Assembly (NCBI RefSeq): GCF_022549215.1
Contig: NZ_JAKZFC010000002.1
Coordinates: forward strand, 1-64,000
Reading direction: 5' to 3'
DNA length: 64,000 nt
Source: Solibacillus palustris
GTDB taxonomy: Bacteria; Bacillota; Bacilli; Bacillales_A; Planococcaceae
Shown here one piece after another: positions 1-64,000 of the stretch. The stretch's first letter is position 1. Each line of letters opens with the position of its first letter. Below the pieces are notes generated by a model. It was not told where the DNA came from, searched no databases, and saw nothing but the letters and a program-made list of their open reading frames with translations. The position numbers were made by a program, and so were the translations under genes.

Positions 1-2
1 TT

Positions 3-194
3 GATAATTCCCCAATCGAATCGTTTCATTCCACGCTAAAGTCTGAAACGTTCTATCTCGACGATATCTATCGCACAACGAACGCACGTGTGATACAGAT
101 TGTCGAAGAATACATTACTTATTATAACAATATCCTTATTCAAACGAAACTAAACAGCCAATCGCCGGTTCAATACCGTCAATTGGCTGCATAA
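3..194 (+). pseudogene. IS3-family transposase (OrfB), C-terminal end
   Basis: The frame enters from the left edge and stops at 192-194. The encoded tail contains NSPIESFHSTLKSE, then YITYYN and SPVQYRQ, which is the typical C-terminal end of IS3/IS150-type OrfB transposases (the last catalytic Glu is in the IESFHS-LKSE stretch). Only 63 codons lie in the window, so I cannot tell whether the element is intact. A likely insertion-sequence end follows and abuts a cut cassette repeat. Confidence 0.85.
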
Positions 195-235
195 AAGGGT
201 GTTTTATTCTTGTCTCAAAAAGGGTAGTCAGTGCC
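195..235. mobile_element. probable right end of the IS3-type element
   Basis: Downstream of the transposase stop the sequence ends in TGTCTCAAAAAGGGTAGTCA (211-230), with a CA terminus as in IS3-family ends. It is followed at once by the interior of a cassette repeat, so the IS appears to have inserted into that repeat and removed or displaced its left half. Confidence 0.5.
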
Positions 236-283
236 TTGCATATGCAGCTCTTTTTTCTTATTGAACTAACGGGGCAGTTTAGT
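236..283 (+). repeat. cassette repeat 1 (left part lost)
   Basis: Retains half of the hairpin (TTGCATATGCAGCTC, T6) and the right core AACTAACGGGGCAG plus TTTAGT at 264-283. The left core was removed at the IS junction. Confidence 0.9.
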
Positions 284-348
284 ATCCGCTTATAAAAGGA
301 TATAACGTTGTAAATTCATTTTAAAGTAAGAAAAGAAAGGAACAATAA

Positions 349-1323
349 ATGAAAAAAAGAAAATATAAAAGAACATATATCATTTTGGGGGTAATAACCC
401 TTTTGGTTGTTATGATTTGGATGAATAATACGAGTCTATTTTATTCGAAAGATACAAATTATAAGATTCTAGCTCATAGAGGGTTGGCTCAAACCTTTGA
501 TATTTCAAAGGTAGAGTATGATACGAATACAGCTGAAATCATTTATCCACCTGAGCATCCCTATTTAGAAAATACAATTCCTTCTATGAAAGCAGCATTT
601 GATAATGGTGCTGACGTAGTGGAATTAGATATTAAGTTAACGAAGGACCATCAATTAGCTGTTTTTCATGATTTCGCTTTAGAGTATAGAACAAATGGTA
701 AAGGTGAAGTCAAAGATTATATGATGAACGAATTGAAGAAACTAGATGTCGGCTATAGATATACGGCTGATAATGGAGGGAGCTATCCGTTTCGTGGCAA
801 AGGTATTGGTATGATGCCAAGCTTAGATGAGGTGTTTGCGGCTTTTCCTAATAAAGAGTTTTTAATTCATGACAAAGATGGAGATATGGAAACAACAAAA
901 GTATTGTGGGATTCATATTTAAGTAAAATGTCTAGGGGACAATTAAATAAAATAACAGTTTATGGTGATGTAGACGGCGAAGGATTTGATTACTTACGTT
1001 CAAAGCATGTAGAGATGAAATTGTTAACGAAAACAATGATGATAAATGCACTATTAAAATATGAATTAATAGGTTGGACGGGATATATTCCGAAAGAATT
1101 GTATAATATGGAGCTACATTTACCTTTAAAATATGCGAAGTACTTATGGGGTTGGCCAAATAAATTTATTGATAGAATGGAGTCTGTCAACACACGAGTC
1201 GTAATGGTAGAGGGAAATGGTAAATGGTCAGAAGGATTTGATACAAAAGAAAGCCTCGAAAAAATTCCAGAAGGATATCAGGGGTATATATGGACAAATA
1301 GGGTTGATAAGGTTACTAAATGA
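349..1323 (+). CDS. membrane-anchored glycerophosphodiester phosphodiesterase family protein
   Basis: A 324-residue GDPD-family protein. Residues 10-25 form one N-terminal membrane segment, so the TIM-barrel domain should lie outside the cell. Family motifs are visible: H43-R44 (AHRG), E74-N75-T76, the metal ligands E92 and D94 (VELDIKL) and H107 (VFHD). The family hydrolyses glycerophosphodiesters to an alcohol and glycerol-3-phosphate; the true substrate is unknown. The insert between the HR and ENT motifs is longer than usual. ATG follows AAAGAAAGGAA. It is the only gene between repeats 1 and 2, so it looks like a one-gene cassette. Confidence 0.88.
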   Translation: MKKRKYKRTYIILGVITLLVVMIWMNNTSLFYSKDTNYKILAHRGLAQTFDISKVEYDTNTAEIIYPPEHPYLENTIPSMKAAFDNGADVVELDIKLTKDHQLAVFHDFALEYRTNGKGEVKDYMMNELKKLDVGYRYTADNGGSYPFRGKGIGMMPSLDEVFAAFPNKEFLIHDKDGDMETTKVLWDSYLSKMSRGQLNKITVYGDVDGEGFDYLRSKHVEMKLLTKTMMINALLKYELIGWTGYIPKELYNMELHLPLKYAKYLWGWPNKFIDRMESVNTRVVMVEGNGKWSEGFDTKESLEKIPEGYQGYIWTNRVDKVTK

Positions 1324-1460
1324 TTTAATTCATCAAAAAAGTTGATTCTTCATTTTAAGGAATCGTACTTTTAAGTTATTAAAGAGCAACATTCCTATAG
1401 TGAAGAGACTGATTTTATGTGCAATGTAAGAGTAACTAAGTTTTGGAATTTGTATACTTA

Positions 1461-1546
1461 AACTAACGGGGGCTTTACTTGAAGATCATTGAGTTGCATA
1501 TGCAGCTCTTTTTTTATTATTGAACTAAAGGGGCAGGTTAGTTGAA
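1461..1546 (+). repeat. cassette repeat 2, full unit
   Basis: Left core AACTAACGGGGGC, then TTTACTTGAAGATCATT, hairpin GAGTTGCATATGCAGCTC with T-run, then right core AACTAAAGGGGCAG with GTTAGTTGAA. The left core is preceded by ACTTA, shared with several other copies. The hairpin should terminate transcription from the gene upstream. Confidence 0.95.
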
Positions 1547-1554
1547 CAGTGTTG

Positions 1555-1578
1555 TTTAACAATCGGGCCAGATTGTTA
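1555..1578 (+). repeat. site family D, copy 1
   Basis: TTTAACAATCGGGCCAGATT: inverted arms ACAATC and GATTGT around GGGCCA. It lies 8 bp after a family-1 right core. Confidence 0.65.
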
Positions 1579-1707
1579 TATGACTTTTTACAAATTTCAG
1601 TTTTGCCAAAGTCTGAACAAAGCTTTTATGAAGAAATGATTACTCCGCAAGATATATCAAAAAATAAATGGAGAACCTTGATACCCTATAGGTAAAGGAG
1701 GAAGCCT

Positions 1708-2595
1708 TTGTTGTATAATTACGAAATTATAATTAAAAAAATTATTATGTATGTGGAAGAAAACTTACATGAGCCTCTTACTTTAGAAAACATTGCTTCA
1801 CAATCAAATTTTTCAAAATACCACTTTCATCGAATATTCCAATCCACGGTTGGTATGACGGTAAATGAATACATTCGGTTAAGAAGATTGGCTAATGCTT
1901 CTTCCGCTTTGCTTTACACAAGTGAACGCATTCTTGACATTGCTATATACTATCAATTTGAATCACAAGAATCATTTACGAGAGCATTTAAAGAAGTTTA
2001 CAGGCTGCCACCTGGCAAATATCGCAGAATGATGTCTGACGTGATAAAAAATAAGGAGGAATCAAATATGGAAACAAAGGTGAAAGGTTGGTTTTTGAGT
2101 GGGTCAAATCCATTTAATTATGAAATGGGAATTGATCATGAAGTTGTTCATCAGGGAGTGGCATCAGGTTATTTAAAATCCAAAACAGTATTAGATTCAA
2201 CTGAATTCTCTACTATGATGCAAACATTTAAGGCGAATCAGTTTGTTGGGAAACGTATTCGACTCTCTTGTTTCATCCGTACAAAAGATGTAGACACGTA
2301 CACTGGAATGTGGATGCGAGTAGACGACACAATGGGAGATGTTCTTCAATTTGATAATATGAGTAACCGCCCTATTAAGGGCAACACAAATTGGAACCGT
2401 TATTCCATTATTTTAGATGTACCAGTTCAAAGTGCTGTTATTTCGTTTGGTATTATTCTGGCTGGACAAGGTACGGTATGGGCAGATCAATTTATTTTTG
2501 AAGAAGTGAATGAAAGTATTCCAACAACTAATTTGGAGGTGCATGGTGAACTGCTGGATGAGCCGATAAATTTATCGTTTGATGAAGAAATATGA
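1708..2595 (+). CDS. AraC-family transcriptional regulator with C-terminal beta-rich domain
   Basis: A 295-residue protein. Residues 5-105 form the double HTH of AraC regulators (ENIASQSNFSKYHFHRIFQS, then the conserved DIAIYYQFESQESFTRAFKE and PGKYR signature). Residues from about 115 (METKVKGWFLSG) form a separate domain rich in beta-type segments with WADQFIFEEV near its end, resembling ligand-binding or carbohydrate-binding folds; I cannot assign a ligand. TTG start at 1708 follows AAAGGAGG at 1694-1701. First gene of the cassette; the next two genes are small membrane proteins that it may control. Confidence 0.85.
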   Translation: MLYNYEIIIKKIIMYVEENLHEPLTLENIASQSNFSKYHFHRIFQSTVGMTVNEYIRLRRLANASSALLYTSERILDIAIYYQFESQESFTRAFKEVYRLPPGKYRRMMSDVIKNKEESNMETKVKGWFLSGSNPFNYEMGIDHEVVHQGVASGYLKSKTVLDSTEFSTMMQTFKANQFVGKRIRLSCFIRTKDVDTYTGMWMRVDDTMGDVLQFDNMSNRPIKGNTNWNRYSIILDVPVQSAVISFGIILAGQGTVWADQFIFEEVNESIPTTNLEVHGELLDEPINLSFDEEI

Positions 2596-2614
2596 TTTAA
2601 GGAAAGGTGATAAC

Positions 2615-2761
2615 ATGGCTATTTCAGGAAAACAAGCTAGCGGGATTGTATTAAGTGTTATTGTTATAATCGTAATTATGGCTGTAAAGTTTGTAGGAAT
2701 TAATACGCTTTTCTTAAATCACGAAGTGATGGAAACCGTTGATATCTCAATTAATACATAA
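2615..2761 (+). CDS. 48-residue membrane peptide
   Basis: ATG at 2615 is preceded by GGAAAGGTGATAAC, a good ribosome site. The peptide begins MAISGKQASGIVLS and has one strong hydrophobic stretch (IVLSVIVIIVIMAVKFVGI). No family recognised. It lies 19 bp after the AraC stop and 19 bp before the next start, so the three are probably one transcript. Confidence 0.6.
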   Translation: MAISGKQASGIVLSVIVIIVIMAVKFVGINTLFLNHEVMETVDISINT

Positions 2762-2780
2762 TGAAAGGTTTGATAATTTA

Positions 2781-3368
2781 ATGTTAATTGAAATGAAAGA
2801 GGCTTTCCTTTTTTTATTGGACATCTATAAAGGAAAATTACCTCAACCTGATTTGTATTTACTTGGATTAATTATGGTCATTATGCCTCTTGCTGAATCT
2901 ATACAAGAAAGAAGAAAGAAATCAAGTAAAAGTAAAAAATGGGGTATTATATATTTGAAATGGATTCCTATCTCATTTTTAGTTAGTTCTATCTATTTAT
3001 CTGGGTTTTATTTTATTACAAATATGTTTAATAATTTCTTTTCTACGCCTGAAGTTTTTCATCAGCAACAAAGTTTACGCTCAATTGCGATAATGTCTTT
3101 GACTATGGCGAGCATTGCTTCTTTAATTGTTTCTATTTGGAATTTAAACATATTGTTTGTAGCTAAAAAAGTCTTATTTACCTTTATTATTAATTCATTG
3201 TTTATAGTTATCGGTATGTACCTAATAAATATAACTTGGTATGAAATTATTAAATTACCATTATGGTGTTATGGATTAATTGGAGTGATAAATACAATAT
3301 TTATGTCCTTTTTATTGTGGGAGGAAAATGAAGAATTGGTGCAAATGCAAAGTAATGAAATACGATAA
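2781..3368 (+). CDS. multi-pass membrane protein, unknown
   Basis: A 195-residue protein with about five hydrophobic segments (around LYLLGLIMVIMPLAES, YLKWIPISFLVSSIYLSG, IASLIVSIWNL, VLFTFIINSLFIVIGMYL, GLIGVINTIFMSFLL). ATG 2781 is chosen over an in-frame upstream ATG at 2739 that would overlap the preceding gene; GAAAGG lies 12 bp ahead. I do not recognise the family. Its position after an AraC regulator suggests a regulated membrane function, perhaps transport or sensing. Confidence 0.6.
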   Translation: MLIEMKEAFLFLLDIYKGKLPQPDLYLLGLIMVIMPLAESIQERRKKSSKSKKWGIIYLKWIPISFLVSSIYLSGFYFITNMFNNFFSTPEVFHQQQSLRSIAIMSLTMASIASLIVSIWNLNILFVAKKVLFTFIINSLFIVIGMYLINITWYEIIKLPLWCYGLIGVINTIFMSFLLWEENEELVQMQSNEIR

Positions 3369-3798
3369 TTCGCATATGATTTCGGTAATAGAAGAGTATG
3401 AATAAACGTCGGAGCAACTAAGAAACTGGATCGAGAAAATTTTAGAGAATAATAAAGAAAAGCTAGTCGTAGCGGAAAGCAGAGGGCAGATTGTTGGTAT
3501 GATTGTTTTTCGCTCAAAAAGTACTAAAAGGCTTTCTCACACTGGTTCTTTTACGGCAATGGTCAAAAAAGAGTATTGCAATCAGGGCATTGGTAAACTG
3601 CTGATAAAAGAACTTTTAAACTGGGCGGAACATAATACATTAATAGAGAAAGTTAGTTTAGGTGTATTATCAACAAACCAAAGAGCTATCGAATTGTACA
3701 AAAGTATGGGATTTGTTGAAGAAGGACGTAAAATTAAAGAAGTTAAGTTTAGTGATGACTTTTATGTGGATGATATACTTATGTATAAACTGGTTTAA
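3328..3798 (+). pseudogene. GNAT acetyltransferase with an in-frame stop near the N-terminus
   Basis: A frame from ATG 3328 (after GGGAGGAAA) hits TAA at 3403-3405, then continues open as TSEQLRNWIEKI, LVVAESRGQIVGMIVF, CNQGIGKLLIKELL and NQRAIELYKSMGFVEEGR to TAA 3796-3798. This is a complete GNAT core with the acetyl-CoA loop (Q-G-I-G-K) and the C-terminal Y-x-x-x-G-F. Homologues normally have an N-terminal strand before the TSEQ region, so the nonsense codon, and possibly a deletion beside it, disables the gene unless translation restarts at 3499. It overlaps the end of the preceding membrane gene. Confidence 0.7.
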
Positions 3799-3878
3799 CC
3801 CTTTTTTCGTTCAACCTTTTTATCAAACGGAGTGCTACTATATAAGGTTATATTTTTATTTGTGAAGAAATGCACTTA

Positions 3879-3902
3879 AACTAACGAGGTGCGTTAGTTG
3901 AA
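3879..3902 (+). repeat. cassette repeat 3, single core
   Basis: AACTAACGAGGTGC followed by GTTAGTTGAA: perfect arms AACTAAC/GTTAGTT. Preceded by GTGAAGAAATGCACTTA, an upstream extension also seen at copies 4, 18 and 19. Confidence 0.9.
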
Positions 3903-4331
3903 TATTCGCTTTCCGAAATAATCATTTTTTTACAAAGCAACATCAAAAGAGTTCGAACACATTTGATATATATAATATGTTTGAACTCTTAATTTACATA
4001 TGTTTGAATATCGTTACCTTAAGATAAATTTATAATAAAGTTTGATTAAAATCATCTTTCCTCTGTAGATTTCATAGAGGTTAGATGATTTTTTACTGGA
4101 TATTTATGTTAATTGTTGATATATAAAAAGATTGATAATTTAAAACAAAGTTTGATTAAACCCTGTATGTTAGGGGTTTTCTTTTGACCCTTTAATTTCA
4201 TCTAGAATGTTCAATTAAAGAGCCTGCTTGTAGAGGATTTTAACTGGATTTTTAGAGTTATTATTTAAATAGGGATTTTGAAGTCTTTTGGTGAATATTA
4301 AATATTAATTTAAAAGATGGAGGTTGATGTG
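3903..4331 (+). other. gene-free stretch with hairpins
   Basis: No convincing gene. It holds an inverted repeat AAGAGTTCGAACACA / TGTTTGAACTCTT (about 3949-3991), two copies of AAAGTTTGATTAAA (about 4037 and 4147), a strong hairpin AAAATCATCT / AGATGATTTTTT enclosing CCTCT/AGAGG (about 4049-4095), and AAACCCTgtatgttAGGGGTTTT (about 4157-4181). The AAAGTTTGATTAAA motif recurs inverted near 5024, on the far side of the DinB gene, so it may mark the ends of an older cassette. Confidence 0.5.
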
Positions 4332-4847
4332 ATGTTGAAGCTGTTTCAATATAACTGGCAAGTTCGTGATGATTGGTTTACATTGTGCAAAAACATACCG
4401 GATGAAGAACTATTAAAGAAACGGGTCGGTGGGTTCGGCAGTATCCTACATACCCTATTTCACATTGTGGATGTGGAATATATGTGGATTTTAGGTCTGC
4501 GGGGTGAACCAGTGCCTGAGGAGCCATTGTTTAAAGATTATGCTAATTTACAAAAAGTGAAAAATCTTTCAGCTCAATACCAGGAGAAAGTGAAGCCATT
4601 TGTGACATCTTGGACAAATGAAATGGATTCTCGGAAACTTTCAGAAGCTGATTTCAATAAAGAACCAATTAGCTCTAGAGACGTACCAATCAGGCGCCGA
4701 GTCATTGAATGTACACATGGAGAGATCCTACGTCATGTCATTGTCCACGAAATCCACCATATCGGCCAGTTATCTATATGGGCACGTGAAATAGGAAAGG
4801 AGCCTGTTTCCGCAAATCTGAGAGGAAGAGGACTATTCGATAATTAG
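4332..4847 (+). CDS. DinB-family protein (YfiT/DinB four-helix fold)
   Basis: A 171-residue DinB/YfiT-type protein. The family has three metal-binding histidines on a four-helix bundle; here they are most likely in ILHTLFHIVDVEYMW near the N-terminus and RHVIVHEIHHIGQLSIW near the C-terminus. Members often act as thiol transferases (bacillithiol S-transferases) or in damage response; the specific role is unknown. ATG 4332 is chosen because GGAGG lies at 4319-4323, 8 bp ahead; the upstream in-frame ATG 4317 overlaps that site. DinB-type genes are common cassette cargo. Confidence 0.8.
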   Translation: MLKLFQYNWQVRDDWFTLCKNIPDEELLKKRVGGFGSILHTLFHIVDVEYMWILGLRGEPVPEEPLFKDYANLQKVKNLSAQYQEKVKPFVTSWTNEMDSRKLSEADFNKEPISSRDVPIRRRVIECTHGEILRHVIVHEIHHIGQLSIWAREIGKEPVSANLRGRGLFDN

Positions 4848-4862
4848 ACTGCCTTTACCAAT

Positions 4863-4885
4863 TTCACAATCGGGCGGTATAATGG
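4863..4885 (+). repeat. site family D, copy 2
   Basis: TTCACAATCGGGCGGTATAA then TGG; followed by CACAAGGATCA, which also follows copy 6 at 35601. Confidence 0.55.
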
Positions 4886-5086
4886 CACAAGGATCAAGAA
4901 ATGATCAAACTTATTTATAAACGAATGGTTTAATTGAATATAGTTAAAGCGTGTTTTGATCAATCTTTTTTTCAAAACGCACTTTTTCTATTTACCATTT
5001 TATCAAGGTCTATAGAGTCAATTTAATCAAACTTTAATTCAAAGCTACATTAATGTAATTGTAAGGATTGTGAAGAAATGTACTTA

Positions 5087-5110
5087 AACTAACGGGGCAG
5101 TTTAGTTCAA
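5087..5110 (+). repeat. cassette repeat 4, single core
   Basis: AACTAACGGGGCAG then TTTAGTTCAA. Preceded by TGTGAAGAAATGTACTTA. No left core or T-run hairpin of its own. Confidence 0.92.
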
Positions 5111-5183
5111 GAAGGAGTAACTTCAAAATTATAGGGATTTACAACGCTAAGTTAAGAAATGTGACCAAACGACGCTTTGGGAA
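5111..5183 (+). repeat. tail A, copy 1
   Basis: About 73 bp shared with 8211-8280, 8931-9007 and 19264-19336, always directly after a right core. Landmarks: AAGGAGTAACTTCAAAATTA, GGGATTTACAACGCTAAGTT, then the palindromic end ACCAAACGACGCTTTGGGAA. Confidence 0.85.
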
Positions 5184-5243
5184 GATTTATTTTCGAGTAT
5201 GTTACAATTTAACTACCAAATATTAGGGAGGATGTGCTTAGGA

Positions 5244-5723
5244 ATGTCAAAAGATATTGTTAACTTCGTTTTACCAATGAAAACATTTGATACAACTAAA
5301 ATGGACTCGTGGACTAAAGAACAGTGGCAGGAGTATAATGGAGATGAAAAGGATTATGTAAGCATACAAATATTGCTGATGAATGATAACGATTTTTATC
5401 TGGAAATAATGAGAATTTACTTTGACGAAGCAACAGACGAAATGTTTTTTTGTTTTGATACTCAAAATAAATTTGATAAAAATATAAATATTCAATTCGG
5501 TCAATGGAGAATTGATGATAGTATTTATAATTTATCTAATGAAAAGCCTCTGTATTTGGAGAAATTTTCTGGTGTTAGAGGATTTCAAAAATGCGTAAAG
5601 CGACATCATTTAGAAGATTGGGACAATACCATCATTGAACTAAAGATTTTAGATGCTGAAACCAATACAATGATTAGAGAACTTGAATTTCAAATAATTA
5701 AACAGTATACACAAATTTTTTAG
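5244..5723 (+). CDS. hypothetical cassette protein, 159 residues
   Basis: Soluble, acidic, no membrane segment or signal. Contains NFVLPMKTFDTTKMDSWT and a Trp/Phe-rich middle. I do not recognise the family. ATG 5244 is preceded by GGGAGG at 5226-5231 with 12 bp spacing; ATG 5232 touches that site and cannot use it, and the earlier in-frame ATG at 5199 lacks one. It sits between tail A and a family-C site. Confidence 0.6.
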   Translation: MSKDIVNFVLPMKTFDTTKMDSWTKEQWQEYNGDEKDYVSIQILLMNDNDFYLEIMRIYFDEATDEMFFCFDTQNKFDKNINIQFGQWRIDDSIYNLSNEKPLYLEKFSGVRGFQKCVKRHHLEDWDNTIIELKILDAETNTMIRELEFQIIKQYTQIF

Positions 5724-5783
5724 TAATTCGCATAGATATTAAGTACAACGAAATTTAATAATATATACAAACACATACAAAAT

Positions 5784-5809
5784 AACGTTCCCAAATGGAA
5801 GTTAGGGAA
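5784..5809 (+). repeat. site family C, copy 1
   Basis: AACGTTCCCAAATGG then AAGTTAGGGAA, followed by a hairpin AAACACCCCAT / ATGAGGTGTTT (5812-5842) and then CCCCAAACCTAGATTGG with TAACGTTA (5868-5894). This mirrors the family-1 plan: core, hairpin, core. Confidence 0.6.
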
Positions 5810-5947
5810 TAAAACACCCCATTTAATTGTAATGAGGTGTTTGCTTTTTGCTGCTTATAATCAGTAAGTCCCCAAACCTAGATTGGTAACGTTATTTTTG
5901 ATTCCACACACTAGTTGAGTTAGAATTTTCTAGAGGAGTGAAGATAT

Positions 5948-6292
5948 ATGGGACAACTTTGTTATAGTGATTTTGAACTTGTTAAAGAAACCGAAACGGA
6001 TGGTTTTATTTACGGTGAAATAACTGACCATTTTTACTTTGAAAATGGGGATGCTTGCATTTCTGGAGATGGATTTGTTCAAGCACCAGACGGTAGTAGA
6101 GCAGGCATAATATGGGGACTAGAAAAAGAACCTTCAATATCTGTTTGTATAGAGCCAGAAGAAGACAGATGGGGCGTTTACGAAATAGGGTTTATCAAAC
6201 CTATAAAAACAATGGATGACTTAATCGTAAATTTTAGAGCTGTTTTGCCACTGATAAAAGAAGCCTATCAAAATGCACATTCAACAAAATAA
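5948..6292 (+). CDS. hypothetical protein, 114 residues
   Basis: Small acidic soluble protein (GDACISGDGFVQAPDGSRAG, IEPEEDRWGVYEIGF). ATG follows GAGGAGTGAAGATAT, a good ribosome site. No family recognised; its small single-domain, cysteine-poor acidic form resembles immunity-type or cassette proteins of unknown function. It lies between two family-C sites, so it may be a cassette bounded by that family. Confidence 0.65.
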   Translation: MGQLCYSDFELVKETETDGFIYGEITDHFYFENGDACISGDGFVQAPDGSRAGIIWGLEKEPSISVCIEPEEDRWGVYEIGFIKPIKTMDDLIVNFRAVLPLIKEAYQNAHSTK

Positions 6293-6313
6293 ATATGCAT
6301 TTCACATTGAATA

Positions 6314-6341
6314 AACGTTCCCAAATCAAAGTTTTGGGACG
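6314..6341 (+). repeat. site family C, copy 2
   Basis: Arms CGTTCCCAAA and TTTGGGACG around TCAAAGT; the best palindrome of this family. It is followed by a hairpin with a T-run. Confidence 0.65.
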
Positions 6342-6570
6342 AAATAAAACACTTGAAACGTTGTCATACCAATGTATTAAGTGTTTTTCTGTATTTCGTT
6401 CAAATACACCTTTTTATGCACTATCGTTTGAACTAAGATACAACAAAACTTTCAATGCTGTTCAAAAGAAATTGCACTGGGTCATATTTTGAATAAAATC
6501 CTGCAAATACAGGGGATTCCTTAACGTTATAAATCAACCTTTTCTTATAACCTAGCCTTTTTCTTTATTG

Positions 6571-6656
6571 AACTAACGGAGTGCTTTACTTGAAGATCAT
6601 TGAGTTGCATGTGCAGCTCTTTTTTCTTTTTTAACTAACGGAGCAGGTTAGTTGAA
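6571..6656 (+). repeat. cassette repeat 5, full unit
   Basis: AACTAACGGAGTGC, TTTACTTGAAGATCATT, hairpin GAGTTGCATGTGCAGCTC with T-run, right core AACTAACGGAGCAG with GTTAGTTGAA. Confidence 0.95.
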
Positions 6657-6701
6657 GAACAAACTCTAACTCTAACTGTTTCAAAAAAAGGGGGGTATTC
6701 A

Positions 6702-7136
6702 TTGCATCCAGCTGAACTAATTGAATTGAGCATAGTCGGTGGGATTTTACTTGTTATTCTATTAGTTTCTCTTATTTTGAAAGGAAAATGGAGAAAAATT
6801 ATTCAAGGATTGGCTATTTTACTTTTGTTGTCTTTTGGTATTTTTTATTTTGTACGTCCATATTGGATTGATATGCAAATTGAAAAAAAAGTAGGTTATA
6901 TACAGATACATTTGGAAGAACAGTACCCTGGGGAAACGTGGGAATATAGGACAGTGCCTCATCGTGTGGACGGCTATAAACACCTGAATCCATATTATAT
7001 AGGCGTAATATTTGATACTGAACCACTAGTGGAATATAAATATTTCGCCCGTAATAAAAGTGATATTATCCAACAAGGGTGGGATACATCTGATTTACAA
7101 AGTGACCTAATACATTTAGAAGGTTTAGGAGAGTAA
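6702..7136 (+). CDS. two-span membrane protein with extracytoplasmic C-terminal domain
   Basis: A 144-residue protein with hydrophobic segments at about 8-27 (LSIVGGILLVILLVSLIL) and 34-52, then about 90 exposed residues (KKVGYIQIHLEEQYPGETWEY, HLNPYYIGVIFD). The arrangement is close to small YfjL/DUF3139-like anchored proteins of Bacillales, but I cannot name the family. TTG start at 6702 after GGGGGG. Single gene between repeats 5 and 6. Confidence 0.65.
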   Translation: MHPAELIELSIVGGILLVILLVSLILKGKWRKIIQGLAILLLLSFGIFYFVRPYWIDMQIEKKVGYIQIHLEEQYPGETWEYRTVPHRVDGYKHLNPYYIGVIFDTEPLVEYKYFARNKSDIIQQGWDTSDLQSDLIHLEGLGE

Positions 7137-7210
7137 TTACTGGTTATTATAAGTTTCATCTTCTCTTATTGATTTGATTATTAATCTTCATTATGTTCTT
7201 AATGATCTTC

Positions 7211-7266
7211 AACTAACAGGGGCTTTAGTAAAGTAGAGCAACGTCATTTAAGACGTTGCTCATTTT
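7211..7266 (+). repeat. cassette repeat 6, left half (left core and hairpin)
   Basis: AACTAACAGGGGC, then a different hairpin: GAGCAACGTC (7236-7245) / GACGTTGCTC (7252-7261) followed by ATTTTAC. No right core follows; the recombinase gene starts here instead, and a lone right core lies beyond it at 8188. The hairpin can serve both converging genes. Confidence 0.85.
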
Positions 7267-7270
7267 ACAT

Positions 7271-8110
7271 TTAAAAGTACTTTTGATAATACTCTTTTCG
7301 TAGTTTTCCGCTTAATTGAGCGTATATCCTTGTGGTTTCACTTTTCTCATGTCCCATAAGACTTTGAATGACTTCAATAGGAGCGCCATTATTCAACAAG
7401 TGAGTTGCATAGCTGTGTCTAAGTTGGTGTGGATGAATCTCTTTATTAATTTCAGCACGATTGGAGATCCGCTTGATGATGTATCGCATTTGGGCAACAC
7501 TCATTTTATGTGGCTGCCTTGCTGTTACAAAGATGAAAGGGTTATTGTCATTCCGACTTTCAATATACCGTTTAAGCCATATGTCGCAACGTGTATTAAA
7601 ATAAACTTCCCTCTCCTTATCACCTTTTCCTCTAACAATCGCAGATTGATTGGACCAATTAATATGGTTCTTTTCTAAAGTAACTATTTCTCCAATTCGA
7701 CAACCAGTAGAAAACATAAATTCAAAAATCGCTCTTTCCATTGGGGAATGACAGGATTCACGAAGGTGTTCGATCTCCCGTTCGGTTAAATACTCGGGTA
7801 TCCTCTTACCTACCTTGGGTTCTTTAATTTTAGAAGTTGGATTCTTACTCAGGTAGCCTTCTTCATGAGACCAACGAAAAAACGATTTCATAAAGCGAAT
7901 TCGATGTGCAAGACTGGCAGGTTTTAAATGCTTTCCGGATATAGCGAGATATTCCTTCAATTGATTTGTATCCAGCAATTCCATCTCTACATCCTTAAAA
8001 TAACCAATTAGTAGCAAAGACTGTAACTGGTATGCCTTCAATGTTTGCGGAGAAAAACCCTCTATTCGTTTATCAGCTTCAAACAAAGTCCATGCTTTTG
8101 ACAGTAACAA
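7271..8110 (-). CDS. tyrosine recombinase/integrase (XerC/D-like)
   Basis: A 279-residue site-specific recombinase. Residues 1-90 form the SAM-like core-binding domain. The catalytic domain carries R138 (TGCRIGE), K162 (RGKGDKER), H228-x-x-R231 (HPHQLRHSYATHL), H254 (MGHEKSETT) and nucleophile Y263 (RIYAQ). All catalytic residues are intact. It lacks the extra block between Lys and HxxR that marks integron IntI enzymes, so it is Xer-like. TTG start follows AGGGGGA. It lies opposite to the cassettes, between the left half (7211) and right core (8188) of what looks like one split cassette repeat, making it the natural candidate to act on these sites; that link is inference. Confidence 0.92.
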   Translation of the reverse strand: MLLSKAWTLFEADKRIEGFSPQTLKAYQLQSLLLIGYFKDVEMELLDTNQLKEYLAISGKHLKPASLAHRIRFMKSFFRWSHEEGYLSKNPTSKIKEPKVGKRIPEYLTEREIEHLRESCHSPMERAIFEFMFSTGCRIGEIVTLEKNHINWSNQSAIVRGKGDKEREVYFNTRCDIWLKRYIESRNDNNPFIFVTARQPHKMSVAQMRYIIKRISNRAEINKEIHPHQLRHSYATHLLNNGAPIEVIQSLMGHEKSETTRIYAQLSGKLRKEYYQKYF

Positions 8111-8187
8111 TTCTATTCCCCCTAATAAAGTGATATTAATGGAATTATTACCAATTTAATAGAATAATAGACATATGGAATGTTTTT

Positions 8188-8210
8188 ACTAACGGGGCAG
8201 TTTAGTGCAA
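8188..8210 (+). repeat. cassette repeat 7, single right core
   Basis: ACTAACGGGGCAG then TTTAGTGCAA, just upstream of the recombinase start. Together with repeat 6 it could be one unit split by the recombinase gene, or an attI-like site. Confidence 0.9.
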
Positions 8211-8280
8211 CAAGGAGTTCCTTCAGAACTATGGGGATTTACAACGCTAAGTTAGGAAATGTGACCAAACGACGCTTTGG
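8211..8280 (+). repeat. tail A, copy 2
   Basis: CAAGGAGTTCCTTCAGAACT, GGGGATTTACAACGCTAAGT, then GACCAAACGACGCTTTGG. Same order as the copies at 5111 and 8931. Confidence 0.85.
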
Positions 8281-8369
8281 AGACTTTATAAAGGGTTATC
8301 AATACTAGGTAGAGAATAAAAAAATATAGGTGTTATTTGTATATTAAGTAAAGTTTCAGGAGGGATAAG

Positions 8370-8804
8370 ATGAAATATAGTGCAACTTCACAACGTCAAC
8401 TTATTCTATCAATGGCAATTTTATTTCTTGCTGTAAGTATACCGATATGGCATATTCCATCTGTAAAATGGGTATCGTTAACCGTAATTGTATTCTGTAT
8501 TTTAAATGCTTTTTTAACGTATCAAGTAGCATTAAACAAACATACAATTCGTTATACCATTCAACTTTTTGGTCTAACTATTTATAGTAAAGAAATCGTT
8601 CCTTCCAATATAAAAAAAATTATTTTTAAACGAATAGGCTGGAAATCAAAATTAGCTGCCATAAAAGTACACAAAGGTATTCCTATTCGAGTAGCTTATT
8701 TTAAACCAGATGATGTATATGAAGATTTAATCGTATTTTGCGAAGAAAATGCTGTGCCTTATCATAAAACCAAAGATTATACGATAATTGAGAAAATGGG
8801 ATAA
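8370..8804 (+). CDS. two-span membrane protein with PH-like domain
   Basis: A 144-residue protein. Two hydrophobic segments (about 13-30 and 33-50) are followed by a soluble part beginning HTIRYTIQLFGLTIYSKEI, the usual layout of small bacterial PH-domain membrane proteins (hairpin in the membrane, beta-rich domain in the cytoplasm). Function unknown. ATG follows CAGGAGGGATAAG. Only gene between repeats 7 and 8. Confidence 0.65.
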   Translation: MKYSATSQRQLILSMAILFLAVSIPIWHIPSVKWVSLTVIVFCILNAFLTYQVALNKHTIRYTIQLFGLTIYSKEIVPSNIKKIIFKRIGWKSKLAAIKVHKGIPIRVAYFKPDDVYEDLIVFCEENAVPYHKTKDYTIIEKMG

Positions 8805-8866
8805 AACAAAATTCATCATAACTTTCGCAAAAAAATTGCTACATATCCAAACATTATAAAACAAAA

Positions 8867-8896
8867 AACGTTCCCAAATGAAGGACGCTTTGGGGG
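8867..8896 (+). repeat. site family C, copy 3
   Basis: AACGTTCCCAAATGAAGGA then CGCTTTGGGGG. With CGGTTTGGGAACG at 8994-9006 it forms terminal inverted repeats of a 140-bp stretch that contains repeat 8 and tail A, so the families are nested here. Confidence 0.6.
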
Positions 8897-8909
8897 CTTT
8901 TCTTCTTCG

Positions 8910-8932
8910 ACTAACGAGGCAGTTTAGTGCAA
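8910..8932 (+). repeat. cassette repeat 8, single core
   Basis: ACTAACGAGGCAG then TTTAGTGCAA. Confidence 0.9.
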
Positions 8933-9007
8933 CAAGGAGTACCTTCAAAATTATGGGCTTCACAACGCTAAGTTAAGAAATATAACCAAATGACGGTTTG
9001 GGAACGA
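8931..9007 (+). repeat. tail A, copy 3
   Basis: AACAAGGAGTACCTTCAAAA, then ACAACGCTAAGTTAAGAAAT and CCAAATGACGGTTTGGGAAC. A weakly core-like TTAAATGAGCAGTTTAATG follows at about 9023-9041. Confidence 0.8.
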
Positions 9008-9091
9008 TTTTTTTATTCAATTAAATGAGCAGTTTAATGTAAAAAAATAAATATAATTAATTGTAAAAAAACTCGAGAAAGTGAGTTAATT

Positions 9092-9349
9092 GTGTTGAGA
9101 AAATATTTAAGTATTATTTCATTATTATTATTTTCTTTGTTCATTATTTTTGCTTTTATTAAACCAATCGTAGTGAACGGAACCTCAGAAGTTGGGGACA
9201 TTGTGGTTATTTCATTAGTAGCAGCTTCATTTATAACAGCATGCTTTAGCCAAAAAGGAATATTAAAAATTTTAGCTTTAATCGTATCTTCGATTCCAGT
9301 ACTATTTCTATTAGGTTTACTTTTATCTCCGTTCTTTTATCAGCAATAG
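9092..9349 (+). CDS. small membrane protein, 85 residues
   Basis: Three hydrophobic segments (ISLLLFSLFIIFAF, VVISLVAASFITA, LALIVSSIPVLFLLGLLL) fill nearly the whole chain. GTG start at 9092; the ribosome site (GAGAAAGTGAG) is moderate. No family recognised. Single gene between repeats 8 and 9. Confidence 0.6.
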   Translation: MLRKYLSIISLLLFSLFIIFAFIKPIVVNGTSEVGDIVVISLVAASFITACFSQKGILKILALIVSSIPVLFLLGLLLSPFFYQQ

Positions 9350-9363
9350 ATAATAACAACTAC

Positions 9364-9411
9364 TAGCCCGATTGTTTAACCTGTGTTTAACAATCGGGCT
9401 GGATTGTCGAA
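9364..9411 (+). repeat. site family D, copy 3, inside a long hairpin
   Basis: AGCCCGATTGTTTAAC and GTTTAACAATCGGGCT form a near-perfect 16-bp stem (9364-9400). The right arm continues as GGATTGTCGAAA, giving the family-D palindrome AACAATC-GGGCTG-GATTGT. The stem could also end transcription of the gene upstream. Confidence 0.7.
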
Positions 9412-9454
9412 ACCTAAAAGCATTAAAATTGACTATTAGAGTTTCGCCTTATTG

Positions 9455-9525
9455 AATTAACGGGGTGCTTTACTTCAATTAGGAGTAAAGTTTTTTTCTT
9501 ATTAAACTAACGGTACAATTTATCG
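9455..9525 (+). repeat. cassette repeat 9, full unit, diverged
   Basis: Left core AATTAACGGGGTGC; hairpin CTTTACT / AGTAAAG with T7; right core AACTAACGGTACAA with TTTATCG. The hairpin bases differ from the common type but the stem is kept. Confidence 0.85.
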
Positions 9526-9578
9526 TTCGGATCTAAGAAGGCATATAACGAAGTATTTACCACATCCTAAATAGACAC

Positions 9579-11060
9579 ATGAGTCATAGGATGGTGGACG
9601 TTTTGAGGTTTTTAAAAATCATCGCTTGTTTGTTATTGATTTTTTTACTTATTGCAAATTTGATTGGTCATGTAGGAATCGCTTCAGATGGTGAAATTAC
9701 GCTAAAAGAGGCTATTCATCTTGGTTTAGATAGAGCGAAAAAATGGAATGAGCATGCGTATTTAACGTTTCTAACAAGTGTGGATGAAGATATGGGTGGA
9801 ACAAGGGGAGAAACAGGGAAACGATATAATTGGAATTTGATTTTTGAGGCTCCTGGTATAGAGAAACAATTCTTTGTATTGATTTCAAAAGGAGAAATAA
9901 GTGGAACTTATAACGGAAATGGACCTAGTCTTGGAGTAATAAAATTAGAGGATATAAAATTTGATAGTCCTGATTTAGTGAAAATCGCAAAGGAAATATA
10001 TGGTTTACGAAAAAGTGTGGATTGGGCAACAGGATACCATTTTACGTTTGATGGTGAAAAAGATAAACATACTGTAAAGGTTTTAGGAATTGATAAGAAT
10101 AGTCTTTTTACAGGAATAACTTTCGATGCAAAAAAAGGCGAGATAGTGGCTGCCAGACACAAAGTGCCAGTAGGAGGAGGAGTGATCAAGACACGTTTAG
10201 GATCTGCTGAATCTGAAACATCAAAAAAAGGCATGGCAATTATGGGGGTTATCGCTGAAAGCAAGTATTTAGTGGTATGGGGAGACAAAAAGCCAACCCA
10301 ATTTAGTACAACCAAGCAACCTTTTATGGAATGGAGTCATGACAACGGAGAAACATGGACAGAACTCCAGGTTAATAATTATGTAACACACGCGTGGTTT
10401 AATAAGAATGATCAATTATATGTAGCTACGGAGAAAGAATTATGGGCAGGTATTACATCCAAAAGTAAAGCTACGAAAATTCTTTCATTAGACCAACCGA
10501 TTGAGAAAGTAGCTTATTCAACCAACAATCATATAGCTGTGCTATCAAGTGAAAAGGTTTATTATACGACCAACCAAGGGGAGAGGTGGGAAAAAGTTAT
10601 AGCTCCTGAACCATTTTATGAGGTTCAAATAACGGATTATGGTGATTTGTTGGCACTCACAAAAGAAAGCAAGATTTTGCAAAAGGCAAATGATGGCTGG
10701 AACGAGATAACTATGCCCAATAGTAATGATGAACCTTTAGATATGAAAGTCATTAATAATCGGCTATTCATTACCACACAAAGCGGAATTTGGATTCGAG
10801 ATCTTAAAGAGGAAATTTGGAGAAAAATTCAAGTGGATGAAGTGATAGTTCAATTTATTAAAAAAGGTGAGAAATTATTCGGTTATACACATCGTGGGGA
10901 AGCTATTTATTCCATCCCCACGAAAGATGGAATAAAACCTGAAAAAGTGTTAGATGCGGTTGAGTTCGTTGTTTCGGATGTGGATAGTATGGGAGATACG
11001 CTATGGATTGCAACGATACCCGATTATTCGTGGGTAGAAATAACGATTCCATATAGATGA
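9579..11060 (+). CDS. membrane-anchored protein with Asp-box (BNR) beta-propeller repeats
   Basis: A 493-residue protein. Residues 9-28 are a signal anchor. Residues 40-200 form a domain with PepSY-like segments (ITLKEAIHLGLDRAKKW, FDAKKGEIVAARHKV). The second half carries Asp-box motifs typical of sialidase/YCF48-like propellers: SHDNGETWTE (about 253-262) and TTNQGERWEKV (about 328-338), with weaker copies after. It is probably exported and binds a ligand or partner. Possible starts are ATG 9579, ATG 9591 and TTG 9603 (GGTGG just ahead of the last). Largest one-gene cassette in the array. Confidence 0.7.
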   Translation: MSHRMVDVLRFLKIIACLLLIFLLIANLIGHVGIASDGEITLKEAIHLGLDRAKKWNEHAYLTFLTSVDEDMGGTRGETGKRYNWNLIFEAPGIEKQFFVLISKGEISGTYNGNGPSLGVIKLEDIKFDSPDLVKIAKEIYGLRKSVDWATGYHFTFDGEKDKHTVKVLGIDKNSLFTGITFDAKKGEIVAARHKVPVGGGVIKTRLGSAESETSKKGMAIMGVIAESKYLVVWGDKKPTQFSTTKQPFMEWSHDNGETWTELQVNNYVTHAWFNKNDQLYVATEKELWAGITSKSKATKILSLDQPIEKVAYSTNNHIAVLSSEKVYYTTNQGERWEKVIAPEPFYEVQITDYGDLLALTKESKILQKANDGWNEITMPNSNDEPLDMKVINNRLFITTQSGIWIRDLKEEIWRKIQVDEVIVQFIKKGEKLFGYTHRGEAIYSIPTKDGIKPEKVLDAVEFVVSDVDSMGDTLWIATIPDYSWVEITIPYR

Positions 11061-11114
11061 TAAAAATTTGAATTGTATATCACTGAAAAAATACACTGTG
11101 AAATATTTCACTTA

Positions 11115-11200
11115 AACTAACGGGGGCTTTACTTGAAGATCATTGAGTTGCATATGCAGCTCTTTTTTCTTTATTGAACTAATGGGGCAGGTTAGTGGAA
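11115..11200 (+). repeat. cassette repeat 10, full unit
   Basis: AACTAACGGGGGC, hairpin GAGTTGCATATGCAGCTC with T-run, right core AACTAATGGGGCAG with GTTAGTGGAA. Confidence 0.95.
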
Positions 11201-11271
11201 GAAGGGAAATCTAATTCCTATCTAGAAATCTAATAAAATTAACTAAGAAAATTCATGACTAGGAGAGGACA

Positions 11272-11328
11272 ATGTTAGCGAACTTAAATGATTACTTAAA
11301 AGAATTAATGGTGTATATTCCTCATTGA
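11272..11328 (+). CDS. possible 18-residue peptide in a nearly empty cassette
   Basis: ATG at 11272 follows AGGAGAGGACA, a good ribosome site, and encodes MLANLNDYLKELMVYIPH. Its TGA (11326-11328) overlaps the left core of repeat 11. It may be a real micro-peptide or what remains of a deleted gene; the strong start site favours something once translated. Confidence 0.4.
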   Translation: MLANLNDYLKELMVYIPH

Positions 11329-11407
11329 GCTATCGGAGGGCGTTGATTGAAGAGGGATTAACGCTCTTTTTTTAACTTTTATTGTACTTACACACCAGGT
11401 TATTGAA
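11327..11407 (+). repeat. cassette repeat 11, full unit, diverged
   Basis: Left core GAGCTATCGGAGGGC; hairpin AGGGCGTT / AACGCTC with T7; right core ACTTACACACCAG with GTTATTGAA. Only 127 bp separate it from repeat 10. Confidence 0.85.
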
Positions 11408-11522
11408 AGTGGATAGGAAGAAACTTTTTAAAAGCTAAAATACCTGCAATAGGTAGTATTCATCGAATATAGAACAAGAAAAAAACAATAAAGCAGTAAA
11501 CAAAACTTGGGGAGGTATTATA

Positions 11523-11972
11523 GTGAACCAACACAAAATGAAAATTACTCAGTATAACTCCAAATACGCTGAACAAACAGTGGATATGTGGCGAGATAGT
11601 AAGGAACAGGCTATTGGTCAAAAAGAAATTCACAGTTTTGAAAATCACGTTTACTTTTTAAATCATATATTACCTGAACAGTTTCAAATAGATTTAGCGT
11701 TAATTGATGAAAAGGTAGTTGGAGTGATTGCTTATAATGAACGGGAAATAAGCCAACTATATATTCATGTAGATTATCAAGGAATCGGAATAGGTCAAAA
11801 ATTACTAGATAAAGTTAAAGCACAATCAAGTGGAAGATTAACATTGCACACATTTGAAGTAAATGAAAATGCACAACGATTTTATGAAAAACATGGATTT
11901 GAAGTTATAGGTAGAGGTCATGAAAATGAAGAAAATTTACCTGATATTCAATATGAATGGATATTCCAATAA
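11523..11972 (+). CDS. GNAT-family N-acetyltransferase
   Basis: A 149-residue GNAT. The acetyl-CoA signature is in YIHVDYQGIGIGQKLLDKV (Q-G-I-G-I-G); the C-terminal NENAQRFYEKHGFEVIGRG segment is the usual beta6-alpha4 element. It moves an acetyl group from acetyl-CoA to an unknown small molecule or protein N-terminus. GTG start at 11523 after GGGGAGG. Single gene between repeats 11 and 12. GNATs are among the commonest integron cassette genes. Confidence 0.9.
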   Translation: MNQHKMKITQYNSKYAEQTVDMWRDSKEQAIGQKEIHSFENHVYFLNHILPEQFQIDLALIDEKVVGVIAYNEREISQLYIHVDYQGIGIGQKLLDKVKAQSSGRLTLHTFEVNENAQRFYEKHGFEVIGRGHENEENLPDIQYEWIFQ

Positions 11973-12020
11973 ATGATGTAATCAGTTATTTTAGTGATAA
12001 AAAAGTTAGAGTTATTTTTC

Positions 12021-12101
12021 AACTACTGAGGGCGTTGATCCAAGAAGGATTAACGTTCATTTTTGTTGAAATTATTGAACTAACGGGGCAGGTTAGTTGA
12101 A
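12021..12101 (+). repeat. cassette repeat 12, full unit
   Basis: Left core AACTACTGAGGGC; hairpin GGGCGTT / AACGTTC with T-rich tail; right core AACTAACGGGGCAG with GTTAGTTGAA. Confidence 0.92.
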
Positions 12102-12259
12102 TAAGAAGGTTTTTTTGCAAGAATATCGAAGTTGTAATTAAACAGTAAATTATTCAAGCAACGATGGAGAAGCATAGAGTCGTAATTAAGGGAATTAGTT
12201 AATTTGAAAAGGCAAAGATAAAAATGAATTATCAATAATTAAGGCGAGGGAGAATTCCA

Positions 12260-12907
12260 ATGAAGGCTACAAAAATTTCAGTAGATACAAATGATAGTCT
12301 TAAACAGATAGAATATACACATATTCAAACAGGTTCTAAAAATATTTGCTTTATGTTTTCGGGTACTGGTTATACCTACGATAAACCCTTGCTTTATTAC
12401 GCTACTATGGTAATGCTTGAAAATCAATTTGATGTTGTTCAAATCCACTATTCATATCAAAAAGAATTATTCGAACAACCTTTCGAAGATATAACTAATA
12501 TCATTATGAATGATGTTAACCCTGTTATAAACAATGTTCTAGCTAATTTTCATTACAATGAAAAGATTTTCCTTGCGAAATCACTTGGAACAATACCTGT
12601 TATTAGTGAAATTATGAGAAAAGAAGCTTTTAGTGAGTCCAAAATGATATTACTTACCCCTTTACTGAAACTCGATAGAATTTATGAAAAAATTTTAAAG
12701 AGTAATCACGTAGGATTGTTAGTCATTGGTGATAAAGACCCTCATTATAACTCAGAACAAGTCGAACAACTGGCACAGCAAACCTCTTTTAACATTAAAG
12801 TAATACAGGGGGCAAACCATTCGTTAGATAATGAAAAGTATGACACACTAACCTCTATTTCCTCTTTAACGAAAGTGATGATAAATTTGAAGGAAATGAT
12901 TAGTTAG
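12260..12907 (+). CDS. alpha/beta-hydrolase-fold protein
   Basis: A 215-residue protein. Nucleophile elbow is in FLAKSLGTIPVISE (K-S-L-G instead of G-x-S-x-G); the acid is likely in LLVIGDKDPHYN and the histidine in GANHSLDNEKY. The MFSGTGYTYDKPLLYY segment is the oxyanion-side loop. It would hydrolyse an ester or similar bond; substrate unknown. ATG 12260 after GAGGGAGAATTCCA. Single gene between repeats 12 and 13. Confidence 0.75.
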   Translation: MKATKISVDTNDSLKQIEYTHIQTGSKNICFMFSGTGYTYDKPLLYYATMVMLENQFDVVQIHYSYQKELFEQPFEDITNIIMNDVNPVINNVLANFHYNEKIFLAKSLGTIPVISEIMRKEAFSESKMILLTPLLKLDRIYEKILKSNHVGLLVIGDKDPHYNSEQVEQLAQQTSFNIKVIQGANHSLDNEKYDTLTSISSLTKVMINLKEMIS

Positions 12908-12958
12908 ATTAGGAAATACCGAATTTAAAGTATAATAATTGAATGTTTTTCCTAATTT
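12908..12958 (+). terminator. hairpin after the hydrolase gene
   Basis: ATTAGGAAA (12909-12917) and TTTCCTAAT (about 12948-12956) form a 9-bp stem with a long loop. It stands where the left core and hairpin of a full unit would be. Confidence 0.5.
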
Positions 12959-12966
12959 CTTTGTTA

Positions 12967-12990
12967 AACTAACGGAGCAGTTTAGCGGAA
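12967..12990 (+). repeat. cassette repeat 13, single core
   Basis: AACTAACGGAGCAG with TTTAGCGGAA. Confidence 0.88.
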
Positions 12991-13048
12991 GTAGGGTTCT
13001 TTTATTTTTATGGAGAATATATTAAAAAAAATAAAAGAATGGTAAGGG

Positions 13049-13257
13049 GAGGGATATATGGTTATTAATTACTGTATAGTGTAATATATTGAAAAGCAAC
13101 GCTAAAATTCAAATAAATATTTATTGATGATACAAAACTTGTGATAAATCTAAATCCCCCAGATTTGTCCGATAAATGATAGGAGTTCAATTTTAATGAA
13201 TAGTCCAATCTAATATTCCCCCTATTAAGCCAAAATTCAAAGGAAATATCGGGGGAT
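13049..13257 (+). promoter_or_regulatory. candidate attenuator leader of the MFS gene
   Basis: A long untranslated-looking leader holds two tiny frames with good ribosome sites: MVINYCIV (13058-13084, after GGGGAGGGATAT) and MNSPI (13196-13213, after AGGAG). Right after the second, TATTCCCCC (13214-13222) can pair with GGGGGATA (13251-13258), which is the ribosome site of the MFS gene. An earlier CCCCC (13156-13160), within AAATCTAAATCCCCCAGATTT, offers a competing partner. This is the layout of translation-coupled attenuation seen upstream of many efflux and methylase genes. Function not shown. Confidence 0.45.
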
Positions 13258-13262
13258 ATATA

Positions 13263-14474
13263 ATGAAATTGAATCGAAATTTTTCTTTATTACTAATAGG
13301 TCAGTCACTCGCTAATATAGGCGATGTATTTTATATAGTCAGTGTTATAAGTACAATTTTTGTATTAACAGGTTCTGCAATTGCAGCATCGTTTGTGCCA
13401 TTTACGATCGCTTCTTCTATGTTTATATCCAGTCTGCTGACACCTCTTTTGGTTGAAAAATTAAATCTTAAATGGTTACTTGCTGGGTCACAAATTGCAA
13501 AAACGATTTTACTCTTTATTCTAGGGTTTATGTTAATTGGTTTAACAGCAGCTAATTATTATATTATCTTTTTAATAATAGGATTGATTGCTTTTTTTGA
13601 CGGATGTGCAAATCCAATAAGACAGACATTGACTCCTTACTATGTTAAACCTGAACATCTAATTCAAGCTAATGGAATTTCAGAAACTATTACGCAGGTC
13701 ATCCAAGCAGGTATGTGGTTCGTAGGAAGTTCATTGCTAATTCTTATGAGTTCTCAACAACTTATTTGGTTAGTTGGATTTTTATTTGTAATTGCAAGCA
13801 TTTTACTTTGCCTTTTAGAAAGTGTAAACAATCATGAAACAACCGAGCTAAAAGGGAAATTAGAAAAGATTAAAGAGGGTTGGAAAACTTTATCTAACAC
13901 TCAAGTGTTAAGAAGGATTGCTTGGATAGAATTTTTGGAAACAATTGCAGCAACAGTTTGGATAGCCGCTATTTTATATGTGTTTGTCAACGATGCTTTG
14001 AATGTTGATGAAAAATGGTGGGGATTTATCAATGGAGCTAACTTTTTAGGTTTGATTTTAGGAAGTGCTTATTGTATTAAATATTCTTCTTTTGTTGAAA
14101 AGAAAATAGGAACCTTTATTTTTGTAGGTTCATTCGCAAGTTTCTTATTTACAATATTATTTAGCCTAAACAGCATTCCAATGATCTCCTTACTTTTATC
14201 GCTCTGTGTAGGGCTTTTTGGACAAATTAAAAAAATTCCTCAACAAACGGTAATACAAACTAGTGTGTCAAAAGAACAGTTGTCAACGGTTTATACCTCA
14301 TTAGGTGCTATCGGAACTGGGGTTTTTGGCGTTGGTTCTCTTGTTATGGGAGTATTAGCAGATTTGTTAGGAATTAGAATTGTATTCGTCATTTCGGGGC
14401 TATTACTTGCGATAGTAAGTACAATTGCTCATAAAAATAAGCAATTGTTTGTTAGAAATATTATGGAACAATAA
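13263..14474 (+). CDS. MFS efflux transporter (macrolide-efflux-like)
   Basis: A 403-residue, 12-span major facilitator. LNRNFSLLLIGQSLANIGD is the typical N-terminal opening of Mef/YfiS-like drug exporters, and FFDGCANPIRQTLTPYYV between spans 4 and 5 is another hallmark. It is likely to export a drug or other toxic compound; substrate unknown. ATG 13263 follows GGGGGATATATA, which can be hidden in the leader stem. Only gene in its cassette (repeats 13-14). Confidence 0.82.
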   Translation: MKLNRNFSLLLIGQSLANIGDVFYIVSVISTIFVLTGSAIAASFVPFTIASSMFISSLLTPLLVEKLNLKWLLAGSQIAKTILLFILGFMLIGLTAANYYIIFLIIGLIAFFDGCANPIRQTLTPYYVKPEHLIQANGISETITQVIQAGMWFVGSSLLILMSSQQLIWLVGFLFVIASILLCLLESVNNHETTELKGKLEKIKEGWKTLSNTQVLRRIAWIEFLETIAATVWIAAILYVFVNDALNVDEKWWGFINGANFLGLILGSAYCIKYSSFVEKKIGTFIFVGSFASFLFTILFSLNSIPMISLLLSLCVGLFGQIKKIPQQTVIQTSVSKEQLSTVYTSLGAIGTGVFGVGSLVMGVLADLLGIRIVFVISGLLLAIVSTIAHKNKQLFVRNIMEQ

Positions 14475-14817
14475 AATTAAAGATGAAGGATTTTATTAAC
14501 TAAAATTCCCTTTGTTTTCAATGACTGTATGGTGGTTTGTGAATTAGGACCATCATTTTTGATGGTCTTTTTTATTGAACTTATTGTACTAACGCAGCAG
14601 TTTAGTTGAATACGGTCTTTGTTTTATCTATTAACTATAGATTGATGGTCAAAGAGAAGAGGAGTAATACAATTTAATATTAGCTTCGATGAAACGTATT
14701 CATGAGTAAGTGCAGCTTTTGAAAAGAACCACCAGAACGTTGATATGACAACGATTCAGGTGGTTTTGTTATTTTTAGACCTTTTATTTAGGGGCTGTTT
14801 AAAGGTTAGATGCATTC
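14475..14817. other. spacer with two terminators and repeat 14
   Basis: No gene. GGACCATCATTTTTGATGGTC plus T6 (14547-14572) ends the MFS gene. Repeat 14 follows. AACCACC / GGTGGTT enclosing GTTG/CAAC (14729-14767) is a probable bidirectional terminator shared with the minus-strand MazG gene. Confidence 0.65.
14588..14610 (+). repeat. cassette repeat 14, single core
   Basis: ACTAACGCAGCAG with TTTAGTTGAA, 16 bp after the T-run of a different hairpin (GGACCATC / GATGGTC). Confidence 0.9.
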
Positions 14818-15132
14818 TTATTGATATCGTTTGGTTAATTTATCTTTATGGCTTAACATTATTTCAGTTAAATCAATTTCGTACTTATCAGCTAAAATAA
14901 ATAAATTATCAAGAACATCTCCTAGTTCTTCTTTTAAATTCTCAATTTGGTTTTCTCTTGGTAGAGTTTTTTCATCCGGACGATCACGCCCAATTTCAAT
15001 TGTTCGAATGGCTTTTGAAACTTCACCAACCTCTTCCGTTAAAAAATTTACACGAATAAAGGCATTTAAGTCATACCAGCCACGTTTTTTATAAAATTCT
15101 GTTATCCACTTTTGGTATTCAAAAATATTCAA
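14818..15132 (-). CDS. MazG-like nucleotide pyrophosphohydrolase
   Basis: A 104-residue single-domain MazG-type protein. The metal-binding four-helix signature is present: EEVGEVSKAI and KEELGDVLDNLFILAD (E-E-x-x-E and E-x-x-D). Such proteins hydrolyse nucleoside triphosphates to monophosphate and pyrophosphate, often clearing damaged nucleotides. It is one of few minus-strand genes in the array and shares its start region with a broken LOG-type gene on the other strand. Confidence 0.85.
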   Translation of the reverse strand: MNIFEYQKWITEFYKKRGWYDLNAFIRVNFLTEEVGEVSKAIRTIEIGRDRPDEKTLPRENQIENLKEELGDVLDNLFILADKYEIDLTEIMLSHKDKLTKRYQ

Positions 15133-15184
15133 TGAAAATCACTCCTTATACTTCTATAATGATAGCATAAAGGAGGAATAGAAT

Positions 15185-15334
15185 TTGAATATTTCAGTTT
15201 ATTGTGGTGCAAGTCTAGGTAACAATGATTTATACGAAGAGGCAGCAAAATCACTTGGAAAATGGATTGCCGAAATACACGATCTCAAAGGATCCAACAT
15301 ACTTAAACCTGATTCAAATAAGGTTGTGAAGTAG
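15185..15334 (+). pseudogene. LOG/lysine-decarboxylase-like protein, N-terminal fragment
   Basis: TTG at 15185 follows AAAGGAGG. The 49-residue frame begins MNISVYCGASLGNNDLYEEA and KSLGKWIAE, the N-terminal Rossmann strand and helix of LOG-family (TIGR00730-type) nucleotide phosphoribohydrolases. It then stops at TAG 15332. The family needs about 180 residues including PGGxGTxxE, which is absent, so about three quarters have been lost. Downstream is a stretch with a T8 run that may be an insertion or deletion scar. Confidence 0.75.
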
Positions 15335-15408
15335 GTCAGTTTTTTTTACGGATTCAAGATCCAAAGAGCTGCCCGACCTATTCTTCACCTCTACTATATA
15401 AAAAAATA

Positions 15409-15443
15409 GTAGTACGAACCAATGCCTTGGTCTGCACTACTAA
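15409..15443 (+). terminator. hairpin before repeat 15
   Basis: AGTAGTACGAACCAA and TTGGTCTGCACTACT form a long imperfect stem (about 15406-15441). Confidence 0.55.
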
Positions 15444-15465
15444 TCTTAGTATGTTTTTCTTATTG

Positions 15466-15489
15466 AGCTAACGGAGCAGTTTAGTTGAA
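15466..15489 (+). repeat. cassette repeat 15, single core
   Basis: AGCTAACGGAGCAG with TTTAGTTGAA, again directly after an unrelated hairpin. Confidence 0.9.
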
Positions 15490-15546
15490 GAACTTAAGCA
15501 TGTTTAAAACCTTTAATACAGCCATATATTTATAGTAAAAAAGGAA

Positions 15547-15990
15547 GTGTACAGAATAAAAAAGGGCAAAATCACTTTAATTGGAACCATTGTGATTTTA
15601 TTTGTTGTGGCTTTTCTATTCATCTATAACGTCTCAACTAAAGGAGAAATAACTGAAACTTCCCCTTCAATAAGTTCTGAACTACATGGTAAAAATGAAA
15701 AGATAATAAAAGAAGCCGAAGAAATTAAAACTCTACTTTATCAAGAGGGGGGCTTTTTTGAACAGGTAAACAACAAATTAAAAGATAAAGGTTATGCTTT
15801 TCAAATGTTGCTTGCAGTTTATTCAAAAGATGATATTCGGGTGAAATATATCTTAGAAATTAAAGATGCAACTGAATCCGTACAGGAAGAGGTAAAATCA
15901 ATTTTCTTTGAATCAGTTGAAAATAACAAACTAGATTCCAATTCATTTAATCTTAAAGTCGCTGATAGTAATGATGGACCAGATTGGTAA
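15547..15990 (+). CDS. membrane-anchored protein, DUF4030-like
   Basis: A 147-residue protein: one N-terminal membrane anchor (about 9-27, LIGTIVILFVVAFLFIY), then an exported domain with predicted helices and DIRVKYILEIKDATESVQEEVKSI, reminiscent of small Bacillus DUF4030-type domains. That family guess is weak. GTG 15547 after AAGGAA. Single gene between repeats 15 and 16. Confidence 0.6.
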   Translation: MYRIKKGKITLIGTIVILFVVAFLFIYNVSTKGEITETSPSISSELHGKNEKIIKEAEEIKTLLYQEGGFFEQVNNKLKDKGYAFQMLLAVYSKDDIRVKYILEIKDATESVQEEVKSIFFESVENNKLDSNSFNLKVADSNDGPDW

Positions 15991-16006
15991 TAAGTTTTTT
16001 TATTTC

Positions 16007-16088
16007 ACTAATGGAGGCTTTACTTGAAGTCATTGAGTTACATATGCAGCTCTTTTTTCTTATTGAACTAAAGCATCAGGTTAATAAA
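16007..16088 (+). repeat. cassette repeat 16, full unit, diverged
   Basis: ACTAATGGAGGC, hairpin GAGTTACATATGCAGCTC with T-run, right core AACTAAAGCATCAG with GTTAATAAA. Confidence 0.88.
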
Positions 16089-16133
16089 TCAATGACTTAG
16101 AAGATTTAGAAATTATAATGGAGGTGATTAGCT

Positions 16134-16421
16134 TTGCAAAAGTGCGAGAAATGCAATGCACATTTCAGTTGGAGTGAAATCTCTAAATCCTGTTGGCGGA
16201 ATTATAAACCGATTAAATGTAACGAATGCGATACAACACATAAGATAACAGTCCCAGGCAGATTAATTTTTGTCTCTTTTACTATTCTTCCAATGCTCAT
16301 CTTAGCTTATTCCCCGCCCCCTTATAGAAATGGTTTTGTAATACTTGGAATAGCTATTTTTATTTTTATAATTGGTTCTTTGATGGCCCCTTTTTTTGTT
16401 ACTTATAAGAAGTCTCTGTGA
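16134..16421 (+). CDS. CXXC-20-CXXC family small membrane protein
   Basis: A 95-residue protein with two Cys-x-x-Cys knuckles (CEKCNAHFSW at 3-12 and KCNECD at 28-33) about 22 residues apart, then two membrane spans. This matches the Firmicutes CXXC_20_CXXC family (TIGR04104), a zinc-ribbon-like head on a membrane hairpin with no known function. TTG 16134 after GGAGGTGATTAGC. Single gene between repeats 16 and 17. Confidence 0.85.
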   Translation: MQKCEKCNAHFSWSEISKSCWRNYKPIKCNECDTTHKITVPGRLIFVSFTILPMLILAYSPPPYRNGFVILGIAIFIFIIGSLMAPFFVTYKKSL

Positions 16422-16433
16422 ACTAACGTACTT

Positions 16434-16514
16434 AAGCTAACGGAGGCTTTAGCAGAACGAGGCTACCTTTAGGTTAGCTTTTTCTTCTAGTACTAACGGG
16501 GCAGTTTAGTTGAA
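16434..16514 (+). repeat. cassette repeat 17, full unit
   Basis: Left core AAGCTAACGGAGGC; hairpin AGGCTACC / GGTTAGCT with T5; right core ACTAACGGGGCAG with TTTAGTTGAA. An extra AACTAAC lies just upstream at 16421-16427. Confidence 0.92.
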
Positions 16515-16853
16515 GAAGACTTTTCTTTATTGAAACCTTTTTTCAAGAACTCGTATTATTTATACCGTGCAATAAAAAGGAGACGCGCGACTGTACAAGC
16601 GTCATTGATTGATAATGTGAAATTTAATATTATTTTAATAATCACTAAAACCTAATTATGATATCCCCAGAAATAGTAAGATTACATATTCAATAAATGC
16701 GATTAGCGGATTGCCTATTGAATGGTTTAGAATTGATTTTAAGAGAGTATTGTAGATATGATTTATTGTTTATTTAAAATAATTATATCTATTCGATGCC
16801 AAAACGTTGTGCAATCAATGTTTTGACATTTCATGTTTTAATAGAAAACATAA
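16515..16853. other. gene-free AT-rich stretch
   Basis: Nothing recognisable beyond AT-rich sequence between repeat 17 and the end of the minus-strand TetR gene. Confidence 0.5.
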
Positions 16854-17393
16854 TTAAGATCGATACATAAGATTAATTTGGTCTGCAATATATGCTGAAT
16901 CCAGGTGTAATCCATTTTTTAACCACCACATAATAACACCGATAATAGAGGCAGTTTTAACATCTGTATCTACAATGATTTTTCTTCCAATATTTTTAGA
17001 GTGACTTCGACGGGTTACTATTAAATCTTTCATCAATAAATGTAAATGTTTTTCAACTTGTTCAAACTGTACTAAAGCAAGTATGTGATTTCTTTGATCA
17101 AGAAGATAATCCAATAGCTGTATCAAGTTATCTTTGCGATTCGTATCAAAAATGGAGGTCAAATTTTCTATTTTGTCAGTTAGGACTTGTAAAATATCAT
17201 TTGTTAAATGTTCCTTTAACTCATTTATATTTTGATAGTGTAAATAAAAGGTGGTCCGGTTCAAATTTGCTTTCTTCGTTAATTTTTGAATAGAAATTTG
17301 GTGAAAAGAGTGACCTTCTTGTAAAAGTGTGAGTAGGGCTTCTTTAAGCATTTCTTGTGTACGAATGGTACGGGGATCTTCTTTATAAGTCAT
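16854..17393 (-). CDS. TetR/AcrR-family regulator
   Basis: A 179-residue regulator. Residues 10-57 are the TetR HTH (IQKLTKKANLNRTTFYLHYQN, then NELKEHL); the C-terminal part resembles the TetR_C_8/DhaS-like group (MWWLKNGLHLD). It is divergent from an MFS drug exporter with 140 bp between starts, the classic arrangement in which the regulator represses both until a drug binds. ATG 17393 after AAAAAGGAATG. Confidence 0.88.
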   Translation of the reverse strand: MTYKEDPRTIRTQEMLKEALLTLLQEGHSFHQISIQKLTKKANLNRTTFYLHYQNINELKEHLTNDILQVLTDKIENLTSIFDTNRKDNLIQLLDYLLDQRNHILALVQFEQVEKHLHLLMKDLIVTRRSHSKNIGRKIIVDTDVKTASIIGVIMWWLKNGLHLDSAYIADQINLMYRS

Positions 17394-17420
17394 TTAAATC
17401 ATTCCTTTTTCATTTTAAAT

Positions 17421-17436
17421 TGTTTATTAATAGACA
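17421..17436. promoter_or_regulatory. candidate TetR operator
   Basis: TGTTTATTAATAGACA, a near-perfect 16-bp palindrome 27 bp upstream of the tetR start, in the shared promoter region. Confidence 0.45.
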
Positions 17437-17488
17437 GAACGGACCTGATTGTATATAGAAGTTTTAATTCTTTTGCTATTATATTTTT

Positions 17489-17517
17489 TAGACACTTTGT
17501 CGATAATATGTATTATA
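17489..17517 (+). promoter_or_regulatory. promoter of the MFS exporter
   Basis: TAGACA (17489-17494), 17 bp, ATTATA (17512-17517); a plausible sigma-A promoter 17 bp ahead of the ATG at 17534. Confidence 0.5.
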
Positions 17518-17533
17518 TGGGAAGGATTTTAAT

Positions 17534-18919
17534 ATGCAAAATGAAATATCGAGTAGTACTAAAAAGTTATTAATTATCATTATGATAACAGGAACCTTTT
17601 TTTCTACTTTAAATCAAACATTGTTAAACGTTGCATTTAGTGATTTAATGGTTGTTTTCGATGTAAATACCGCAACTATTCAATGGTTAGCAACTGGATT
17701 TATGCTTGTAAATGGTGTGTTAGTACCTATAACAGCTTACTTAATGAAACGTTTTTCAACACGTCAGTTATTTATTAGCTCGTTGTTATTTTTACTAATT
17801 GGCTCTATTATCGCAGCAGGTGCGAATAATTTCGGCGTACTATTAACAGGTAGAATGATTCAAGCGGTAGGTGCCGGGATTATCATCCCGTTAATGATGA
17901 CAGTAATTGTATATCTATACCCAGCGGAAAAACGAGGAGCGATTATGGGGAAGGTTGGCTTCGCCATTATTTTTGCGCCAGCCATAGCACCAACATTAGC
18001 AGGATTTATTTTAGAGTATTTATCTTGGCGATGGTTATTTATCATCATAATTCCATTCGCAGTAGTGATTATCATCCTAGCAAGTAAATATTTAGTTAAT
18101 GTTGCTGAAACGTCAAAAGTAAAGCTCGACATAGTAAGTGTAGTTTATTCAACGGTTGGTTTTGGTTTTGTTCTTTTTGGTTTTAGTATTGCAGGTAGCC
18201 GAGGGTGGGATGATTTAATGGTCATTACATCCGTTATTGTTGGTTTGCTCGTTATGATATTATTCTGTCATAGACAAATAAAGTCTACTGAACCTTTACT
18301 GAATTTAAATGTTTTCAAATTTAAAATATTTACGATGACTACGATTGTTAATATAACAACTACCATTTTAATGTATGCCGATTTAATATTACTGCCGATT
18401 TATTTGCAGGATGGACGGGGGTTTACAGCACTTGATGCAGGATTGTTATTATTACCGGGTGCAATTATCAATGCAATACTTTCCCCAGTAACCGGTAAGC
18501 TATTCGATAGATATGGGGCGAAACCTTTATTCATTCTAGGAACAGGTTTAATCGCAATATCGATGCTTGCAGTTATTGATTTATCACCAGAAACTACAAC
18601 AGCATATATTTTAGTCCGTACAATTTTATTACGTATTGGTTTAGCGTTTATTACGATGCCTTTAAACACTGCTGCTTTAAATGGATTACCAAAGGAATTA
18701 GTATCTCATGGATCGGCGATAAACAATACAATTCGTCAACTAGCTGGAGCAATTGGTACAGCAATTATTATGACGATCTATACAATTCAATTATCGAATG
18801 TTTCTTTAGAATCAAATACTGGTTATGTTAGTGCCGCGAGTAACACTTACTTCTATATGTTTGTCATCTCTATAATAGCTTTCATTAGTACATGGTTTAC
18901 GCCGAAAAAGACAAGTTAA
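17534..18919 (+). CDS. DHA2/EmrB-type MFS multidrug exporter
   Basis: A 461-residue transporter with about 14 hydrophobic spans. MIQAVGAGIIIPLMMT, GFAIIFAPAIAPTLAGF (motif C region) and LSWRWLFIIIIP are hallmarks of the EmrB/QacA proton-coupled exporters. Drug range unknown. ATG after GGAAGGATTTTAAT. With the divergent tetR it forms a self-contained resistance module inside the array, bounded by repeats 17 and 18. Confidence 0.9.
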   Translation: MQNEISSSTKKLLIIIMITGTFFSTLNQTLLNVAFSDLMVVFDVNTATIQWLATGFMLVNGVLVPITAYLMKRFSTRQLFISSLLFLLIGSIIAAGANNFGVLLTGRMIQAVGAGIIIPLMMTVIVYLYPAEKRGAIMGKVGFAIIFAPAIAPTLAGFILEYLSWRWLFIIIIPFAVVIIILASKYLVNVAETSKVKLDIVSVVYSTVGFGFVLFGFSIAGSRGWDDLMVITSVIVGLLVMILFCHRQIKSTEPLLNLNVFKFKIFTMTTIVNITTTILMYADLILLPIYLQDGRGFTALDAGLLLLPGAIINAILSPVTGKLFDRYGAKPLFILGTGLIAISMLAVIDLSPETTTAYILVRTILLRIGLAFITMPLNTAALNGLPKELVSHGSAINNTIRQLAGAIGTAIIMTIYTIQLSNVSLESNTGYVSAASNTYFYMFVISIIAFISTWFTPKKTS

Positions 18920-18961
18920 AGTAATTTCAGTAATACTAGTGAATGTTTTATATAAATAAAT

Positions 18962-19003
18962 AAAAAGACTTAAGTCCTTACGTAATCTGACTTAAGCCTT
19001 TTT
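18962..19003. terminator. terminator after the MFS exporter
   Basis: CTTAAGTC (18970-18977) and GACTTAAG (about 18988-18995) with flanking A and T runs. Confidence 0.75.
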
Positions 19004-19183
19004 AATTTATCTAAAAGAATTTAGAGTTTATTATTTTGTTACATTTACTTTTTAAAGTTTGCATAAGAAAGAGCTATAAGCTGTATAAAAAGATGAGAAT
19101 ACACTAAGCTTTTTGTAAAACAACAGCTATTATAAAATACATCATTTCAATAACTCTTTTGACTATGTGAAATAATGTACTTA

Positions 19184-19263
19184 AACTACCGGGGGCTTTA
19201 CTTGAAGATCATTGAGTTGCATATACAGCTCTTTTTTTTAACTAACGCAGCAGTTTAGTTCAA
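19184..19263 (+). repeat. cassette repeat 18, full unit
   Basis: AACTACCGGGGGC, hairpin GAGTTGCATATACAGCTC with T8, right core AACTAACGCAGCAG with TTTAGTTCAA. Preceded by GTGAAATAATGTACTTA. The linker between hairpin and right core is shorter than in other copies. Confidence 0.93.
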
Positions 19264-19336
19264 TAAGGGGTATCTCCAGATTTATGCATATTTACGACGT
19301 TAAGGAAAGATTTATTACCAAACGGCGCTTTGGGGA
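19264..19336 (+). repeat. tail A, copy 4
   Basis: AAGGGGTATCTCCAGATTTA, TTTACGACGTTAAGGAAAG, then ACCAAACGGCGCTTTGGGGA. Most diverged of the four long copies. Confidence 0.75.
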
Positions 19337-19411
19337 CATTTTCAACATAAATATATGGTAAAATAATACAAAATATTAATGAGGTATTAACGTTTAAAGA
19401 AGGGGGATATT

Positions 19412-19627
19412 ATGAAGAAAAAGGAAAAATTAAAAATATGGTCAATAATTTTAGTGATATTACTGCTAATTGCTGGATTAATTTTATTTTTTTTAGGACA
19501 TTATAGTATATCTTTTATTTTACTCGGGATTTTTGTAGTAATTATAACTGCTATTAGTAATTGGTTACGAATGGAAAATGAAGTTTACATTCACGAAAAA
19601 AGCTATAAGAATCATAATAAGTGGTAA
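19412..19627 (+). CDS. small two-span membrane protein, 71 residues
   Basis: Two spans (WSIILVILLLIAGLILFFLG, SFILLGIFVVIITAISNW) with a short charged tail. ATG after AGAAGGGGGATATT. No family recognised. Between repeats 18 and 19. Confidence 0.62.
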   Translation: MKKKEKLKIWSIILVILLLIAGLILFFLGHYSISFILLGIFVVIITAISNWLRMENEVYIHEKSYKNHNKW

Positions 19628-19753
19628 CTATAGTGAATAGCTATTAGAAAAAAGACGACCCAAAAGCTATATATTATGGATAAACAAACTAACAAAGCTG
19701 ATGAAAAGTTTATAGTTAGTAATGAATTATAATTATACAAAATAAAACTAAAT

Positions 19754-19784
19754 AATGTTCCCAAATAAGTCATAGGGAACGTTC
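19754..19784 (+). repeat. site family C, copy 4
   Basis: AATGTTCCCAAATAAG then TCATAGGGAACGTTC; arms GTTCCC/GGGAAC. Confidence 0.6.
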
Positions 19785-19891
19785 AAAATGGACTAGCAAG
19801 AAGATACTTACTTAATTAAGTAGTTCAGTGTAGACTGAATTTATAGAAGTAATTAAAATGATATATGGAAGTTTGTGAATAAATACACTTA

Positions 19892-19976
19892 AACTAACGG
19901 GGGCTTTACTTGTAGATCATTAAGTTGCAAATGCAGCTCTTTTTTCTTATTGAACTAACGGGGCAGTTTAGTTGAA
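19892..19976 (+). repeat. cassette repeat 19, full unit
   Basis: AACTAACGGGGGC, TTTACTTGTAGATCATT, hairpin AAGTTGCAAATGCAGCTC with T-run, right core AACTAACGGGGCAG with TTTAGTTGAA. Preceded by GTGAATAAATACACTTA. Confidence 0.95.
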
Positions 19977-20162
19977 CAAGGGGTTAAGTTGAATAGTTAA
20001 TGCACATAAGCTTAATGATTCGCTTTCTCATTTTGATACTAATAATATTTATATTTTCTTAAGAATAATAATAAGAGATTCTTAAGATTTATCTACTATA
20101 CTTCAGTTATAGCAAGGAAGTAAAACAAATTTAAAACTTGCGATTACAGGAGGAAAAATATT

Positions 20163-20822
20163 ATGAAATCAACGAAAATATTGGGATTAGCGTTAGTTGG
20201 GATATTGGGTACTGGAGGTGTTACAGCTATTGCACATGCATCAAATAATATAGTGCCATTGAATACAGTAATGACTGAACAGGCTGTTGAACAAGACAGT
20301 TACAAAGAAAATAAATTTAAAGAAGTAGCACTTGATGCTTTTCCAAAGAATTTTAATGAAACAGTAGATACTAAAAACTTTTATGAAGGAAAAAATGAGT
20401 TTTATGAGATAGACGGACATAAATTTTATACAATAGGATGGAGTAATAAAAATAGTGAATTTATAAATGGAAATACAGCCATTCAATATAGTGCAATATT
20501 AGACGCGGAAACTAATAAGATAGTAAGTCTACAGTATCATCCAGGAGAAGCTAAAAATCAAAATTATAAGAATTTTTCTTATGATGAAGCAAAAAATTTA
20601 GCAACTAACTTTGTTAAAGAGAATAACATATTAGATGGTAAAAGCTATGAATTTTTAGAAGAACCAAGTAAAGAAGTAAATACAGCTAAAGATTCAAAAG
20701 AAGATTGGTACTATCATTTTTATTTTAAATATGATGGAGGAAAAACGTGTTTAGTTAATGTAAATAAAGACCTTAAGAAAGTAACTGAATTTAGTTTAGA
20801 TGAAGGTCAACTTCAGGGTTAA
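20163..20822 (+). CDS. secreted protein with PepSY-like region
   Basis: A 219-residue protein with a signal peptide (about 1-26, LGLALVGILGTGGVTAIAHA). The mature part has two alike segments: IQYSAILDAETNKIVSLQYH and DEAKNLATNFVKENN, in the style of PepSY/YpeB domains, plus EDWYYHFYFKYDGGKTCLVN. Probably exported, role unknown. ATG after AGGAGGAAAAATATT. An inverted repeat (CTTAAGAAT/ATTCTTAAG) at the promoter hints at control by a response regulator. Confidence 0.7.
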   Translation: MKSTKILGLALVGILGTGGVTAIAHASNNIVPLNTVMTEQAVEQDSYKENKFKEVALDAFPKNFNETVDTKNFYEGKNEFYEIDGHKFYTIGWSNKNSEFINGNTAIQYSAILDAETNKIVSLQYHPGEAKNQNYKNFSYDEAKNLATNFVKENNILDGKSYEFLEEPSKEVNTAKDSKEDWYYHFYFKYDGGKTCLVNVNKDLKKVTEFSLDEGQLQG

Positions 20823-20897
20823 TGATGTACTACGTAAACCCTCGATGTACATGATAAACTTCTTAAGTTGTGACGAGATATTCTTATAAGATACAAA

Positions 20898-20928
20898 AAG
20901 GACTTACTGTTAATAGTAAGTCCTTTTT
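20898..20928 (+). terminator. terminator after the PepSY-like gene
   Basis: AAAGGACTTACT gttaat AGTAAGTCCTTTTT, perfect 12-bp stem. Confidence 0.85.
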
Positions 20929-20945
20929 CATCTAACCTCATATTG

Positions 20946-21029
20946 AACTATCGGTGTGCTTTACTTGAAGATTATTGAGTTGCATATGCAGCTCTTTTTT
21001 CTTGTTAAACTAACGAGGCAGGTTAATTG
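20946..21029 (+). repeat. cassette repeat 20, full unit
   Basis: AACTATCGGTGTGC, hairpin GAGTTGCATATGCAGCTC with T-run, right core AACTAACGAGGCAG with GTTAATTG. The next recognisable copy is 9.2 kb away. Confidence 0.92.
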
Positions 21030-21106
21030 TGGAAGCTGATTATAATAAAACTAAAAGAATTTTTACCTTGATCAAAAACGATATAAAATTGATTGGCATT
21101 GTTTCC

Positions 21107-21775
21107 TTAGGCAGTCTTCTCTGTTATAAATACCCAGTGTAGAAGAGTTGGTTGATAATTTGGGATCATCCACCCCAAAATTTTGCCGATAAAATAGGCA
21201 GCAATTAGTGTCCCTATTCCGATTGAGCCTAATGATTGAATGAAAATTACACTGATTGTACCAGCCACACAAATATTTATTAAATCGCTTGAAATTTTTG
21301 CTTGACCGAATTTCAAATTAAACTTTTCACTAATTACATAAGTTAACGCATCGTAAGGCATTAATGGAAGCTTCGCTGTTGTATAGCCCATTAAACCGAC
21401 TGCTATTACAAATAAACTAACAATTAAATATGCAATTCGAGCAAAGATGGTTTCAGGTGTAGGGAAAAGTTGTACAATGAAGAGCGCTGCATCCATGAAT
21501 AACCCAAATAAAAACGAAATAATGAATTGACCTGCAAATTCATTTAACTCCATTCGTTTACTTAGTATTACTTGAATAATAATGTATAAAACATTTGCAA
21601 GCGCCGTTGTCAGACCAACCGATAAACCAGTCGTTAGCGTACTTGCATATGCTAATGATGACACAGGCGATACCCCAAATCCTGCTTGAATCGACAGGCT
21701 TATGCCAATCGACATAAAAAATAACCCGAGCACGTACAAGATGATACGCTTCAATGTTCTGCACCTATGATTCAT
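21107..21775 (-). CDS. YczE/YyaS/YitT-family membrane protein
   Basis: A 222-residue polytopic protein with about five spans. LFFMSIGISLSIQAGFGVSPVSSLAYA and GLMGYTTAKLPLMPYDALTYVI are hallmarks of the YczE-type family (DUF6198). Function of the family is unclear. ATG 21775 is preferred over GTG 21787 because AGGAAG lies at proper distance only from the ATG. Divergent from a LysR regulator, a pairing often seen for this family. Confidence 0.85.
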   Translation of the reverse strand: MNHRCRTLKRIILYVLGLFFMSIGISLSIQAGFGVSPVSSLAYASTLTTGLSVGLTTALANVLYIIIQVILSKRMELNEFAGQFIISFLFGLFMDAALFIVQLFPTPETIFARIAYLIVSLFVIAVGLMGYTTAKLPLMPYDALTYVISEKFNLKFGQAKISSDLINICVAGTISVIFIQSLGSIGIGTLIAAYFIGKILGWMIPNYQPTLLHWVFITEKTA

Positions 21776-21909
21776 AATATCTCTCACTTCCTACTTAATA
21801 TTATTAATATAAACACTCTAGATATAGGATTATAACGTCAAATTCAAGATATGAAAAATATATATATGATAAACTAATCATATCAAAAAACATATATTGG
21901 AGAGATGAA

Positions 21910-22785
21910 ATGGATTTTCGACAATTACATTACTTTAAAGAAATTGTGCAACAAGGAAGTATTTCTAAAGCAGCAGAAGTGCTTCATATCGCGCAGCCGC
22001 CGCTTAGTCAGTTGTTAAAAAAGCTTGAAAATGATCTTGGCACAACTTTAATTCATCGATATCGTCAAAAATGGGAGCTTACAGAAACAGGTGAAATACT
22101 ATACCAATATGCCAATGAAATGCTAATGCAAATTAAAGATGTAAAGCAGCGAATCCAAGAAGTTGAACAAGGTATAGGAGGAACAGTAAGTATCGGTGTA
22201 TCGTCTACATGTTCGAATATGCTCATTGATTATGCTAGTATGTTTAGAACACAATATCCAAATGTTAAAATGAATATAGTAACAGGAAATTCAGAAGAAT
22301 TATTAAAAAGACTAGAACAAAGAGAAATTGATGTTGCCTTACTTTTACGATTGGGCAATAGTGAACAATATGAGATGAAAATATTAAAAAAACAACCAAC
22401 CACTGTGATTATCCCAACAAGTTGGGCAACATCGTTTTCATCTCAGCATGTGACGATTGAACAAATTGCCCAGTTCCCATTCATTATGCTAGGAGCAATG
22501 GAAGGACTCTCTTTCAATGAAGACCTCTTCAAAGCGTTTGATGTACATCAAGTCAAGCCAAATATCATTATTGAGTGTAAAGATATAAGGATGGTTGTAG
22601 CACTTGTTAGTAGAGGACTAGGATTATCCGTTATTCCAAGAATGGATTACACATCACCATTTTTAGAACATACAACACTTTTAGAATTGAAACAATTTGA
22701 TTTTCATCTAGAGCCTGTAATAGTAAAATTAAAAGACCAACGAATTTCCAAAGCAGCGTCTCAATTTTGGGAAATGGTTGATTAG
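21910..22785 (+). CDS. LysR-family transcriptional regulator
   Basis: A 291-residue LysR. HTH at 1-60 (MDFRQLHYFKEIVQQGSIS, then KAAEVLHIAQPPLSQLLKKL), effector domain from about 90 (GGTVSIGVSSTCSNML). Most like the GltC/CynR-type group. It probably controls the divergent membrane gene; the 134-bp intergenic region holds ATAAACTAATCATATC and palindromic AT-rich sequence. ATG after TTGGAGAGATGAA. Confidence 0.9.
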   Translation: MDFRQLHYFKEIVQQGSISKAAEVLHIAQPPLSQLLKKLENDLGTTLIHRYRQKWELTETGEILYQYANEMLMQIKDVKQRIQEVEQGIGGTVSIGVSSTCSNMLIDYASMFRTQYPNVKMNIVTGNSEELLKRLEQREIDVALLLRLGNSEQYEMKILKKQPTTVIIPTSWATSFSSQHVTIEQIAQFPFIMLGAMEGLSFNEDLFKAFDVHQVKPNIIIECKDIRMVVALVSRGLGLSVIPRMDYTSPFLEHTTLLELKQFDFHLEPVIVKLKDQRISKAASQFWEMVD

Positions 22786-22993
22786 AAGATGTGAACAAAG
22801 TAAAGAAAGCCTTCAATCAAGTAATATAGGCATCGTCCGATACCAGATCGTTGGAGTCAGACTAACGGAAGGGCTCAAAGCACCATAGTTTATCGACCTT
22901 CCTCTCCCAGCCGTAGTATTCAATACCCGTTCTGAGTACATTTTCATCTTTTGTGTTGTGGCGTTGGTTTTTGCGCTACATGGATGGCTAACG
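22786..22993. other. rearranged junction before the second recombinase copy
   Basis: No gene. ACTAACGGAAGGGC at 22861-22874 resembles a left core, and GGCTAACGG at 22986-22994 resembles another core start, directly joined to the recombinase-copy sequence. The 110 bp between them is of a different character (higher GC) and not identified. Confidence 0.4.
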
Positions 22994-23494
22994 GTTGCTC
23001 ATTTTACATTTAAAAGTACTTTTGATAATACTCTTTCCGTAGTTTACCGCTTAATTGAGCGTATATCCTTGTGGTTTCACTTTTCTCATGCCCCATAAGA
23101 CTTTGAATGACTTCAATAGGAGCGCCATTATTCAACAAGTGAGTTGCAAAGCTGTGTCTAAGTTGGTGTGGATGAATCTCTTTATTAATTTCAGCACGAT
23201 TGGAGATCCGCTTGATGATGTATCGCATTTGGGCAACACTCATTTTATGTGGCTGCCTTGCTGTTACAAAGATGGCAGGATTATTGTCATTCCGACTTTC
23301 AATATACCGTTTAAGCCATATGTCGCAACGTATATTAAAATAAACTTCCCTCTCCTTATCACCTTTCCCTCTAACAATCGTGGATTGATTGGACCAATTA
23401 ATATGGTTCTTTTCTAAAGTAACTATTTCTCCAATTCGACAACCAGTAGAAAACATAAATTCGAAAATAGCTCTTTTCATTGGGGAATGACAGG
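22994..23494 (-). pseudogene. 5'-truncated second copy of the tyrosine recombinase
   Basis: Nearly identical to 7255-7754 including the non-coding bases past the stop (GTTGCTCATTTTACATTTAA). It encodes the last ~157 residues, with TGCRIGE, RGKGDKER, HPHQLRHSFATHL and RIYAQ, so the catalytic residues survive, but the N-terminal DNA-binding domain and start are gone. The break is at CAGG (23491-23494), followed by resolvase sequence. Evidence that the recombinase gene was once copied elsewhere in the array and then cut by another event. Confidence 0.9.
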
Positions 23495-23533
23495 GAAGCT
23501 ATGTTTGATATCTGTATTTGCTGAATAATATCC

Positions 23534-23686
23534 CGTAATAGAGGAAGAGTTTGCGGCAAACCTGCTATTGATGAAAAGACTAAGAAGCATGTGCGTACGT
23601 TGTTTGAAGCAGGAGAAAATGCTACTGATATAGCAAAAGAGTATGGCATAGGTAGGGCTAAGGTGTATTTGATTTTGAAAGGATGA
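23534..23686 (+). pseudogene. serine resolvase/invertase, C-terminal HTH remnant
   Basis: An open frame ending at TGA 23684-23686 encodes RGRVCGKPAIDEKTKKHVRT, then LFEAGENATDIAKEYGIG and RAKVYLILKG. This is the Hin-type HTH found at the end of Tn3/Pin serine recombinases (GRPxxxx...I+AxLxxxGxSxxxIAKxxGVSRxTVYR). The catalytic domain is missing. It directly adjoins the cut recombinase copy. Confidence 0.75.
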
Positions 23687-24101
23687 TATTTCTTCATTGG
23701 TGCAAGCAACTAAATGAAAGGTTTGGAGTAAGGTCTAAATAGTTACCGGTTATTGTAGAGGACATTCCACATTGTAATTGTTATTCAAGTTGCTCATAGA
23801 AAAGGATACGTGTATACGCTCCTTGTAAGGCGCGTATAACGAATTACAAGAAATATTTGGGGAAGAATGAGATAGGTAAGTTTACTGTTAGAAATCATGC
23901 ATTTTACAAATCCATACATAAATAAATACCCAAAATTACGCTTTCCTGAACTATGCGAGTATCTTGTAAGTGCTAGTTGAATAGCTTCTTTTGTTGTTCT
24001 TTTAAAATAGTCAACTATTTTTAGCACCAAGCCGTTGTCCCCAATTCTGGCTTCATGTTAAGAAATTATGTAGAAAAACATCTAAATTATGGAGGAATAA
24101 A
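23687..24101. other. gene-free stretch
   Basis: No gene seen. One hairpin-like pair TACGTGTATACGCTCC / GGCGCGTATAACG near 23809-23831. Probably debris of older insertions. Confidence 0.4.
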
Positions 24102-24444
24102 ATGACGTTAGAATTGGATTTACAGACACTGATTTGAAGTTTTATTTAGAACGTATGGGAATTTCATTTGATTTAAAGAACGAAGTAATGACGGTAAATG
24201 GTATTGATATAAATTTAAAGTCGGGAGATTATACAAATGAACGAATAGCTATAAAATCAATATAGATTCAGAAGTTTGGGCTTTTTTAAGAGTCTTAGAC
24301 ATTGCTGAATATTTTAGAGATTATGGCGATATACCAGAATTTATTGGTAATATGAAAAAGAAATTGAAAGTTAAGCTGATAACAAAACTATTATTTTCCA
24401 AAAATTCAGCAAATAGTGGAGTTTGTAATTTTCGATTGTTATAA
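24102..24444 (+). pseudogene. frameshifted small gene, family unknown
   Basis: ATG 24102 follows GGAGGAATAAA. Coding appearance moves through three frames: the start frame stops at 24135; a second (24116-24265) reads FTDTDLKFYLERMGISFDLK and MTVNGIDINLKSGDY; a third (24256-24444) reads INIDSEVWAFLRVLDIAEYF and GDIPEFIGNMKKKLK. Joined, they make a protein of about 110 residues. I do not recognise the family. At least two frameshifts make it a pseudogene. Confidence 0.55.
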
Positions 24445-24625
24445 TATGTTAAAATCTTTAGTATGAAATAGAAAAATGAACATAGAAAAGAAAAATTATC
24501 GATACCAAGCAGATTTATTATTGAATAATTAGTTATTATATAAGTAATATACGTTTCGACATTTGTGGTGAACATTTACATAATAGAGGGTTAGGATATA
24601 GAAATTTAATGAAAGTAGGTTGGCC

Positions 24626-25918
24626 ATGGGAATTCGATTAGGAATAATAGGTGTAGAAGATAATTTGGAATTGATGGGGTCTGTTGCAAGTGAATATTCG
24701 GAGTTCACTAATTCGTTATTTCTGCATACTCGCTCGGAAGATGTTATAGATATATTAGAATCTCATCAACATGATATTGATATGTGGCTTTTTTCGGGTT
24801 ACACACCATACTTAATTGCAAAAGAATGGGGGAAAGTAGAGAAGCCGATGTTTTTTGTTAAGTATCCAGGTTCAAGTTTATACAAAACGTTGTACTATGC
24901 GTTATATCAACATAACTTGAATATGAATGAACTAAGTTTTGATTGTTTCACCCCATCAGAATTGAAGCAAGTGTTTGAAGAGTTGGCTGTTAGTTTCACC
25001 TCAAATCATTTAAAAATGTATGAAGGATCTGCTGAACTTTTAGTAAAGCACCATTATGAATTATGGAAAACAGGAAAGACTAAGGCAGCTGTTACATGTG
25101 TATGGGCGGTGTCGAATGAGTTGAAAAAAATGGGTGTGCCAGTATTCCGTGTCACACCGACGAAATCAGCAATTCAAACAACCTTGAATTTGGCGCTTCG
25201 TACAAATGAAATGCTCCTTTTTAAAAATAAACAAATTGCTGTACAGATGTTCGAAATTAATAATATGTTTGGTTTATCTAAAAATATGTATTCTTCTGAT
25301 GAAATATATAATAAAGAAATAGGGATTACTCAAAAGTTACTCATTTATTCTAAAAAAGTTCAAGGATCACTTAAAACAGTAGGCCCGGGGAGATATGTTA
25401 TTTTCTCCACTCGAGGTGAGTTGTCTGATATTACTGGAAACTTTACGACTGTTCCTGATGTAGAGGAAATTAAGCAACTAAGTCAACAGGATATAACATG
25501 TGGAATCGGAATCGGTCAATCTGCATATGAGGCTGAAATCAATGCAGGAAAAGCCCTCTTGCATGCCAAAGAATATAAAAATGGGGCTTGGATGGTTTTT
25601 TTAGATAATAAAACAATTAATGGTCCTTTAGGGAAACCAGAAAAAATTACGTATACTTATGAATCCAAGAAGTACCAAGCAATTAGTGAAAGGACCCTAC
25701 TAAGCGTTGCTACTATAAGCAAAGTAGATTCTATATTAGGGAAAATAGGAAAATCAGAAATTACGGCTCATGAGCTTGGTCAACATTTACAAATCATGCC
25801 AAGAAGTGCACGGAGAATCTTGGACCAACTTTTGAAAAATGGGTTTGCAAAAGAAATTGCTGAAGAAACGCCACATCCACGTGGGCGACCAAGAAAAATA
25901 TATCGTGTTTTATTGTAA
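24626..25918 (+). CDS. transcriptional regulator with GGDEF-like domain and C-terminal winged helix
   Basis: A 430-residue regulator. The N-terminal half (to about 230) looks like a sensor domain; AAVTCVWAVSNELKKMGVPV resembles PrpR/PucR-type sensors. The middle (about 250-340) ends in GIGIGQSAYEAEINAGKALLHAKEY, as in GGDEF-like nucleotide-cyclase relatives lacking the active-site motif. The C-terminus (about 370-430: ITAHELGQHLQIMPRSARRI, RGRPRKIYRV) is a winged helix. ATG 24626 preferred over TTG 24620. It heads the amidotransferase/M20/MFS group and likely controls it. Confidence 0.7.
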   Translation: MGIRLGIIGVEDNLELMGSVASEYSEFTNSLFLHTRSEDVIDILESHQHDIDMWLFSGYTPYLIAKEWGKVEKPMFFVKYPGSSLYKTLYYALYQHNLNMNELSFDCFTPSELKQVFEELAVSFTSNHLKMYEGSAELLVKHHYELWKTGKTKAAVTCVWAVSNELKKMGVPVFRVTPTKSAIQTTLNLALRTNEMLLFKNKQIAVQMFEINNMFGLSKNMYSSDEIYNKEIGITQKLLIYSKKVQGSLKTVGPGRYVIFSTRGELSDITGNFTTVPDVEEIKQLSQQDITCGIGIGQSAYEAEINAGKALLHAKEYKNGAWMVFLDNKTINGPLGKPEKITYTYESKKYQAISERTLLSVATISKVDSILGKIGKSEITAHELGQHLQIMPRSARRILDQLLKNGFAKEIAEETPHPRGRPRKIYRVLL

Positions 25919-25969
25919 GAAGGTAACTCATCTGTTGTTTAGTTAAACGACATGATTGAGTCACCTTCT
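25917..25969. terminator. terminator after the regulator
   Basis: AAGAAGGTAACTCAT and ATTGAGTCACCTTCTT enclose GTTGTTTAGTTAAACGAC; T-rich tail on both sides. Confidence 0.75.
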
Positions 25970-26127
25970 TATTTTTGCTTGAAAGTCTATAAACCTTTTA
26001 GTCAAGCGCACTCCTGGCAATCCTCATATCAGAGTTATAGTTCATCTTGTCAGAAAACCATAAATTCAGTATTGATAATCTTCTGAAAATATATCTTGAC
26101 GTACCAAAAATATTAAAATAAAATCAA

Positions 26128-26156
26128 TTTAGGTTATAGCCATAAATCAACCTAAA
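26128..26156. promoter_or_regulatory. inverted repeat upstream of the amidotransferase
   Basis: TTTAGGTT (26128-26135) and AACCTAAA (26149-26156), centres 21 bp (two helical turns) apart, 28 bp before the start. A good candidate operator for the regulator encoded just upstream. Confidence 0.5.
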
Positions 26157-26184
26157 ATAATAATGAATAAGTGAGGCTATATAT

Positions 26185-26889
26185 ATGAGAATTTATTGTT
26201 TGCAAAATGACCCTTTAGCAGGGCTTGGAGCGATTGAAACCTGGATTAGTAAAAATGCTTATTCTGTTACGACAACACATGTGTATAACGATAGCAATTT
26301 TCTTTCTACAGATGAATATGATTTGCTCATTATTCTAGGTGGTCCAATGGGCGCTTATGAGGAAGAACAATATCCGTGGTTACAATTGGAAAAAGAATAT
26401 ATTTCTGAAGCAATTCGTAAGGAGAAATTTGTTTTCGGGATTTGTTTAGGGGCACAGTTAATTGCTAGCGCTTTAGGAAGTCCTGTTTACCCTCATACTT
26501 TGCAGGAAATAGGATGGTGGCAGTTAGAACGCACAAAAGAACGAGAATCTTTGCAGCTTTTTAACGGTCTACCAGAAAAGTTTACAGTCTTTGAGCTTCA
26601 TGGTGATACTTTTGATTTACCAGAGGGAGCTGTTCGCATAGCGGAAAGCAAGGCGTGTTTGAACCAAGCATTCATGTTTGAGAATTATGTGATAGGGTTA
26701 CAATTTCATCCTGAATTCACAGAAAATACGCTCAATAATGTCGTAGAAAAAATAGGTCATGAATTAACGGGTGGAGCATTTATCCAGAAGCCCGAGGAAT
26801 TTTTAAACAGACTGGATCTGCATAAAGGTGCACATTCGATTCTCTTTAATTTATTGGATAATATATGTGAATCTATCGAAATAAAATAG
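26185..26889 (+). CDS. class I glutamine amidotransferase domain protein
   Basis: A 234-residue stand-alone GATase1. Nucleophile Cys in FGICLGAQLIA, His and Glu in LQFHPEFTE; LIILGGPMGAYEEEQYPWL is the oxyanion region of GMP-synthase-like members. It would hydrolyse glutamine or a gamma-glutamyl compound. Next to an M20 amidohydrolase of aminobenzoyl-glutamate type, a role in breaking down gamma-glutamyl or folate-like compounds is plausible but inferred. ATG after GTGAGGCTATATAT. Confidence 0.85.
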   Translation: MRIYCLQNDPLAGLGAIETWISKNAYSVTTTHVYNDSNFLSTDEYDLLIILGGPMGAYEEEQYPWLQLEKEYISEAIRKEKFVFGICLGAQLIASALGSPVYPHTLQEIGWWQLERTKERESLQLFNGLPEKFTVFELHGDTFDLPEGAVRIAESKACLNQAFMFENYVIGLQFHPEFTENTLNNVVEKIGHELTGGAFIQKPEEFLNRLDLHKGAHSILFNLLDNICESIEIK

Positions 26890-27134
26890 AGGTTATTTAA
26901 CTAAGATACATCCGGAATTAATAATGTTTTTTGAAACATAATGGTAATAACTTGCAAGGTTTACTCCATTTATACCTTTAAAAGTTGGACTATTCCGTCA
27001 GTTATAACTTTTTTGGAGATTTTTTAAAGCGGTTACATTATTAATAAGTTCTTAAAGGCATGATAAAACGAGATGATTTTTGTTTAGTTTGTACTCGAAC
27101 TCTACTGCACCTAGAGAAAAGGAGAGATCTATTA

Positions 27135-28517
27135 ATGGAATTACAAGCGTTCATTTCTAAATTAATCGAACAAAAAAGGGATAAAATTATTGAACTAAGC
27201 GATAAAATTTGGGAGTCTCCAGAAATTCACTTTCAAGAATTCAAATCCTCGGAATATTTATGTACTTCTTTAGAGGAGGAGGGATTCCAGGTTGAGAGAG
27301 ACGTAGCGGGATTAAAAACAGGTTTTATCGGAAGTTTCGGAAACGGTAAGCCAGTAATAGCCATTTTAGGTGAGTTTGATGCCTTAACGGGTTTAAGTCA
27401 AAAAAAAGGGGTTGTTAAGCATGACCCAATAGTTGAGGGTGGTCATGGACATGGGTGTGGACACAATCTTCTTGGAGCAGGTTCTTTTGCAGCAGCGGTT
27501 GCTGTCAAAGACTATATTCAACAGAAGGGCTTGCAAGGTACGGTTCGTTACTATGGTTGCCCTGCTGAAGAAAGTGGTGGAGGAAAAGTAATTATGGCTC
27601 GTGCTGGATTATTTGAAGATGCAGATATAGCACTTTCTTGGCATCCTTCAACAACTCCTGGAATTTGGAATATTAGTTCACTTGCAAACTATTGTGTTAC
27701 TTATCGGTATAAAGGAATTAGTGCACATGCAGCAGCTGCTCCTCATTTAGGTCGAAGTGCTTTAGATGCTGTAGAACTTATGAACGTAGGTGTCAATTAT
27801 TTAAGAGAGCATATTATTCCTGAGGCAAGAGTTCATTATGCTGTAACGAACACAGGCGGTACTTCACCAAATGTTGTTCAACCGTATGCAGAAGTTGTTT
27901 ATTTTATCCGTGCTCCCAAAAAGAGTCAAGCAAAGGAAATAGTAGAACGTGTAAATGATATTGCTAAAGGTGCAGCCTTAATGACTGGCACTACAATGGA
28001 ATATACAATTGAGGGCTCAGTTTCAAACTTAGTTTCAAATGATACATTAGCGAATGTGATGTACGAGAATTTAACTGCTCTAGAAGTTCCAACCTATGAT
28101 GAATTTGACTATCAATTTGCAAAAGAAATTCGTGCTACCCTTACCCCAGAGGAGCTTAAGGCTGCTTTAGTAGATGTAGATAAAGAGACAGCAAAGAAAT
28201 TAATAGATAAAGACATTGCAGATGAAATTCCACTTCTTGGTCCAGAAATTACTTTGTCAGGGTCCACTGATGTCGGGGACGTTAGTTGGTTCGTTCCGAC
28301 AATGCAATGTGTCACAGCGTGTTGGGCACTTGGAACACCACTACACACTTGGCAAGTAGTATCACAAGGTGGAATGCCTATTGCTCATAAAGGTATGCTT
28401 CATGCGGGAAAAATTATTGCATCTACAGCCATTCAAATAATGGAGAACCCAGAAATAATAGAGAAGGCAAAAGCTGAATGGAAAGAACGGTTGGATGGAG
28501 AACAGTACATTTATTAA
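27135..28517 (+). CDS. M20 amidohydrolase, aminobenzoyl-glutamate hydrolase subunit B-like
   Basis: A 460-residue M20D-type peptidase. HGHGCGHNLLGAG, CPAEESGGGK and SWHPSTTPG hold metal ligands and catalytic Glu; the AbgB-specific TLSGSTDVGDVSWFVPT and TPLHTWQ stretches are present. The family cleaves amide bonds such as p-aminobenzoyl-glutamate or N-acyl amino acids. ATG 27135 follows AAAGGAGAG; an upstream in-frame ATG at 27060 lacks a ribosome site. Followed by an MFS carrier that may import its substrate. Confidence 0.87.
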   Translation: MELQAFISKLIEQKRDKIIELSDKIWESPEIHFQEFKSSEYLCTSLEEEGFQVERDVAGLKTGFIGSFGNGKPVIAILGEFDALTGLSQKKGVVKHDPIVEGGHGHGCGHNLLGAGSFAAAVAVKDYIQQKGLQGTVRYYGCPAEESGGGKVIMARAGLFEDADIALSWHPSTTPGIWNISSLANYCVTYRYKGISAHAAAAPHLGRSALDAVELMNVGVNYLREHIIPEARVHYAVTNTGGTSPNVVQPYAEVVYFIRAPKKSQAKEIVERVNDIAKGAALMTGTTMEYTIEGSVSNLVSNDTLANVMYENLTALEVPTYDEFDYQFAKEIRATLTPEELKAALVDVDKETAKKLIDKDIADEIPLLGPEITLSGSTDVGDVSWFVPTMQCVTACWALGTPLHTWQVVSQGGMPIAHKGMLHAGKIIASTAIQIMENPEIIEKAKAEWKERLDGEQYIY

Positions 28518-28657
28518 GTTCTACCTTGCTGAAAAGCGATTTTGTAATGTGTACCATTCTAAGCTTACAATTTCAAAATTCCTAGTTGTAATTACTGCGA
28601 AAATGACTGTCTTTGTATTGTTTTCAGTTAAAAATATAATAGAAAAGGGTGTTGTTT

Positions 28658-29950
28658 ATGGAAAAAGGCCGGAATATATTTTATGGATGGTGGATATTGG
28701 TATCGGGATTTTTGATTATGACTTTTTTGTACGCTCCAATTGCAAACCTAGTCTCAATTTTTATTAAACCTGTTACAGAGGACCTTGGAATTGGCAGAGC
28801 TGAGTTTACTATGTATTTCACGGTTTGTGCGATTTCAGGAATGATTATAGCTCCAATCGCTGGAGTATTAATGAAAAAAATGAATATAAAGATATATATG
28901 ACTTTATTCACTCTCCTAGGTGCAGGGGCATATATTGGGTTTTCATTTGCAACAAAGCTATCTCATTTCTTTATATTTGCAGTACCAATGGGGATGGCTC
29001 TTGTAGGGGCTGGATTAATTCCTGTTTCCGTTCTAATAACAAACTGGTTTAATGTAAAACGTGGATTAAGCTTAGGGATTGCTTTATCCGGAACTGGTTT
29101 TGGGAGTATGATTCTAAATCCTTTAGTTACTTGGATCATAACAGCATACGGGTGGAGAACTGCTTATCTATTTATTGCAATTTTAATATTTGTCATAATT
29201 CTTCCGTTGGTTTTATTTGTTATAAAATTAACCCCAGCTGACAAAGGCCTATTACCATTAGGTGAAGGAAATATTTCAAAAAGTATAGCAATGAAAGGGT
29301 TACAAGGAGTAACTCAAAAGGAAGCATTTAGGTCGGTATCGTTTTGGAGCCTTTGCTTAGCGATCGTTGTAGGTGGGATTGTAGTTAATAGTATGATGCT
29401 TAATTTGGTCCCTTATTTAACAGATATAGGTTCGACAGCCCAGCGAGCAGCAATGCTATTATCATTGGCCGCTATGATGATAATTGTTGCGAAACTATTA
29501 GTGGGAAGACTATATGATAAGTTAGGATTAATCCAAACTTTAGCTATTATTGTTGCATCCGATATAATCTGTTTCTTATTTTTAATGAAAGGGAACTTAT
29601 TAATTCCTGGAATACTGTTTGCGGTATTTTCAGCCTTAGGTTCTACAGCTGTTACAGTAACACCAGCTTATCTTACAGGAGTGCTTTTTGGCGAAAAAGA
29701 CTACAGTTCAAAATATGGAACAATATCTTTATTTATTTCTCTAGGTGCAGCTTTGGCCCCAATAGTGGCGGGATTGATTTATAATATTAATCACTCATAT
29801 GAGCTATTAATTAAGATGTTAATTGTGTTCGCTGTTATAGAATTTACCTTATTCTTCATTGCTATTAAATTTAAACCAAAATATAACGTAGAATCAGATG
29901 TATCAGAAAATGAAGTATTAAATTTATCAAACACGCAAAAAACTTTTTAA
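28658..29950 (+). CDS. MFS transporter, OFA/monocarboxylate-like
   Basis: A 430-residue, 12-span transporter. GRNIFYGWWILVSGFLIM and FIKPVTEDLGIGRAEFTM are typical of oxalate/formate-antiporter-like and related MFS carriers. It probably imports the substrate of the adjacent amidohydrolase (inference from neighbours). ATG 28658 follows AAAAGGG by 8 bp; GTG 28649 overlaps that site. Last gene of the block. Confidence 0.82.
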   Translation: MEKGRNIFYGWWILVSGFLIMTFLYAPIANLVSIFIKPVTEDLGIGRAEFTMYFTVCAISGMIIAPIAGVLMKKMNIKIYMTLFTLLGAGAYIGFSFATKLSHFFIFAVPMGMALVGAGLIPVSVLITNWFNVKRGLSLGIALSGTGFGSMILNPLVTWIITAYGWRTAYLFIAILIFVIILPLVLFVIKLTPADKGLLPLGEGNISKSIAMKGLQGVTQKEAFRSVSFWSLCLAIVVGGIVVNSMMLNLVPYLTDIGSTAQRAAMLLSLAAMMIIVAKLLVGRLYDKLGLIQTLAIIVASDIICFLFLMKGNLLIPGILFAVFSALGSTAVTVTPAYLTGVLFGEKDYSSKYGTISLFISLGAALAPIVAGLIYNINHSYELLIKMLIVFAVIEFTLFFIAIKFKPKYNVESDVSENEVLNLSNTQKTF

Positions 29951-29985
29951 TCTAAATTTTGAGGCTGGGACAAAACTTGCTTCAA

Positions 29986-30180
29986 CTAACGCAAAGAGCT
30001 CCATTTCACTTTTGGCGATATTTCTATAATCATCTTCATATCTTTTAGTTGTTGACCATGAATGTTTGTAAATTCATGGTCATTATTCATTTCGTTTTCA
30101 ACCTTCCATTTATCTCGGACAGTAATTCGAGTGAAACGTAAATTAGCCTTCAAGCATTCAAAAACTAGGTCCACATCAAT
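29986..30180 (-). pseudogene. IS1182-family transposase, C-terminal remnant
   Basis: The frame contains CLKANLRFTRITVRDKWKVE NE, the conserved C-terminal signature of IS1182/DDE transposases (C-L-K-x-N-x-R-F-T-R). GAGGCTGGGACAAAAC at 29961-29976 is the usual outer end of such elements. The rest is deleted. Confidence 0.7.
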
Positions 30181-30237
30181 CTAGCATTGACGATAAATGG
30201 CACCTGTCTTTTATGCCGGGTACCATTTTCTTCTTGT

Positions 30238-30258
30238 ACTAACGGAGCAGATTAGTTC
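30238..30258 (+). repeat. cassette repeat 21, single core
   Basis: ACTAACGGAGCAG with ATTAGTTC. The hairpin upstream (ATGGCACC / GGTACCAT, 30197-30227) may replace the usual one. It closes the 9.2-kb stretch without copies. Confidence 0.8.
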
Positions 30259-30335
30259 TATACGGTGAGAATATTATATATATGAAATAAAATTTTTTTC
30301 GCTTATGCTGAAAATAAAAAAGAAGGTTAAGGCGT

Positions 30336-30437
30336 ATGAATATCACAGATTTACCTGTTTTGACTGTGATTTTAGGCTTAATTAATGGTTTTAAGGATAA
30401 GAAATTTAAAACGAAAAGTTTTTTTACACGTTTTTAA
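30336..30437 (+). CDS. possible 33-residue peptide
   Basis: ATG 30336 after AAGGTTAAGGCGT; begins MNITDLPVLTVILGLINGF and ends with a basic tail. A hydrophobic start with a positive tail is typical of small membrane peptides. A hairpin AAACGAAAAGTTTTTTTACA / AACACTTTTCGTCTT overlaps the end. Weak. Confidence 0.3.
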   Translation: MNITDLPVLTVILGLINGFKDKKFKTKSFFTRF

Positions 30438-30565
30438 CACTTTTCGTCTTAAACTCCTCCTGATTCTTTTTAATTTTTATCCAACAGTGAGAAAGTTCTT
30501 TTAACAATTGCGATACAAGTTTTGTTCATATACCTGATTTTCGAGCAGATTATTTTGATTTACAT

Positions 30566-31213
30566 TTATTGTTTAACTACCAAACCTATTAACTTTGAAA
30601 ATCCAATTGCTTGTTGAGCAGAAACTACACAACCGTCCAAACTTTCCAAATCAACATTGAGTCGGTCATATTTACATGTACTAATATCTATTCCTTTAAG
30701 GGATGTTTCAGAAAAATCAACTTCGTTAATATCACATTGATCAAACTTTGCCTTGTTAAATTTACAATCGTAATAGTTAGCACCTTGCAAAGACGAATGA
30801 TTAAATATCACCTGTTTTAAACGAGCATCTACAAAACCACTCAAATTTAACATGCAATTTTCAAACGAAACATTACCAAGAGTGGCTTCAGAAAAATCTA
30901 CACCCATTAATTTGCAACCTTTAAAAGTAACTCTGTGTATGATACCTTCGTTAAAACAAGAGTTAGACAGGTCACAGTTTTCAAAAACAATATCTGTCAT
31001 ATCAATTCTTTTAAAATGAGCATGTACGAATGTAACATTTTTAAAAATGACTTTGGACAGAACTACTTTATCAATTTCCTCATTATCAATTATTACGTTA
31101 GTAATAATACAGTTCGATAAATATGGTTCTTCTTCATAATAAATATCTTGAAAATTTGCTTTTTCTAAATCTGATGGGATTCTTGGAATTTCAACTTTAA
31201 AGCTTTTTGTCAT
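30566..31213 (-). CDS. Qnr/MfpA-like pentapeptide repeat protein
   Basis: A 215-residue protein built of pentapeptide repeats (A/S/C-D/N-L/F-x-x): FENCDLSNSCFNE, FKGCKLMGVDFSEATL, HSSLQGANYYDCKFNKAKFD, then a C-terminal YDRLNVDLESLDGCVVSAQQAIGFSKLIG closely like the end of Qnr proteins (dimerisation helix). Qnr/MfpA form DNA-like quadrilateral helices that protect gyrase from quinolones. Whether this one does is unknown. Minus strand, divergent from a MarR regulator. ATG 31213 after AAAAGGTGATATT. Confidence 0.82.
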   Translation of the reverse strand: MTKSFKVEIPRIPSDLEKANFQDIYYEEEPYLSNCIITNVIIDNEEIDKVVLSKVIFKNVTFVHAHFKRIDMTDIVFENCDLSNSCFNEGIIHRVTFKGCKLMGVDFSEATLGNVSFENCMLNLSGFVDARLKQVIFNHSSLQGANYYDCKFNKAKFDQCDINEVDFSETSLKGIDISTCKYDRLNVDLESLDGCVVSAQQAIGFSKLIGLVVKQ

Positions 31214-31338
31214 AATATCACCTTTTCATATTTTAATTGCATAATTGTAAAATCAATTGCATGTTAGTTAAGTGATTTTAACAATTAATATCTTTTAACA
31301 ATAATTTCTTAATGATTTTTTATAAGGAGTGAAGAACA

Positions 31339-31776
31339 ATGTACCATGATGAAGATTTAAATTTTAAAAAACTTGAGGAATTATCCTTGCTGGTGCTGCG
31401 AAAATTCACAATGGCTTATACTACACCACCGGAAGCCAAAGAAGCTAGGGTATCTAATTCCCAATATTTAATTCTAGAGATTCTGAGAAATGAAGGCAAA
31501 AAGAGTAGTACTGAGTTGGCTCAATTCTTTAAAATTACATTGCCCGCTGTTACAAATTTATCAAAAAAGCTAGTGGACGGTGGCTATATAGAGCGTATTC
31601 ACTCTGAATCAGACCGACGCCTCATATTATTACAAATTACTCAAAAGGGACTACATTTCTTAAATGTGATAGATAAGACGGGGGAAGACATCATCAAAAA
31701 ACTTTGGGGAAATTTATCTTCGGAAGAAGTAAAGCAGTTAAATTCCATATTTCAAAAAGCATTAGAAGAGAAATAA
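31339..31776 (+). CDS. MarR-family transcriptional regulator
   Basis: A 145-residue winged-helix protein: SSTELAQFFKITLPAVTNLS (recognition helix), KKLVDGGYIERIHSESDRR (wing with the conserved D-R-R) and dimer helices at both ends. Divergent from the pentapeptide gene with 125 bp between starts, so it may repress that gene and itself. ATG after AAGGAGTGAAGAAC. Confidence 0.88.
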   Translation: MYHDEDLNFKKLEELSLLVLRKFTMAYTTPPEAKEARVSNSQYLILEILRNEGKKSSTELAQFFKITLPAVTNLSKKLVDGGYIERIHSESDRRLILLQITQKGLHFLNVIDKTGEDIIKKLWGNLSSEEVKQLNSIFQKALEEK

Positions 31777-31933
31777 AAATGACAAACAAAAAAGTACACC
31801 GATTCATTTATGATTATACTAGCCATAGATAAAATGTACCCATTAGTACAATAAAAAATGAAGTCACTCCTGCATTAAGGTGGATTTTTATTAAGTTGGC
31901 TTTTTATGGAGATTGTTTGGATATGTCTTATTG

Positions 31934-32017
31934 AACGAACGGTGGCTTTACTTGAAGATCATTGAGTTGCTTAGGCAGCTATTTTTTCTTATTGAACTAA
32001 AGGGGCAGGATAGTGAA
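31934..32017 (+). repeat. cassette repeat 22, full unit
   Basis: AACGAACGGTGGC, hairpin GAGTTGCTTAGGCAGCT with T-run, right core AACTAAAGGGGCAG with GATAGTGAA. The next ATG is only 15 bp away. Confidence 0.92.
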
Positions 32018-32031
32018 GGAAGGGGAATTTT

Positions 32032-32364
32032 ATGAAGAGTAAAAGAATTTTATTGTCGGCTATAACAATTTCTGTTGCCTTTTTGATTGTTTTTTTAATT
32101 TATAATTCTTTTTCGTCTTTGTTAACTGTAACTGATTTTACTGTCACTGAAAAAGGGTATTCTAACGATAACAATGAAGCATGGATAAAGGGATTTAACC
32201 CCAATGCCCCAGTGGGACATCATGAAGTGATTAAAGTAATTGTTAGGGAACCAATGGTAATGAATTTAATTCAGAAAGATAAGACATACTTCGTAAGATA
32301 CACGATAAAAAGAAATGATTTAATTTTTCTTTGTGATATTGAAACTATTGAGGAACACAAATAA
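32032..32364 (+). CDS. membrane-anchored small protein, 110 residues
   Basis: One N-terminal anchor (about 5-25, ILLSAITISVAFLIVFLIY), then an exported beta-type domain (VIKVIVREPMVMNLIQKDKT, YFVRYTIKRNDLIFLCDIE), resembling small Bacillus anchored proteins of unknown function. ATG 32032 lies 15 bp after the right core with AGGAAGGGGA between, so the whole 5' region is 14 bp; any promoter must lie in the repeat itself or upstream. Confidence 0.65.
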   Translation: MKSKRILLSAITISVAFLIVFLIYNSFSSLLTVTDFTVTEKGYSNDNNEAWIKGFNPNAPVGHHEVIKVIVREPMVMNLIQKDKTYFVRYTIKRNDLIFLCDIETIEEHK

Positions 32365-32376
32365 GCTTAGTTCTTC

Positions 32377-32461
32377 AACTAACGGGGGCTTTACTTGAAG
32401 AACATTGAGCTGCATATGCAGCTCTTTTTTCTTATTGAACTAACGGGGCAGGTTAGTGCAA
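32377..32461 (+). repeat. cassette repeat 23, full unit
   Basis: AACTAACGGGGGC, TTTACTTGAAGAACATT, perfect hairpin GAGCTGCATATGCAGCTC with T-run, right core AACTAACGGGGCAG with GTTAGTGCAA. Confidence 0.96.
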
Positions 32462-32515
32462 GAAGGATAAGCTATAATTATGGTAAAATACAGGTAAAGA
32501 ATTGCTTAACTTTTG

Positions 32516-32541
32516 TTCAACAAACGGGACATTTAGTGAAA
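32516..32541 (+). repeat. site family D/1 hybrid, copy 4
   Basis: TTCAACAAACGGGACA then TTTAGTGAAA: left arm like family D, right arm like family 1. Confidence 0.45.
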
Positions 32542-32648
32542 GAAATTTATTTTTTTAATTTCACAGGGAAGGCATGGTCGTTTAAATAAAGGGTTTTGGA
32601 GAAATGTAGTTCAAAAATGTGATTTCATTAATTTGGAGGTAAGATTAG

Positions 32649-33398
32649 ATGAATATAAAATTTGACCAAAACAACGTCGTTATTAAACTCTGTATGAGTG
32701 GGATGAACATGGAAGATGGCGGAAATGTTGAAGGTGCAACCAAGATGTTTCATCAAGCATGGCACGAAGCAAAAGACGACTATGAAAGGTTTATTGCAGC
32801 TTATCATTTGGCTCGTAAACAAAAGAGTATTACAGACAAATTGAAATGGATGGAAACCTCTTTACAGTGTGCACTAAATTTAAATGATGATAATGTTAAG
32901 AGTGCATACTCAACGTTATATTTAAACATTGCCAAATGCTATGAGGAGTTGTGTGATTCTGATAATGCAAAAAGAAATTATGAATTGTCAAACTCATATA
33001 ACGGTACACCTTCTGATGAAGGACCATTTTATCATGGGACAAAGGCAGATTTACAGGTTGGTGATTTGCTGACAGCTGGTGGAAATTCAAATTACAAACC
33101 TGGGCTTAAAATGAACCACATTTATTTCACTGCTAATGCCAATGGTGCAGGACTTGCAGCAGCATTAGCAAAAGGAGAAGGAAGAGAACGCGTTTATAAA
33201 ATAGAACCAACAGGTGAATTTGAAAACGACCCAAATGTTACTGACAAAAAGTTCCCGGGTAACTTAACACGATCTTATCGTTCTCAAGAACCTTTAAGAA
33301 TTATTGGTGAAGAAACTGAGTGGACGAAACTGACAACTACGGAGCGAAGTGAATGGCGCAAAAATTTAGCCAAAAACAAGGGCGAAATTATTAACTGA
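32649..33398 (+). CDS. rifampin ADP-ribosyltransferase (Arr) with N-terminal helical domain
   Basis: A 249-residue protein. Residues 124-249 are an Arr domain: GPFYHGTKADL (H129), MNHIYFTAN (Y159), EPTGEFENDPNVTDKKFPGN (D194) and TRSYRSQEPLRI match the family's NAD and catalytic residues. Arr moves ADP-ribose from NAD+ onto rifamycins and inactivates them. Classic Arr proteins are about 140 residues. Residues 1-120 form an added alpha-helical, TPR-like domain (AYHLARKQKSITDKLKWMET, AYSTLYLNIAKCYEELCDSD). ATG after TTGGAGGTAAGATTAG. arr genes are well-known integron cassettes, which fits its place between repeats 23 and 24. Confidence 0.9.
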   Translation: MNIKFDQNNVVIKLCMSGMNMEDGGNVEGATKMFHQAWHEAKDDYERFIAAYHLARKQKSITDKLKWMETSLQCALNLNDDNVKSAYSTLYLNIAKCYEELCDSDNAKRNYELSNSYNGTPSDEGPFYHGTKADLQVGDLLTAGGNSNYKPGLKMNHIYFTANANGAGLAAALAKGEGRERVYKIEPTGEFENDPNVTDKKFPGNLTRSYRSQEPLRIIGEETEWTKLTTTERSEWRKNLAKNKGEIIN

Positions 33399-33450
33399 AC
33401 ATATTTCAAATGGATTAAAATAGTTACTTTGTTTGCAATTACCAATATTC

Positions 33451-33532
33451 CGTAATCGGTGCTTTAGTAAAGATCGTGGGGTTGCTTAGGCAACTCTTTT
33501 TTCTTATTGAACTAAAGAGGCAGTTTAGTTAA
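33451..33532 (+). repeat. cassette repeat 24, full unit, left core diverged
   Basis: CGTAATCGGTGC, TTTAGTAAAGATCGT, hairpin GGGTTGCTTAGGCAACTC with T-run, right core AACTAAAGAGGCAG with TTTAGTTAAA. Confidence 0.88.
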
Positions 33533-33600
33533 ACAAATAGATAACTTTTATAAACTGGGCAAACTACCTTAAGTGATTAAATAAGGTGGTAATTAATAAT

Positions 33601-33996
33601 ATGAAAAACAAACAGTTTATCTTTATTTTGGCTTTATTCGTTGTGTTATTGACGTTATTTGCTACGGGAGTAATGTTATCGAACAAAGATACAGCTGAAG
33701 CTGAGAATGTTGGTGCTGAAAAAAAACACTCTGATTTATATGATGTATTATTAGTTTTATTAGACCCTGAAGCAAGAAAAGTAATTAATAAGGAATTCCC
33801 AAATCGTAGTTATGCACTTTGGAATGCAGAAATATTAGAAGTAAAGCGACTAACTGGCGGGTATTCTCAATATGATTTTACTGTGAAAGTAAAATATGAT
33901 ACGTATACAGGTCCTTTTAATCCACCTGAAGGTCCTATTACAATAACCTTTCATGTAACAACAGATGGGGTTTCGGTAGTGAAAATTCAAAAATGA
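33601..33996 (+). CDS. DUF3888-family exported protein
   Basis: A 131-residue protein with an N-terminal signal/anchor (about 5-24). The mature part matches the Bacillus DUF3888 pattern: LYDVLLVLLDPEARKVINKE, NAEILEVKRL, then GPFNPPEGPITITFHV. Function unknown. ATG 33601 is preferred (AAGGTGG ten bases ahead) over GTG 33586, which overlaps that site. Between repeats 24 and 25. Confidence 0.8.
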   Translation: MKNKQFIFILALFVVLLTLFATGVMLSNKDTAEAENVGAEKKHSDLYDVLLVLLDPEARKVINKEFPNRSYALWNAEILEVKRLTGGYSQYDFTVKVKYDTYTGPFNPPEGPITITFHVTTDGVSVVKIQK

Positions 33997-34020
33997 GTCT
34001 CGATACACTGTATCTAATTT

Positions 34021-34105
34021 AACTAACGGGGGCTTTACTTGAGAATCATTGAGTTGCATATGCAGCTCTTTTTTCTTATTGAACTAACGGGGCAGTTTAG
34101 TTGAA
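34021..34105 (+). repeat. cassette repeat 25, full unit
   Basis: AACTAACGGGGGC, TTTACTTGAGAATCATT, hairpin GAGTTGCATATGCAGCTC with T-run, right core AACTAACGGGGCAG with TTTAGTTGAA. The left core lies 24 bp after the stop codon of the gene before. Confidence 0.96.
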
Positions 34106-34146
34106 GAAGGCAATAATGAATTTACCGAAAGATGGGAGATATTCAT

Positions 34147-34623
34147 TTGAAAAAATGTATTCTGCTAATGTTATTTAGCTTCACCTTAATCTTATCTGCT
34201 TGTTCCCAAACTGAGGAAGACACAGAGGAATATGCAGGGATTATTGGTGATGAACAAACTTTGGGTTATGAGTACACAGTATCAAAAGAACAAAATAGAT
34301 TTTTTTGGGAGATTGGCTACAAAGGAGATATATCTATTATCGAAGAGTGTGCTGCCAATCAAGAAGATTTAGTAAATTACATGAATGCTGTAAATGATAG
34401 TAAATTGGTATTGGCAAAACTAATTACATCGGTATCATACTTATTAATAATTATTATAACAACGCTTTTCCTTTATAAGAAAAATAGAAAAACGCTTAAA
34501 GATAGCGGTGTAGTTATAACTATATTATCAGGTATTGCAATATATATTGCCTTCAAATCATCATTTGATTTAATTGGATTATTACAAGATACAAAATACT
34601 ATTACTTGATACTAACTAATTAA
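34147..34623 (+). CDS. lipoprotein with two C-terminal membrane spans
   Basis: A 158-residue protein. TTG 34147 (GGGAGA upstream) gives MKKCILLMLFSFTLILSACS, a clear lipoprotein signal with lipobox LSAC; ATG 34132 would be only five residues longer. After an acidic exported part, two spans follow (LITSVSYLLIIIITTLFLY, VVITILSGIAIYIAF). Family unknown. Its stop TAA (34621-34623) overlaps the next repeat's left core. Confidence 0.7.
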   Translation: MKKCILLMLFSFTLILSACSQTEEDTEEYAGIIGDEQTLGYEYTVSKEQNRFFWEIGYKGDISIIEECAANQEDLVNYMNAVNDSKLVLAKLITSVSYLLIIIITTLFLYKKNRKTLKDSGVVITILSGIAIYIAFKSSFDLIGLLQDTKYYYLILTN

Positions 34624-34704
34624 GCTAACGGGAGCTTTACTTGAAGATCATTGAATTGCTTAGGCAGCTCTTTTTTCTTATTGAACTAAAGGGGCAGGTT
34701 AGTT
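34622..34704 (+). repeat. cassette repeat 26, full unit, overlapping a stop codon
   Basis: AAGCTAACGGGAGC, TTTACTTGAAGATCATT, hairpin GAATTGCTTAGGCAGCTC with T-run, right core AACTAAAGGGGCAG with GTTAGTTTTA. The first two bases belong to the lipoprotein stop codon. Confidence 0.94.
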
Positions 34705-34726
34705 TTATAGTGTTGTTTAACTTGTG

Positions 34727-34750
34727 TTCAATAATCGGGCCATATTGTGG
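34727..34750 (+). repeat. site family D, copy 5
   Basis: TTCAATAATCGGGCCATATT then GTGG; arms CAATAT-like around CGGGCC. Preceded by GTTGTTTAACTTGTG, as at copies 1 and 3. Confidence 0.55.
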
Positions 34751-34774
34751 AGTAACAGTCTTTTATGCAATTTT

Positions 34775-34795
34775 ACCAAACGACGCTTTGGGAAG
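34775..34795 (+). repeat. end piece of tail A
   Basis: ACCAAACGACGCTTTGGGAA alone, without the rest of the tail. Its isolated presence suggests the palindromic end is a site in its own right. Confidence 0.7.
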
Positions 34796-34888
34796 GTTAT
34801 TGGAATGCTTACTTAAAAATTTTCAGTCAAATGAATGAGGTTTTCTTATTTGCATTTAATGTATATTTAATTTAAAGGGGTTGATGAA

Positions 34889-35350
34889 ATGATTAAGGGA
34901 CTTTATGAAGCACATTTACCAGTAAGTAATTTAGAAAAGTCTATCGCTTTTTATAAAAAAATAGGTTTGATTTTAGACCATATTGTAGATAATAAAATTG
35001 CCTTTCTTTGGGTTGAGGAAAACAAAAGTTGGATAGGACTTTGGGAAACAGATAAAGTAAATATCGAATACCACCCATCTATTAGACATTTAGCTTTTCA
35101 AGTGGAACTAGAGGATTTGAAAGTGGTTGTTGAATGGTTAAAAGAAAAGGATATATATGCAAGAGAAGCATTCGGATTTAAGCCTGTAGAACCCTTCGTT
35201 ATGGCACGTAATGATTATGCTCATGCTAAAATACATTTTGATGATCCAGATGGCAACAGTATTGAGTTGATTTGTAAACTACCGAATCCCCGTAATATCA
35301 CAAACCGTATGTATTTAAGTGAATGGGAGAACTTAAATAAAACTGATTAA
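34889..35350 (+). CDS. VOC-superfamily (glyoxalase/fosfomycin-resistance fold) protein
   Basis: A 153-residue two-module VOC protein. Metal-type ligands: His in GLYEAHLPVSNL (module 1), His in IRHLAFQVE, Glu in DPDGNSIELICKL (module 2). KNIGLILD-type and WLKEKDIYAREAFG segments fit the fold. It may act on a thiol adduct or antibiotic, but the chemistry cannot be read from sequence. ATG after AAAGGGGTTGATGAA. VOC genes are common cassette cargo. Confidence 0.82.
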   Translation: MIKGLYEAHLPVSNLEKSIAFYKKIGLILDHIVDNKIAFLWVEENKSWIGLWETDKVNIEYHPSIRHLAFQVELEDLKVVVEWLKEKDIYAREAFGFKPVEPFVMARNDYAHAKIHFDDPDGNSIELICKLPNPRNITNRMYLSEWENLNKTD

Positions 35351-35371
35351 ATATACATATACAATAGAAAT

Positions 35372-35398
35372 AATGTTCCCAAATCGAAGTTAGGAAAC
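35372..35398 (+). repeat. site family C, copy 5
   Basis: AATGTTCCCAAATCG then AAGTTAGGAAAC, followed by a hairpin, as at copies 1 and 2. Confidence 0.55.
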
Positions 35399-35500
35399 AG
35401 ACTTAAATGCCATGAATGTTGTTAAATCAGCGTTCGTGGCTTTTCTTATGAACATTGTTTATGAGTTGTTTTATTCACTTTTGTTAAAAGTCAGTGAGTC

Positions 35501-35550
35501 AAACTAAACTAACAAAGCACAAAGTCAGTTGTTCTTTATTAGTTTAGTTT
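35501..35550 (+). repeat. cassette repeat 27, decayed
   Basis: AAACTAAACTAACAAAGC, then CAGTTGTTC, then TTAGTTTAGTTTA; outer arms AAACTAA / TTAGTTT still pair. Confidence 0.45.
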
Positions 35551-35600
35551 ATTTCATTACAAAGTATGTATGCATTCGTTACTTTTTATATTTTGTGATC

Positions 35601-35626
35601 TTCAACAATCGGGCGCAATTCTGTAA
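35601..35626 (+). repeat. site family D, copy 6
   Basis: TTCAACAATCGGGCGCAATT then CTGTAA, followed by CAAGGATCA as at copy 2. Confidence 0.55.
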
Positions 35627-36377
35627 CAAGGATCAGCCTAAAATTAATAAGTGAATATGTTAATGTGTAAAGCATCTTGTAATTTTCAGGGTGCTTTTAT
35701 TTTGTTGTTTTTAGGAAGTGAAAAACGTTTCACATTGATTTCACACTTTAGTGCGCGAATAACATTTACTCAATTTGAACTTGTAAATCTCAAAAGTATA
35801 AAGCATCTTAAAGAGTTGGTATTACTGAATTTGTAAAGTGCAGTAGAGGTTAACAGAATATGAGATATGTAAATGTGATGTATATGATATTTAATGTGTA
35901 AACCAGGGGAATTGTGTTAGAGCAATATTTATCAAACAACATAACGACAGGCGATGTGGCTCATGCTTTGTCGTCTTTTTTGTTGCATTTATTATTCTAT
36001 AGAAATAAATTTAGGTTCTCCTAGCGAAATATAAAAAGCCTGCGGGTCTCGCGAGGCTCAAAAACGGTCTAGATATAAGTAGGAAAAAGGCGTTCCTTCC
36101 ACCCGTTTAGCAAAACCAAAGCTATATTTGAGAAATGAGGGGTACTCTGTAAGATAAAGTACAAGTAATTGTACTTTAAACCTTATTAAATAATGGCTTA
36201 TATATAATGTTTCACATTTTTATTTTGCATAAATTTTACTTAAAAAAGCTGTCGTTTTGAATAAAGATTAATCAAAATGACAGCTTTATTTTATTTTTAA
36301 TAACTGTTTTTTATAAAAAAGATTGATTATTTTAAATCTCTTTATTCCACAAATATCTAACTACCCAGCGTCTCTAA

Positions 36378-37634
36378 CTAAAATGAAGCAGTTATTTTTT
36401 GTGGAAGTTTATTACTCATTTTACTTAACCCAATAAATATAATCACAATGATTAATATAATCGGGGCTAACTCTTTCGGGAAAAATAGCATTAGAGACAG
36501 TCCTACTAGTAAAGGTGTCTTTAAAATAGAGATCGAAGCACTACTACCTATAACAGCTACGATAAAGAGCATATCTAGTTGTGGAAACAGCGTCGCGATA
36601 GCGTAGCCTTGTAATATGGAAGCGAATATTACTGGTAAAATATTTCCACCAACCCAACCTGACTTTAAACAAAACTCCATTAAAACCAGTTTTAAAACAG
36701 AAGCCAAAATTAATGTAGCAATCGAAAGTGTCGGTACTAAACTAGGCAAAGCTTGCATAGAAAGTTGGCCGGAAAAAAGTAGATTAGGAGCAATTAAAGA
36801 CATCAAACCAATACCAATACCACCGATAAAAGCACATAAAATAATTTTATTTTTGATTTTAGAAAAGAATTTATTCAATGTTCTTTCTATTAGTTCATAT
36901 AGTTTACTAAACAAAATACCAAACAATATTAAAGGAATAAAAAGAACCAATTCATCCAAACCCCAATTAGTTTCCCCTAATTTTGTCACAAAAGGGGGTT
37001 GGTCTGATATTTTTATTAAAAACATAAAGGCAACCATACCGTTAACAATAAATACCATATATAAAAATTTTTTAAATAAAAGCAGCTTTTTCTCTTTAGG
37101 AGCCCGATCAGGATCATAGGAAATGAGGTAGTTATGAGGTAATGCTAATTTTTTCAGTCTAATTAACCAAGATTCCTTTTTCCATTCGTTGTATGAAAAA
37201 TAAAAGTAACGCATTTTATCTCCCTGCCATACCGATAACGCAATAACAGAACTTAATATGGCTGCTGCGGGACCTACACTTGCACCAAAGATTAAAATAA
37301 AAAAAGCAATTAAAAAATTGAGCCATACATATGAATAGTCAATTCTTTGAGTTGTTTTTAATTCAATAATAGAATCATTAGCTGTTTTAGGCAGATTTCC
37401 CCACTTATACCTGCTAAAACCTACTAAAATACCACCAAAAATACATAAAAATAATGTATAGATGAAGGGTGTATTTAAATTATTGGATATGTCAGTCCAT
37501 AAAAAATCTGTCAACCCATTAACTAAAATTAAAAAAACAGAAGAAATAGAACCAATTATCCCACTTAGAATTAAGCCATAAACAAGTAATCCGATTATTT
37601 TAAAGTACTTCTCAGTCAAAATAAAATTCCCCAC
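36378..37634 (-). CDS. ClC-family voltage-gated chloride channel-like protein
   Basis: A 418-residue protein with about ten membrane helices. The first ion-path loop is GASVGPAAAI (family pattern G-x-x-G-P) and the second KSGWVGGNILPVIFASILQGYA (pattern G-x-F/W-x-x-x-x-P-x-x-x-x-x-x-x-x-G). The external gating Glu found in G-R-E-G-P of transporters is replaced (V-G-P-A), so it may be channel-like or divergent. Minus strand, with its own terminator; probably not part of the cassette series. Confidence 0.75.
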   Translation of the reverse strand: MGNFILTEKYFKIIGLLVYGLILSGIIGSISSVFLILVNGLTDFLWTDISNNLNTPFIYTLFLCIFGGILVGFSRYKWGNLPKTANDSIIELKTTQRIDYSYVWLNFLIAFFILIFGASVGPAAAILSSVIALSVWQGDKMRYFYFSYNEWKKESWLIRLKKLALPHNYLISYDPDRAPKEKKLLLFKKFLYMVFIVNGMVAFMFLIKISDQPPFVTKLGETNWGLDELVLFIPLILFGILFSKLYELIERTLNKFFSKIKNKIILCAFIGGIGIGLMSLIAPNLLFSGQLSMQALPSLVPTLSIATLILASVLKLVLMEFCLKSGWVGGNILPVIFASILQGYAIATLFPQLDMLFIVAVIGSSASISILKTPLLVGLSLMLFFPKELAPIILIIVIIFIGLSKMSNKLPQKITASF

Positions 37635-37817
37635 TTTTAAAATGTATATTAAGACTCTCTCTTGTTGCTTTAAGTAACTCTACTCATTTGAAATACTAAT
37701 AAGTATAATTATGTCGATATAATTATACTTGACTATACAATGAAAAGCTACTTTATATGAGTACCTTCATTGGAGTGCTTTTATTGTTTTTTCTCTTAAA
37801 GAGATTTATCATATCCG

Positions 37818-38003
37818 GAATGTGAATAGTTATCAAAGCCGTTTAAAGAGCTAGATGGACGTTTTAATGGTGTAGCGACTAAATATCTAGACCATTATTT
37901 GAGCTGGTTCCAATTCTTAGACACCTTCAAACATATAAAAGATAACTTTACAATAACCAAAATGGTTTTAGACAGTTGTTCTTTCTCAGTTAACGTAACT
38001 TAA
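37818..38003 (+). pseudogene. IS1595-family transposase, C-terminal remnant
   Basis: NSYQSRLK in one frame continues, after a frameshift near 37852, as RFNGVATKYLDHYLSWFQFL and DTFKHIKDN. This is the conserved C-terminal H-x-x-x-R-F-N-G-V-x-T-K-Y-L-x-x-Y-L-x-W-F end of IS1595 transposases. Its stop at 38001-38003 lies within repeat 28. Confidence 0.75.
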
Positions 38004-38019
38004 GGGCAGGTTAATTCAA
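37997..38019 (+). repeat. cassette repeat 28, diverged core
   Basis: AACTTAAGGGCAG with GTTAATTCAA. Confidence 0.7.
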
Positions 38020-38090
38020 TAATCGGAAGGAAAAAGGTAGATAGAAAGGGAACTATTTGATATACCGGATTAAATAAAGGAGTGAAGGCT

Positions 38091-38462
38091 ATGAGTAAAT
38101 CATTTATTGAACAAGTACATTATATTAGAATTCCTGTAAAAGATTTAGAACTGTCTGCACAATGGTATAGAGATGTATTAGGGCTCCAGTTACTAAACAA
38201 TACTGAGGAACTTGCAATATTAAAAGTAAATGAAGGACCTTTCTTACTTATCTTAGTTCCTACCGAAGATGAAACATTTGCACATTTTACAATTGATAAT
38301 GAACAAGAATTTAGCATTGGCTTTACAAGTCCAGAATTATCTAAATTTCATCAACACTTAATTGATAATCAAGTTAAGGTTGAGGATATAAAAGAAGATA
38401 ATGGTCATGCCTTTTTCCACTTTTATGACCCAAATGGTAATAAACTTCAAGTACACTGGTAA
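38091..38462 (+). CDS. VOC-superfamily (glyoxalase-like) protein
   Basis: A 123-residue two-module VOC protein: His in VHYIRIPVKDLELSAQWYRD, FTIDNEQEFSIGF at the module border, Glu/Gln in FYDPNGNKLQVHW (the last ligand position is Q rather than E). ATG 38091 with AAAGGAG at the right distance; GTG 38082 overlaps it. Last gene of the array, between repeats 28 and 29. Confidence 0.85.
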   Translation: MSKSFIEQVHYIRIPVKDLELSAQWYRDVLGLQLLNNTEELAILKVNEGPFLLILVPTEDETFAHFTIDNEQEFSIGFTSPELSKFHQHLIDNQVKVEDIKEDNGHAFFHFYDPNGNKLQVHW

Positions 38463-38489
38463 GATTATAATAAATAAATTACCTTATTT

Positions 38490-38544
38490 CATTAACGGGT
38501 GCTTTAACGGAATAAGAACGGGAACGTCCAAATCAGACGTTCCC
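38490..38544 (+). repeat. cassette repeat 29, left half; end of array
   Basis: CATTAACGGGTGC followed by hairpin GGGAACGTC (38520-38528) / GACGTTCCC (38536-38544) and T6. No right core follows, and no copy is seen in the remaining 25 kb. Confidence 0.85.
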
Positions 38545-38737
38545 ATATTTTTTGCCTGAAAAACAACAATACTATTTAACAAAGCCTATAATTAAAGTGT
38601 ATTACGTAATAAACGCGGTCTATGTTATCAACCGTAACACTGCCTGTAAAACCTTTAGGGATTTTATCACATTTTACTTTCTTCTAACTAATATGATTTG
38701 AAACAAATGAAGAGCACAAAATTGTGCTCTTCAATTA

Positions 38738-38914
38738 CTAACGACGGTGTTCTACAAGGTCAATTGCACCCAACAAGATATGGGCTAAACCGAATCCAAA
38801 TACAGTGTGTGCAATCATGTTATTAGGACCATTTTTTTGCTTTAGAGCAAGTCCAGTCACTGTAACAGCAGAACCTAAAATAGCTGGGATTAAACCTTCA
38901 CGAATGTTGTTCAT
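38738..38914 (-). CDS. small conserved-looking membrane protein, 58 residues
   Basis: Begins MNNIREGLIPAILGSAVTVT and has two short hydrophobic segments (LIPAILGSAVTVTGLAL, HTVFGFGLAHILLGAIDLV). ATG 38914 follows GGAGGGATTTTAT; a longer frame from 38929 overlaps that site. Looks like the short asparagine/YwcE-style membrane proteins of Bacillales, but I cannot name it. Confidence 0.7.
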   Translation of the reverse strand: MNNIREGLIPAILGSAVTVTGLALKQKNGPNNMIAHTVFGFGLAHILLGAIDLVEHRR

Positions 38915-39091
38915 ATAAAATCCCTCCATCGTAGTTATTTGGTGTTATTACACCATTATTACTATTAACCAATAAACAAGATGCTATACTTTCTAAACAT
39001 GAGTAAAGCATCATTCTTTCACCAATGAAGTGACAAGATCACATGAAAGAGAATATATGGGAGACTATAATGGAGAATGGATACAAGATAA

Positions 39092-39139
39092 ATTAGGCTA
39101 CTTAACTTTCCTTGAAATCGGGAAATAAGTAGCCTAATT
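39092..39139. terminator. strong bidirectional hairpin
   Basis: AATTAGGCTACTTA and TAAGTAGCCTAATT, a perfect 14-bp stem with a 20-nt loop. Confidence 0.7.
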
Positions 39140-39201
39140 AGGTGAATATGTGTGTTTTAAACAACTAATTCAGTACAATATTTTGTGTCGACATTCTAAT
39201 T

Positions 39202-39369
39202 TTACGAAGGATTTATTGTACTCGAATTATTTTCTTCTTCGGATTGTTCCTCAGTGGCGAAGTGGTCGTATGCAAGTAAAGTTACACCTAATTTTTCTTC
39301 AAGACTTTTTAATTCATTTAGCTGCTCAGGTCCAAGATTTGCGAATTTTGTTTTGACCAAATTGATCAC
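39202..39369 (-). CDS. small acidic protein, about 55 residues
   Basis: An open frame reads KTKFANLGPEQLNELKSLEE, then KLGVTLLAYDHFATEEQSEE and an acidic tail, stopping at 39202. Start may be GTG 39369 or TTG 39360, with TAGGATG close by. The regular helix-forming FANLGPEQLNELKSLEEKLG strongly suggests a real gene; family unknown. Confidence 0.6.
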   Translation of the reverse strand: MINLVKTKFANLGPEQLNELKSLEEKLGVTLLAYDHFATEEQSEEENNSSTINPS

Positions 39370-39646
39370 ATCCTAACTTAGTTATAAAAGTAGTATGAGA
39401 AAATGTTAGCTCGTTATCCTTAAAAAGTTTTTAGAGTATAAAGTATGAGAGCAATCAAAATTAAAAGTTTGGACAATCTTGAGTGCATATCGATTGAGAT
39501 AACCTCTTTATTTTAACTGTGAGAAATTTAGTATTTGGATTTAATCTTTTGTAAACGTAATGAAAATGACAGAATGGAAAAAATAGATTATTGTATTAAA
39601 ATAAGGTGTCATTATTTAAATAGATAAGCAGAATGGAGGACTATAG

Positions 39647-40354
39647 ATGGAATTTCAAACGATGATGCAAGAATTAGAGGCACTCGGGAAAGAGCGGACA
39701 AAAAAGATATATATGGGTAATGGAGCTGTGGAGCCTGTGTTCGGTGTAACAACAGGGTCGATGAAGCCATATAGAAAGCAAATTAGAATTGACCAACAAT
39801 TAGCGGAACAATTATATGCATCGGGTAATTATGATGCGATGTATTTTGCAGGGGTAATTGCAGATCCAAATGCGATGACTGAGGAAGATTATGACCGCTG
39901 GATTGACGGCGCTTATTTTTACATGATTTCAGATTATGTTGTGGCGGTAACACTGGCAGAATCGGATATTGCCCAGCAAGTAAGTGATAAATGGATTGCA
40001 AGTGGCCATGAATTGAAAATGTCAGCTGGCTGGAGTTGTTATTGTTGGCTATTAGGAAATCGTAAAGATGAATATTTTGAAGCTCAGAAAATTCAGGGCA
40101 TGCTTGAGAAAGTAAAGAAAGAGATTCACCATGCGCCGCCAAGAACACAAGCATCAATGAATAACTTTGTCATGACAGTTGGCGTTTCGTTTAAACCACT
40201 CCATGAGGAAGCATTAAAAATCGCACATGAAATTGGCCCTGTTGAAATGCAACGTGAAGGTAAGAAACCAGGGATTTTACATGCTGCATTAGAAATTGAA
40301 AAGCAAATAGAAAAGGACCGAATCGGCTTTAAGCGTAAACATGTTCGCTGCTAA
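39647..40354 (+). CDS. AlkD-like DNA alkylation repair protein
   Basis: A 235-residue all-helical HEAT-repeat protein of the AlkD/COG4912 type. Y-F-A-G-V, ISDYVVAVTLAES and SAGWSCYCWLLGNRKDEYF follow the family's helices. AlkD removes alkylated bases without base flipping; whether this subgroup has glycosylase activity is unknown. ATG after AATGGAGGACTATAG. Confidence 0.82.
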   Translation: MEFQTMMQELEALGKERTKKIYMGNGAVEPVFGVTTGSMKPYRKQIRIDQQLAEQLYASGNYDAMYFAGVIADPNAMTEEDYDRWIDGAYFYMISDYVVAVTLAESDIAQQVSDKWIASGHELKMSAGWSCYCWLLGNRKDEYFEAQKIQGMLEKVKKEIHHAPPRTQASMNNFVMTVGVSFKPLHEEALKIAHEIGPVEMQREGKKPGILHAALEIEKQIEKDRIGFKRKHVRC

Positions 40355-40423
40355 GGCTAACACTTGTTTTTTTTTGAGTGCTTTGTATAAACTAAAAATA
40401 GGGAATGTTTGAGGAGGCATATG

Positions 40424-40969
40424 ATGAAACCGAGTATTGCAATTGATATGGACCAAGTGTTAGCAGATTTTTATTTAAAATTATGCGACACATACAATAA
40501 AAATTTTGGGGCGAATTTTACAAAAGACGAATTTTTATTAACAACACAACGTGATTTATCACAAGAAGATGCTAAAAAATTATTTGGGCTATTAAATGAG
40601 CCAGATTTCTTCCGTGATTTAGAAGTACTAGATCCAGATTGTATTGAGGTCATAAAAGGGCTACAAGAACATTTTGAAATTTATATTGCCACAGCTGCAA
40701 TGGATGTGCCGGGTTCATTTAATGCGAAGTATGATTGGTTAATGGAGCATATGCCATTTATAAAAACGCAAAACATCGTATTCTGTGGCAATAAAGCCGT
40801 AATACATACGGACTTTTTAATCGATGATAGCCCACGACAATTAGAAGCCTTTAGTGGTACGGGATTGCTTTACTCAATGCCGTATAATGCGGCAGAAGAT
40901 GGCTATAAACGCGTTCACAATTGGCGAGAAATTCAAGCGTATTTTATGGAGCTATTAGCAAAAAAATAA
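40424..40969 (+). CDS. 5'(3')-deoxyribonucleotidase (NT5C family)
   Basis: A 181-residue HAD phosphatase. Catalytic D-x-D in IAIDMDQVLADFY, motif II Thr/Ser in IYIATAAMDVPGS, motif IV in DFLIDDSPRQLEAF. It dephosphorylates deoxynucleoside monophosphates and tunes dNTP pools. ATG 40424 is preferred over ATG 40421 for spacing from GGAGG (40412-40416); the two differ by one residue. Confidence 0.87.
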   Translation: MKPSIAIDMDQVLADFYLKLCDTYNKNFGANFTKDEFLLTTQRDLSQEDAKKLFGLLNEPDFFRDLEVLDPDCIEVIKGLQEHFEIYIATAAMDVPGSFNAKYDWLMEHMPFIKTQNIVFCGNKAVIHTDFLIDDSPRQLEAFSGTGLLYSMPYNAAEDGYKRVHNWREIQAYFMELLAKK

Positions 40970-41007
40970 TATAAAAAAAATAATATAAAAAAAATAATAT
41001 AAAAAAA
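40963..41007. repeat. AT-only tandem repeat
   Basis: Three near-identical copies of AATAATATAAAAAA beginning at the stop codon of the nucleotidase. A likely slippage site. It runs into hairpin CACCCAA / TTGGGTG with T6 (41009-41039). Confidence 0.8.
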
Positions 41008-41039
41008 TCACCCAACTACTAAATATTGGGTGGTTTTTT
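41005..41039 (+). terminator. terminator after the nucleotidase
   Basis: AATCACCCAA and ATTGGGTGGTTTTTT around CTACTAAAT. Confidence 0.8.
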
Positions 41040-41253
41040 GATTTCTAAAGTTGTGCTTAAAGTGGTTTGGATTTTTTCATTCGTTTAATCAATGGGTTGA
41101 CGTTGTAAGGTATTAAATGAAAACCATGATAAATGTAGCTACCATCTAAAATATGTCTCATCATCTACTATTAAGATACTAGTAATTCATAGTGATATAG
41201 TATTATAATTTGAATAGTTAGAATTATTATTATATTTCTAAGGGGATAGTGAG

Positions 41254-41970
41254 ATGAAACCAGTTATTGGCTTAACAATGTATGATATTGATAAAAAATT
41301 GGATATTAATAATGCATATTTAGATTCGGTGGAAATTGCAGGTGGTATCCCAATTTGTTTGCCTAATGCGTCAGAGGAGCATGTGGATGCGCTTCTAGAT
41401 CGTGTGGATGGCATTATTTTAATTGGTGGAGAAGATATTGACCCAGAGCTATTTGGTGAGGAACCACATCAAAATATAGGTCGCGTTGTACGGAAGCGTG
41501 ATGATAGTGATTTATTGTTTATGAAGCGCGCATTTGAACGAGGTATGCCGATTTTAGGTGTATGCCGTGGTATGCAAATTATGAATGTCTTTTTTGGTGG
41601 GACGATTATTCAAGACATTCCAACCCAAATCGAAAGTGCAATTGGCCATAAGCAGCAATCAAAGCGTGGTGCATTGGCACATAGTGTTGAAGTGCTAACA
41701 CCAAAAATGAAAGCTATTTTTGAAGATGACATGTTCCGCGTAAATACATTTCATCATCAATCCGTTGGAATGCTAGGAGAAGGGCTTGTTTTATCGGGAA
41801 TTGCAAAGGATGGCATAATTGAGGCAATTGAACACGAGGGTCATCCGTATTGTATTTCAGTGCAGTGGCATCCAGAAGAATTGGCTCCACTTGGTAATAC
41901 TCACGCACAACGATTATTTAAAAGTTTTGTTGAGGCATGCAAAACGACTGTTGTTGGAGGAAAACGATGA
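41254..41970 (+). CDS. gamma-glutamyl-GABA hydrolase family (peptidase C26), copy 1
   Basis: A 238-residue PuuD-like GATase1: GGEDIDPELFGEEP, nucleophile Cys in ILGVCRGMQIMNV, His-Glu in VQWHPEELAP. The family releases glutamate from gamma-glutamyl compounds such as gamma-glutamyl-GABA. ATG after AAGGGGATAGTGAG. Its stop overlaps the next start (ATGA), so the two paralogues are translationally coupled. Confidence 0.88.
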   Translation: MKPVIGLTMYDIDKKLDINNAYLDSVEIAGGIPICLPNASEEHVDALLDRVDGIILIGGEDIDPELFGEEPHQNIGRVVRKRDDSDLLFMKRAFERGMPILGVCRGMQIMNVFFGGTIIQDIPTQIESAIGHKQQSKRGALAHSVEVLTPKMKAIFEDDMFRVNTFHHQSVGMLGEGLVLSGIAKDGIIEAIEHEGHPYCISVQWHPEELAPLGNTHAQRLFKSFVEACKTTVVGGKR

Positions 41971-42665
41971 AACCAATTATTGGATTAACGATGCATCCAG
42001 TCGAAGGGAAAATGGAAATAAATAATACGTATATTCAAGCGATTAAACGCGCTGGGGGTATCCCAGTTTGTGTTCCTTATATGGATGAAGAAACAGTCGA
42101 CACGGTACTCAATGGTTTAAGCGCAATATTATTAATTGGAGGATATGATGTTAACCCGCTCATTTTTAATCAAGAACCACATTATAAGTTGGGAACCGTT
42201 ATTGATGAGCGCGATCGAAGTGACATTTTAATTGCGAAAAAAGCTTTTGAATGCAATATGCCTATCCTTGGAATTTGCCGAGGAGAACAAGTGATGAATG
42301 TTGCTTTTGGAGGGACGTTACTTCAAGATATAGATACTCAAGTAAAGAATGTCTTGAAGCATACTCAAGCGTCTATGCGTCATGAATTAACGCATACGGT
42401 TGAATTGTTCCCATCCAAATTACAGGAAATTATCGGACAAGAAACGATTTTAACAAATTCCTTTCATCATCAAGCAGTTGATATCGTTGCGCCAGGTTTT
42501 TTAATAAATGGCCAAGCGAAAGATGGTGTTATCGAAGGAATTGAACATCCAGAGCATCCATACTGTATTGGTGTGCAATGGCATCCAGAAGGGCTACAAA
42601 ATGATCAACCTTCAGAAAAACTATTTAAAAGCTTTATCGAAGCTGCTGTTCAATATAAAGGATAA
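41967..42665 (+). CDS. gamma-glutamyl-GABA hydrolase family (peptidase C26), copy 2
   Basis: A 232-residue paralogue of the preceding gene: GGYDVNPLIFNQEP, nucleophile Cys in ILGICRGEQVMNVAFGG, His-Glu in VQWHPEGLQND. Start ATG 41967 follows TTGGAGGAAAACG and overlaps the previous stop. The pair differ enough (roughly half identical by eye) to have split roles or to form a hetero-oligomer. Confidence 0.88.
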   Translation: MKPIIGLTMHPVEGKMEINNTYIQAIKRAGGIPVCVPYMDEETVDTVLNGLSAILLIGGYDVNPLIFNQEPHYKLGTVIDERDRSDILIAKKAFECNMPILGICRGEQVMNVAFGGTLLQDIDTQVKNVLKHTQASMRHELTHTVELFPSKLQEIIGQETILTNSFHHQAVDIVAPGFLINGQAKDGVIEGIEHPEHPYCIGVQWHPEGLQNDQPSEKLFKSFIEAAVQYKG

Positions 42666-42702
42666 AAAAATCCTCCATCATGTAGTTGATGGAGGATTTT
42701 AA
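42665..42702. terminator. bidirectional terminator between C26 copy 2 and lexA
   Basis: AAAATCCTCCATCA tgtagt TGATGGAGGATTTT, perfect stem serving both converging genes. Confidence 0.9.
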
Positions 42703-42704
42703 AG

Positions 42705-43328
42705 TTAATGAACGTTACGATACAATCCTACTACTTTACCTAATATCGAAACTTGGTTGACAAGAATAGGGTCCATTGAACTGTTTTCAGGTTGAAGTCG
42801 GAAATGTGTTTTTTCTTTGAAGAAGCGTTTGACGGTCGCTTCATCTTCCTCTGTCATTGCCACAACAATTTCTCCGTTATTGGCTGTAGCTGTTTTTTTG
42901 ACAATGACATAGTCCCCATCTAAAATACCTGCTTCAATCATCGATTCACCCATAATTTCAAGCATAAACAATTCGTCTTCTGATGAGCCGTACGTATCAG
43001 GAAGTGGGAAATATTCTTGGATGTCTTCGATTGCTGAAATTGGTAATCCAGCTGTTACTTTCCCGATTAAAGGAACATGAATAACACCTGATTTTGGGAT
43101 AGTTAACTCTTCTTGATCTAATACCTCAATTGCACGTGGCTTTGTAGGGTCACGACGAATAAGCCCTTTACTTTCTAAACGAGCTAAATGCCCGTGGACA
43201 GTTGAACTAGAAGCTAAACCAACAGCCTCTCCAATTTCACGAACTGATGGTGGGTAACCTTTAGCACGAACTTCCTCTTTAATAAAAGTTAGTATAGCTT
43301 GCTGCCTTTTTGAAATTTTTTGTGTCAA
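42705..43328 (-). CDS. lexA: LexA, SOS repressor
   Basis: A 207-residue LexA. N-terminal winged HTH ([32 protein letters not shown]), self-cleavage site Ala-Gly in GKVTAGLPI, catalytic Ser in [12 protein letters not shown] and Lys in [12 protein letters not shown]. It represses DNA-damage genes until RecA filaments trigger self-cleavage. TTG 43328 is chosen because AGAGG lies 8 bp ahead and the result ([10 protein letters not shown]) matches known LexA starts; GTG 43337 overlaps the ribosome site. Divergent from yneA. Confidence 0.97.
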
Positions 43329-43387
43329 CGAACTCACCTCTTTATAATGCTATTTTCTTAGATACATTATATCAGTATGCGAACAAA

Positions 43388-43404
43388 AATGCAAACATAG
43401 GTTC
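43388..43404. promoter_or_regulatory. LexA (SOS) box 1
   Basis: ATGCAAACATAGGTTCG, a match to the Bacillus SOS box (GAAC-4-GTTC) with one weak half. Confidence 0.6.
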
Positions 43405-43413
43405 GAAAAAGAG

Positions 43414-43442
43414 TTGACAAAAACATATGTTCGTATTACTAT
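43414..43442 (+). promoter_or_regulatory. yneA promoter
   Basis: TTGACA (43414-43419), 17 bp, TACTAT (43437-43442); the spacer holds SOS box 2, as expected for LexA repression. Confidence 0.8.
43421..43433. promoter_or_regulatory. LexA (SOS) box 2
   Basis: AAACATATGTTCG, the best of three boxes, between -35 and -10 of yneA. Confidence 0.85.
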
Positions 43443-43455
43443 TAAGGCAAATATT

Positions 43456-43469
43456 GCGAACATATATTC
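43456..43469. promoter_or_regulatory. LexA (SOS) box 3
   Basis: GCGAACATATATTC, downstream of the yneA -10. Confidence 0.7.
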
Positions 43470-43488
43470 TCTAAAAGGGGTTTCTACG

Positions 43489-44482
<994 letters not shown>

Positions 44483-44548
44483 TCACTTGCCCTTCAAGTC
44501 GTTTTTTTATACCTTTGTAGTATTGGATATAAGAAAGGTGAGAACAAC

Positions 44549-44785
44549 ATGTTATCAAAAGAAAAAATCGCTCGTATAAATGAGTTATCAAAATTAGCTA
44601 AAGAAGGAAAACTAACAGAGGAATTAGCGAAAGAGCGTACAGCACTACGCAAGGAATATTTAGATGTGTTCCGTTCGACAATGCGTGACACAATTGAACA
44701 TGTAAAAGTAGTAGATGAAGAAGGTAACGACGTAACACCAGAAAAATTAAAGCAAGTGAAGGCACAAAAAGGGTTCTTGAATTAA
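44549..44785 (+). CDS. ynzC: YnzC, DUF896 protein
   Basis: A 78-residue all-helical protein (KIARINELSKLAKEGKLTEE, RTALRKEYLDVFRSTMRDTI), the compact helical hairpin of UPF0291/DUF896. Third gene of the SOS operon in Bacillales; function unknown. ATG after AAGAAAGGTGAGAACAAC. Confidence 0.95.
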   Translation: MLSKEKIARINELSKLAKEGKLTEELAKERTALRKEYLDVFRSTMRDTIEHVKVVDEEGNDVTPEKLKQVKAQKGFLN

Positions 44786-44793
44786 TTTGATTA

Positions 44794-44885
44794 ACTTGCT
44801 TGAGCAAAAGTCCTCCGCATTTCTAAGGAGGGAATGAATGACAAGTATGTCTTTCATTCGGCATGGGCTCAAGATGAATAGGTAG
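44794..44885 (+). repeat. extragenic repeat, copy 1
   Basis: ACTTGCTTGAGCAAAAGTCC then TCC, GCATTTCTAAGG, and CTTTCATTCGGCATGGGCTC AAG. Similar order and bases to 48791-48866 (ACTTGCTTTAGGAGAAGTCC). Two copies 4 kb apart, both after chromosomal genes. Confidence 0.6.
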
Positions 44886-45038
44886 CGAAGCCTAAAAACA
44901 TCACGTCCTGAGACAACGCCTGCGTGATCAACTTCGTTTTGACCTACTCCTCCAACCGGATGTCACAAATTTTTAAAGGCGTTTTTCAAACCGACTCGAA
45001 TAAATCTAGACACAATTACGAAGAGGGATAATTGATTA

Positions 45039-45070
45039 ATATGTCACATTTATCATTAAGTATGACATAT
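45039..45070. promoter_or_regulatory. inverted repeat upstream of tkt
   Basis: ATATGTCA (45039-45046) and TGACATAT (45063-45070), 8-bp arms, centres 24 bp apart. Confidence 0.4.
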
Positions 45071-45113
45071 TCTGAAGAACGTTGCGAATAACCATTGTTT
45101 TCTTTGATGATTT

Positions 45114-45128
45114 TGTCTAAACTAGACA
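45114..45128. promoter_or_regulatory. palindrome at the tkt promoter
   Basis: TGTCTAAACTAGACA, perfect arms, 2 bp before TGTATAAAT, a likely -10. Candidate operator. Confidence 0.45.
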
Positions 45129-45163
45129 TTGTATAAATTAAGTACGAGAAAGGATGTCACATA

Positions 45164-47158
45164 ATGACACAACAAATGGATCAGTTAGCAATTAACGCAA
45201 TCCGTACATTATCAATCGACGCAATCGAGAAAGCAAATTCTGGTCACCCAGGTTTACCAATGGGTGCAGCTCCAATGGCTTATACATTATGGACAAAGCA
45301 ATTACGTCATAACCCACAAAATCCAAATTGGTATAACCGTGACCGTTTTGTATTATCAGCGGGGCACGGCTCTATGCTTCTATATAGCTTACTTCACTTA
45401 GGTGGCTACGGATTAGAAATGGAAGAAATTAAAAACTTCCGTCAATGGGGTTCAAAAACTCCAGGTCATCCTGAGTACGGTCATACGGTAGGGGTTGAAG
45501 CAACAACAGGTCCGCTTGGTCAAGGTATTGCAATGTCTGTAGGTATGGCAATGGCTGAACGTCATTTAGCAGCTACTTACAACAAACCAGGCTATGATGT
45601 AGTAGACCACTATACATTTGCACTATGTGGAGACGGTGATCTAATGGAAGGTGTTGCAGCAGAAGCAATTTCTCTAGCTGGTCACTTACAATTAGACAAG
45701 TTAATTGTGTTATACGATTCAAATGATATTTCACTAGATGGTGATTTAGAAAAGTCATTCTCAGAAAACATCCAAAAACGTTTCGAATCATATGGTTGGA
45801 ACTACTTAAAAGTTCAAGATGGTACAGAGATTGCTGCGATTAATACAGCAATCGAAGCAGCAAAACAAAATACAGGTGGCCCAACGATTATCGAAGTGAA
45901 AACTGTAATCGGCTTTGGTTCTCCAAACAAATCTGGTAAATCAGATTCTCACGGTGCTCCACTTGGAACGGACGAAGTGACATTAACGAAAGCAGCTTAT
46001 GCTTGGGAGCATGAACCTTTCCACGTACCAACAGAGGTTTACGAAACATTCAAAGCGGCAGCTGATGTACAAGGTACACAAGCTGAAAATGCTTGGAACG
46101 AATTATTCGCAGGCTACAAAAACGAATATCCTGAATTAGCAGCACAATTTGTTAATGCTATGGACAACAACTTACCAGAAAACTTTGCATCAGAATTACC
46201 AGTTTATGAAGCCGGTAAATCAGTTGCAACACGTTCTTCTTCAGGTGATGCAATCAACGCAATCGCAAAAACAACACCATCATTCTTCGGTGGTTCTGCT
46301 GACTTAGCAGGTTCAAACAAAACAACAATCAAAGGCGCAGGAGACTTCTTTGCAGAAACTCCAGAAGGCCGTAATATTTGGTTCGGTGTACGTGAGTTCG
46401 CAATGGGAGCTGCGATGAACGGTATGGCATTACACGGTGGTTTAAACGTCTTCGGTGGTACGTTCTTCGTATTCTCTGATTATGTTCGTCCAGCGATGCG
46501 TTTATCAGCATTAATGGGCTTACCAGTAACGTATGTATTCACGCACGATTCAATCGCTGTTGGTGAAGATGGTCCAACGCATGAGCCAATCGAACATTTA
46601 GCTTCTTTACGCGCTATGCCAAACCTATCAGTCATTCGCCCTGCAGATGCAAACGAATCCGTAGCAGCTTGGAAATTAGCAGTAGAAAGCACTTCAACAC
46701 CAACAGTATTAGTTTTATCTCGTCAAAACTTACCAGTATTAGACGCTTCTATTGAAACGGTTTATACAGGTGTAGAAAAAGGTGCTTATGTTGTTTCTCC
46801 AGCAACTAAAGCAACACCAGATGTAATATTAATCGCAACAGGCTCTGAAGTTTCATTAGCAATAGAAGCACAAAAAGCACTATTAGCAGATGGAATTGAC
46901 GCTTCAGTAGTATCGATGCCGTCAATGGACCGTTTCGAAAAGCAATCAAAAGAATACAAAGAATCTGTATTACCGAAAGCTGTAACAAAACGTTTAGCAA
47001 TCGAAATGGGTGCATCATTCGGTTGGCATAAATACGTTGGCTTCGAGGGGGATGTATTAGCAATCGATCAATTCGGTGCTTCAGCTCCAGAAAAAGTAGT
47101 ATTAAAAGAGTACGGCTTCTCAGTAGAAAACGTAGTAGCGAAAGTAAAAGCACTATAA
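45164..47158 (+). CDS. tkt: transketolase
   Basis: A 664-residue transketolase of standard length. N-terminal thiamine-diphosphate domain ([31 protein letters not shown]), pyrimidine-binding domain ([37 protein letters not shown]), C-terminal domain. It swaps two-carbon units between pentose-phosphate and glycolytic sugars. Its place after ynzC is conserved in Bacillales. ATG after AGAAAGGATGTCACATA. Confidence 0.98.
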
Positions 47159-47169
47159 TTCAATCAATA

Positions 47170-47210
47170 AAGGACTTGACTGGAAAGTGATTTCTGGGCA
47201 AGTCCTTTTT
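47170..47210 (+). terminator. terminator after tkt
   Basis: AAAGGACTTG(AC) and GCAAGTCCTTTTT with an imperfect loop. Confidence 0.85.
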
Positions 47211-47338
47211 GTCTGGGATGGTGGCTAGCACGAAAATTTTCATTAATAATTTGTTACAGGACGTGACGTTTTTATCATTCGTTCTTTACTTGCGGCTACC
47301 GCAAAAGCATCGACTATAGCGGGGGAATTACATATGGA

Positions 47339-47485
47339 ATGGAGAATATCAAAGTAAATACTTTTAGAACTGCTCCATATTTGATAAATGAACAAAAATT
47401 ACTTGTAATCAATAAATTCAACTGTTCTAAAGTACGTGCTTTCTTAGAAAATGAATGGTACGATAGACAGTGGCAAAGAAAGTAA
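47339..47485 (+). CDS. small basic protein, 48 residues
   Basis: Reads MENIKVNTFRTAPYLINEQK, LLVINKFNCSKVRAFLENEW and YDRQWQRK. GGGGGA lies 12-13 bp before ATG 47339. The tryptophan-rich basic tail is not random-looking. Family unknown. 23 bp before the next gene. Confidence 0.5.
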   Translation: MENIKVNTFRTAPYLINEQKLLVINKFNCSKVRAFLENEWYDRQWQRK

Positions 47486-47508
47486 AAATACAAGGAAGTG
47501 AACCAATT

Positions 47509-48072
47509 ATGACAACAGAACAATTACAAAAAGAGATTACCAAATTTATTGAACAAACCCTTTTTTTACTTACTAAAAATGTAGATATTAATAACTTTCA
47601 AAAGATTCTTCAAGACAACGTGAGCCAAAAAAGAGAATCTGCAACATCAACAGTCGAATTTTATGATCGTTTAATGTTAAATATGGCATACTTCGTTGAA
47701 AATAAGATGGCATGGGAAACGATTGTTCGTGATACATACGGCAAAGGTCAAGTGCCAAAAATCAGCTTTCTAGAAAATGAATTAATGGCGCAGCAAATGC
47801 GTGTTCGCAACAATGTCGCAGAAAATATGGATGCCTATACAGCCGATTTCCATAAGCGGTATGAGGAATTGGAAGTAGAGGACGAGGATGTTATTTACGA
47901 TTATGCATATGCATCTGTTGACCATGCATTACGTGTCGATTTCGTCACATTAGTAACTTCAAAAAATGCGACAATTTTAACACAAGGAAATATCGAAGAA
48001 ACGTTAAAAATAATTGACGGTTATATTGCATATCATAGTGATCAGATCGTGAATAAAATGACGCTTTCTTAA
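47509..48072 (+). CDS. hypothetical soluble protein, 187 residues
   Basis: Mostly helical and acidic; no signal or membrane segment. Notable stretches: TTEQLQKEITKFIEQTLFLL, NMAYFVENKMAWETIVRDTY, ELEVEDEDVIYDYAYASVDH. ATG 47509 follows AAGGAAGTGAACCAATT; an earlier in-frame TTG/ATG overlaps the small gene before. Family not recognised. 14 bp before the esterase-like gene, likely co-transcribed. Confidence 0.7.
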   Translation: MTTEQLQKEITKFIEQTLFLLTKNVDINNFQKILQDNVSQKRESATSTVEFYDRLMLNMAYFVENKMAWETIVRDTYGKGQVPKISFLENELMAQQMRVRNNVAENMDAYTADFHKRYEELEVEDEDVIYDYAYASVDHALRVDFVTLVTSKNATILTQGNIEETLKIIDGYIAYHSDQIVNKMTLS

Positions 48073-48086
48073 AAAGGAGTTTTTAT

Positions 48087-48737
48087 ATGAATACACCATT
48101 TATTTACTTACACAAAGCACCAGCTGTACAAGGGATAAAGCAACCTGCTATTTTTTTGTTACACGGTTTAGGGAGTGACGAAAAAGATTTACTTCAATTA
48201 GTAGATTCATTTTCATCGCAATGCCATATTTTCAGTTTGCAAGGTCCGATTAAGCATCGCCCCGGTTATGCATTTTATACGTTTGCTGAAGAAGAGGGTA
48301 AACCAGAGCGTCATATCTTTGATAAAGTGCTAAAAGGTGTAGAAAATTTTATTGCTGAGGCAGTAAAAGAATTTGATTTGGATGAAAAACAGCTTTATGT
48401 AGTTGGTTTCAATCAAGGGGCAGCAGTGGCTCAGTCACTTGCAATGATCATGGGTAATAAATTACGTGGAACAGCTGCATTAAGTGGATATTTACCGGAG
48501 TTTGCAGCGCTAGAATATAGTAAAAAAACAATGGATGCATCAAAAATCTTCATTTCACATGGTGAATATGATTATGATTTCCCGATTGAATGGGCAGAGC
48601 ATGCGGTACGTTTCTTCAATGATTATGGAACTAATGTATCCTTTAGAACCTATCCAGTAGGGCATGGTGTGAGTTCAGAAAACTTACGCGATTTAATTGC
48701 CTTCTTAGCAGAAGATTTACCGACAACACTAAACTAA
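48087..48737 (+). CDS. phospholipase/carboxylesterase-fold protein lacking the nucleophile Ser
   Basis: A 216-residue alpha/beta hydrolase of the phospholipase/carboxylesterase family: FLLHGLGSDEKDLLQL, then VVGFNQGAAVAQSLAM where active members have G-F-S-Q-G, so the catalytic Ser is Asn. The acid (SHGEYDYDFPIEWA) and His (YPVGHGVSSENL) remain. It may be a non-catalytic binder or use altered chemistry. ATG after AAAAAGGAGTTTTTAT. Confidence 0.83.
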   Translation: MNTPFIYLHKAPAVQGIKQPAIFLLHGLGSDEKDLLQLVDSFSSQCHIFSLQGPIKHRPGYAFYTFAEEEGKPERHIFDKVLKGVENFIAEAVKEFDLDEKQLYVVGFNQGAAVAQSLAMIMGNKLRGTAALSGYLPEFAALEYSKKTMDASKIFISHGEYDYDFPIEWAEHAVRFFNDYGTNVSFRTYPVGHGVSSENLRDLIAFLAEDLPTTLN

Positions 48738-48740
48738 TTA

Positions 48741-48775
48741 AAAAGCCAGCTGACGTGAAAATGTCAGCTGGTATT
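48741..48775. terminator. terminator after the esterase-fold gene
   Basis: AGCCAGCTGAC gtgaaaat GTCAGCTGGTATTTTT. Confidence 0.85.
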
Positions 48776-48790
48776 TTTCTTACAGTGAAG

Positions 48791-48866
48791 TTTACTTGCT
48801 TTAGGAGAAGTCCTCCCCTTCTATAAGTGTTAATTGTGTCCTTCATAGAGTTGGGGTTCAAACCTC
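48791..48866 (+). repeat. extragenic repeat, copy 2
   Basis: ACTTGCTTTAGGAGAAGTCC then TCCCCTTCTATAAG, GTCCTTCATAGAGTTGGGGT TC. Aligns in order with copy 1. Confidence 0.6.
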
Positions 48867-50555
48867 GGCATAATTGATTTTTGATTTAGCTAGTGCTTTA
48901 TTAACTTTGCAATCAAGGGCAGCTAAATAGCCAAATGTCATGCCTGGGCCAAGCGTTGCACCTGGTCCTGGATAAGCCGTCCCCATTACGGATGCCGAGC
49001 AGTTTCCGCAAGCATAAACACCCTCAATCGCAGTACCGTCTTCACGTATCACGCGGCCATCACGATCAATGACAACGCCGCCTTTCGTACCGATATCACC
49101 AGGATACACCTTTAGTGCGTAAAATGGCGCGCTGTTAATTTCAAGTAAGTTCGGATTCTTAAGGGTTGGATCACCGTAATATTTGTCGTGAGGTGTTTCG
49201 CCTCGGTGGAAGTCTAAATCTTCACCATTGCGGGCAAATCCATTAAATCGTTCAATTGTTTTTTGTAAGTTACCAAATGGAATATTTAATTGACGCTCTA
49301 AATCTGCGATATTTTCCGCTTTGAAAACAATCTGATTGTTGTAATAATCTTTTGGGAAGTCCTGCATTGGGAATAACCCTGCAAATAAGTAGCGACTTTT
49401 TGCACGTCCATCTAAAATAATCCAAGATGTAATCGCTTTGCCACCTGTTGCTTCATTATGCTCATACATTTTGTCGACAAATTCATGATATGGTGTCGGC
49501 TCGTTAATATAGCGTTTGCCATCTTGGTCGACAATAATCATGTTTGGAATTCCGCGGTCAGCAACTAAGAAAAATGGTCTTCCAGTATGATCAATAATCG
49601 TCGGGGCACCCCAAACTTTGTCCATAAGTCCAAATTTTGCATGGAGCTTTCCGAAAGGAGCAATAATGTCACCAGTTTGTCCTTCTGGTGAGCTCGTCCA
49701 GTCAGCATTCTGTGGCGCTGGTAAAAACTTCTCGCGATATTCTTGGCTGCGTGAAAAACCGCCAGAAGCAAAAATGACACCATGTTCGGCTTTAATGAAT
49801 AGACTTTTGCCGTCTTTAATTACTTCAATTCCAACAATTTGATCGTTATCATACACGAAGTCCACAAACGCAGTCGATAGCGAAATTTCGCCTTGAATTT
49901 TTTTATATGTTAATGCCAAACGCGCAATTAATGCTTGACCAAGCGCGGCAAAATTCTTTTTCATCACTAAATGTTGCATTAAACGCCAGCCAAGTCGTAA
50001 AGAACGGATTTTCCCCACGGTAGTACGGGAAATCATATTTACTTTTACGAAATCTTGACCAGTCATGACAAAGCCTTTTGTATCAATTGTAGGGGGAAGA
50101 AGCTTATCCTTCCAATCTCCTAATTCATTTAAATCAAATAATAGTGGTTCAATCGAACGCCCTGTCCCTTTGCCACCTGGTAGAGCAGGGTAGTAATCAG
50201 AATAATTTTTTGCATATGAAAAACGCATAAACGGGCTAAGGTCATGCATGTAATCTAACATTTCGATGCCACGTTTTAAATAAGCTTCCTTAACATCTTC
50301 AGCTACAGCATTACCAACAGTAGCATCTAAATAAGTTTTGGCCTCTTCGTAACTGTCAGCAGCACCTGCCTCCACTAAATAACGGTTGTTTGGAATCCAA
50401 ATACCACCACCAGAAAGAGCAGAAGCACCACCGAAATATGTTTCTTTTTCAATTAATAGTGTATTTAATTCTTCGTTTTTAGCCGTAATGGCAGCAGCAA
50501 AACCAGATGCGCCTGAACCAACGACTACAACATCATATTCTAAATCCCAATTCAT
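48858..50555 (-). CDS. FAD-dependent 3-ketosteroid-dehydrogenase-like flavoprotein
   Basis: A 565-residue FAD enzyme. Dinucleotide motif DVVVVGSGASGFAAAITAK near the N-terminus, then EKETYFGGASALSGGGIWIP as in the fumarate-reductase/KstD superfamily; C-terminal GTAYPGPGATLGPGMTFGYL closes the FAD site. Candidates are 3-oxosteroid delta-1-dehydrogenase or a fumarate-reductase-like oxidase; the real substrate is not known. ATG 50555 follows GGGGGATTTAATA. Confidence 0.82.
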   Translation of the reverse strand: MNWDLEYDVVVVGSGASGFAAAITAKNEELNTLLIEKETYFGGASALSGGGIWIPNNRYLVEAGAADSYEEAKTYLDATVGNAVAEDVKEAYLKRGIEMLDYMHDLSPFMRFSYAKNYSDYYPALPGGKGTGRSIEPLLFDLNELGDWKDKLLPPTIDTKGFVMTGQDFVKVNMISRTTVGKIRSLRLGWRLMQHLVMKKNFAALGQALIARLALTYKKIQGEISLSTAFVDFVYDNDQIVGIEVIKDGKSLFIKAEHGVIFASGGFSRSQEYREKFLPAPQNADWTSSPEGQTGDIIAPFGKLHAKFGLMDKVWGAPTIIDHTGRPFFLVADRGIPNMIIVDQDGKRYINEPTPYHEFVDKMYEHNEATGGKAITSWIILDGRAKSRYLFAGLFPMQDFPKDYYNNQIVFKAENIADLERQLNIPFGNLQKTIERFNGFARNGEDLDFHRGETPHDKYYGDPTLKNPNLLEINSAPFYALKVYPGDIGTKGGVVIDRDGRVIREDGTAIEGVYACGNCSASVMGTAYPGPGATLGPGMTFGYLAALDCKVNKALAKSKINYAEV

Positions 50556-50724
50556 TATTAAATCCCCCAATCTAAATAGGTAGAGTTCCGTTAACCCTTT
50601 CTTAAATCGATAAAAAGTAAACCACCGTTGTATCGACTGTAAAAAATGGGATTACGTATTACTTTCGTTACAAAGATAAAATTTCCTCCTTTTCTATACA
50701 TATGAAAAAACAGCTAACAATAGG

Positions 50725-52887
50725 TTAGCTGTTGGATTGATCGAGTAATATTTCGGCGTCTTGTTTTGTCATTGGCTTATAGAAATAATAGCCTTGTCCT
50801 GCTGGGCAGCCTAGTTGTTGGAGCATTGCTAGCTGGTCTTTAGTTTCGATACCTTCTGCAATCGGGCGCATATTAATATTATTGGCTAATTGAATAATAG
50901 TTTGTACGACAGCATACATTCCGGGTTCGTTCATCGAATTGACAAAGCTTCTATCAATTTTTATTTCAGAAAAAGGAAGCTTAGGTAAATAACTTAATGA
51001 TGAAAAACCAACACCGAAGTCATCAATCGAGCTTTCAATGCCCAGTTCATTCAATTTTTCTAAAATCGACTTTGCTTTAATAAAGTCTACAAGTTCAATA
51101 CTTTCCGTAACTTCAAGCTTAATATATTTCGGTGGTACTCGGAACTGATTAAATGTATGGATTATATTATCTAAAAAATAAGGCTCATAGAAATGATCAG
51201 GTGAAATATTCAATGCAATAGGTACAATTTTTTTACCTGTATCGATACGTTGTTGTAACCATTGTAATATGTTAGTTAAATTTAATAGATCGATATCTTT
51301 AATCTTACCCGATTGTTCAGCAATAGAAATATATTTGATAGGTGAAACGAAGCCAAGTTTGCTAGAATTCCAGCGAGATAAAGCTTCAAAGCCCTCAACC
51401 TCATTTGTTTTGAAATTAATTTTTGGTTGCAAATACACTTCAAATTCTTTGTTATTAATGCCATACGTCAATTGATTGAATATATTCATTTCTTCCGTTA
51501 GTTGATTGATACTGTTTTCCTCGTACATAGAAAAGCTCGTACCATTGATTTTTCTCGCATTTGTTAATGCAATGTCTATTTGGTGGATACATTGCTCAAC
51601 TGTCATTGTGGAGGTAAATGTTGTATAGCCAGTTTTTAATGTTATATAATTTTCCTCACCATTAATGACGAAAGGTACTTGTGTCAATGGTTCGACATGT
51701 TTGCGATGCGAATGGAAGGAATTTAGTGGCGCCTTTTTTGCCAAAATAATGGAATTTGAAAACCGTGCTATTATTTCATCTCCACTGGGTAAAAATTTGC
51801 ACATGCGATCAGCCATTTGTCGTAATAACTCAGCTCCAGCATTTCGTCCATATAAATCTATAATTTTGTTGAACTCTGTAGGGTGAATAACTGCAACATA
51901 GCCCGTAAATCCCGCGTCAATCCATTTCGCCAACTCACCTTTAAAGAACTGTAAATTCGGCAATTTTGTTTCTATATCATAAAAAGCAAGGTAACTCAGC
52001 TCGATTTTTTGTTCGGCATATTTAATTGAAAGTTGAATTAATAGCGCTAGGCGATTTAAATAGTTCGTATCGGATTGCTTTAATTCTAAATCATCTTGTA
52101 AAAACAATGTTAATATCCCAATTGTTTCATTTTGTGAAGTTAAAATGGGCTTTGTCCATGAACCTTTTATTATATTAAAATTTATATCCTTACTTTCCGT
52201 GCTTTTAGCTGAAATATCTTTCACATAAACAGCACGTGGATTATGGCTCATATTAGGTGTTACAGTTAATAAATCAAGTTCATGAATAACATCAACTGGT
52301 AAGTTATATGAACCGAGTGATTTAATTTCGTAATTTTTATCGTAAATATGAATTGTACAATACACATCATAAATATAGAATTTTTCAATTTTTTTTGAGA
52401 TGAGTGACAAAATCGATTGTAAATTATCTTCATTGTCAATCGCTTCGTAAACTTCATGTTCTAATTTGTAAACCATTTTATTTAATTCTGCTTCGGTTGT
52501 ATCTTCACATGTTAATAATACATATTGAATCGTTTGTTCTGAATCTTTAATAGGGTGAATGGTAATGGAGTTCCAAAAAGCTGAACCATTTTTCGTATAA
52601 TGTAAAACCGTAAATTTTTTTGCGAGACCTAATCGAATATTCGTTATTAATTCCGTTATGGAATCATTGTTCGTGCGACTACCGTTAAAAATCGATAAAT
52701 TTAGATTGATAAGCTCATGCAACTCATAGTTTGTTAAACGAAGAAGATAGTCATTTGCGTGTAAAATTGATAGATTACGATCATGAATATCAACAATGAA
52801 CGTTCCTTTCGAAAGCTGATTACTGAAGGTGATGAGCCAATGTAGTAATTGATCTTTTGATAGGGGCGGTAATTGATTAAGTTGCAT
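50725..52887 (-). CDS. PAS-GAF-degenerate GGDEF-EAL protein (c-di-GMP phosphodiesterase)
   Basis: A 720-residue soluble signalling protein. PAS (about 10-130), GAF-like (about 145-290), GGDEF-like (about 300-450) whose active motif is replaced (GDEIIARFSNSIILA), and EAL (about 460-715) with QPKINFKTNEVEGFEALSRW, EVTESIELVDF and DDFGVGFSSLSYLPKLPFSE, with catalytic residues kept. It should break down c-di-GMP in response to an unknown signal. ATG 52887 after AAGGGGGAAATTTT. Confidence 0.88.
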   Translation of the reverse strand: MQLNQLPPLSKDQLLHWLITFSNQLSKGTFIVDIHDRNLSILHANDYLLRLTNYELHELINLNLSIFNGSRTNNDSITELITNIRLGLAKKFTVLHYTKNGSAFWNSITIHPIKDSEQTIQYVLLTCEDTTEAELNKMVYKLEHEVYEAIDNEDNLQSILSLISKKIEKFYIYDVYCTIHIYDKNYEIKSLGSYNLPVDVIHELDLLTVTPNMSHNPRAVYVKDISAKSTESKDINFNIIKGSWTKPILTSQNETIGILTLFLQDDLELKQSDTNYLNRLALLIQLSIKYAEQKIELSYLAFYDIETKLPNLQFFKGELAKWIDAGFTGYVAVIHPTEFNKIIDLYGRNAGAELLRQMADRMCKFLPSGDEIIARFSNSIILAKKAPLNSFHSHRKHVEPLTQVPFVINGEENYITLKTGYTTFTSTMTVEQCIHQIDIALTNARKINGTSFSMYEENSINQLTEEMNIFNQLTYGINNKEFEVYLQPKINFKTNEVEGFEALSRWNSSKLGFVSPIKYISIAEQSGKIKDIDLLNLTNILQWLQQRIDTGKKIVPIALNISPDHFYEPYFLDNIIHTFNQFRVPPKYIKLEVTESIELVDFIKAKSILEKLNELGIESSIDDFGVGFSSLSYLPKLPFSEIKIDRSFVNSMNEPGMYAVVQTIIQLANNINMRPIAEGIETKDQLAMLQQLGCPAGQGYYFYKPMTKQDAEILLDQSNS

Positions 52888-53142
52888 AAAATTTCCCCCT
52901 TAATAAAATGTTGGAATTAATTAAAGTATAACAAAATTACTATAAATTAAAACAAAATTTATGGGAATTTGAAAAAAATTACGTATAAAAGGTCTAAATA
53001 CCTAATAGTGAGTAAAAAATGGTATAAATTATGTTTGTATTTTGGAATTATTATCAAAATAATAGGTTGATAGATATGAATATAATACTTTAGAACTGAA
53101 ATGAAGTCCGGTATAACGGTCGATCTTTTGCCACTATAATTT
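52888..53142. other. AT-rich gene-free stretch
   Basis: Upstream region of the PAS/EAL gene; nothing else recognised. Confidence 0.5.
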
Positions 53143-53298
53143 TTATTTTGTTAAAACAGTTGAAATTCCGTTGTTATTTCTTACATAATCTCCAAGATAA
53201 TTGTAAAGGTCTGTTAAAGTTTTAGGAAAAAATTCATGCACATAGACGAAGTCGCCTTTTAGTGGCAATTTTGGGTTAAAAGGATGATGGATTCTACC
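53143..53298 (-). pseudogene. possible gene fragment without a start
   Basis: The frame reads HHPFNPKLPLKGDFVYVHEF, then FPKTLTDLYNYLGDYVRNN, stopping at 53143. It has protein-like composition but no start codon or ribosome site and is bounded upstream by TGA 53299-53301. Perhaps the C-terminal end of a deleted gene; weak. Confidence 0.35.
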
Positions 53299-53310
53299 TC
53301 ACCTAATGCA

Positions 53311-53796
53311 TTAGTTTTTAAAAACATCATAAAAATGTTGTAATAATTGTTCGCCTTGCTGATCTACTAACAGCTTGTTATGTAAGGTCATTTGTGCGGT
53401 TGTATCGTTTTTAGTTAAATTGTTGTCGACAAAATTTAATTGTATCGTAACTTTACCGTTTTCAACTAAATCCTGTTTTTGCTGTTCAGTAAAACCTTGT
53501 TCGGAAAATAGCTGGTTGTCCTTCCATGTTCCTGTAATTTTTAATGTGTTCATCGATTCGTCATAATGCCATTGAACATCACGTAAAATAGTTTTAAATA
53601 AGTCGTTAATTGTCACATATTCGTCTTCAAATTCTAACTCAATTGCTCGAATTGTATGTACATCAATCGAAATGGCTGTTGCTGCTTCATTTGCTTTAGA
53701 ATTAATACCAGAAGCAGCATTCTTAATATCTTCCATCGTATTGCTGCATCCTATTAATAAAATGACTGCCAGTAGCAGCGGAATTAACTTTCTCAT
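53311..53796 (-). CDS. lipoprotein, 161 residues
   Basis: Lipoprotein signal (IPLLLAVILLIGCSN, lipobox L-I-G-C). The exported part has acidic helices and beta segments (VQWHYDESMNTLKITGTWKD, KVTIQLNFVDNN). Family not recognised. ATG after GGAGGGACTGGA. Confidence 0.78.
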   Translation of the reverse strand: MRKLIPLLLAVILLIGCSNTMEDIKNAASGINSKANEAATAISIDVHTIRAIELEFEDEYVTINDLFKTILRDVQWHYDESMNTLKITGTWKDNQLFSEQGFTEQQKQDLVENGKVTIQLNFVDNNLTKNDTTAQMTLHNKLLVDQQGEQLLQHFYDVFKN

Positions 53797-54050
53797 TCCA
53801 GTCCCTCCAAATAAACATTATCCATAAATTTATCATACTAAAATGCAAGCACTTTAAGTGGTGGATTTCTGGGTAGAATGTGAAAAATTTGTAACGAGGA
53901 GAAGGGGGGATAGAAAATGATGAATTTTTATTACTGACTTTTTAAAGTGAATAATAAATTGAATTTTGGGGTAAAAATGAAGTATTACTGTATCGCAAAG
54001 AAGTGGAAAAAATCATCATTTTCATAAGAAAAGTTAAAGGAGTTGTTACG

Positions 54051-54179
54051 GTGAAAATTAATGATGAATTATTAGATAAACTAGGCATTTATTTTGTATA
54101 TCATGAAGTGTATAACAAATACGGCATTACGTTCGAAAGTTTTGTAGATCGTTGGTCGAGAGGGATATTGGAAATTTAA
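54051..54179 (+). CDS. small protein, 42 residues
   Basis: GTG 54051 follows AAAGGAGTTGTTACG. Reads MKINDELLDKLGIYFVYHEV, YNKYGITFESFVDRWSRGIL, EI. The regular composition and good ribosome site suggest a real gene. A terminator (GAATTTGTC / GGCAAATTC with T7, 54229-54264) follows. Family unknown. Confidence 0.6.
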   Translation: MKINDELLDKLGIYFVYHEVYNKYGITFESFVDRWSRGILEI

Positions 54180-54228
54180 TTTATGATGATGTTGGCATTG
54201 AATCAAATAACATTTCTAGAAACGTAAA

Positions 54229-54264
54229 GGAATTTGTCTGAATTATTTTTGGGCAAATTCTTTT
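54229..54264 (+). terminator. terminator after the 42-residue gene
   Basis: GAATTTGTC and GGCAAATTC around TGAATTATTTTTG, then T7. Confidence 0.8.
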
Positions 54265-54431
54265 TTTAGTTCGGAAAAGAATAAATTTCTCAAGGAAATC
54301 TACATATGAAAAGATATCATGTTTCGTGATTTGGTGAAAAATGTATTTTGTATTTTCTAATCACTATTCAAATTAGCTATTGTTGATTAAGATGGATATG
54401 GATTTAATTTACATATTAAAAGGAGAACTAT

Positions 54432-55475
54432 ATGAAAATTCAACAATTAGGCGTAAAGTTAGGCAATTTGAAGACAGGTAAAAAAAATTGTATTACGGAT
54501 GTAACAGGTGTCAAAGTAGGGCATGTGACATTGGATTATCCTTTAAATAATGACGGAGATGTTGCTTGCACAGGTGTAACGGCTATTCTACCGCATGGAG
54601 GTAACCTATTTCGCGAAAAAGTGACAGCTGCTAGCTATGTTCTTAATGGTTTTGGGAAGACAACTGGGCTTGTACAAGTCGATGAACTTGGTGTCCTAGA
54701 ATCACCAATTATGTTGACGAATACATTTAGTGTGCCAGCTGTTACACAAGGGACTTTACAATATTTGTTAGCGCAAAATGAAGAAATTGGCTTGTCGACA
54801 GGAACGGTAAATATTGTTGTAGGGGAATGTAATGATAGCCATCTGAATTCAATTAGACATTGCGCAGTAAAGCCAGAGCATGCCATAGAAGCAATCGAAA
54901 ATGCGACGACAGATGTTGCACTTGAAGGAGCGGTCGGAGCAGGAAAGGGAATGGTTTGTTTTGGTTATAAGGGCGGAATAGGCAGTGCTTCGCGAATTGT
55001 TGAATGTGAACATGCAAGCTATACAGTAGGTTGCCTCGTTTTAAGTAATTTTGGTACGAGTGAGGAATTTATGAAGGAACGTTATCAGGTAAACACACAG
55101 GCACAGGACTCAACGATTGCGCCAACAGATGGATCAATCATTATTGTGTTAGCGACAGATGCACCGTTAAGTGATCGCCAATTGAAACGTGTGATAAAGC
55201 GATGTGGAATTGGTCTTGGACGTACTGGTAGTCATTTCTCAAATGGCAGTGGCGATATAGTGATTGGATTTACAATAGCTCATAAAATCTCCCATCAAAG
55301 TGAAGCAATTCTCGAAACACGCATGCAATTACGAGATGATCAGCCGATTATGAATTTGCTATTTTCTGCAGCTGCAGAAGCTACCGAAGAAGCCATTATT
55401 AATTCACTTGTGCAATCTGAAACAACGATCGGAAGACAAGGTAATTGCGTAAAAAAATATCCATTTTATTCATAA
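54432..55475 (+). CDS. P1-family (DmpA/BapA-type) aminopeptidase
   Basis: A 347-residue Ntn-fold self-cleaving peptidase. KNCITDVTGVKVGHVTL at the start and G234-S235 in APTDGSIIIVLATDAPLSDR mark the family; S235 becomes the N-terminal nucleophile after cleavage. DmpA/BapA release N-terminal D- or beta-amino acids. At the head of a cluster for D-amino-acid peptides, release of D-Ala from wall peptides is likely. ATG after AAAGGAGAACTAT. Confidence 0.88.
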   Translation: MKIQQLGVKLGNLKTGKKNCITDVTGVKVGHVTLDYPLNNDGDVACTGVTAILPHGGNLFREKVTAASYVLNGFGKTTGLVQVDELGVLESPIMLTNTFSVPAVTQGTLQYLLAQNEEIGLSTGTVNIVVGECNDSHLNSIRHCAVKPEHAIEAIENATTDVALEGAVGAGKGMVCFGYKGGIGSASRIVECEHASYTVGCLVLSNFGTSEEFMKERYQVNTQAQDSTIAPTDGSIIIVLATDAPLSDRQLKRVIKRCGIGLGRTGSHFSNGSGDIVIGFTIAHKISHQSEAILETRMQLRDDQPIMNLLFSAAAEATEEAIINSLVQSETTIGRQGNCVKKYPFYS

Positions 55476-55687
55476 TATTATGAATTTAATTGTTTTATAT
55501 AAATGTAACTTTTGAGTTTTAGTGGAAACCAGAAATAGAACTTTATTTTTATAAACAGCAATGAATTCCCAAGAAAAAACTTCCTCATTGGAAAAAAATA
55601 TGGTATTTTATATGAATATACTGAAAAATCAAAATGTTAGCATTCTTCTGATGTTATTCCACGTTACATATAAAGAGGTGCAAAACG
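55476..55687. other. intergenic region before the VanX-like gene
   Basis: AT-rich; nothing recognised except the AAAGAGGTG ribosome site at its right end. Confidence 0.5.
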
Positions 55688-56419
55688 ATTTTAGAAAAAT
55701 ATTTACAGCCTATTACAATAACAGCTAGTGCAGGTGAGCGACCACCGATTATTGAGAATCAAGAGCCATTGGTAAAGCTTGTGCCAATAAAAAATCGACT
55801 TTTTATCGAATCTAGTTATTTTAATCAAGGTATTGCCAATAGTTTGCAAGACATATATTTACGAGAGCAAGCATTGAATCGATTGTTACAAGCACTTAAT
55901 CATTTGCCTCTAGCATATAGCTTGATTGTTTATGACGGTTTCAGACCACTACAAGTTCAGCAAGTACTGTTTGATCAAATTAAGCTTGAAATAACGAAGA
56001 AATATCCGAGCTGGAACATGCAGCAAATTGAAGAAGAAACATTAAAATATGTAGCATTTCCAAGTATGGATTCACAATATCCCGCCCCCCATCTAACTGG
56101 AGGAGCAATTGATTTGACATTAGGCGATGCAAAAGGAAATCCACTTGATTTAGGAACGGCATTTGATGAAACATCTGCTCAATCAGCAACAGCTTATTTC
56201 GAAAGTCATTTAGCAGAAAATACTGAAGCCCTTAATAATCGTCGGATCTTATTTCATAGCATGACCAATGTAGGTTTTCACAATTATGAAGAAGAATGGT
56301 GGCATTATGATTTTGGGAATGTGACATGGGCTAGAAAATCAAAATTGCCAAATGCAATCTATGGACCAATCATTGCTAATATTAAAAAACATGAGCTAAA
56401 GGAGTATCGATACAAATGA
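55688..56419 (+). CDS. D-alanyl-D-alanine dipeptidase (VanX-like, M15D)
   Basis: About 243 residues. M15D zinc residues: His and Asp in APHLTGGAIDLTLG, Glu in EEWWHYDFGN and His next to it; YDGFRPLQVQQ is the entry loop. It splits D-Ala-D-Ala-type dipeptides. The first standard codon (TTG 55769) would drop the typical N-terminal part ENQEPLVKL; the frame is open back to ATT 55688, which sits 8 bp after AAAGAGGTG, so an ATT start is likely. The stop overlaps the next start by 4 bp. Confidence 0.85.
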   Translation: MLEKYLQPITITASAGERPPIIENQEPLVKLVPIKNRLFIESSYFNQGIANSLQDIYLREQALNRLLQALNHLPLAYSLIVYDGFRPLQVQQVLFDQIKLEITKKYPSWNMQQIEEETLKYVAFPSMDSQYPAPHLTGGAIDLTLGDAKGNPLDLGTAFDETSAQSATAYFESHLAENTEALNNRRILFHSMTNVGFHNYEEEWWHYDFGNVTWARKSKLPNAIYGPIIANIKKHELKEYRYK

Positions 56420-57210
56420 AAGTATACATTAGCGCAGATATCGAAGGGATTACAGGAACGACTGTTTGGAGTGAAACGGAATTAAATTCACCTGACTATT
56501 TACAGTTTCAAAAGCAAATGACAAGGGAAGTGCTTGCCGCAATTGAAGGCGCGGTTGCAGGTGGGGCTACTGAAATCTTATTAAAAGATGCACATGATTC
56601 AGCGCGTAATATTTTAATAGAAGAATTGCCGGAGAATGTGAAAATTATTCGCGGATGGACACAAGAACCAATGTGTATGGTGGCGGGTCTAGATGAAAGC
56701 TTTGACCGAGCTATTTTTATCGGATATCACAGTGAAGGAGGCAGTGCAAAAAATCCGCTTGCGCATACACTAAGCTTATTAGCCGATGTGAAAATTAATG
56801 GTGAGTATGCAAGTGAATTTATTATTAATGCCTATGCAGCAGCACTTCACAATGTGCCAGTTGCCTTTGTAAGTGGTGATCAAGCATTGACTGAACATAT
56901 CGCTCGCTATAATGAAACCATCGTTACGTTTGCAACAAAAGAAGGGGTGGGGCATGCGACGATAAATGTTAGTCCACAGAAGACCTTAAAAGAAACAAAA
57001 GCACTAATCGAGCAAGCTATGAAAATAGATCGACAACAACTTCAACTCGAATTGCCGAAGCATTTTAACGTAGAAATTATTTATAAAGATCATATTAAAG
57101 CCTACCGCAATTCGTTTTATCCAGGTGCAACATTTAAGGAACATAATACCGTAGCGTTTGAAACGGATGATTTTTTCGAAGTGTTACGCTTATTACAATT
57201 TTTAACATAA
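56416..57210 (+). CDS. D-aminopeptidase, DppA family (M55)
   Basis: A 264-residue M55 peptidase: MKVYISADIEGITGTT with metal-binding D8-x-E10, KDAHDSARNIL, GYHSEGGSAKNPLAHT. DppA forms a zinc-dependent decamer in the cytoplasm and cuts D-Ala peptides. The start overlaps the previous stop (ATGA), and the next gene follows 13 bp later. Confidence 0.92.
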   Translation: MKVYISADIEGITGTTVWSETELNSPDYLQFQKQMTREVLAAIEGAVAGGATEILLKDAHDSARNILIEELPENVKIIRGWTQEPMCMVAGLDESFDRAIFIGYHSEGGSAKNPLAHTLSLLADVKINGEYASEFIINAYAAALHNVPVAFVSGDQALTEHIARYNETIVTFATKEGVGHATINVSPQKTLKETKALIEQAMKIDRQQLQLELPKHFNVEIIYKDHIKAYRNSFYPGATFKEHNTVAFETDDFFEVLRLLQFLT

Positions 57211-57223
57211 AGTAGGTGGCAGC

Positions 57224-58285
57224 ATGAAAATTACAAATGTCAAAGTAGGTTTAGTAGAAGCACCACTTATTACCCCATTTAAGACGGCTTTACGAACGGT
57301 ACATAGTATACAAAATGTCATGGTGACAATTCACACGGATAATGGCCAAATAGGCATTGGTGAAGCAGCGCCGACACATGTGATTACAGGTGAAACAATT
57401 AGTTCAATCCAATTTGCAATTGAACAAGTAATTGCACCGCTAATCAATGGCATGGATATTGCAGAAATTGCGGTAATATGTGACCGTGTAGATAGTTGTT
57501 TGTATCAAAATACAAGTGCAAAGGCTGCTGTTGAAATTGCACTGTATGATCTATGGGCGAAGAAATACAATGCGCCACTTTATGAATTGCTCGGAGGCTA
57601 TCAAAAATCGTTAACGACAGACATTACCATTAGCGTAAATGATCATGCAGAAATGGTTCAAGATAGCCTAGAAGCAGTAAAGCGCGGTTTCTCAATTTTG
57701 AAAGTAAAAGTAGGAAAAGATCCAGCTGGAGATGTAGACCGCATACTAAAAATTCGCGAAGCAGTAGGTCCAAATATTGTACTTCGAATTGATGCTAACC
57801 AAGGCTGGACTCCGAAACAGGCAGTATCCATAATTGGTCAATTAGAAGATGCAGGGGTGCAAATGGAGTTAGTTGAGCAGCCTGTACATTATAGTGATTT
57901 GGCAGGTATGCAGTATGTGACAAATCATACACTCACTCCGATTTTGGCAGATGAAAGTGTGTTTTCACCGAAGCAGGCAATCGAAGTCATCGAAAAGCGT
58001 GCTGCGGATTTAATAAATATTAAGCTTATGAAGACGGGTGGCATTTCAAAGGCGCTGCAAATTGCCAATATTGCACAGGCTAGTGGTGTGGAATGTATGA
58101 TTGGCTGTATGTTAGAAACGAAAATTAGTGTTAGCGCGGCAGCTCATTTTGCGGCAGCTCACAAAATCGTTACAAAGGTCGATTTAGATGGACCTAGTCT
58201 TTGTGTTAAAGATCCGATAGTAGGTGGGCCGATTTTTGAAGGGGAAACCATTCAAATGATTGAGCGCGCAGGCTTAGGATTTTAA
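57224..58285 (+). CDS. L-Ala-D/L-Glu epimerase (dipeptide epimerase)
   Basis: A 353-residue enolase-superfamily enzyme, YkfB-like. Second Lys in LKVKVGKD (K-x-K), metal ligands Asp in RIDANQGW, Glu in LVEQPVH and Asp in LADESVF, and the far Lys in NIKLMKTGG. It turns L-Ala-D-Glu from murein into L-Ala-L-Glu for reuse. ATG after AGTAGGTGGCAGC. Confidence 0.93.
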   Translation: MKITNVKVGLVEAPLITPFKTALRTVHSIQNVMVTIHTDNGQIGIGEAAPTHVITGETISSIQFAIEQVIAPLINGMDIAEIAVICDRVDSCLYQNTSAKAAVEIALYDLWAKKYNAPLYELLGGYQKSLTTDITISVNDHAEMVQDSLEAVKRGFSILKVKVGKDPAGDVDRILKIREAVGPNIVLRIDANQGWTPKQAVSIIGQLEDAGVQMELVEQPVHYSDLAGMQYVTNHTLTPILADESVFSPKQAIEVIEKRAADLINIKLMKTGGISKALQIANIAQASGVECMIGCMLETKISVSAAAHFAAAHKIVTKVDLDGPSLCVKDPIVGGPIFEGETIQMIERAGLGF

Positions 58286-58338
58286 CTATAGGCTCCTAAA
58301 AGCAGCCAAGAAAAAGAAAAAGGATGGGGGAAAAGTAC

Positions 58339-60168
58339 ATGAAAAAATATTTATTAGTTTTAGCATGTATGTTTGCATTAGTTTTAGCTGCTTGTGGCGA
58401 TGATTCTGCGGATTCAGGTAAAGATGGCGATTCAGGCAAACCACAAGAGTACCGCACAGTGTATTCTGGTGAAATCAAAACATTAAACTACTTAAAAACT
58501 TCAGAAACAAATGAATTTGCAGTTGCTGCAAACCTAGTAGACGGCTTAATTGAGTATGACAAATACGGTGTTGTACAACCAGGTTTAGCAGAAAGCTGGG
58601 AGCCAAATGCAGATGCAACGGTTTGGACATTCAAACTTCGCGAAGGCGTGAAGTGGGTAGACAATAAAGGGAAAGAAGTTGCTGATGTTGTGGCACAAGA
58701 CTTCGTAGACGGTTTAAACTACGTACTTGATGCAAAAAATGAATCTTCAACAGCATGGATTGCCACTGTTGTGAAAAACGGTGATGCTTTCTACAACGGT
58801 GAAGTAACAGACTTCTCACAAGTTGGTGTAAAGGCAATAGATAAGTATACGTTAGAGTACACATTAGAAGGCTCTACACCTTACTTCCTATCAATGCTGA
58901 ACTATGTATGTTTCTTCCCGGTTAACGGAAAGTTCTTAGCAGAAAAAGGAGAAACTTTCGGTACAACTGCTGAAGCATTCTTATATAACGGTGCCTATCT
59001 TTTAGACAAATTCGAGCCACAAAACGAGCGAGTACTTGTGAAAAATGATACGTACTGGGATAAAGATAATGTAAAAATTGACCGCATTCGTTACAAGTAT
59101 AATAAAGAGGCAGCAACAGTTGCACCTGAATTATTCTTACGTGGCGAAATTGACGGCGCAAGCATCCCAACATCTATTTTAGATGAGTGGTTAAATGCGG
59201 ATGACAAAAAAGATTTAGTTCGTCAAAATACAAACAACTTCTACACATACTTCTATGCATTAAACTTCGATCCACAATTTGATGCAGAGAATCAGCCAGA
59301 AAACTGGAAAGTAGCAGTGAACAACAAAGATTTCCGTAAATCACTTTACCATGCGTTAGACCGAGTATCGGCGATGTTAACAATTGAGCCATACAACCCA
59401 CAAGATTTATTATCAAACACAATTACACCGAAAAACTTCGTAGACGTTGAAGGTGTAGATTACACAGTTTTAGAGCCTTTAAAAGCAATTACTGAAACAG
59501 ATTCATTTAACAAAGATTTAGCAATCAAGCATAAAGAAGCGGCAATGACTGCTTTAGCTGGAAAAGCAACATTCCCAGTAAAATTAGTACTACCATACAA
59601 TTCTGGTTCACCTGAATGGGCAAACCGTTCGCAAGTAGTAGAGCAACAACTTGAAAACTTATTAGGTGCAGATTACATCGATATAGTATTATATGCTGGT
59701 CCAGCGACAGGCTTCTTAGGTGAAGTTCGTCGTCCAGGTAAATTCGCGATGATCGAAGCAAACTGGGGTCCAGACTTTGCTGACCCATCAACGTACACAG
59801 ATCCATTCACTGCAGGTGGTACTTACAACAAGCCTGAGTTAGCTGAAGGATATAACGGTGAATACGATAAGTTAGTAGAAGCTGCAAAAGCAGAAGTTGA
59901 TTCAGCAAAACGCTATGAACTATTTGCAAAAGCAGAAGCATTCTTAATTGAAGAAGCATTCGTAATTCCTTACGCTGTTGGCGGTGGAGGTTATGTTGCT
60001 TCAAAATTAAATCCATTTGAATCACAATATTCGCCATTTGGTGTAACATCTGAGAAATTTAAAGGTCAGTCAATCCTAGAAAAGCCAATGAGCAATGAAG
60101 AGTATAAATCAGCTAAAGAGGCATGGGAAAAAGAACGTGCTGAAGCTTTAGCGAACGCTTCAAAGTAA
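58339..60168 (+). CDS. peptide ABC transporter substrate-binding lipoprotein (OppA/DppE-like)
   Basis: A 609-residue lipoprotein (VLACMFALVLAACGDD, lipobox L-A-A-C) with the SBP family 5 fold: GLAESWEPNADATVWTFKLR is its signature. It binds peptides outside the cell. ATG 58339 follows GGGGGAAAAGTAC; ATG 58324 overlaps that site. Next to murein-peptide enzymes, it likely takes up wall peptides. Confidence 0.92.
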   Translation: MKKYLLVLACMFALVLAACGDDSADSGKDGDSGKPQEYRTVYSGEIKTLNYLKTSETNEFAVAANLVDGLIEYDKYGVVQPGLAESWEPNADATVWTFKLREGVKWVDNKGKEVADVVAQDFVDGLNYVLDAKNESSTAWIATVVKNGDAFYNGEVTDFSQVGVKAIDKYTLEYTLEGSTPYFLSMLNYVCFFPVNGKFLAEKGETFGTTAEAFLYNGAYLLDKFEPQNERVLVKNDTYWDKDNVKIDRIRYKYNKEAATVAPELFLRGEIDGASIPTSILDEWLNADDKKDLVRQNTNNFYTYFYALNFDPQFDAENQPENWKVAVNNKDFRKSLYHALDRVSAMLTIEPYNPQDLLSNTITPKNFVDVEGVDYTVLEPLKAITETDSFNKDLAIKHKEAAMTALAGKATFPVKLVLPYNSGSPEWANRSQVVEQQLENLLGADYIDIVLYAGPATGFLGEVRRPGKFAMIEANWGPDFADPSTYTDPFTAGGTYNKPELAEGYNGEYDKLVEAAKAEVDSAKRYELFAKAEAFLIEEAFVIPYAVGGGGYVASKLNPFESQYSPFGVTSEKFKGQSILEKPMSNEEYKSAKEAWEKERAEALANASK

Positions 60169-60199
60169 GTTTTTTATGGGCTTTAACCAGTAGTAACGT

Positions 60200-60230
60200 C
60201 AGGAGATGACAGAATTATTTCTGCATCTCC
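60200..60230 (+). terminator. weak hairpin between SBP and permeases
   Basis: GGAGATGACAG and CTGCATCTCC around AATTATTT, short T-rich tail. Such partial terminators lower expression of permeases relative to the binding protein. Confidence 0.6.
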
Positions 60231-60261
60231 TTTCGTATTTTAAATGTAAGGAGGGAATCGC

Positions 60262-61206
60262 GTGTTAAAGTATCTTGCCAAACGTATTGCTCAATCGATT
60301 TTAACGCTATTTATTATTATTACGATTGTTTTCTCCCTGCTACGCCTAATGCCAGATGAAGGTTATTTAGGGTCAGCGGCAGAAAAAATGTCGCCAGAAC
60401 AACAAGAAGTTTATTTAACAAATTTAGGTCTACGTGATCCACTCATTGTACAGCTGAAAAACTTTTACGTGAATTTATTCCAAGGGGATTTAGGGAAGTC
60501 GATTACATATCGTACGGATGTACCAGTAGTAGATATTATTGCAGATAAAATGATGTATTCTATCTCATTTGGGTTAGGGGCAGTAGCACTTTCGCTGTTA
60601 GTAGGAGTACCACTTGGAATATTAATGGCGCAATTTAAAGGGCGCTGGCTAGATCGTCTGGGTACGGGTTATATCGTTATTATTGTAGCGGTACCGGCAA
60701 TGGTGTATTTCTTAATGATTCAAATGTATATTTCAGATTGGCTCGGATTACCGATGTTATTTGATGAATACGATTCGAGAAGCTTTATATTACCATTAAT
60801 CTGTCTTGCACTTGGACCGATTGCGTCATATTCGATGTGGATGCGTCGTTATATGGTGGATGAATTGAACAAAGATTACATTAAATTGGCGCGCGCAAAA
60901 GGGGTAAAGGAACGTACCATCATGTTCCGCCACGTCATGCGAAATGCGTTTATTCCGATGGCACAATATTTACCAGCAACAATTTTATTTACGATTACAG
61001 GCTCGATTTACATTGAATCGTTATTCTCTATTCCTGGTATGGGTGGATTATTAGTTGACGCCATTCAACGTCAAGACAATAATGTCGTACAAGGATTAGT
61101 TCTTGTGTTTTCTTCGTTAGGGATTATAGGGCTTATTTTAGGGGACTTATTGATGGCAGTTGTCGATCCTCGAATTAAGCTAGGGAAGGGAGACAGTGTG
61201 CGCTAA
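60262..61206 (+). CDS. peptide ABC transporter permease (OppB/DppB-like)
   Basis: A 314-residue permease with six membrane spans and the EAA loop (DYIKLARAKGVKERTIMFRH) that docks on the ATPase. GTG 60262 after AAGGAGGGAATCGC. Its stop overlaps the next start. Confidence 0.92.
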   Translation: MLKYLAKRIAQSILTLFIIITIVFSLLRLMPDEGYLGSAAEKMSPEQQEVYLTNLGLRDPLIVQLKNFYVNLFQGDLGKSITYRTDVPVVDIIADKMMYSISFGLGAVALSLLVGVPLGILMAQFKGRWLDRLGTGYIVIIVAVPAMVYFLMIQMYISDWLGLPMLFDEYDSRSFILPLICLALGPIASYSMWMRRYMVDELNKDYIKLARAKGVKERTIMFRHVMRNAFIPMAQYLPATILFTITGSIYIESLFSIPGMGGLLVDAIQRQDNNVVQGLVLVFSSLGIIGLILGDLLMAVVDPRIKLGKGDSVR

Positions 61207-62180
61207 TGGGCTTATTTACGAAAGAAATTCAAAATATTTCGGATAAATCGAACGAGCACTTATTTGAATTTGCTGGTGTAGACGATGCGAAAGCAGAAGA
61301 AACAGCCTATTCGAATTATTCATATTGGCGTTCGACGTTCCGTTCCTTTACAAAAAATAAAATTGCAGTATTTTTATTATTCTTTGTAGTGTTATTAATT
61401 GCGTTTACATTTATCCAACCTTATTTACCAGATCAAAAATCACCAACGCAAATTTATCTTAATTCAGAGACGGGTATGCAGGACCGAAATGTAGCCCCAA
61501 ATGAAGAATATATTTTCGGAACAAACTCGATTGGTCAAGATTTATGGTCGCGTATTTGGCAAGGTACACGTACTTCACTATTTATCGGCTTTGCAGTTGC
61601 TATTATTGAAGTTATCATCGGCTTTACTGTCGGAGCTTTATGGGGCTATTCACGAAAATTAGAAATGCCGATTACGCAACTGTATAACATTGTTGATAAT
61701 ATACCAACGACGATTGTATTAATATTAATGGCTTATATTTTACGTCCGGGTATTTCGACAATAATTATCGCGATGTGTATTACCGGCTGGGTTGAGATGG
61801 CGCGTTTCTTAAGGAACCAAATCGTTATTTTGCGTGACCGAGAGTACAATTTAGCATCAAAAACATTAGGTACACCAGGCTATAAAATTATTTTGAAAAA
61901 CTTATTGCCGTATTTAATCTCAGTCATTATGCTGCGTATGAGCTTAGCGGTTCCTGCTGCGATTGGTGCGGAAGTTTTTTTAACATATATCGGCTTAGGT
62001 TTACCAGTAAGTGAACCGTCATTAGGAAACTTAATTAACGAAGGTCGCGTGTTGATGATGTCACCAGATTTACGTTATCAATTAATTTTCCCTAGTATTG
62101 TGCTAAGTGTCATTACAATTGCCTTTTATATTATCGGAAATGCATTTGCTGATGCGGCGGATCCGAAAAACCACGTGTAG
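61206..62180 (+). CDS. peptide ABC transporter permease (OppC/DppC-like)
   Basis: A 324-residue permease; N-terminal OppC_N segment (FRSFTKNKIAVFLLFFVVLL), then the EAA loop (YNLASKTLGTPGYKIILKNL). It overlaps the OppB-like stop by one base and pairs with it. ATG 61206 after GGGAAGGGAGACAG in the previous gene. Confidence 0.92.
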   Translation: MGLFTKEIQNISDKSNEHLFEFAGVDDAKAEETAYSNYSYWRSTFRSFTKNKIAVFLLFFVVLLIAFTFIQPYLPDQKSPTQIYLNSETGMQDRNVAPNEEYIFGTNSIGQDLWSRIWQGTRTSLFIGFAVAIIEVIIGFTVGALWGYSRKLEMPITQLYNIVDNIPTTIVLILMAYILRPGISTIIIAMCITGWVEMARFLRNQIVILRDREYNLASKTLGTPGYKIILKNLLPYLISVIMLRMSLAVPAAIGAEVFLTYIGLGLPVSEPSLGNLINEGRVLMMSPDLRYQLIFPSIVLSVITIAFYIIGNAFADAADPKNHV

Positions 62181-62195
62181 GAAGGATGGCGTTAT

Positions 62196-63242
62196 ATGGA
62201 ACGAGAAAAGATTTTGTCGATTGAAAATCTAGTTATTAAATTTAAATTGCGCGGCCAAACATTAACGGCCATTCGTGATATTTCACTAGATTTGTATAAA
62301 GGGGAAAGTCTTGCGATTGTAGGGGAATCTGGTTCTGGGAAATCGGTATTAGTAAAATCAATTATGGGTTTACTTGATAAAAACGGTTATATCGATTCAG
62401 GCAAGATTTTATATGATGGTCATGATTTAGCGCAGTTTAAAACCGAAGAAGATTGGTTAAAAATTCGTGGCAAAAAAATTGCGATGGTCACACAGGATCC
62501 CATGACATCACTAAATCCGTTAAAAACAATTGGTAAGCAAATCGAAGAAAGTGTCGTGCTTCACCAAGGGTTAAAAGGTAAGGCTGCCTATGAAACAACA
62601 TTACAGCTTTTGCGTGATGTTGGAATTCATGATGTAGAGCGCCGATACAAGCAATTTCCACATGAATTTTCTGGTGGGATGCGTCAACGAATCGTTATTG
62701 CCATTGCAGTTGCATGTAATCCACAAATATTAATTTGTGATGAGCCAACAACTGCGCTTGACGTAACAATTCAGGCACAAATTTTACAGCTGTTAACGAC
62801 GCTACAAGAAAAATATTTATTAACAACGATCTACATTACGCATGATTTAGGGGTTGTTGCTAAAGTGGCAGACCGAATTGCTGTGATGTATGCCGGGGAT
62901 ATTATTGAAGTGGGAGAGACGAATGAAGTGTTTTTTAATGCGAAGCACCCTTATACATGGGCGTTAATTTCTTCATTACCGCAGCTTGGGGTTAAAGGCG
63001 AGGAGTTATATTCTATTAAAGGAACCCCGCCAAACTTGTTTAAAGAAATTAAAGGTGATGCATTTGCTCCACGCAATCAATATGCATTGAAAATTGATTT
63101 TGTTGAACGCCCACCATTTTTCCAAGTGACTGACTCGCATTTTGCTCGTACATGGTTACTTGATCCGAAAGCACCAAAAGTCGAGCCTCCAGAAGTGTTA
63201 CAAGCATTTTTCGAGGAAGGGAGACGATATATGCATGAGTAA
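62196..63242 (+). CDS. peptide ABC transporter ATPase (OppD/DppD-like)
   Basis: A 348-residue ATPase: Walker [10 protein letters not shown]-loop [11 protein letters not shown], signature FSGGMRQR, Walker [13 protein letters not shown], switch His ITHDLGVV, and the oligopeptide C-terminal extension ([13 protein letters not shown]). ATG after GGAAGGATGGCGTTAT. Overlaps the next start by 8 bp. Confidence 0.94.
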
Positions 63243-64000
63243 TGAACGCGAAAAACTAATTGAAGTAAAGAATATTGATATTATTTTTGGTAGCGGTAAA
63301 AAGGAATTCAAAGCTGTTGATAATGTCAGCTTCGATATTTATAAAGGGGAAACGTTTGGCTTAGTAGGAGAATCAGGTTCAGGTAAAACGACAATCGGCC
63401 GTGCCATTATGCGTATTAACCCGATAACAAATGGTGAAATTTTATTCCATGGTAAAAAAATAAATGGTCGTATTTCAAGCGCATGGGATAAAGAAATTAC
63501 ACAAAAAATTCAAATGATTTTCCAAGATCCAGGTGCGTCACTTAATGAGCGTGCAAAAGTAGATTACATTATTTCAGAAGGCATCATTAATAATAAGAAA
63601 TTTAGTAATGAGCAAGAGCGCATTGAAAAAGTAAAAAAAGCATTACTAGAAGTAGGCTTGTTGCCAGAGTTTGCTTCACGTTTCCCGCATGAGTTTTCAG
63701 GTGGGCAGCGTCAGCGTATTGGAATTGCGCGTGCATTAGTAATGGAGCCGGAATTTGTTGTAGCTGATGAGCCGATTTCAGCATTAGACGTTTCGATTCG
63801 TGCGCAAGTGCTGAATTTGCTATCTAGCTTACAGAAAGAGCGCGATTTAACCTATTTATTCATCGCTCATGATTTATCTATTGTACGCTTTATTACAGAT
63901 CGAACAGCCGTAATTTATAAAGGGAGAATTGTTGAACTAGGTGAAACGGAAAAGCTATTTAATAACCCACTTCACCCGTATACAAAGGCGTTATTAGCGG
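63235..64000 (+). CDS. peptide ABC transporter ATPase (OppF/DppF-like), cut by window edge
   Basis: At least 255 residues: Walker [10 protein letters not shown]-loop [11 protein letters not shown], signature FSGGQRQR, Walker [35 protein letters not shown] 63235 follows GGAAGGGAGACGATAT and overlaps the OppD-like end. Runs off the right edge. Confidence 0.94.

Follow-up and report, generated by a model that had tools for sequence, protein, structure and literature searches.

Gene cassettes in Bacillales chromosomes probably exchanged at a 35-nt core by a dedicated Xer-like recombinase

The sedentary chromosomal integrons (superintegrons) of Vibrio are made up of small genes, many of them unknown, which are lined up in one direction in long arrays, and single-protein Xer systems (archaeal XerA, XerH and XerS) resolve dimers at one dif site. 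Integrons are described as extremely rare in Firmicutes, where IntegronFinder 2.0 found a few CALIN and a single complete example, that of Limnochorda pilosa (PMC9024848). The dif modules of Acinetobacter encode only sites, need the XerCD of the host and have C/D sites that alternate with D/C sites (PMC12907356). The window analysed here, by which is meant the 64,000 nucleotides at positions 1-64,000 of contig NZ_JAKZFC010000002.1 of Solibacillus palustris (assembly GCF_022549215.1), holds an array of short genes separated by one repeat. The reading that we prefer, with a probability of roughly 0.84 on comparison of sequences, is that this Bacillales chromosome carries mobile gene cassettes, which would be exchanged at a 35-nt core by a dedicated Xer-like recombinase.

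The core is CTTATTGAACTAAC GGGGCAG KTTAGTTGAATAAG, i.e., an asymmetric spacer between inverted arms. With up to 3 mismatches AACTAACGGGGCAG matches the window at 30 places, always on the + strand, where 2.6 (sd 1.6) would be expected; one of the 30, at 47780, falls beyond the array. A position-weight matrix (score at least 26) picks out 21 strong gene-side cores (AACTAACGGGGCAG KTTAGTT), all + and spanning 264..34697, whose first A is at 264, 1523, 5087, 6633, 8187, 8909, 11177, 12078, 12967, 14587, 15466, 16491, 19240, 19953, 21008, 30237, 31995, 32438, 33510, 34082 and 34684. The left-core pattern AACTAAC..GGGGGC.TTTA has 12 matches in 1-40000, of which 11 are plausible and one (3522) is intragenic. 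From the three scans together about 30 sites is the right count, so that the 29 copies of one directional repeat in an earlier note on this DNA were well counted. At a score of at least 16 the matrix finds 295 cores in examined stretches of three genomes, this window included, and none in the reversed-sequence control. In the examined stretches of the conspecific G001 and of G007, 160 of 161 cores take the GC-skew-positive direction, replication direction here resting on skew computed over stretches that include the arrays.

The contig end, which is the window start, lies inside the array, and its left end is therefore out of view. On the right, a chromosomal flank common within the species (36265..44506, +) is collinear with G001:C1:2633510-2625614 in four long blocks of 95.9-97.2% identity, and from this the CLC-type channel (36378-37634) and a second VOC gene (38082-38462) belong to the species flank, outside the array. 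The earlier note had carried the array to 38544, which is too far as the last core is at 34684. The + strand cassette genes are for a GDPD family phosphodiesterase (349..1323, PF03009), an AraC-type regulator (1708..2595, PF12833), a DinB family protein (4317..4847, PF05163), a product without Pfam match (5199..5723), a small protein likewise without one (6702..7136), a GNAT acetyltransferase (11523..11972, PF13673), an alpha/beta hydrolase (12260..12907, PF20408), an MFS transporter (13263..14474, PF07690), a product with no Pfam match at 1e-5 (20163..20822), a protein that ends in an Arr-type, rifampin ADP-ribosyltransferase-like domain (32649..33398, PF12120 at 3.1e-44; NF033144 139.1 bits, cut-off 130), a DUF3888 protein (33586..33996, PF13027) and, last, a VOC/glyoxalase family protein (34889..35350, PF00903). 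A MazG-type cassette gene (14818..15132, PF03819) is on the - strand, a TetR-type regulator (-) stands with a DHA2-type MFS gene (+) at 16854..18919, and a pentapeptide-repeat protein (30566..31213, -, PF13599) adjoins a MarR-type regulator (31339-31776, PF01047). The 9.2 kb between the cores at 21008 and 30237 is no compact cassette.

Many core copies are two-part, with a left core and terminator hairpin ~60 bp ahead of the gene-side core. A pattern scan places one such type A terminator module at 1461..1508 (+) and further left cores at 3879, 6571, 7211, 11115, 16006, 16435, 19892, 32377, 34021 and 34623, and terminator-like sites in 1-20000 number 19 against 8.1 (sd 3.2) in shuffles.

Do the genes move? 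At the same locus in the conspecific G001 the right flank is ~96-97% identical over 8 kb and the cassettes differ: left of the flank, matches are limited to terminator, core and short ends, none above 173 bp, plus a single cassette end (2-283 of the window) at 97.5%. Four relatives (G015, G008, G013 and G004) are without an array at the locus, their flanks being 0.2-1.4 kb apart against ~32 kb in G001. Among 234 units 29 group into 13 clusters of repeated units, and the neighbouring of two clustered units never recurs at a second place. The GNAT unit (cluster F4) is also at another locus of a conspecific genome (96.9% over 651 bp), and the alpha/beta hydrolase unit (cluster F5) has a 98.8% identical copy in G007 with different neighbours. 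It was proposed in the earlier note that the repeats are recombination sites at which genes move as cassettes, the same genes at fixed repeats being the sign to the contrary, and strains were to be compared. The comparison supports the proposal, since the same locus has other genes, relatives are missing the array and the breaks are inside the core; cassettes appear to have been gained, lost and reshuffled at cores, and the repeats to behave as recombination sites. Could they instead be fixed dispersed repeats of terminator or MITE type, with turnover by homologous recombination or other mobile elements? The terminator hairpin does occur in many copies and repeats do invite homologous recombination, but neighbours are not conserved (of 242 core pairs with a common flank 241 are one-sided, 59 + 182, and 1 is two-sided), the repeats have a single polarity, the terminators are exchanged independently and the change of linkage is confined to core positions 0-14, all of which makes that explanation very improbable.

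The position of that change comes from a linkage test on core pairs with flanks at least 95% identical, drawn from 37 and 32 clusters and so not independent. Core position -1 tracks the upstream cassette (0.85, control 0.40) and position 14 the downstream one (0.94, control 0.45), whereas spacer positions 8 and 9 track neither side clearly (0.47-0.59, controls 0.45-0.57), position 9 leaning slightly downstream (0.59, control 0.45). Arms thus go with their own cassette and the two variable spacer bases clearly with neither neighbour, which fits double-strand exchange with a 6-8 nt overlap and not exchange of attC type, and speaks indirectly against single-strand exchange at one point. The two spacer bases could instead be unusually mutable; in the sole core pair with both sides conserved they are identical.

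How might the system work? In the preferred reading half-sites of a single 35-nt core delimit each cassette, with inverted arms of ~14 bp and a spacer of ~7 nt (GGGGCAG or GGGGGC). We infer that the 279-aa Xer-like recombinase is what acts, that it most likely binds the arms and pairs two directly repeated cores, and that it would cut both strands 6-8 nt apart before exchanging them; a cassette would thus exit as a one-core circle or enter any existing core, with the asymmetric spacer holding cassettes to one direction. In the same reading the recombinase gene has a cassette of its own, reversed, and the ~60-bp terminator hairpins form separate mini-cassettes, interchangeable in the place behind a gene.

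The recombinase (7271..8110, PF00589 at 5.2e-40) is encoded on the - strand, opposite to the array, and the earlier view of a Xer-like tyrosine recombinase inside the array holds. It is a simple tyrosine recombinase with R-K-HxxR-H-Y, as befits Xer type, and R138, K162, H228, R231, H254 and Y263, which by the general tyrosine recombinase pattern we take to be catalytic, are conserved in an alignment of 17, with R231 replaced by K in one. Like single-protein Xer enzymes it passes the NCBIfam XerA_Arch model (NF040815, 222.1 bits, cut-off 220); unlike their one site there are up to 184 core matches per genome (G148), and these are among genes. A second copy, a 3′ fragment, is at 23010..23495 (-, 96% identity to residues 119-279).

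On alignment evidence the recombinase occupies a cassette of its own (7211..8200), comprising left core at 7211, hairpin at 7236-7261, recombinase, and a core at 8187 that is 77 bp upstream of its start codon. In 22 loci with at least 85% recombinase identity homology extends to the upstream core in 20 and to the left core in 15, and in all 22 it overruns neither core by more than 5 nt; an alignment with the copies in G007 and G012 also speaks for the cassette. More widely, the best 80 of 91 recombinase relatives are at 77 distinct loci, and the 52 of these with near-full matches were used for layout. At the 35 with at least 77% identity, 179 cores are opposite to the recombinase and 9 share its strand, of which 8 are opposite cores read backwards. 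In 23 of the 35 a core stands 74-79 bp upstream of the start, near where an integron would have its attI site for incoming cassettes, but this core closes the cassette of the recombinase itself. Among the 17 more distant loci 16 have the reverse layout (two of the 16 being without a core), with 52 cores to 0 and a reversed-sequence control of 0; locus L146 (46% identity) has the opposite-strand layout, contrary to its identity class. A tree was made from 38 of the 52 loci (no stop, at least 255 aa), the label 'opposite' being its default, also for loci with few cores. As it is weak in places (of 44 inner branches 13 are starred and 22 open), the lineages are defined also by identity and layout.

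Is the array then a true chromosomal integron, in which an IntI family enzyme recombines attC sites in the form of folded bottom strands? Several features are what would be expected: the small cassettes form long arrays of one polarity, the recombinase gene is read against the array and has a site immediately before its start, and the unit of left core, hairpin and right core resembles R''-L''...L'-R'. The top strand of two of five units (1456-1546 and 11110-11200) also pairs end to end, with energies like those of shuffles. However, the recombinase reaches only 89.4 bits with the IntI model TIGR02249 (cut-off 265), the best stretch covering just the model's last part, and 56.8 of 435 bits with NF011946, and its closest relatives of solved structure are XerC-like, XerD and XerA, ahead of IntI4, which is sixth (55.7 bits). 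In minimum-energy folds the bottom strand pairs end to end in none of the five units, and in four the fold is no more stable than that of shuffles; the remaining one (32372-32462) has a z of -6.8 but forms three local hairpins. Furthermore, the spacer bases are linked to neither side, no covariation of arms was found, either from one side of a core to the other or inside a cassette, the left core is recognised, by a strict pattern, 180 times against 523 gene-side cores, and the recombinase has a cassette of its own. An integron proper is accordingly improbable, and the family name in the earlier note is unsupported given the IntI score and an exchange of double-stranded appearance. That the sites differ from classical integron sites was correctly seen there, for no attC-like bottom-strand fold was found in the five copies. 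An attC reading of the two-part unit was tried and dropped on the breakpoints, the arms, the folds, the recombinase cassette and the movement of lone cores, i.e., cores without a recognised left partner. The likeness to Vibrio superintegrons extends to the long one-direction arrays in which many of the small genes are unknown, a content that changes within a species, a majority of cassette genes on the leading strand and, in the window's lineage, a recombinase that points away from the array and has a site by its start. Unlike them there are several arrays per chromosome, a recombinase that is part of a cassette, terminators that are modules in their own right and an exchange seemingly of double-strand type, with neither IntI nor, in the five copies, an attC-like fold.

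The family search was of 261 genomes, and the order-level search covered the same 261. At least 5 cores are present in 36 of 40 genomes having a recombinase of at least 76% identity or a fragment of it, against 22 of 189 without a match at 1e-60 (Fisher 2e-22), and in 8 of 32 with distant kin only. Genomes without a match nevertheless reach 140 cores (G091). A closer search of 12 of the 22 gave fragments only in 3 and nothing nearer than 34% identity in 9, one of them the conspecific G001, so that in these genomes the gene has been lost or a different enzyme is at work. This persistence, together with short palindromic sites of double-strand type as described for Acinetobacter (PMC12907356), is what favours dif-like modules moved by host XerC/XerD, with the window recombinase as passenger. 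Yet cores co-occur strongly with the window-type recombinase and are at a fixed distance from it at many loci, in two lineages with opposite layouts, the sites are direct and not alternating, and a recombinase in a cassette is contrary to modules with none of their own, so that host-driven movement is unlikely, if less so than an integron. An approximate B. subtilis dif consensus had no match in 5 genomes at 3 mismatches. Islands on chromosome and plasmid are a further likeness to the Acinetobacter pdif modules (PMC12907356); the direct repeats, the different sequence, the recombinase cassette and a number of sites that can exceed 100 per genome set the present system apart.

No core is within ~10 kb of the 57-66% recombinase kin in five genomes of the same family (G009, G192, G197, G226 and G232), and the repeat search around distant kin gave no core-like family among the 20 largest of 47 (G197) and 43 (G192). 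An inverted-repeat scan of five distant-kin loci found no recurring core, and one repeat, L194:17215, that is core-like; the core matrix had no match at the five.

With rather less assurance than for exchange at the core, we think it probable that Bacillales own a cassette system that parallels integrons but arose separately, with a self-mobile cassette for a Xer-type recombinase, a double-strand core, three kinds of bead (genes, terminators and recombinase) and several leading-strand arrays with up to ~180 sites per genome, one that is common to several genera, plasmid-borne, and that would be to Gram-positives what integrons are to Gram-negatives. No description of it is among the literature matches listed, bioRxiv and most subscription journals being outside that scope, and it may be in print. 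If the system works as proposed, a large Bacillales cassette pool has been overlooked, perhaps since searches target IntI and attC. It would be a test case for the reasons behind the evolution of cassettes, terminators and recombinases as separate beads, would let the mechanism of attC be compared with that of a double-strand counterpart, and would be a store of small genes as yet unknown and possibly a genetic tool.

Viral contigs searched had no recombinase relative; kin are in 17 phage records, all below 60% identity, and the ten matches listed are at 32-35%. Cores are found on plasmids as well as chromosomes, which with the resistance-type domains in the window array makes spread between genera worth following, and one Sporosarcina plasmid has the recombinase together with 5 cores.

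Do the genes of this array move as cassettes? Comparison of the window's own genome (G000) with a complete genome of the same species (G001) and with one of a different species of the genus (G007) yielded, after cutting at the cores, 234 units of median length 1057 bp, 29 of which group into 13 clusters of recurring units. The adjacency of two clustered units was never found at more than one place, and one unit, F1, is 99.4–99.9% identical across the three genomes with different neighbours each time. The window array and one G001 array occupy an equivalent position: window 36265-44506 aligns collinearly to G001 2633510-2625614 in four long blocks of 95.9–97.2% identity, while left of 36265 the matches are limited to terminators, cores, short pieces of at most 173 bp and one cassette end (window 2-283, cut by the contig start, 97.5% identical to G001). 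Between the same flanks G001 has about 32 kb, some 20 kb of which spans its first to last core there, and the four relatives compared (G015, G008, G013 and G004) have G001's left and right flanks separated by just 0.2–1.4 kb. The strain comparison that the earlier note proposed as a check favours gene mobility at the repeats, given these four relatives and locus contents that differ within a species. The array it placed at 236-38544 is indeed there, though its right end is at about 36 kb, and while genome comparison gives good support to the reading that genes move as cassettes, the family name integron that came with it is not supported.

The site itself is directional. In the window there are 30 matches to AACTAACGGGGCAG at up to 3 mismatches, every one on the + strand, against an expectation of 2.6, and in the 3.99 Mb, 42-contig genome the core is present as several clusters, with several contig ends falling near them. 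The consensus of a matrix made from 200 copies is CTTATTGAACTAAC GGGGCAG KTTAGTTGAATAAG, an asymmetric spacer between inverted arms of ~14 bp; at a score of at least 16 the matrix finds 295 cores in the examined stretches of three genomes of the genus and 0 in the reversed sequences. Of the 161 cores in the stretches of G001 and G007, 160 are aligned with the strand of positive GC skew; the skew switches sign at 2.13–2.15 Mb in G001 and at 1.78–2.08 Mb in G007. The longest open reading frame of cassettes up to 2.5 kb runs along the array in 138 and against it in 15, with 4 lacking an ORF of 60 aa. Many gene-side cores are preceded, ~60 bp upstream, by a left core (AACTAAC GGGGGC TTTA...) and then a terminator hairpin (median spacing 60 bp; 180 cases for 523 gene-side cores), the remaining copies having no recognisable left core. 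One gene may be followed by differing terminators (F1, F7 and F12) or be found with and without one (F5 and F8), the change falling at a core each time. In a wider count of places with the same upstream end and then a terminator, 11 pairs have differing terminators and 5 have matching ones; 14 further pairs have a terminator at one place and a gene at the other, though 2 of these are trivial, with two sites 33-39 bp apart at one place, and several of the 12 left are from the same units. Four cassettes have in common a 93-bp 5′ module (window 5088-5180, 8188-8280, 8910-9002 and 19241-19333; 62-91% identity to the first copy) that ends at or near CCAAACGACGCTTTGG and is possibly a promoter or leader bead.

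Where within the core does one cassette give way to the next? Among 523 cores scoring at least 26 from 101 sequences, with a 160-bp flank at least 85% identical taken as a shared side, 59 pairs share only the downstream side, 182 only the upstream side, and the sole pair with both sides conserved has an identical spacer. With linkage counted by clusters (37 and 32) and compared with same-genome controls, bases to about position 0 track the upstream cassette and those from position 14 onward the downstream one. With flanks at least 95% identical, spacer positions 8 and 9 track neither side clearly (agreement 0.47-0.59 against 0.45-0.57 for controls), position 9 leaning slightly downstream, whereas agreement is 0.8-1.0 for the majority of variable flank bases on the linked side. 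A simple reading of this linkage is that both strands would be cut, 6-8 nt apart, the spacer turning into heteroduplex on exchange; for positions 8 and 9 fast mutation might be the explanation instead. In integrons, a one-point exchange of the bottom strand would be expected to keep the spacer tied to one side.

Arm covariation was found neither across a core nor between the two ends of one cassette, and so gives no support for a hairpin. When five two-part units were folded as single strands, four were no more stable than shuffles, whichever strand was taken, and the fifth folds into three local hairpins; end-to-end pairing of the bottom strand was seen in 0 of the five, and of the top strand in two, at shuffle-like energies. 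In its parts the system is closer to dif modules than to attC cassettes, except that its sites repeat in direct orientation and its enzyme moves with them. There is a real chance that these arrays, which on sequence comparison appear to be tyrosine-recombinase cassette arrays, merit the status of a separate system.

The enzyme, a simple tyrosine recombinase (window 7271-8110, reverse strand), lies in a unit bounded by a left core at one end and, 77 bp before the start codon, by a further core at the other. When up to 800 bp on each side was compared with 22 relatives of at least 85% identity (Psychrobacillus, Lysinibacillus, Sporosarcina and Paenisporosarcina), homology passed the unit's cores by no more than 5 nt in all 22, extending up to 109 nt upstream and up to 65 nt past the stop. 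The upstream core is reached in 20 cases and the left core in 15, homology elsewhere stopping short. As homology ends at its cores, the recombinase is itself a cassette, its gene running in reverse. In a collection with one genome per species, the best 80 of 91 relatives gave 77 loci across many Bacillales genera. In 35 loci with at least 77% recombinase identity, 179 cores are on the opposite strand versus 9 on the gene's strand, 8 of the 9 being opposite cores read backwards; 23 have a core 74-79 bp upstream of the recombinase, and one, L107, has none. Among more distant loci (49-65%; Peribacillus, Robertmurraya, Cytobacillus and others) 16 of 17 have the same-strand layout, two of these without any core (52 cores versus 0), and 7 of the 16 have a core 31-38 bp behind the matched gene end; the seventeenth, L146 (46%), has 8 cores on the opposite strand. 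The layouts cluster on the recombinase tree, with 4 changes versus 17.1 in shuffles. For a third group (57-66%, same family) no nearby core was found in the five loci examined, from five genomes (L192-L196).

Of 261 genomes of the family, 72 have a recombinase match at E 1e-60 and 133 have at least one core, 2518 cores in all versus 4 matches for the reversed control pattern. Genomes with at least 5 cores number 36 of 40 where a recombinase or a fragment with at least 76% identity is present, 8 of 32 where there are only more distant kin and 22 of 189 without a match at that threshold. Renewed search of 12 of these 22 exceptions found fragments only in three and nothing nearer than 34% in nine; arrays without the enzyme thus exist, comparable to the CALIN of integrons (PMC9024848). 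Up to 140 cores, with no intact recombinase found, occur in G091, G001, G156 and other family genomes. Clusters of tyrosine-recombinase frames in tandem, 31-34% identical to the query and including open frames 654 and 632 aa long, lie at G007:C1:2606934-2611245, close to an array, and in another relative at G006:C1:355291-359679. A 9.2-kb interval between two cores (window 21008-30237) carries a 3′ recombinase fragment, LysR and DUF6198 genes and two genes that, read by eye, are amidohydrolase-like and MFS-like. The interval has the look of a scar or composite insertion, not a cassette.

Pairs joining differently labelled genera or records make up 21 of 60 same-downstream and 93 of 183 same-upstream pairs, counts that overstate transfer because loci were chosen by recombinase and some have an id as sole label; gene-side cross-genus pairs remain, e.g., Sporosarcina limicola with Psychrobacillus (96%). 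A recombinase copy (94.6%) is on the 266-kb Sporosarcina psychrophila plasmid pSP10-266k (L200), with five opposite-strand cores, two of them flanking a GNAT gene, in the 39 kb examined; there merA/merR adjoin the array cores (cores 15401-21174; merR 14906-15304). A Peribacillus simplex plasmid (L201) has a 62.7% copy and three same-strand cores in 19 kb examined and, about 1.3 kb upstream of this array-type gene, one more tyrosine recombinase gene (WP_061466473.1). In the window, a Bacillaceae-1 RNA (RF01690) matches at 44876-44942 with 37.2 bits against a gathering threshold of 35.
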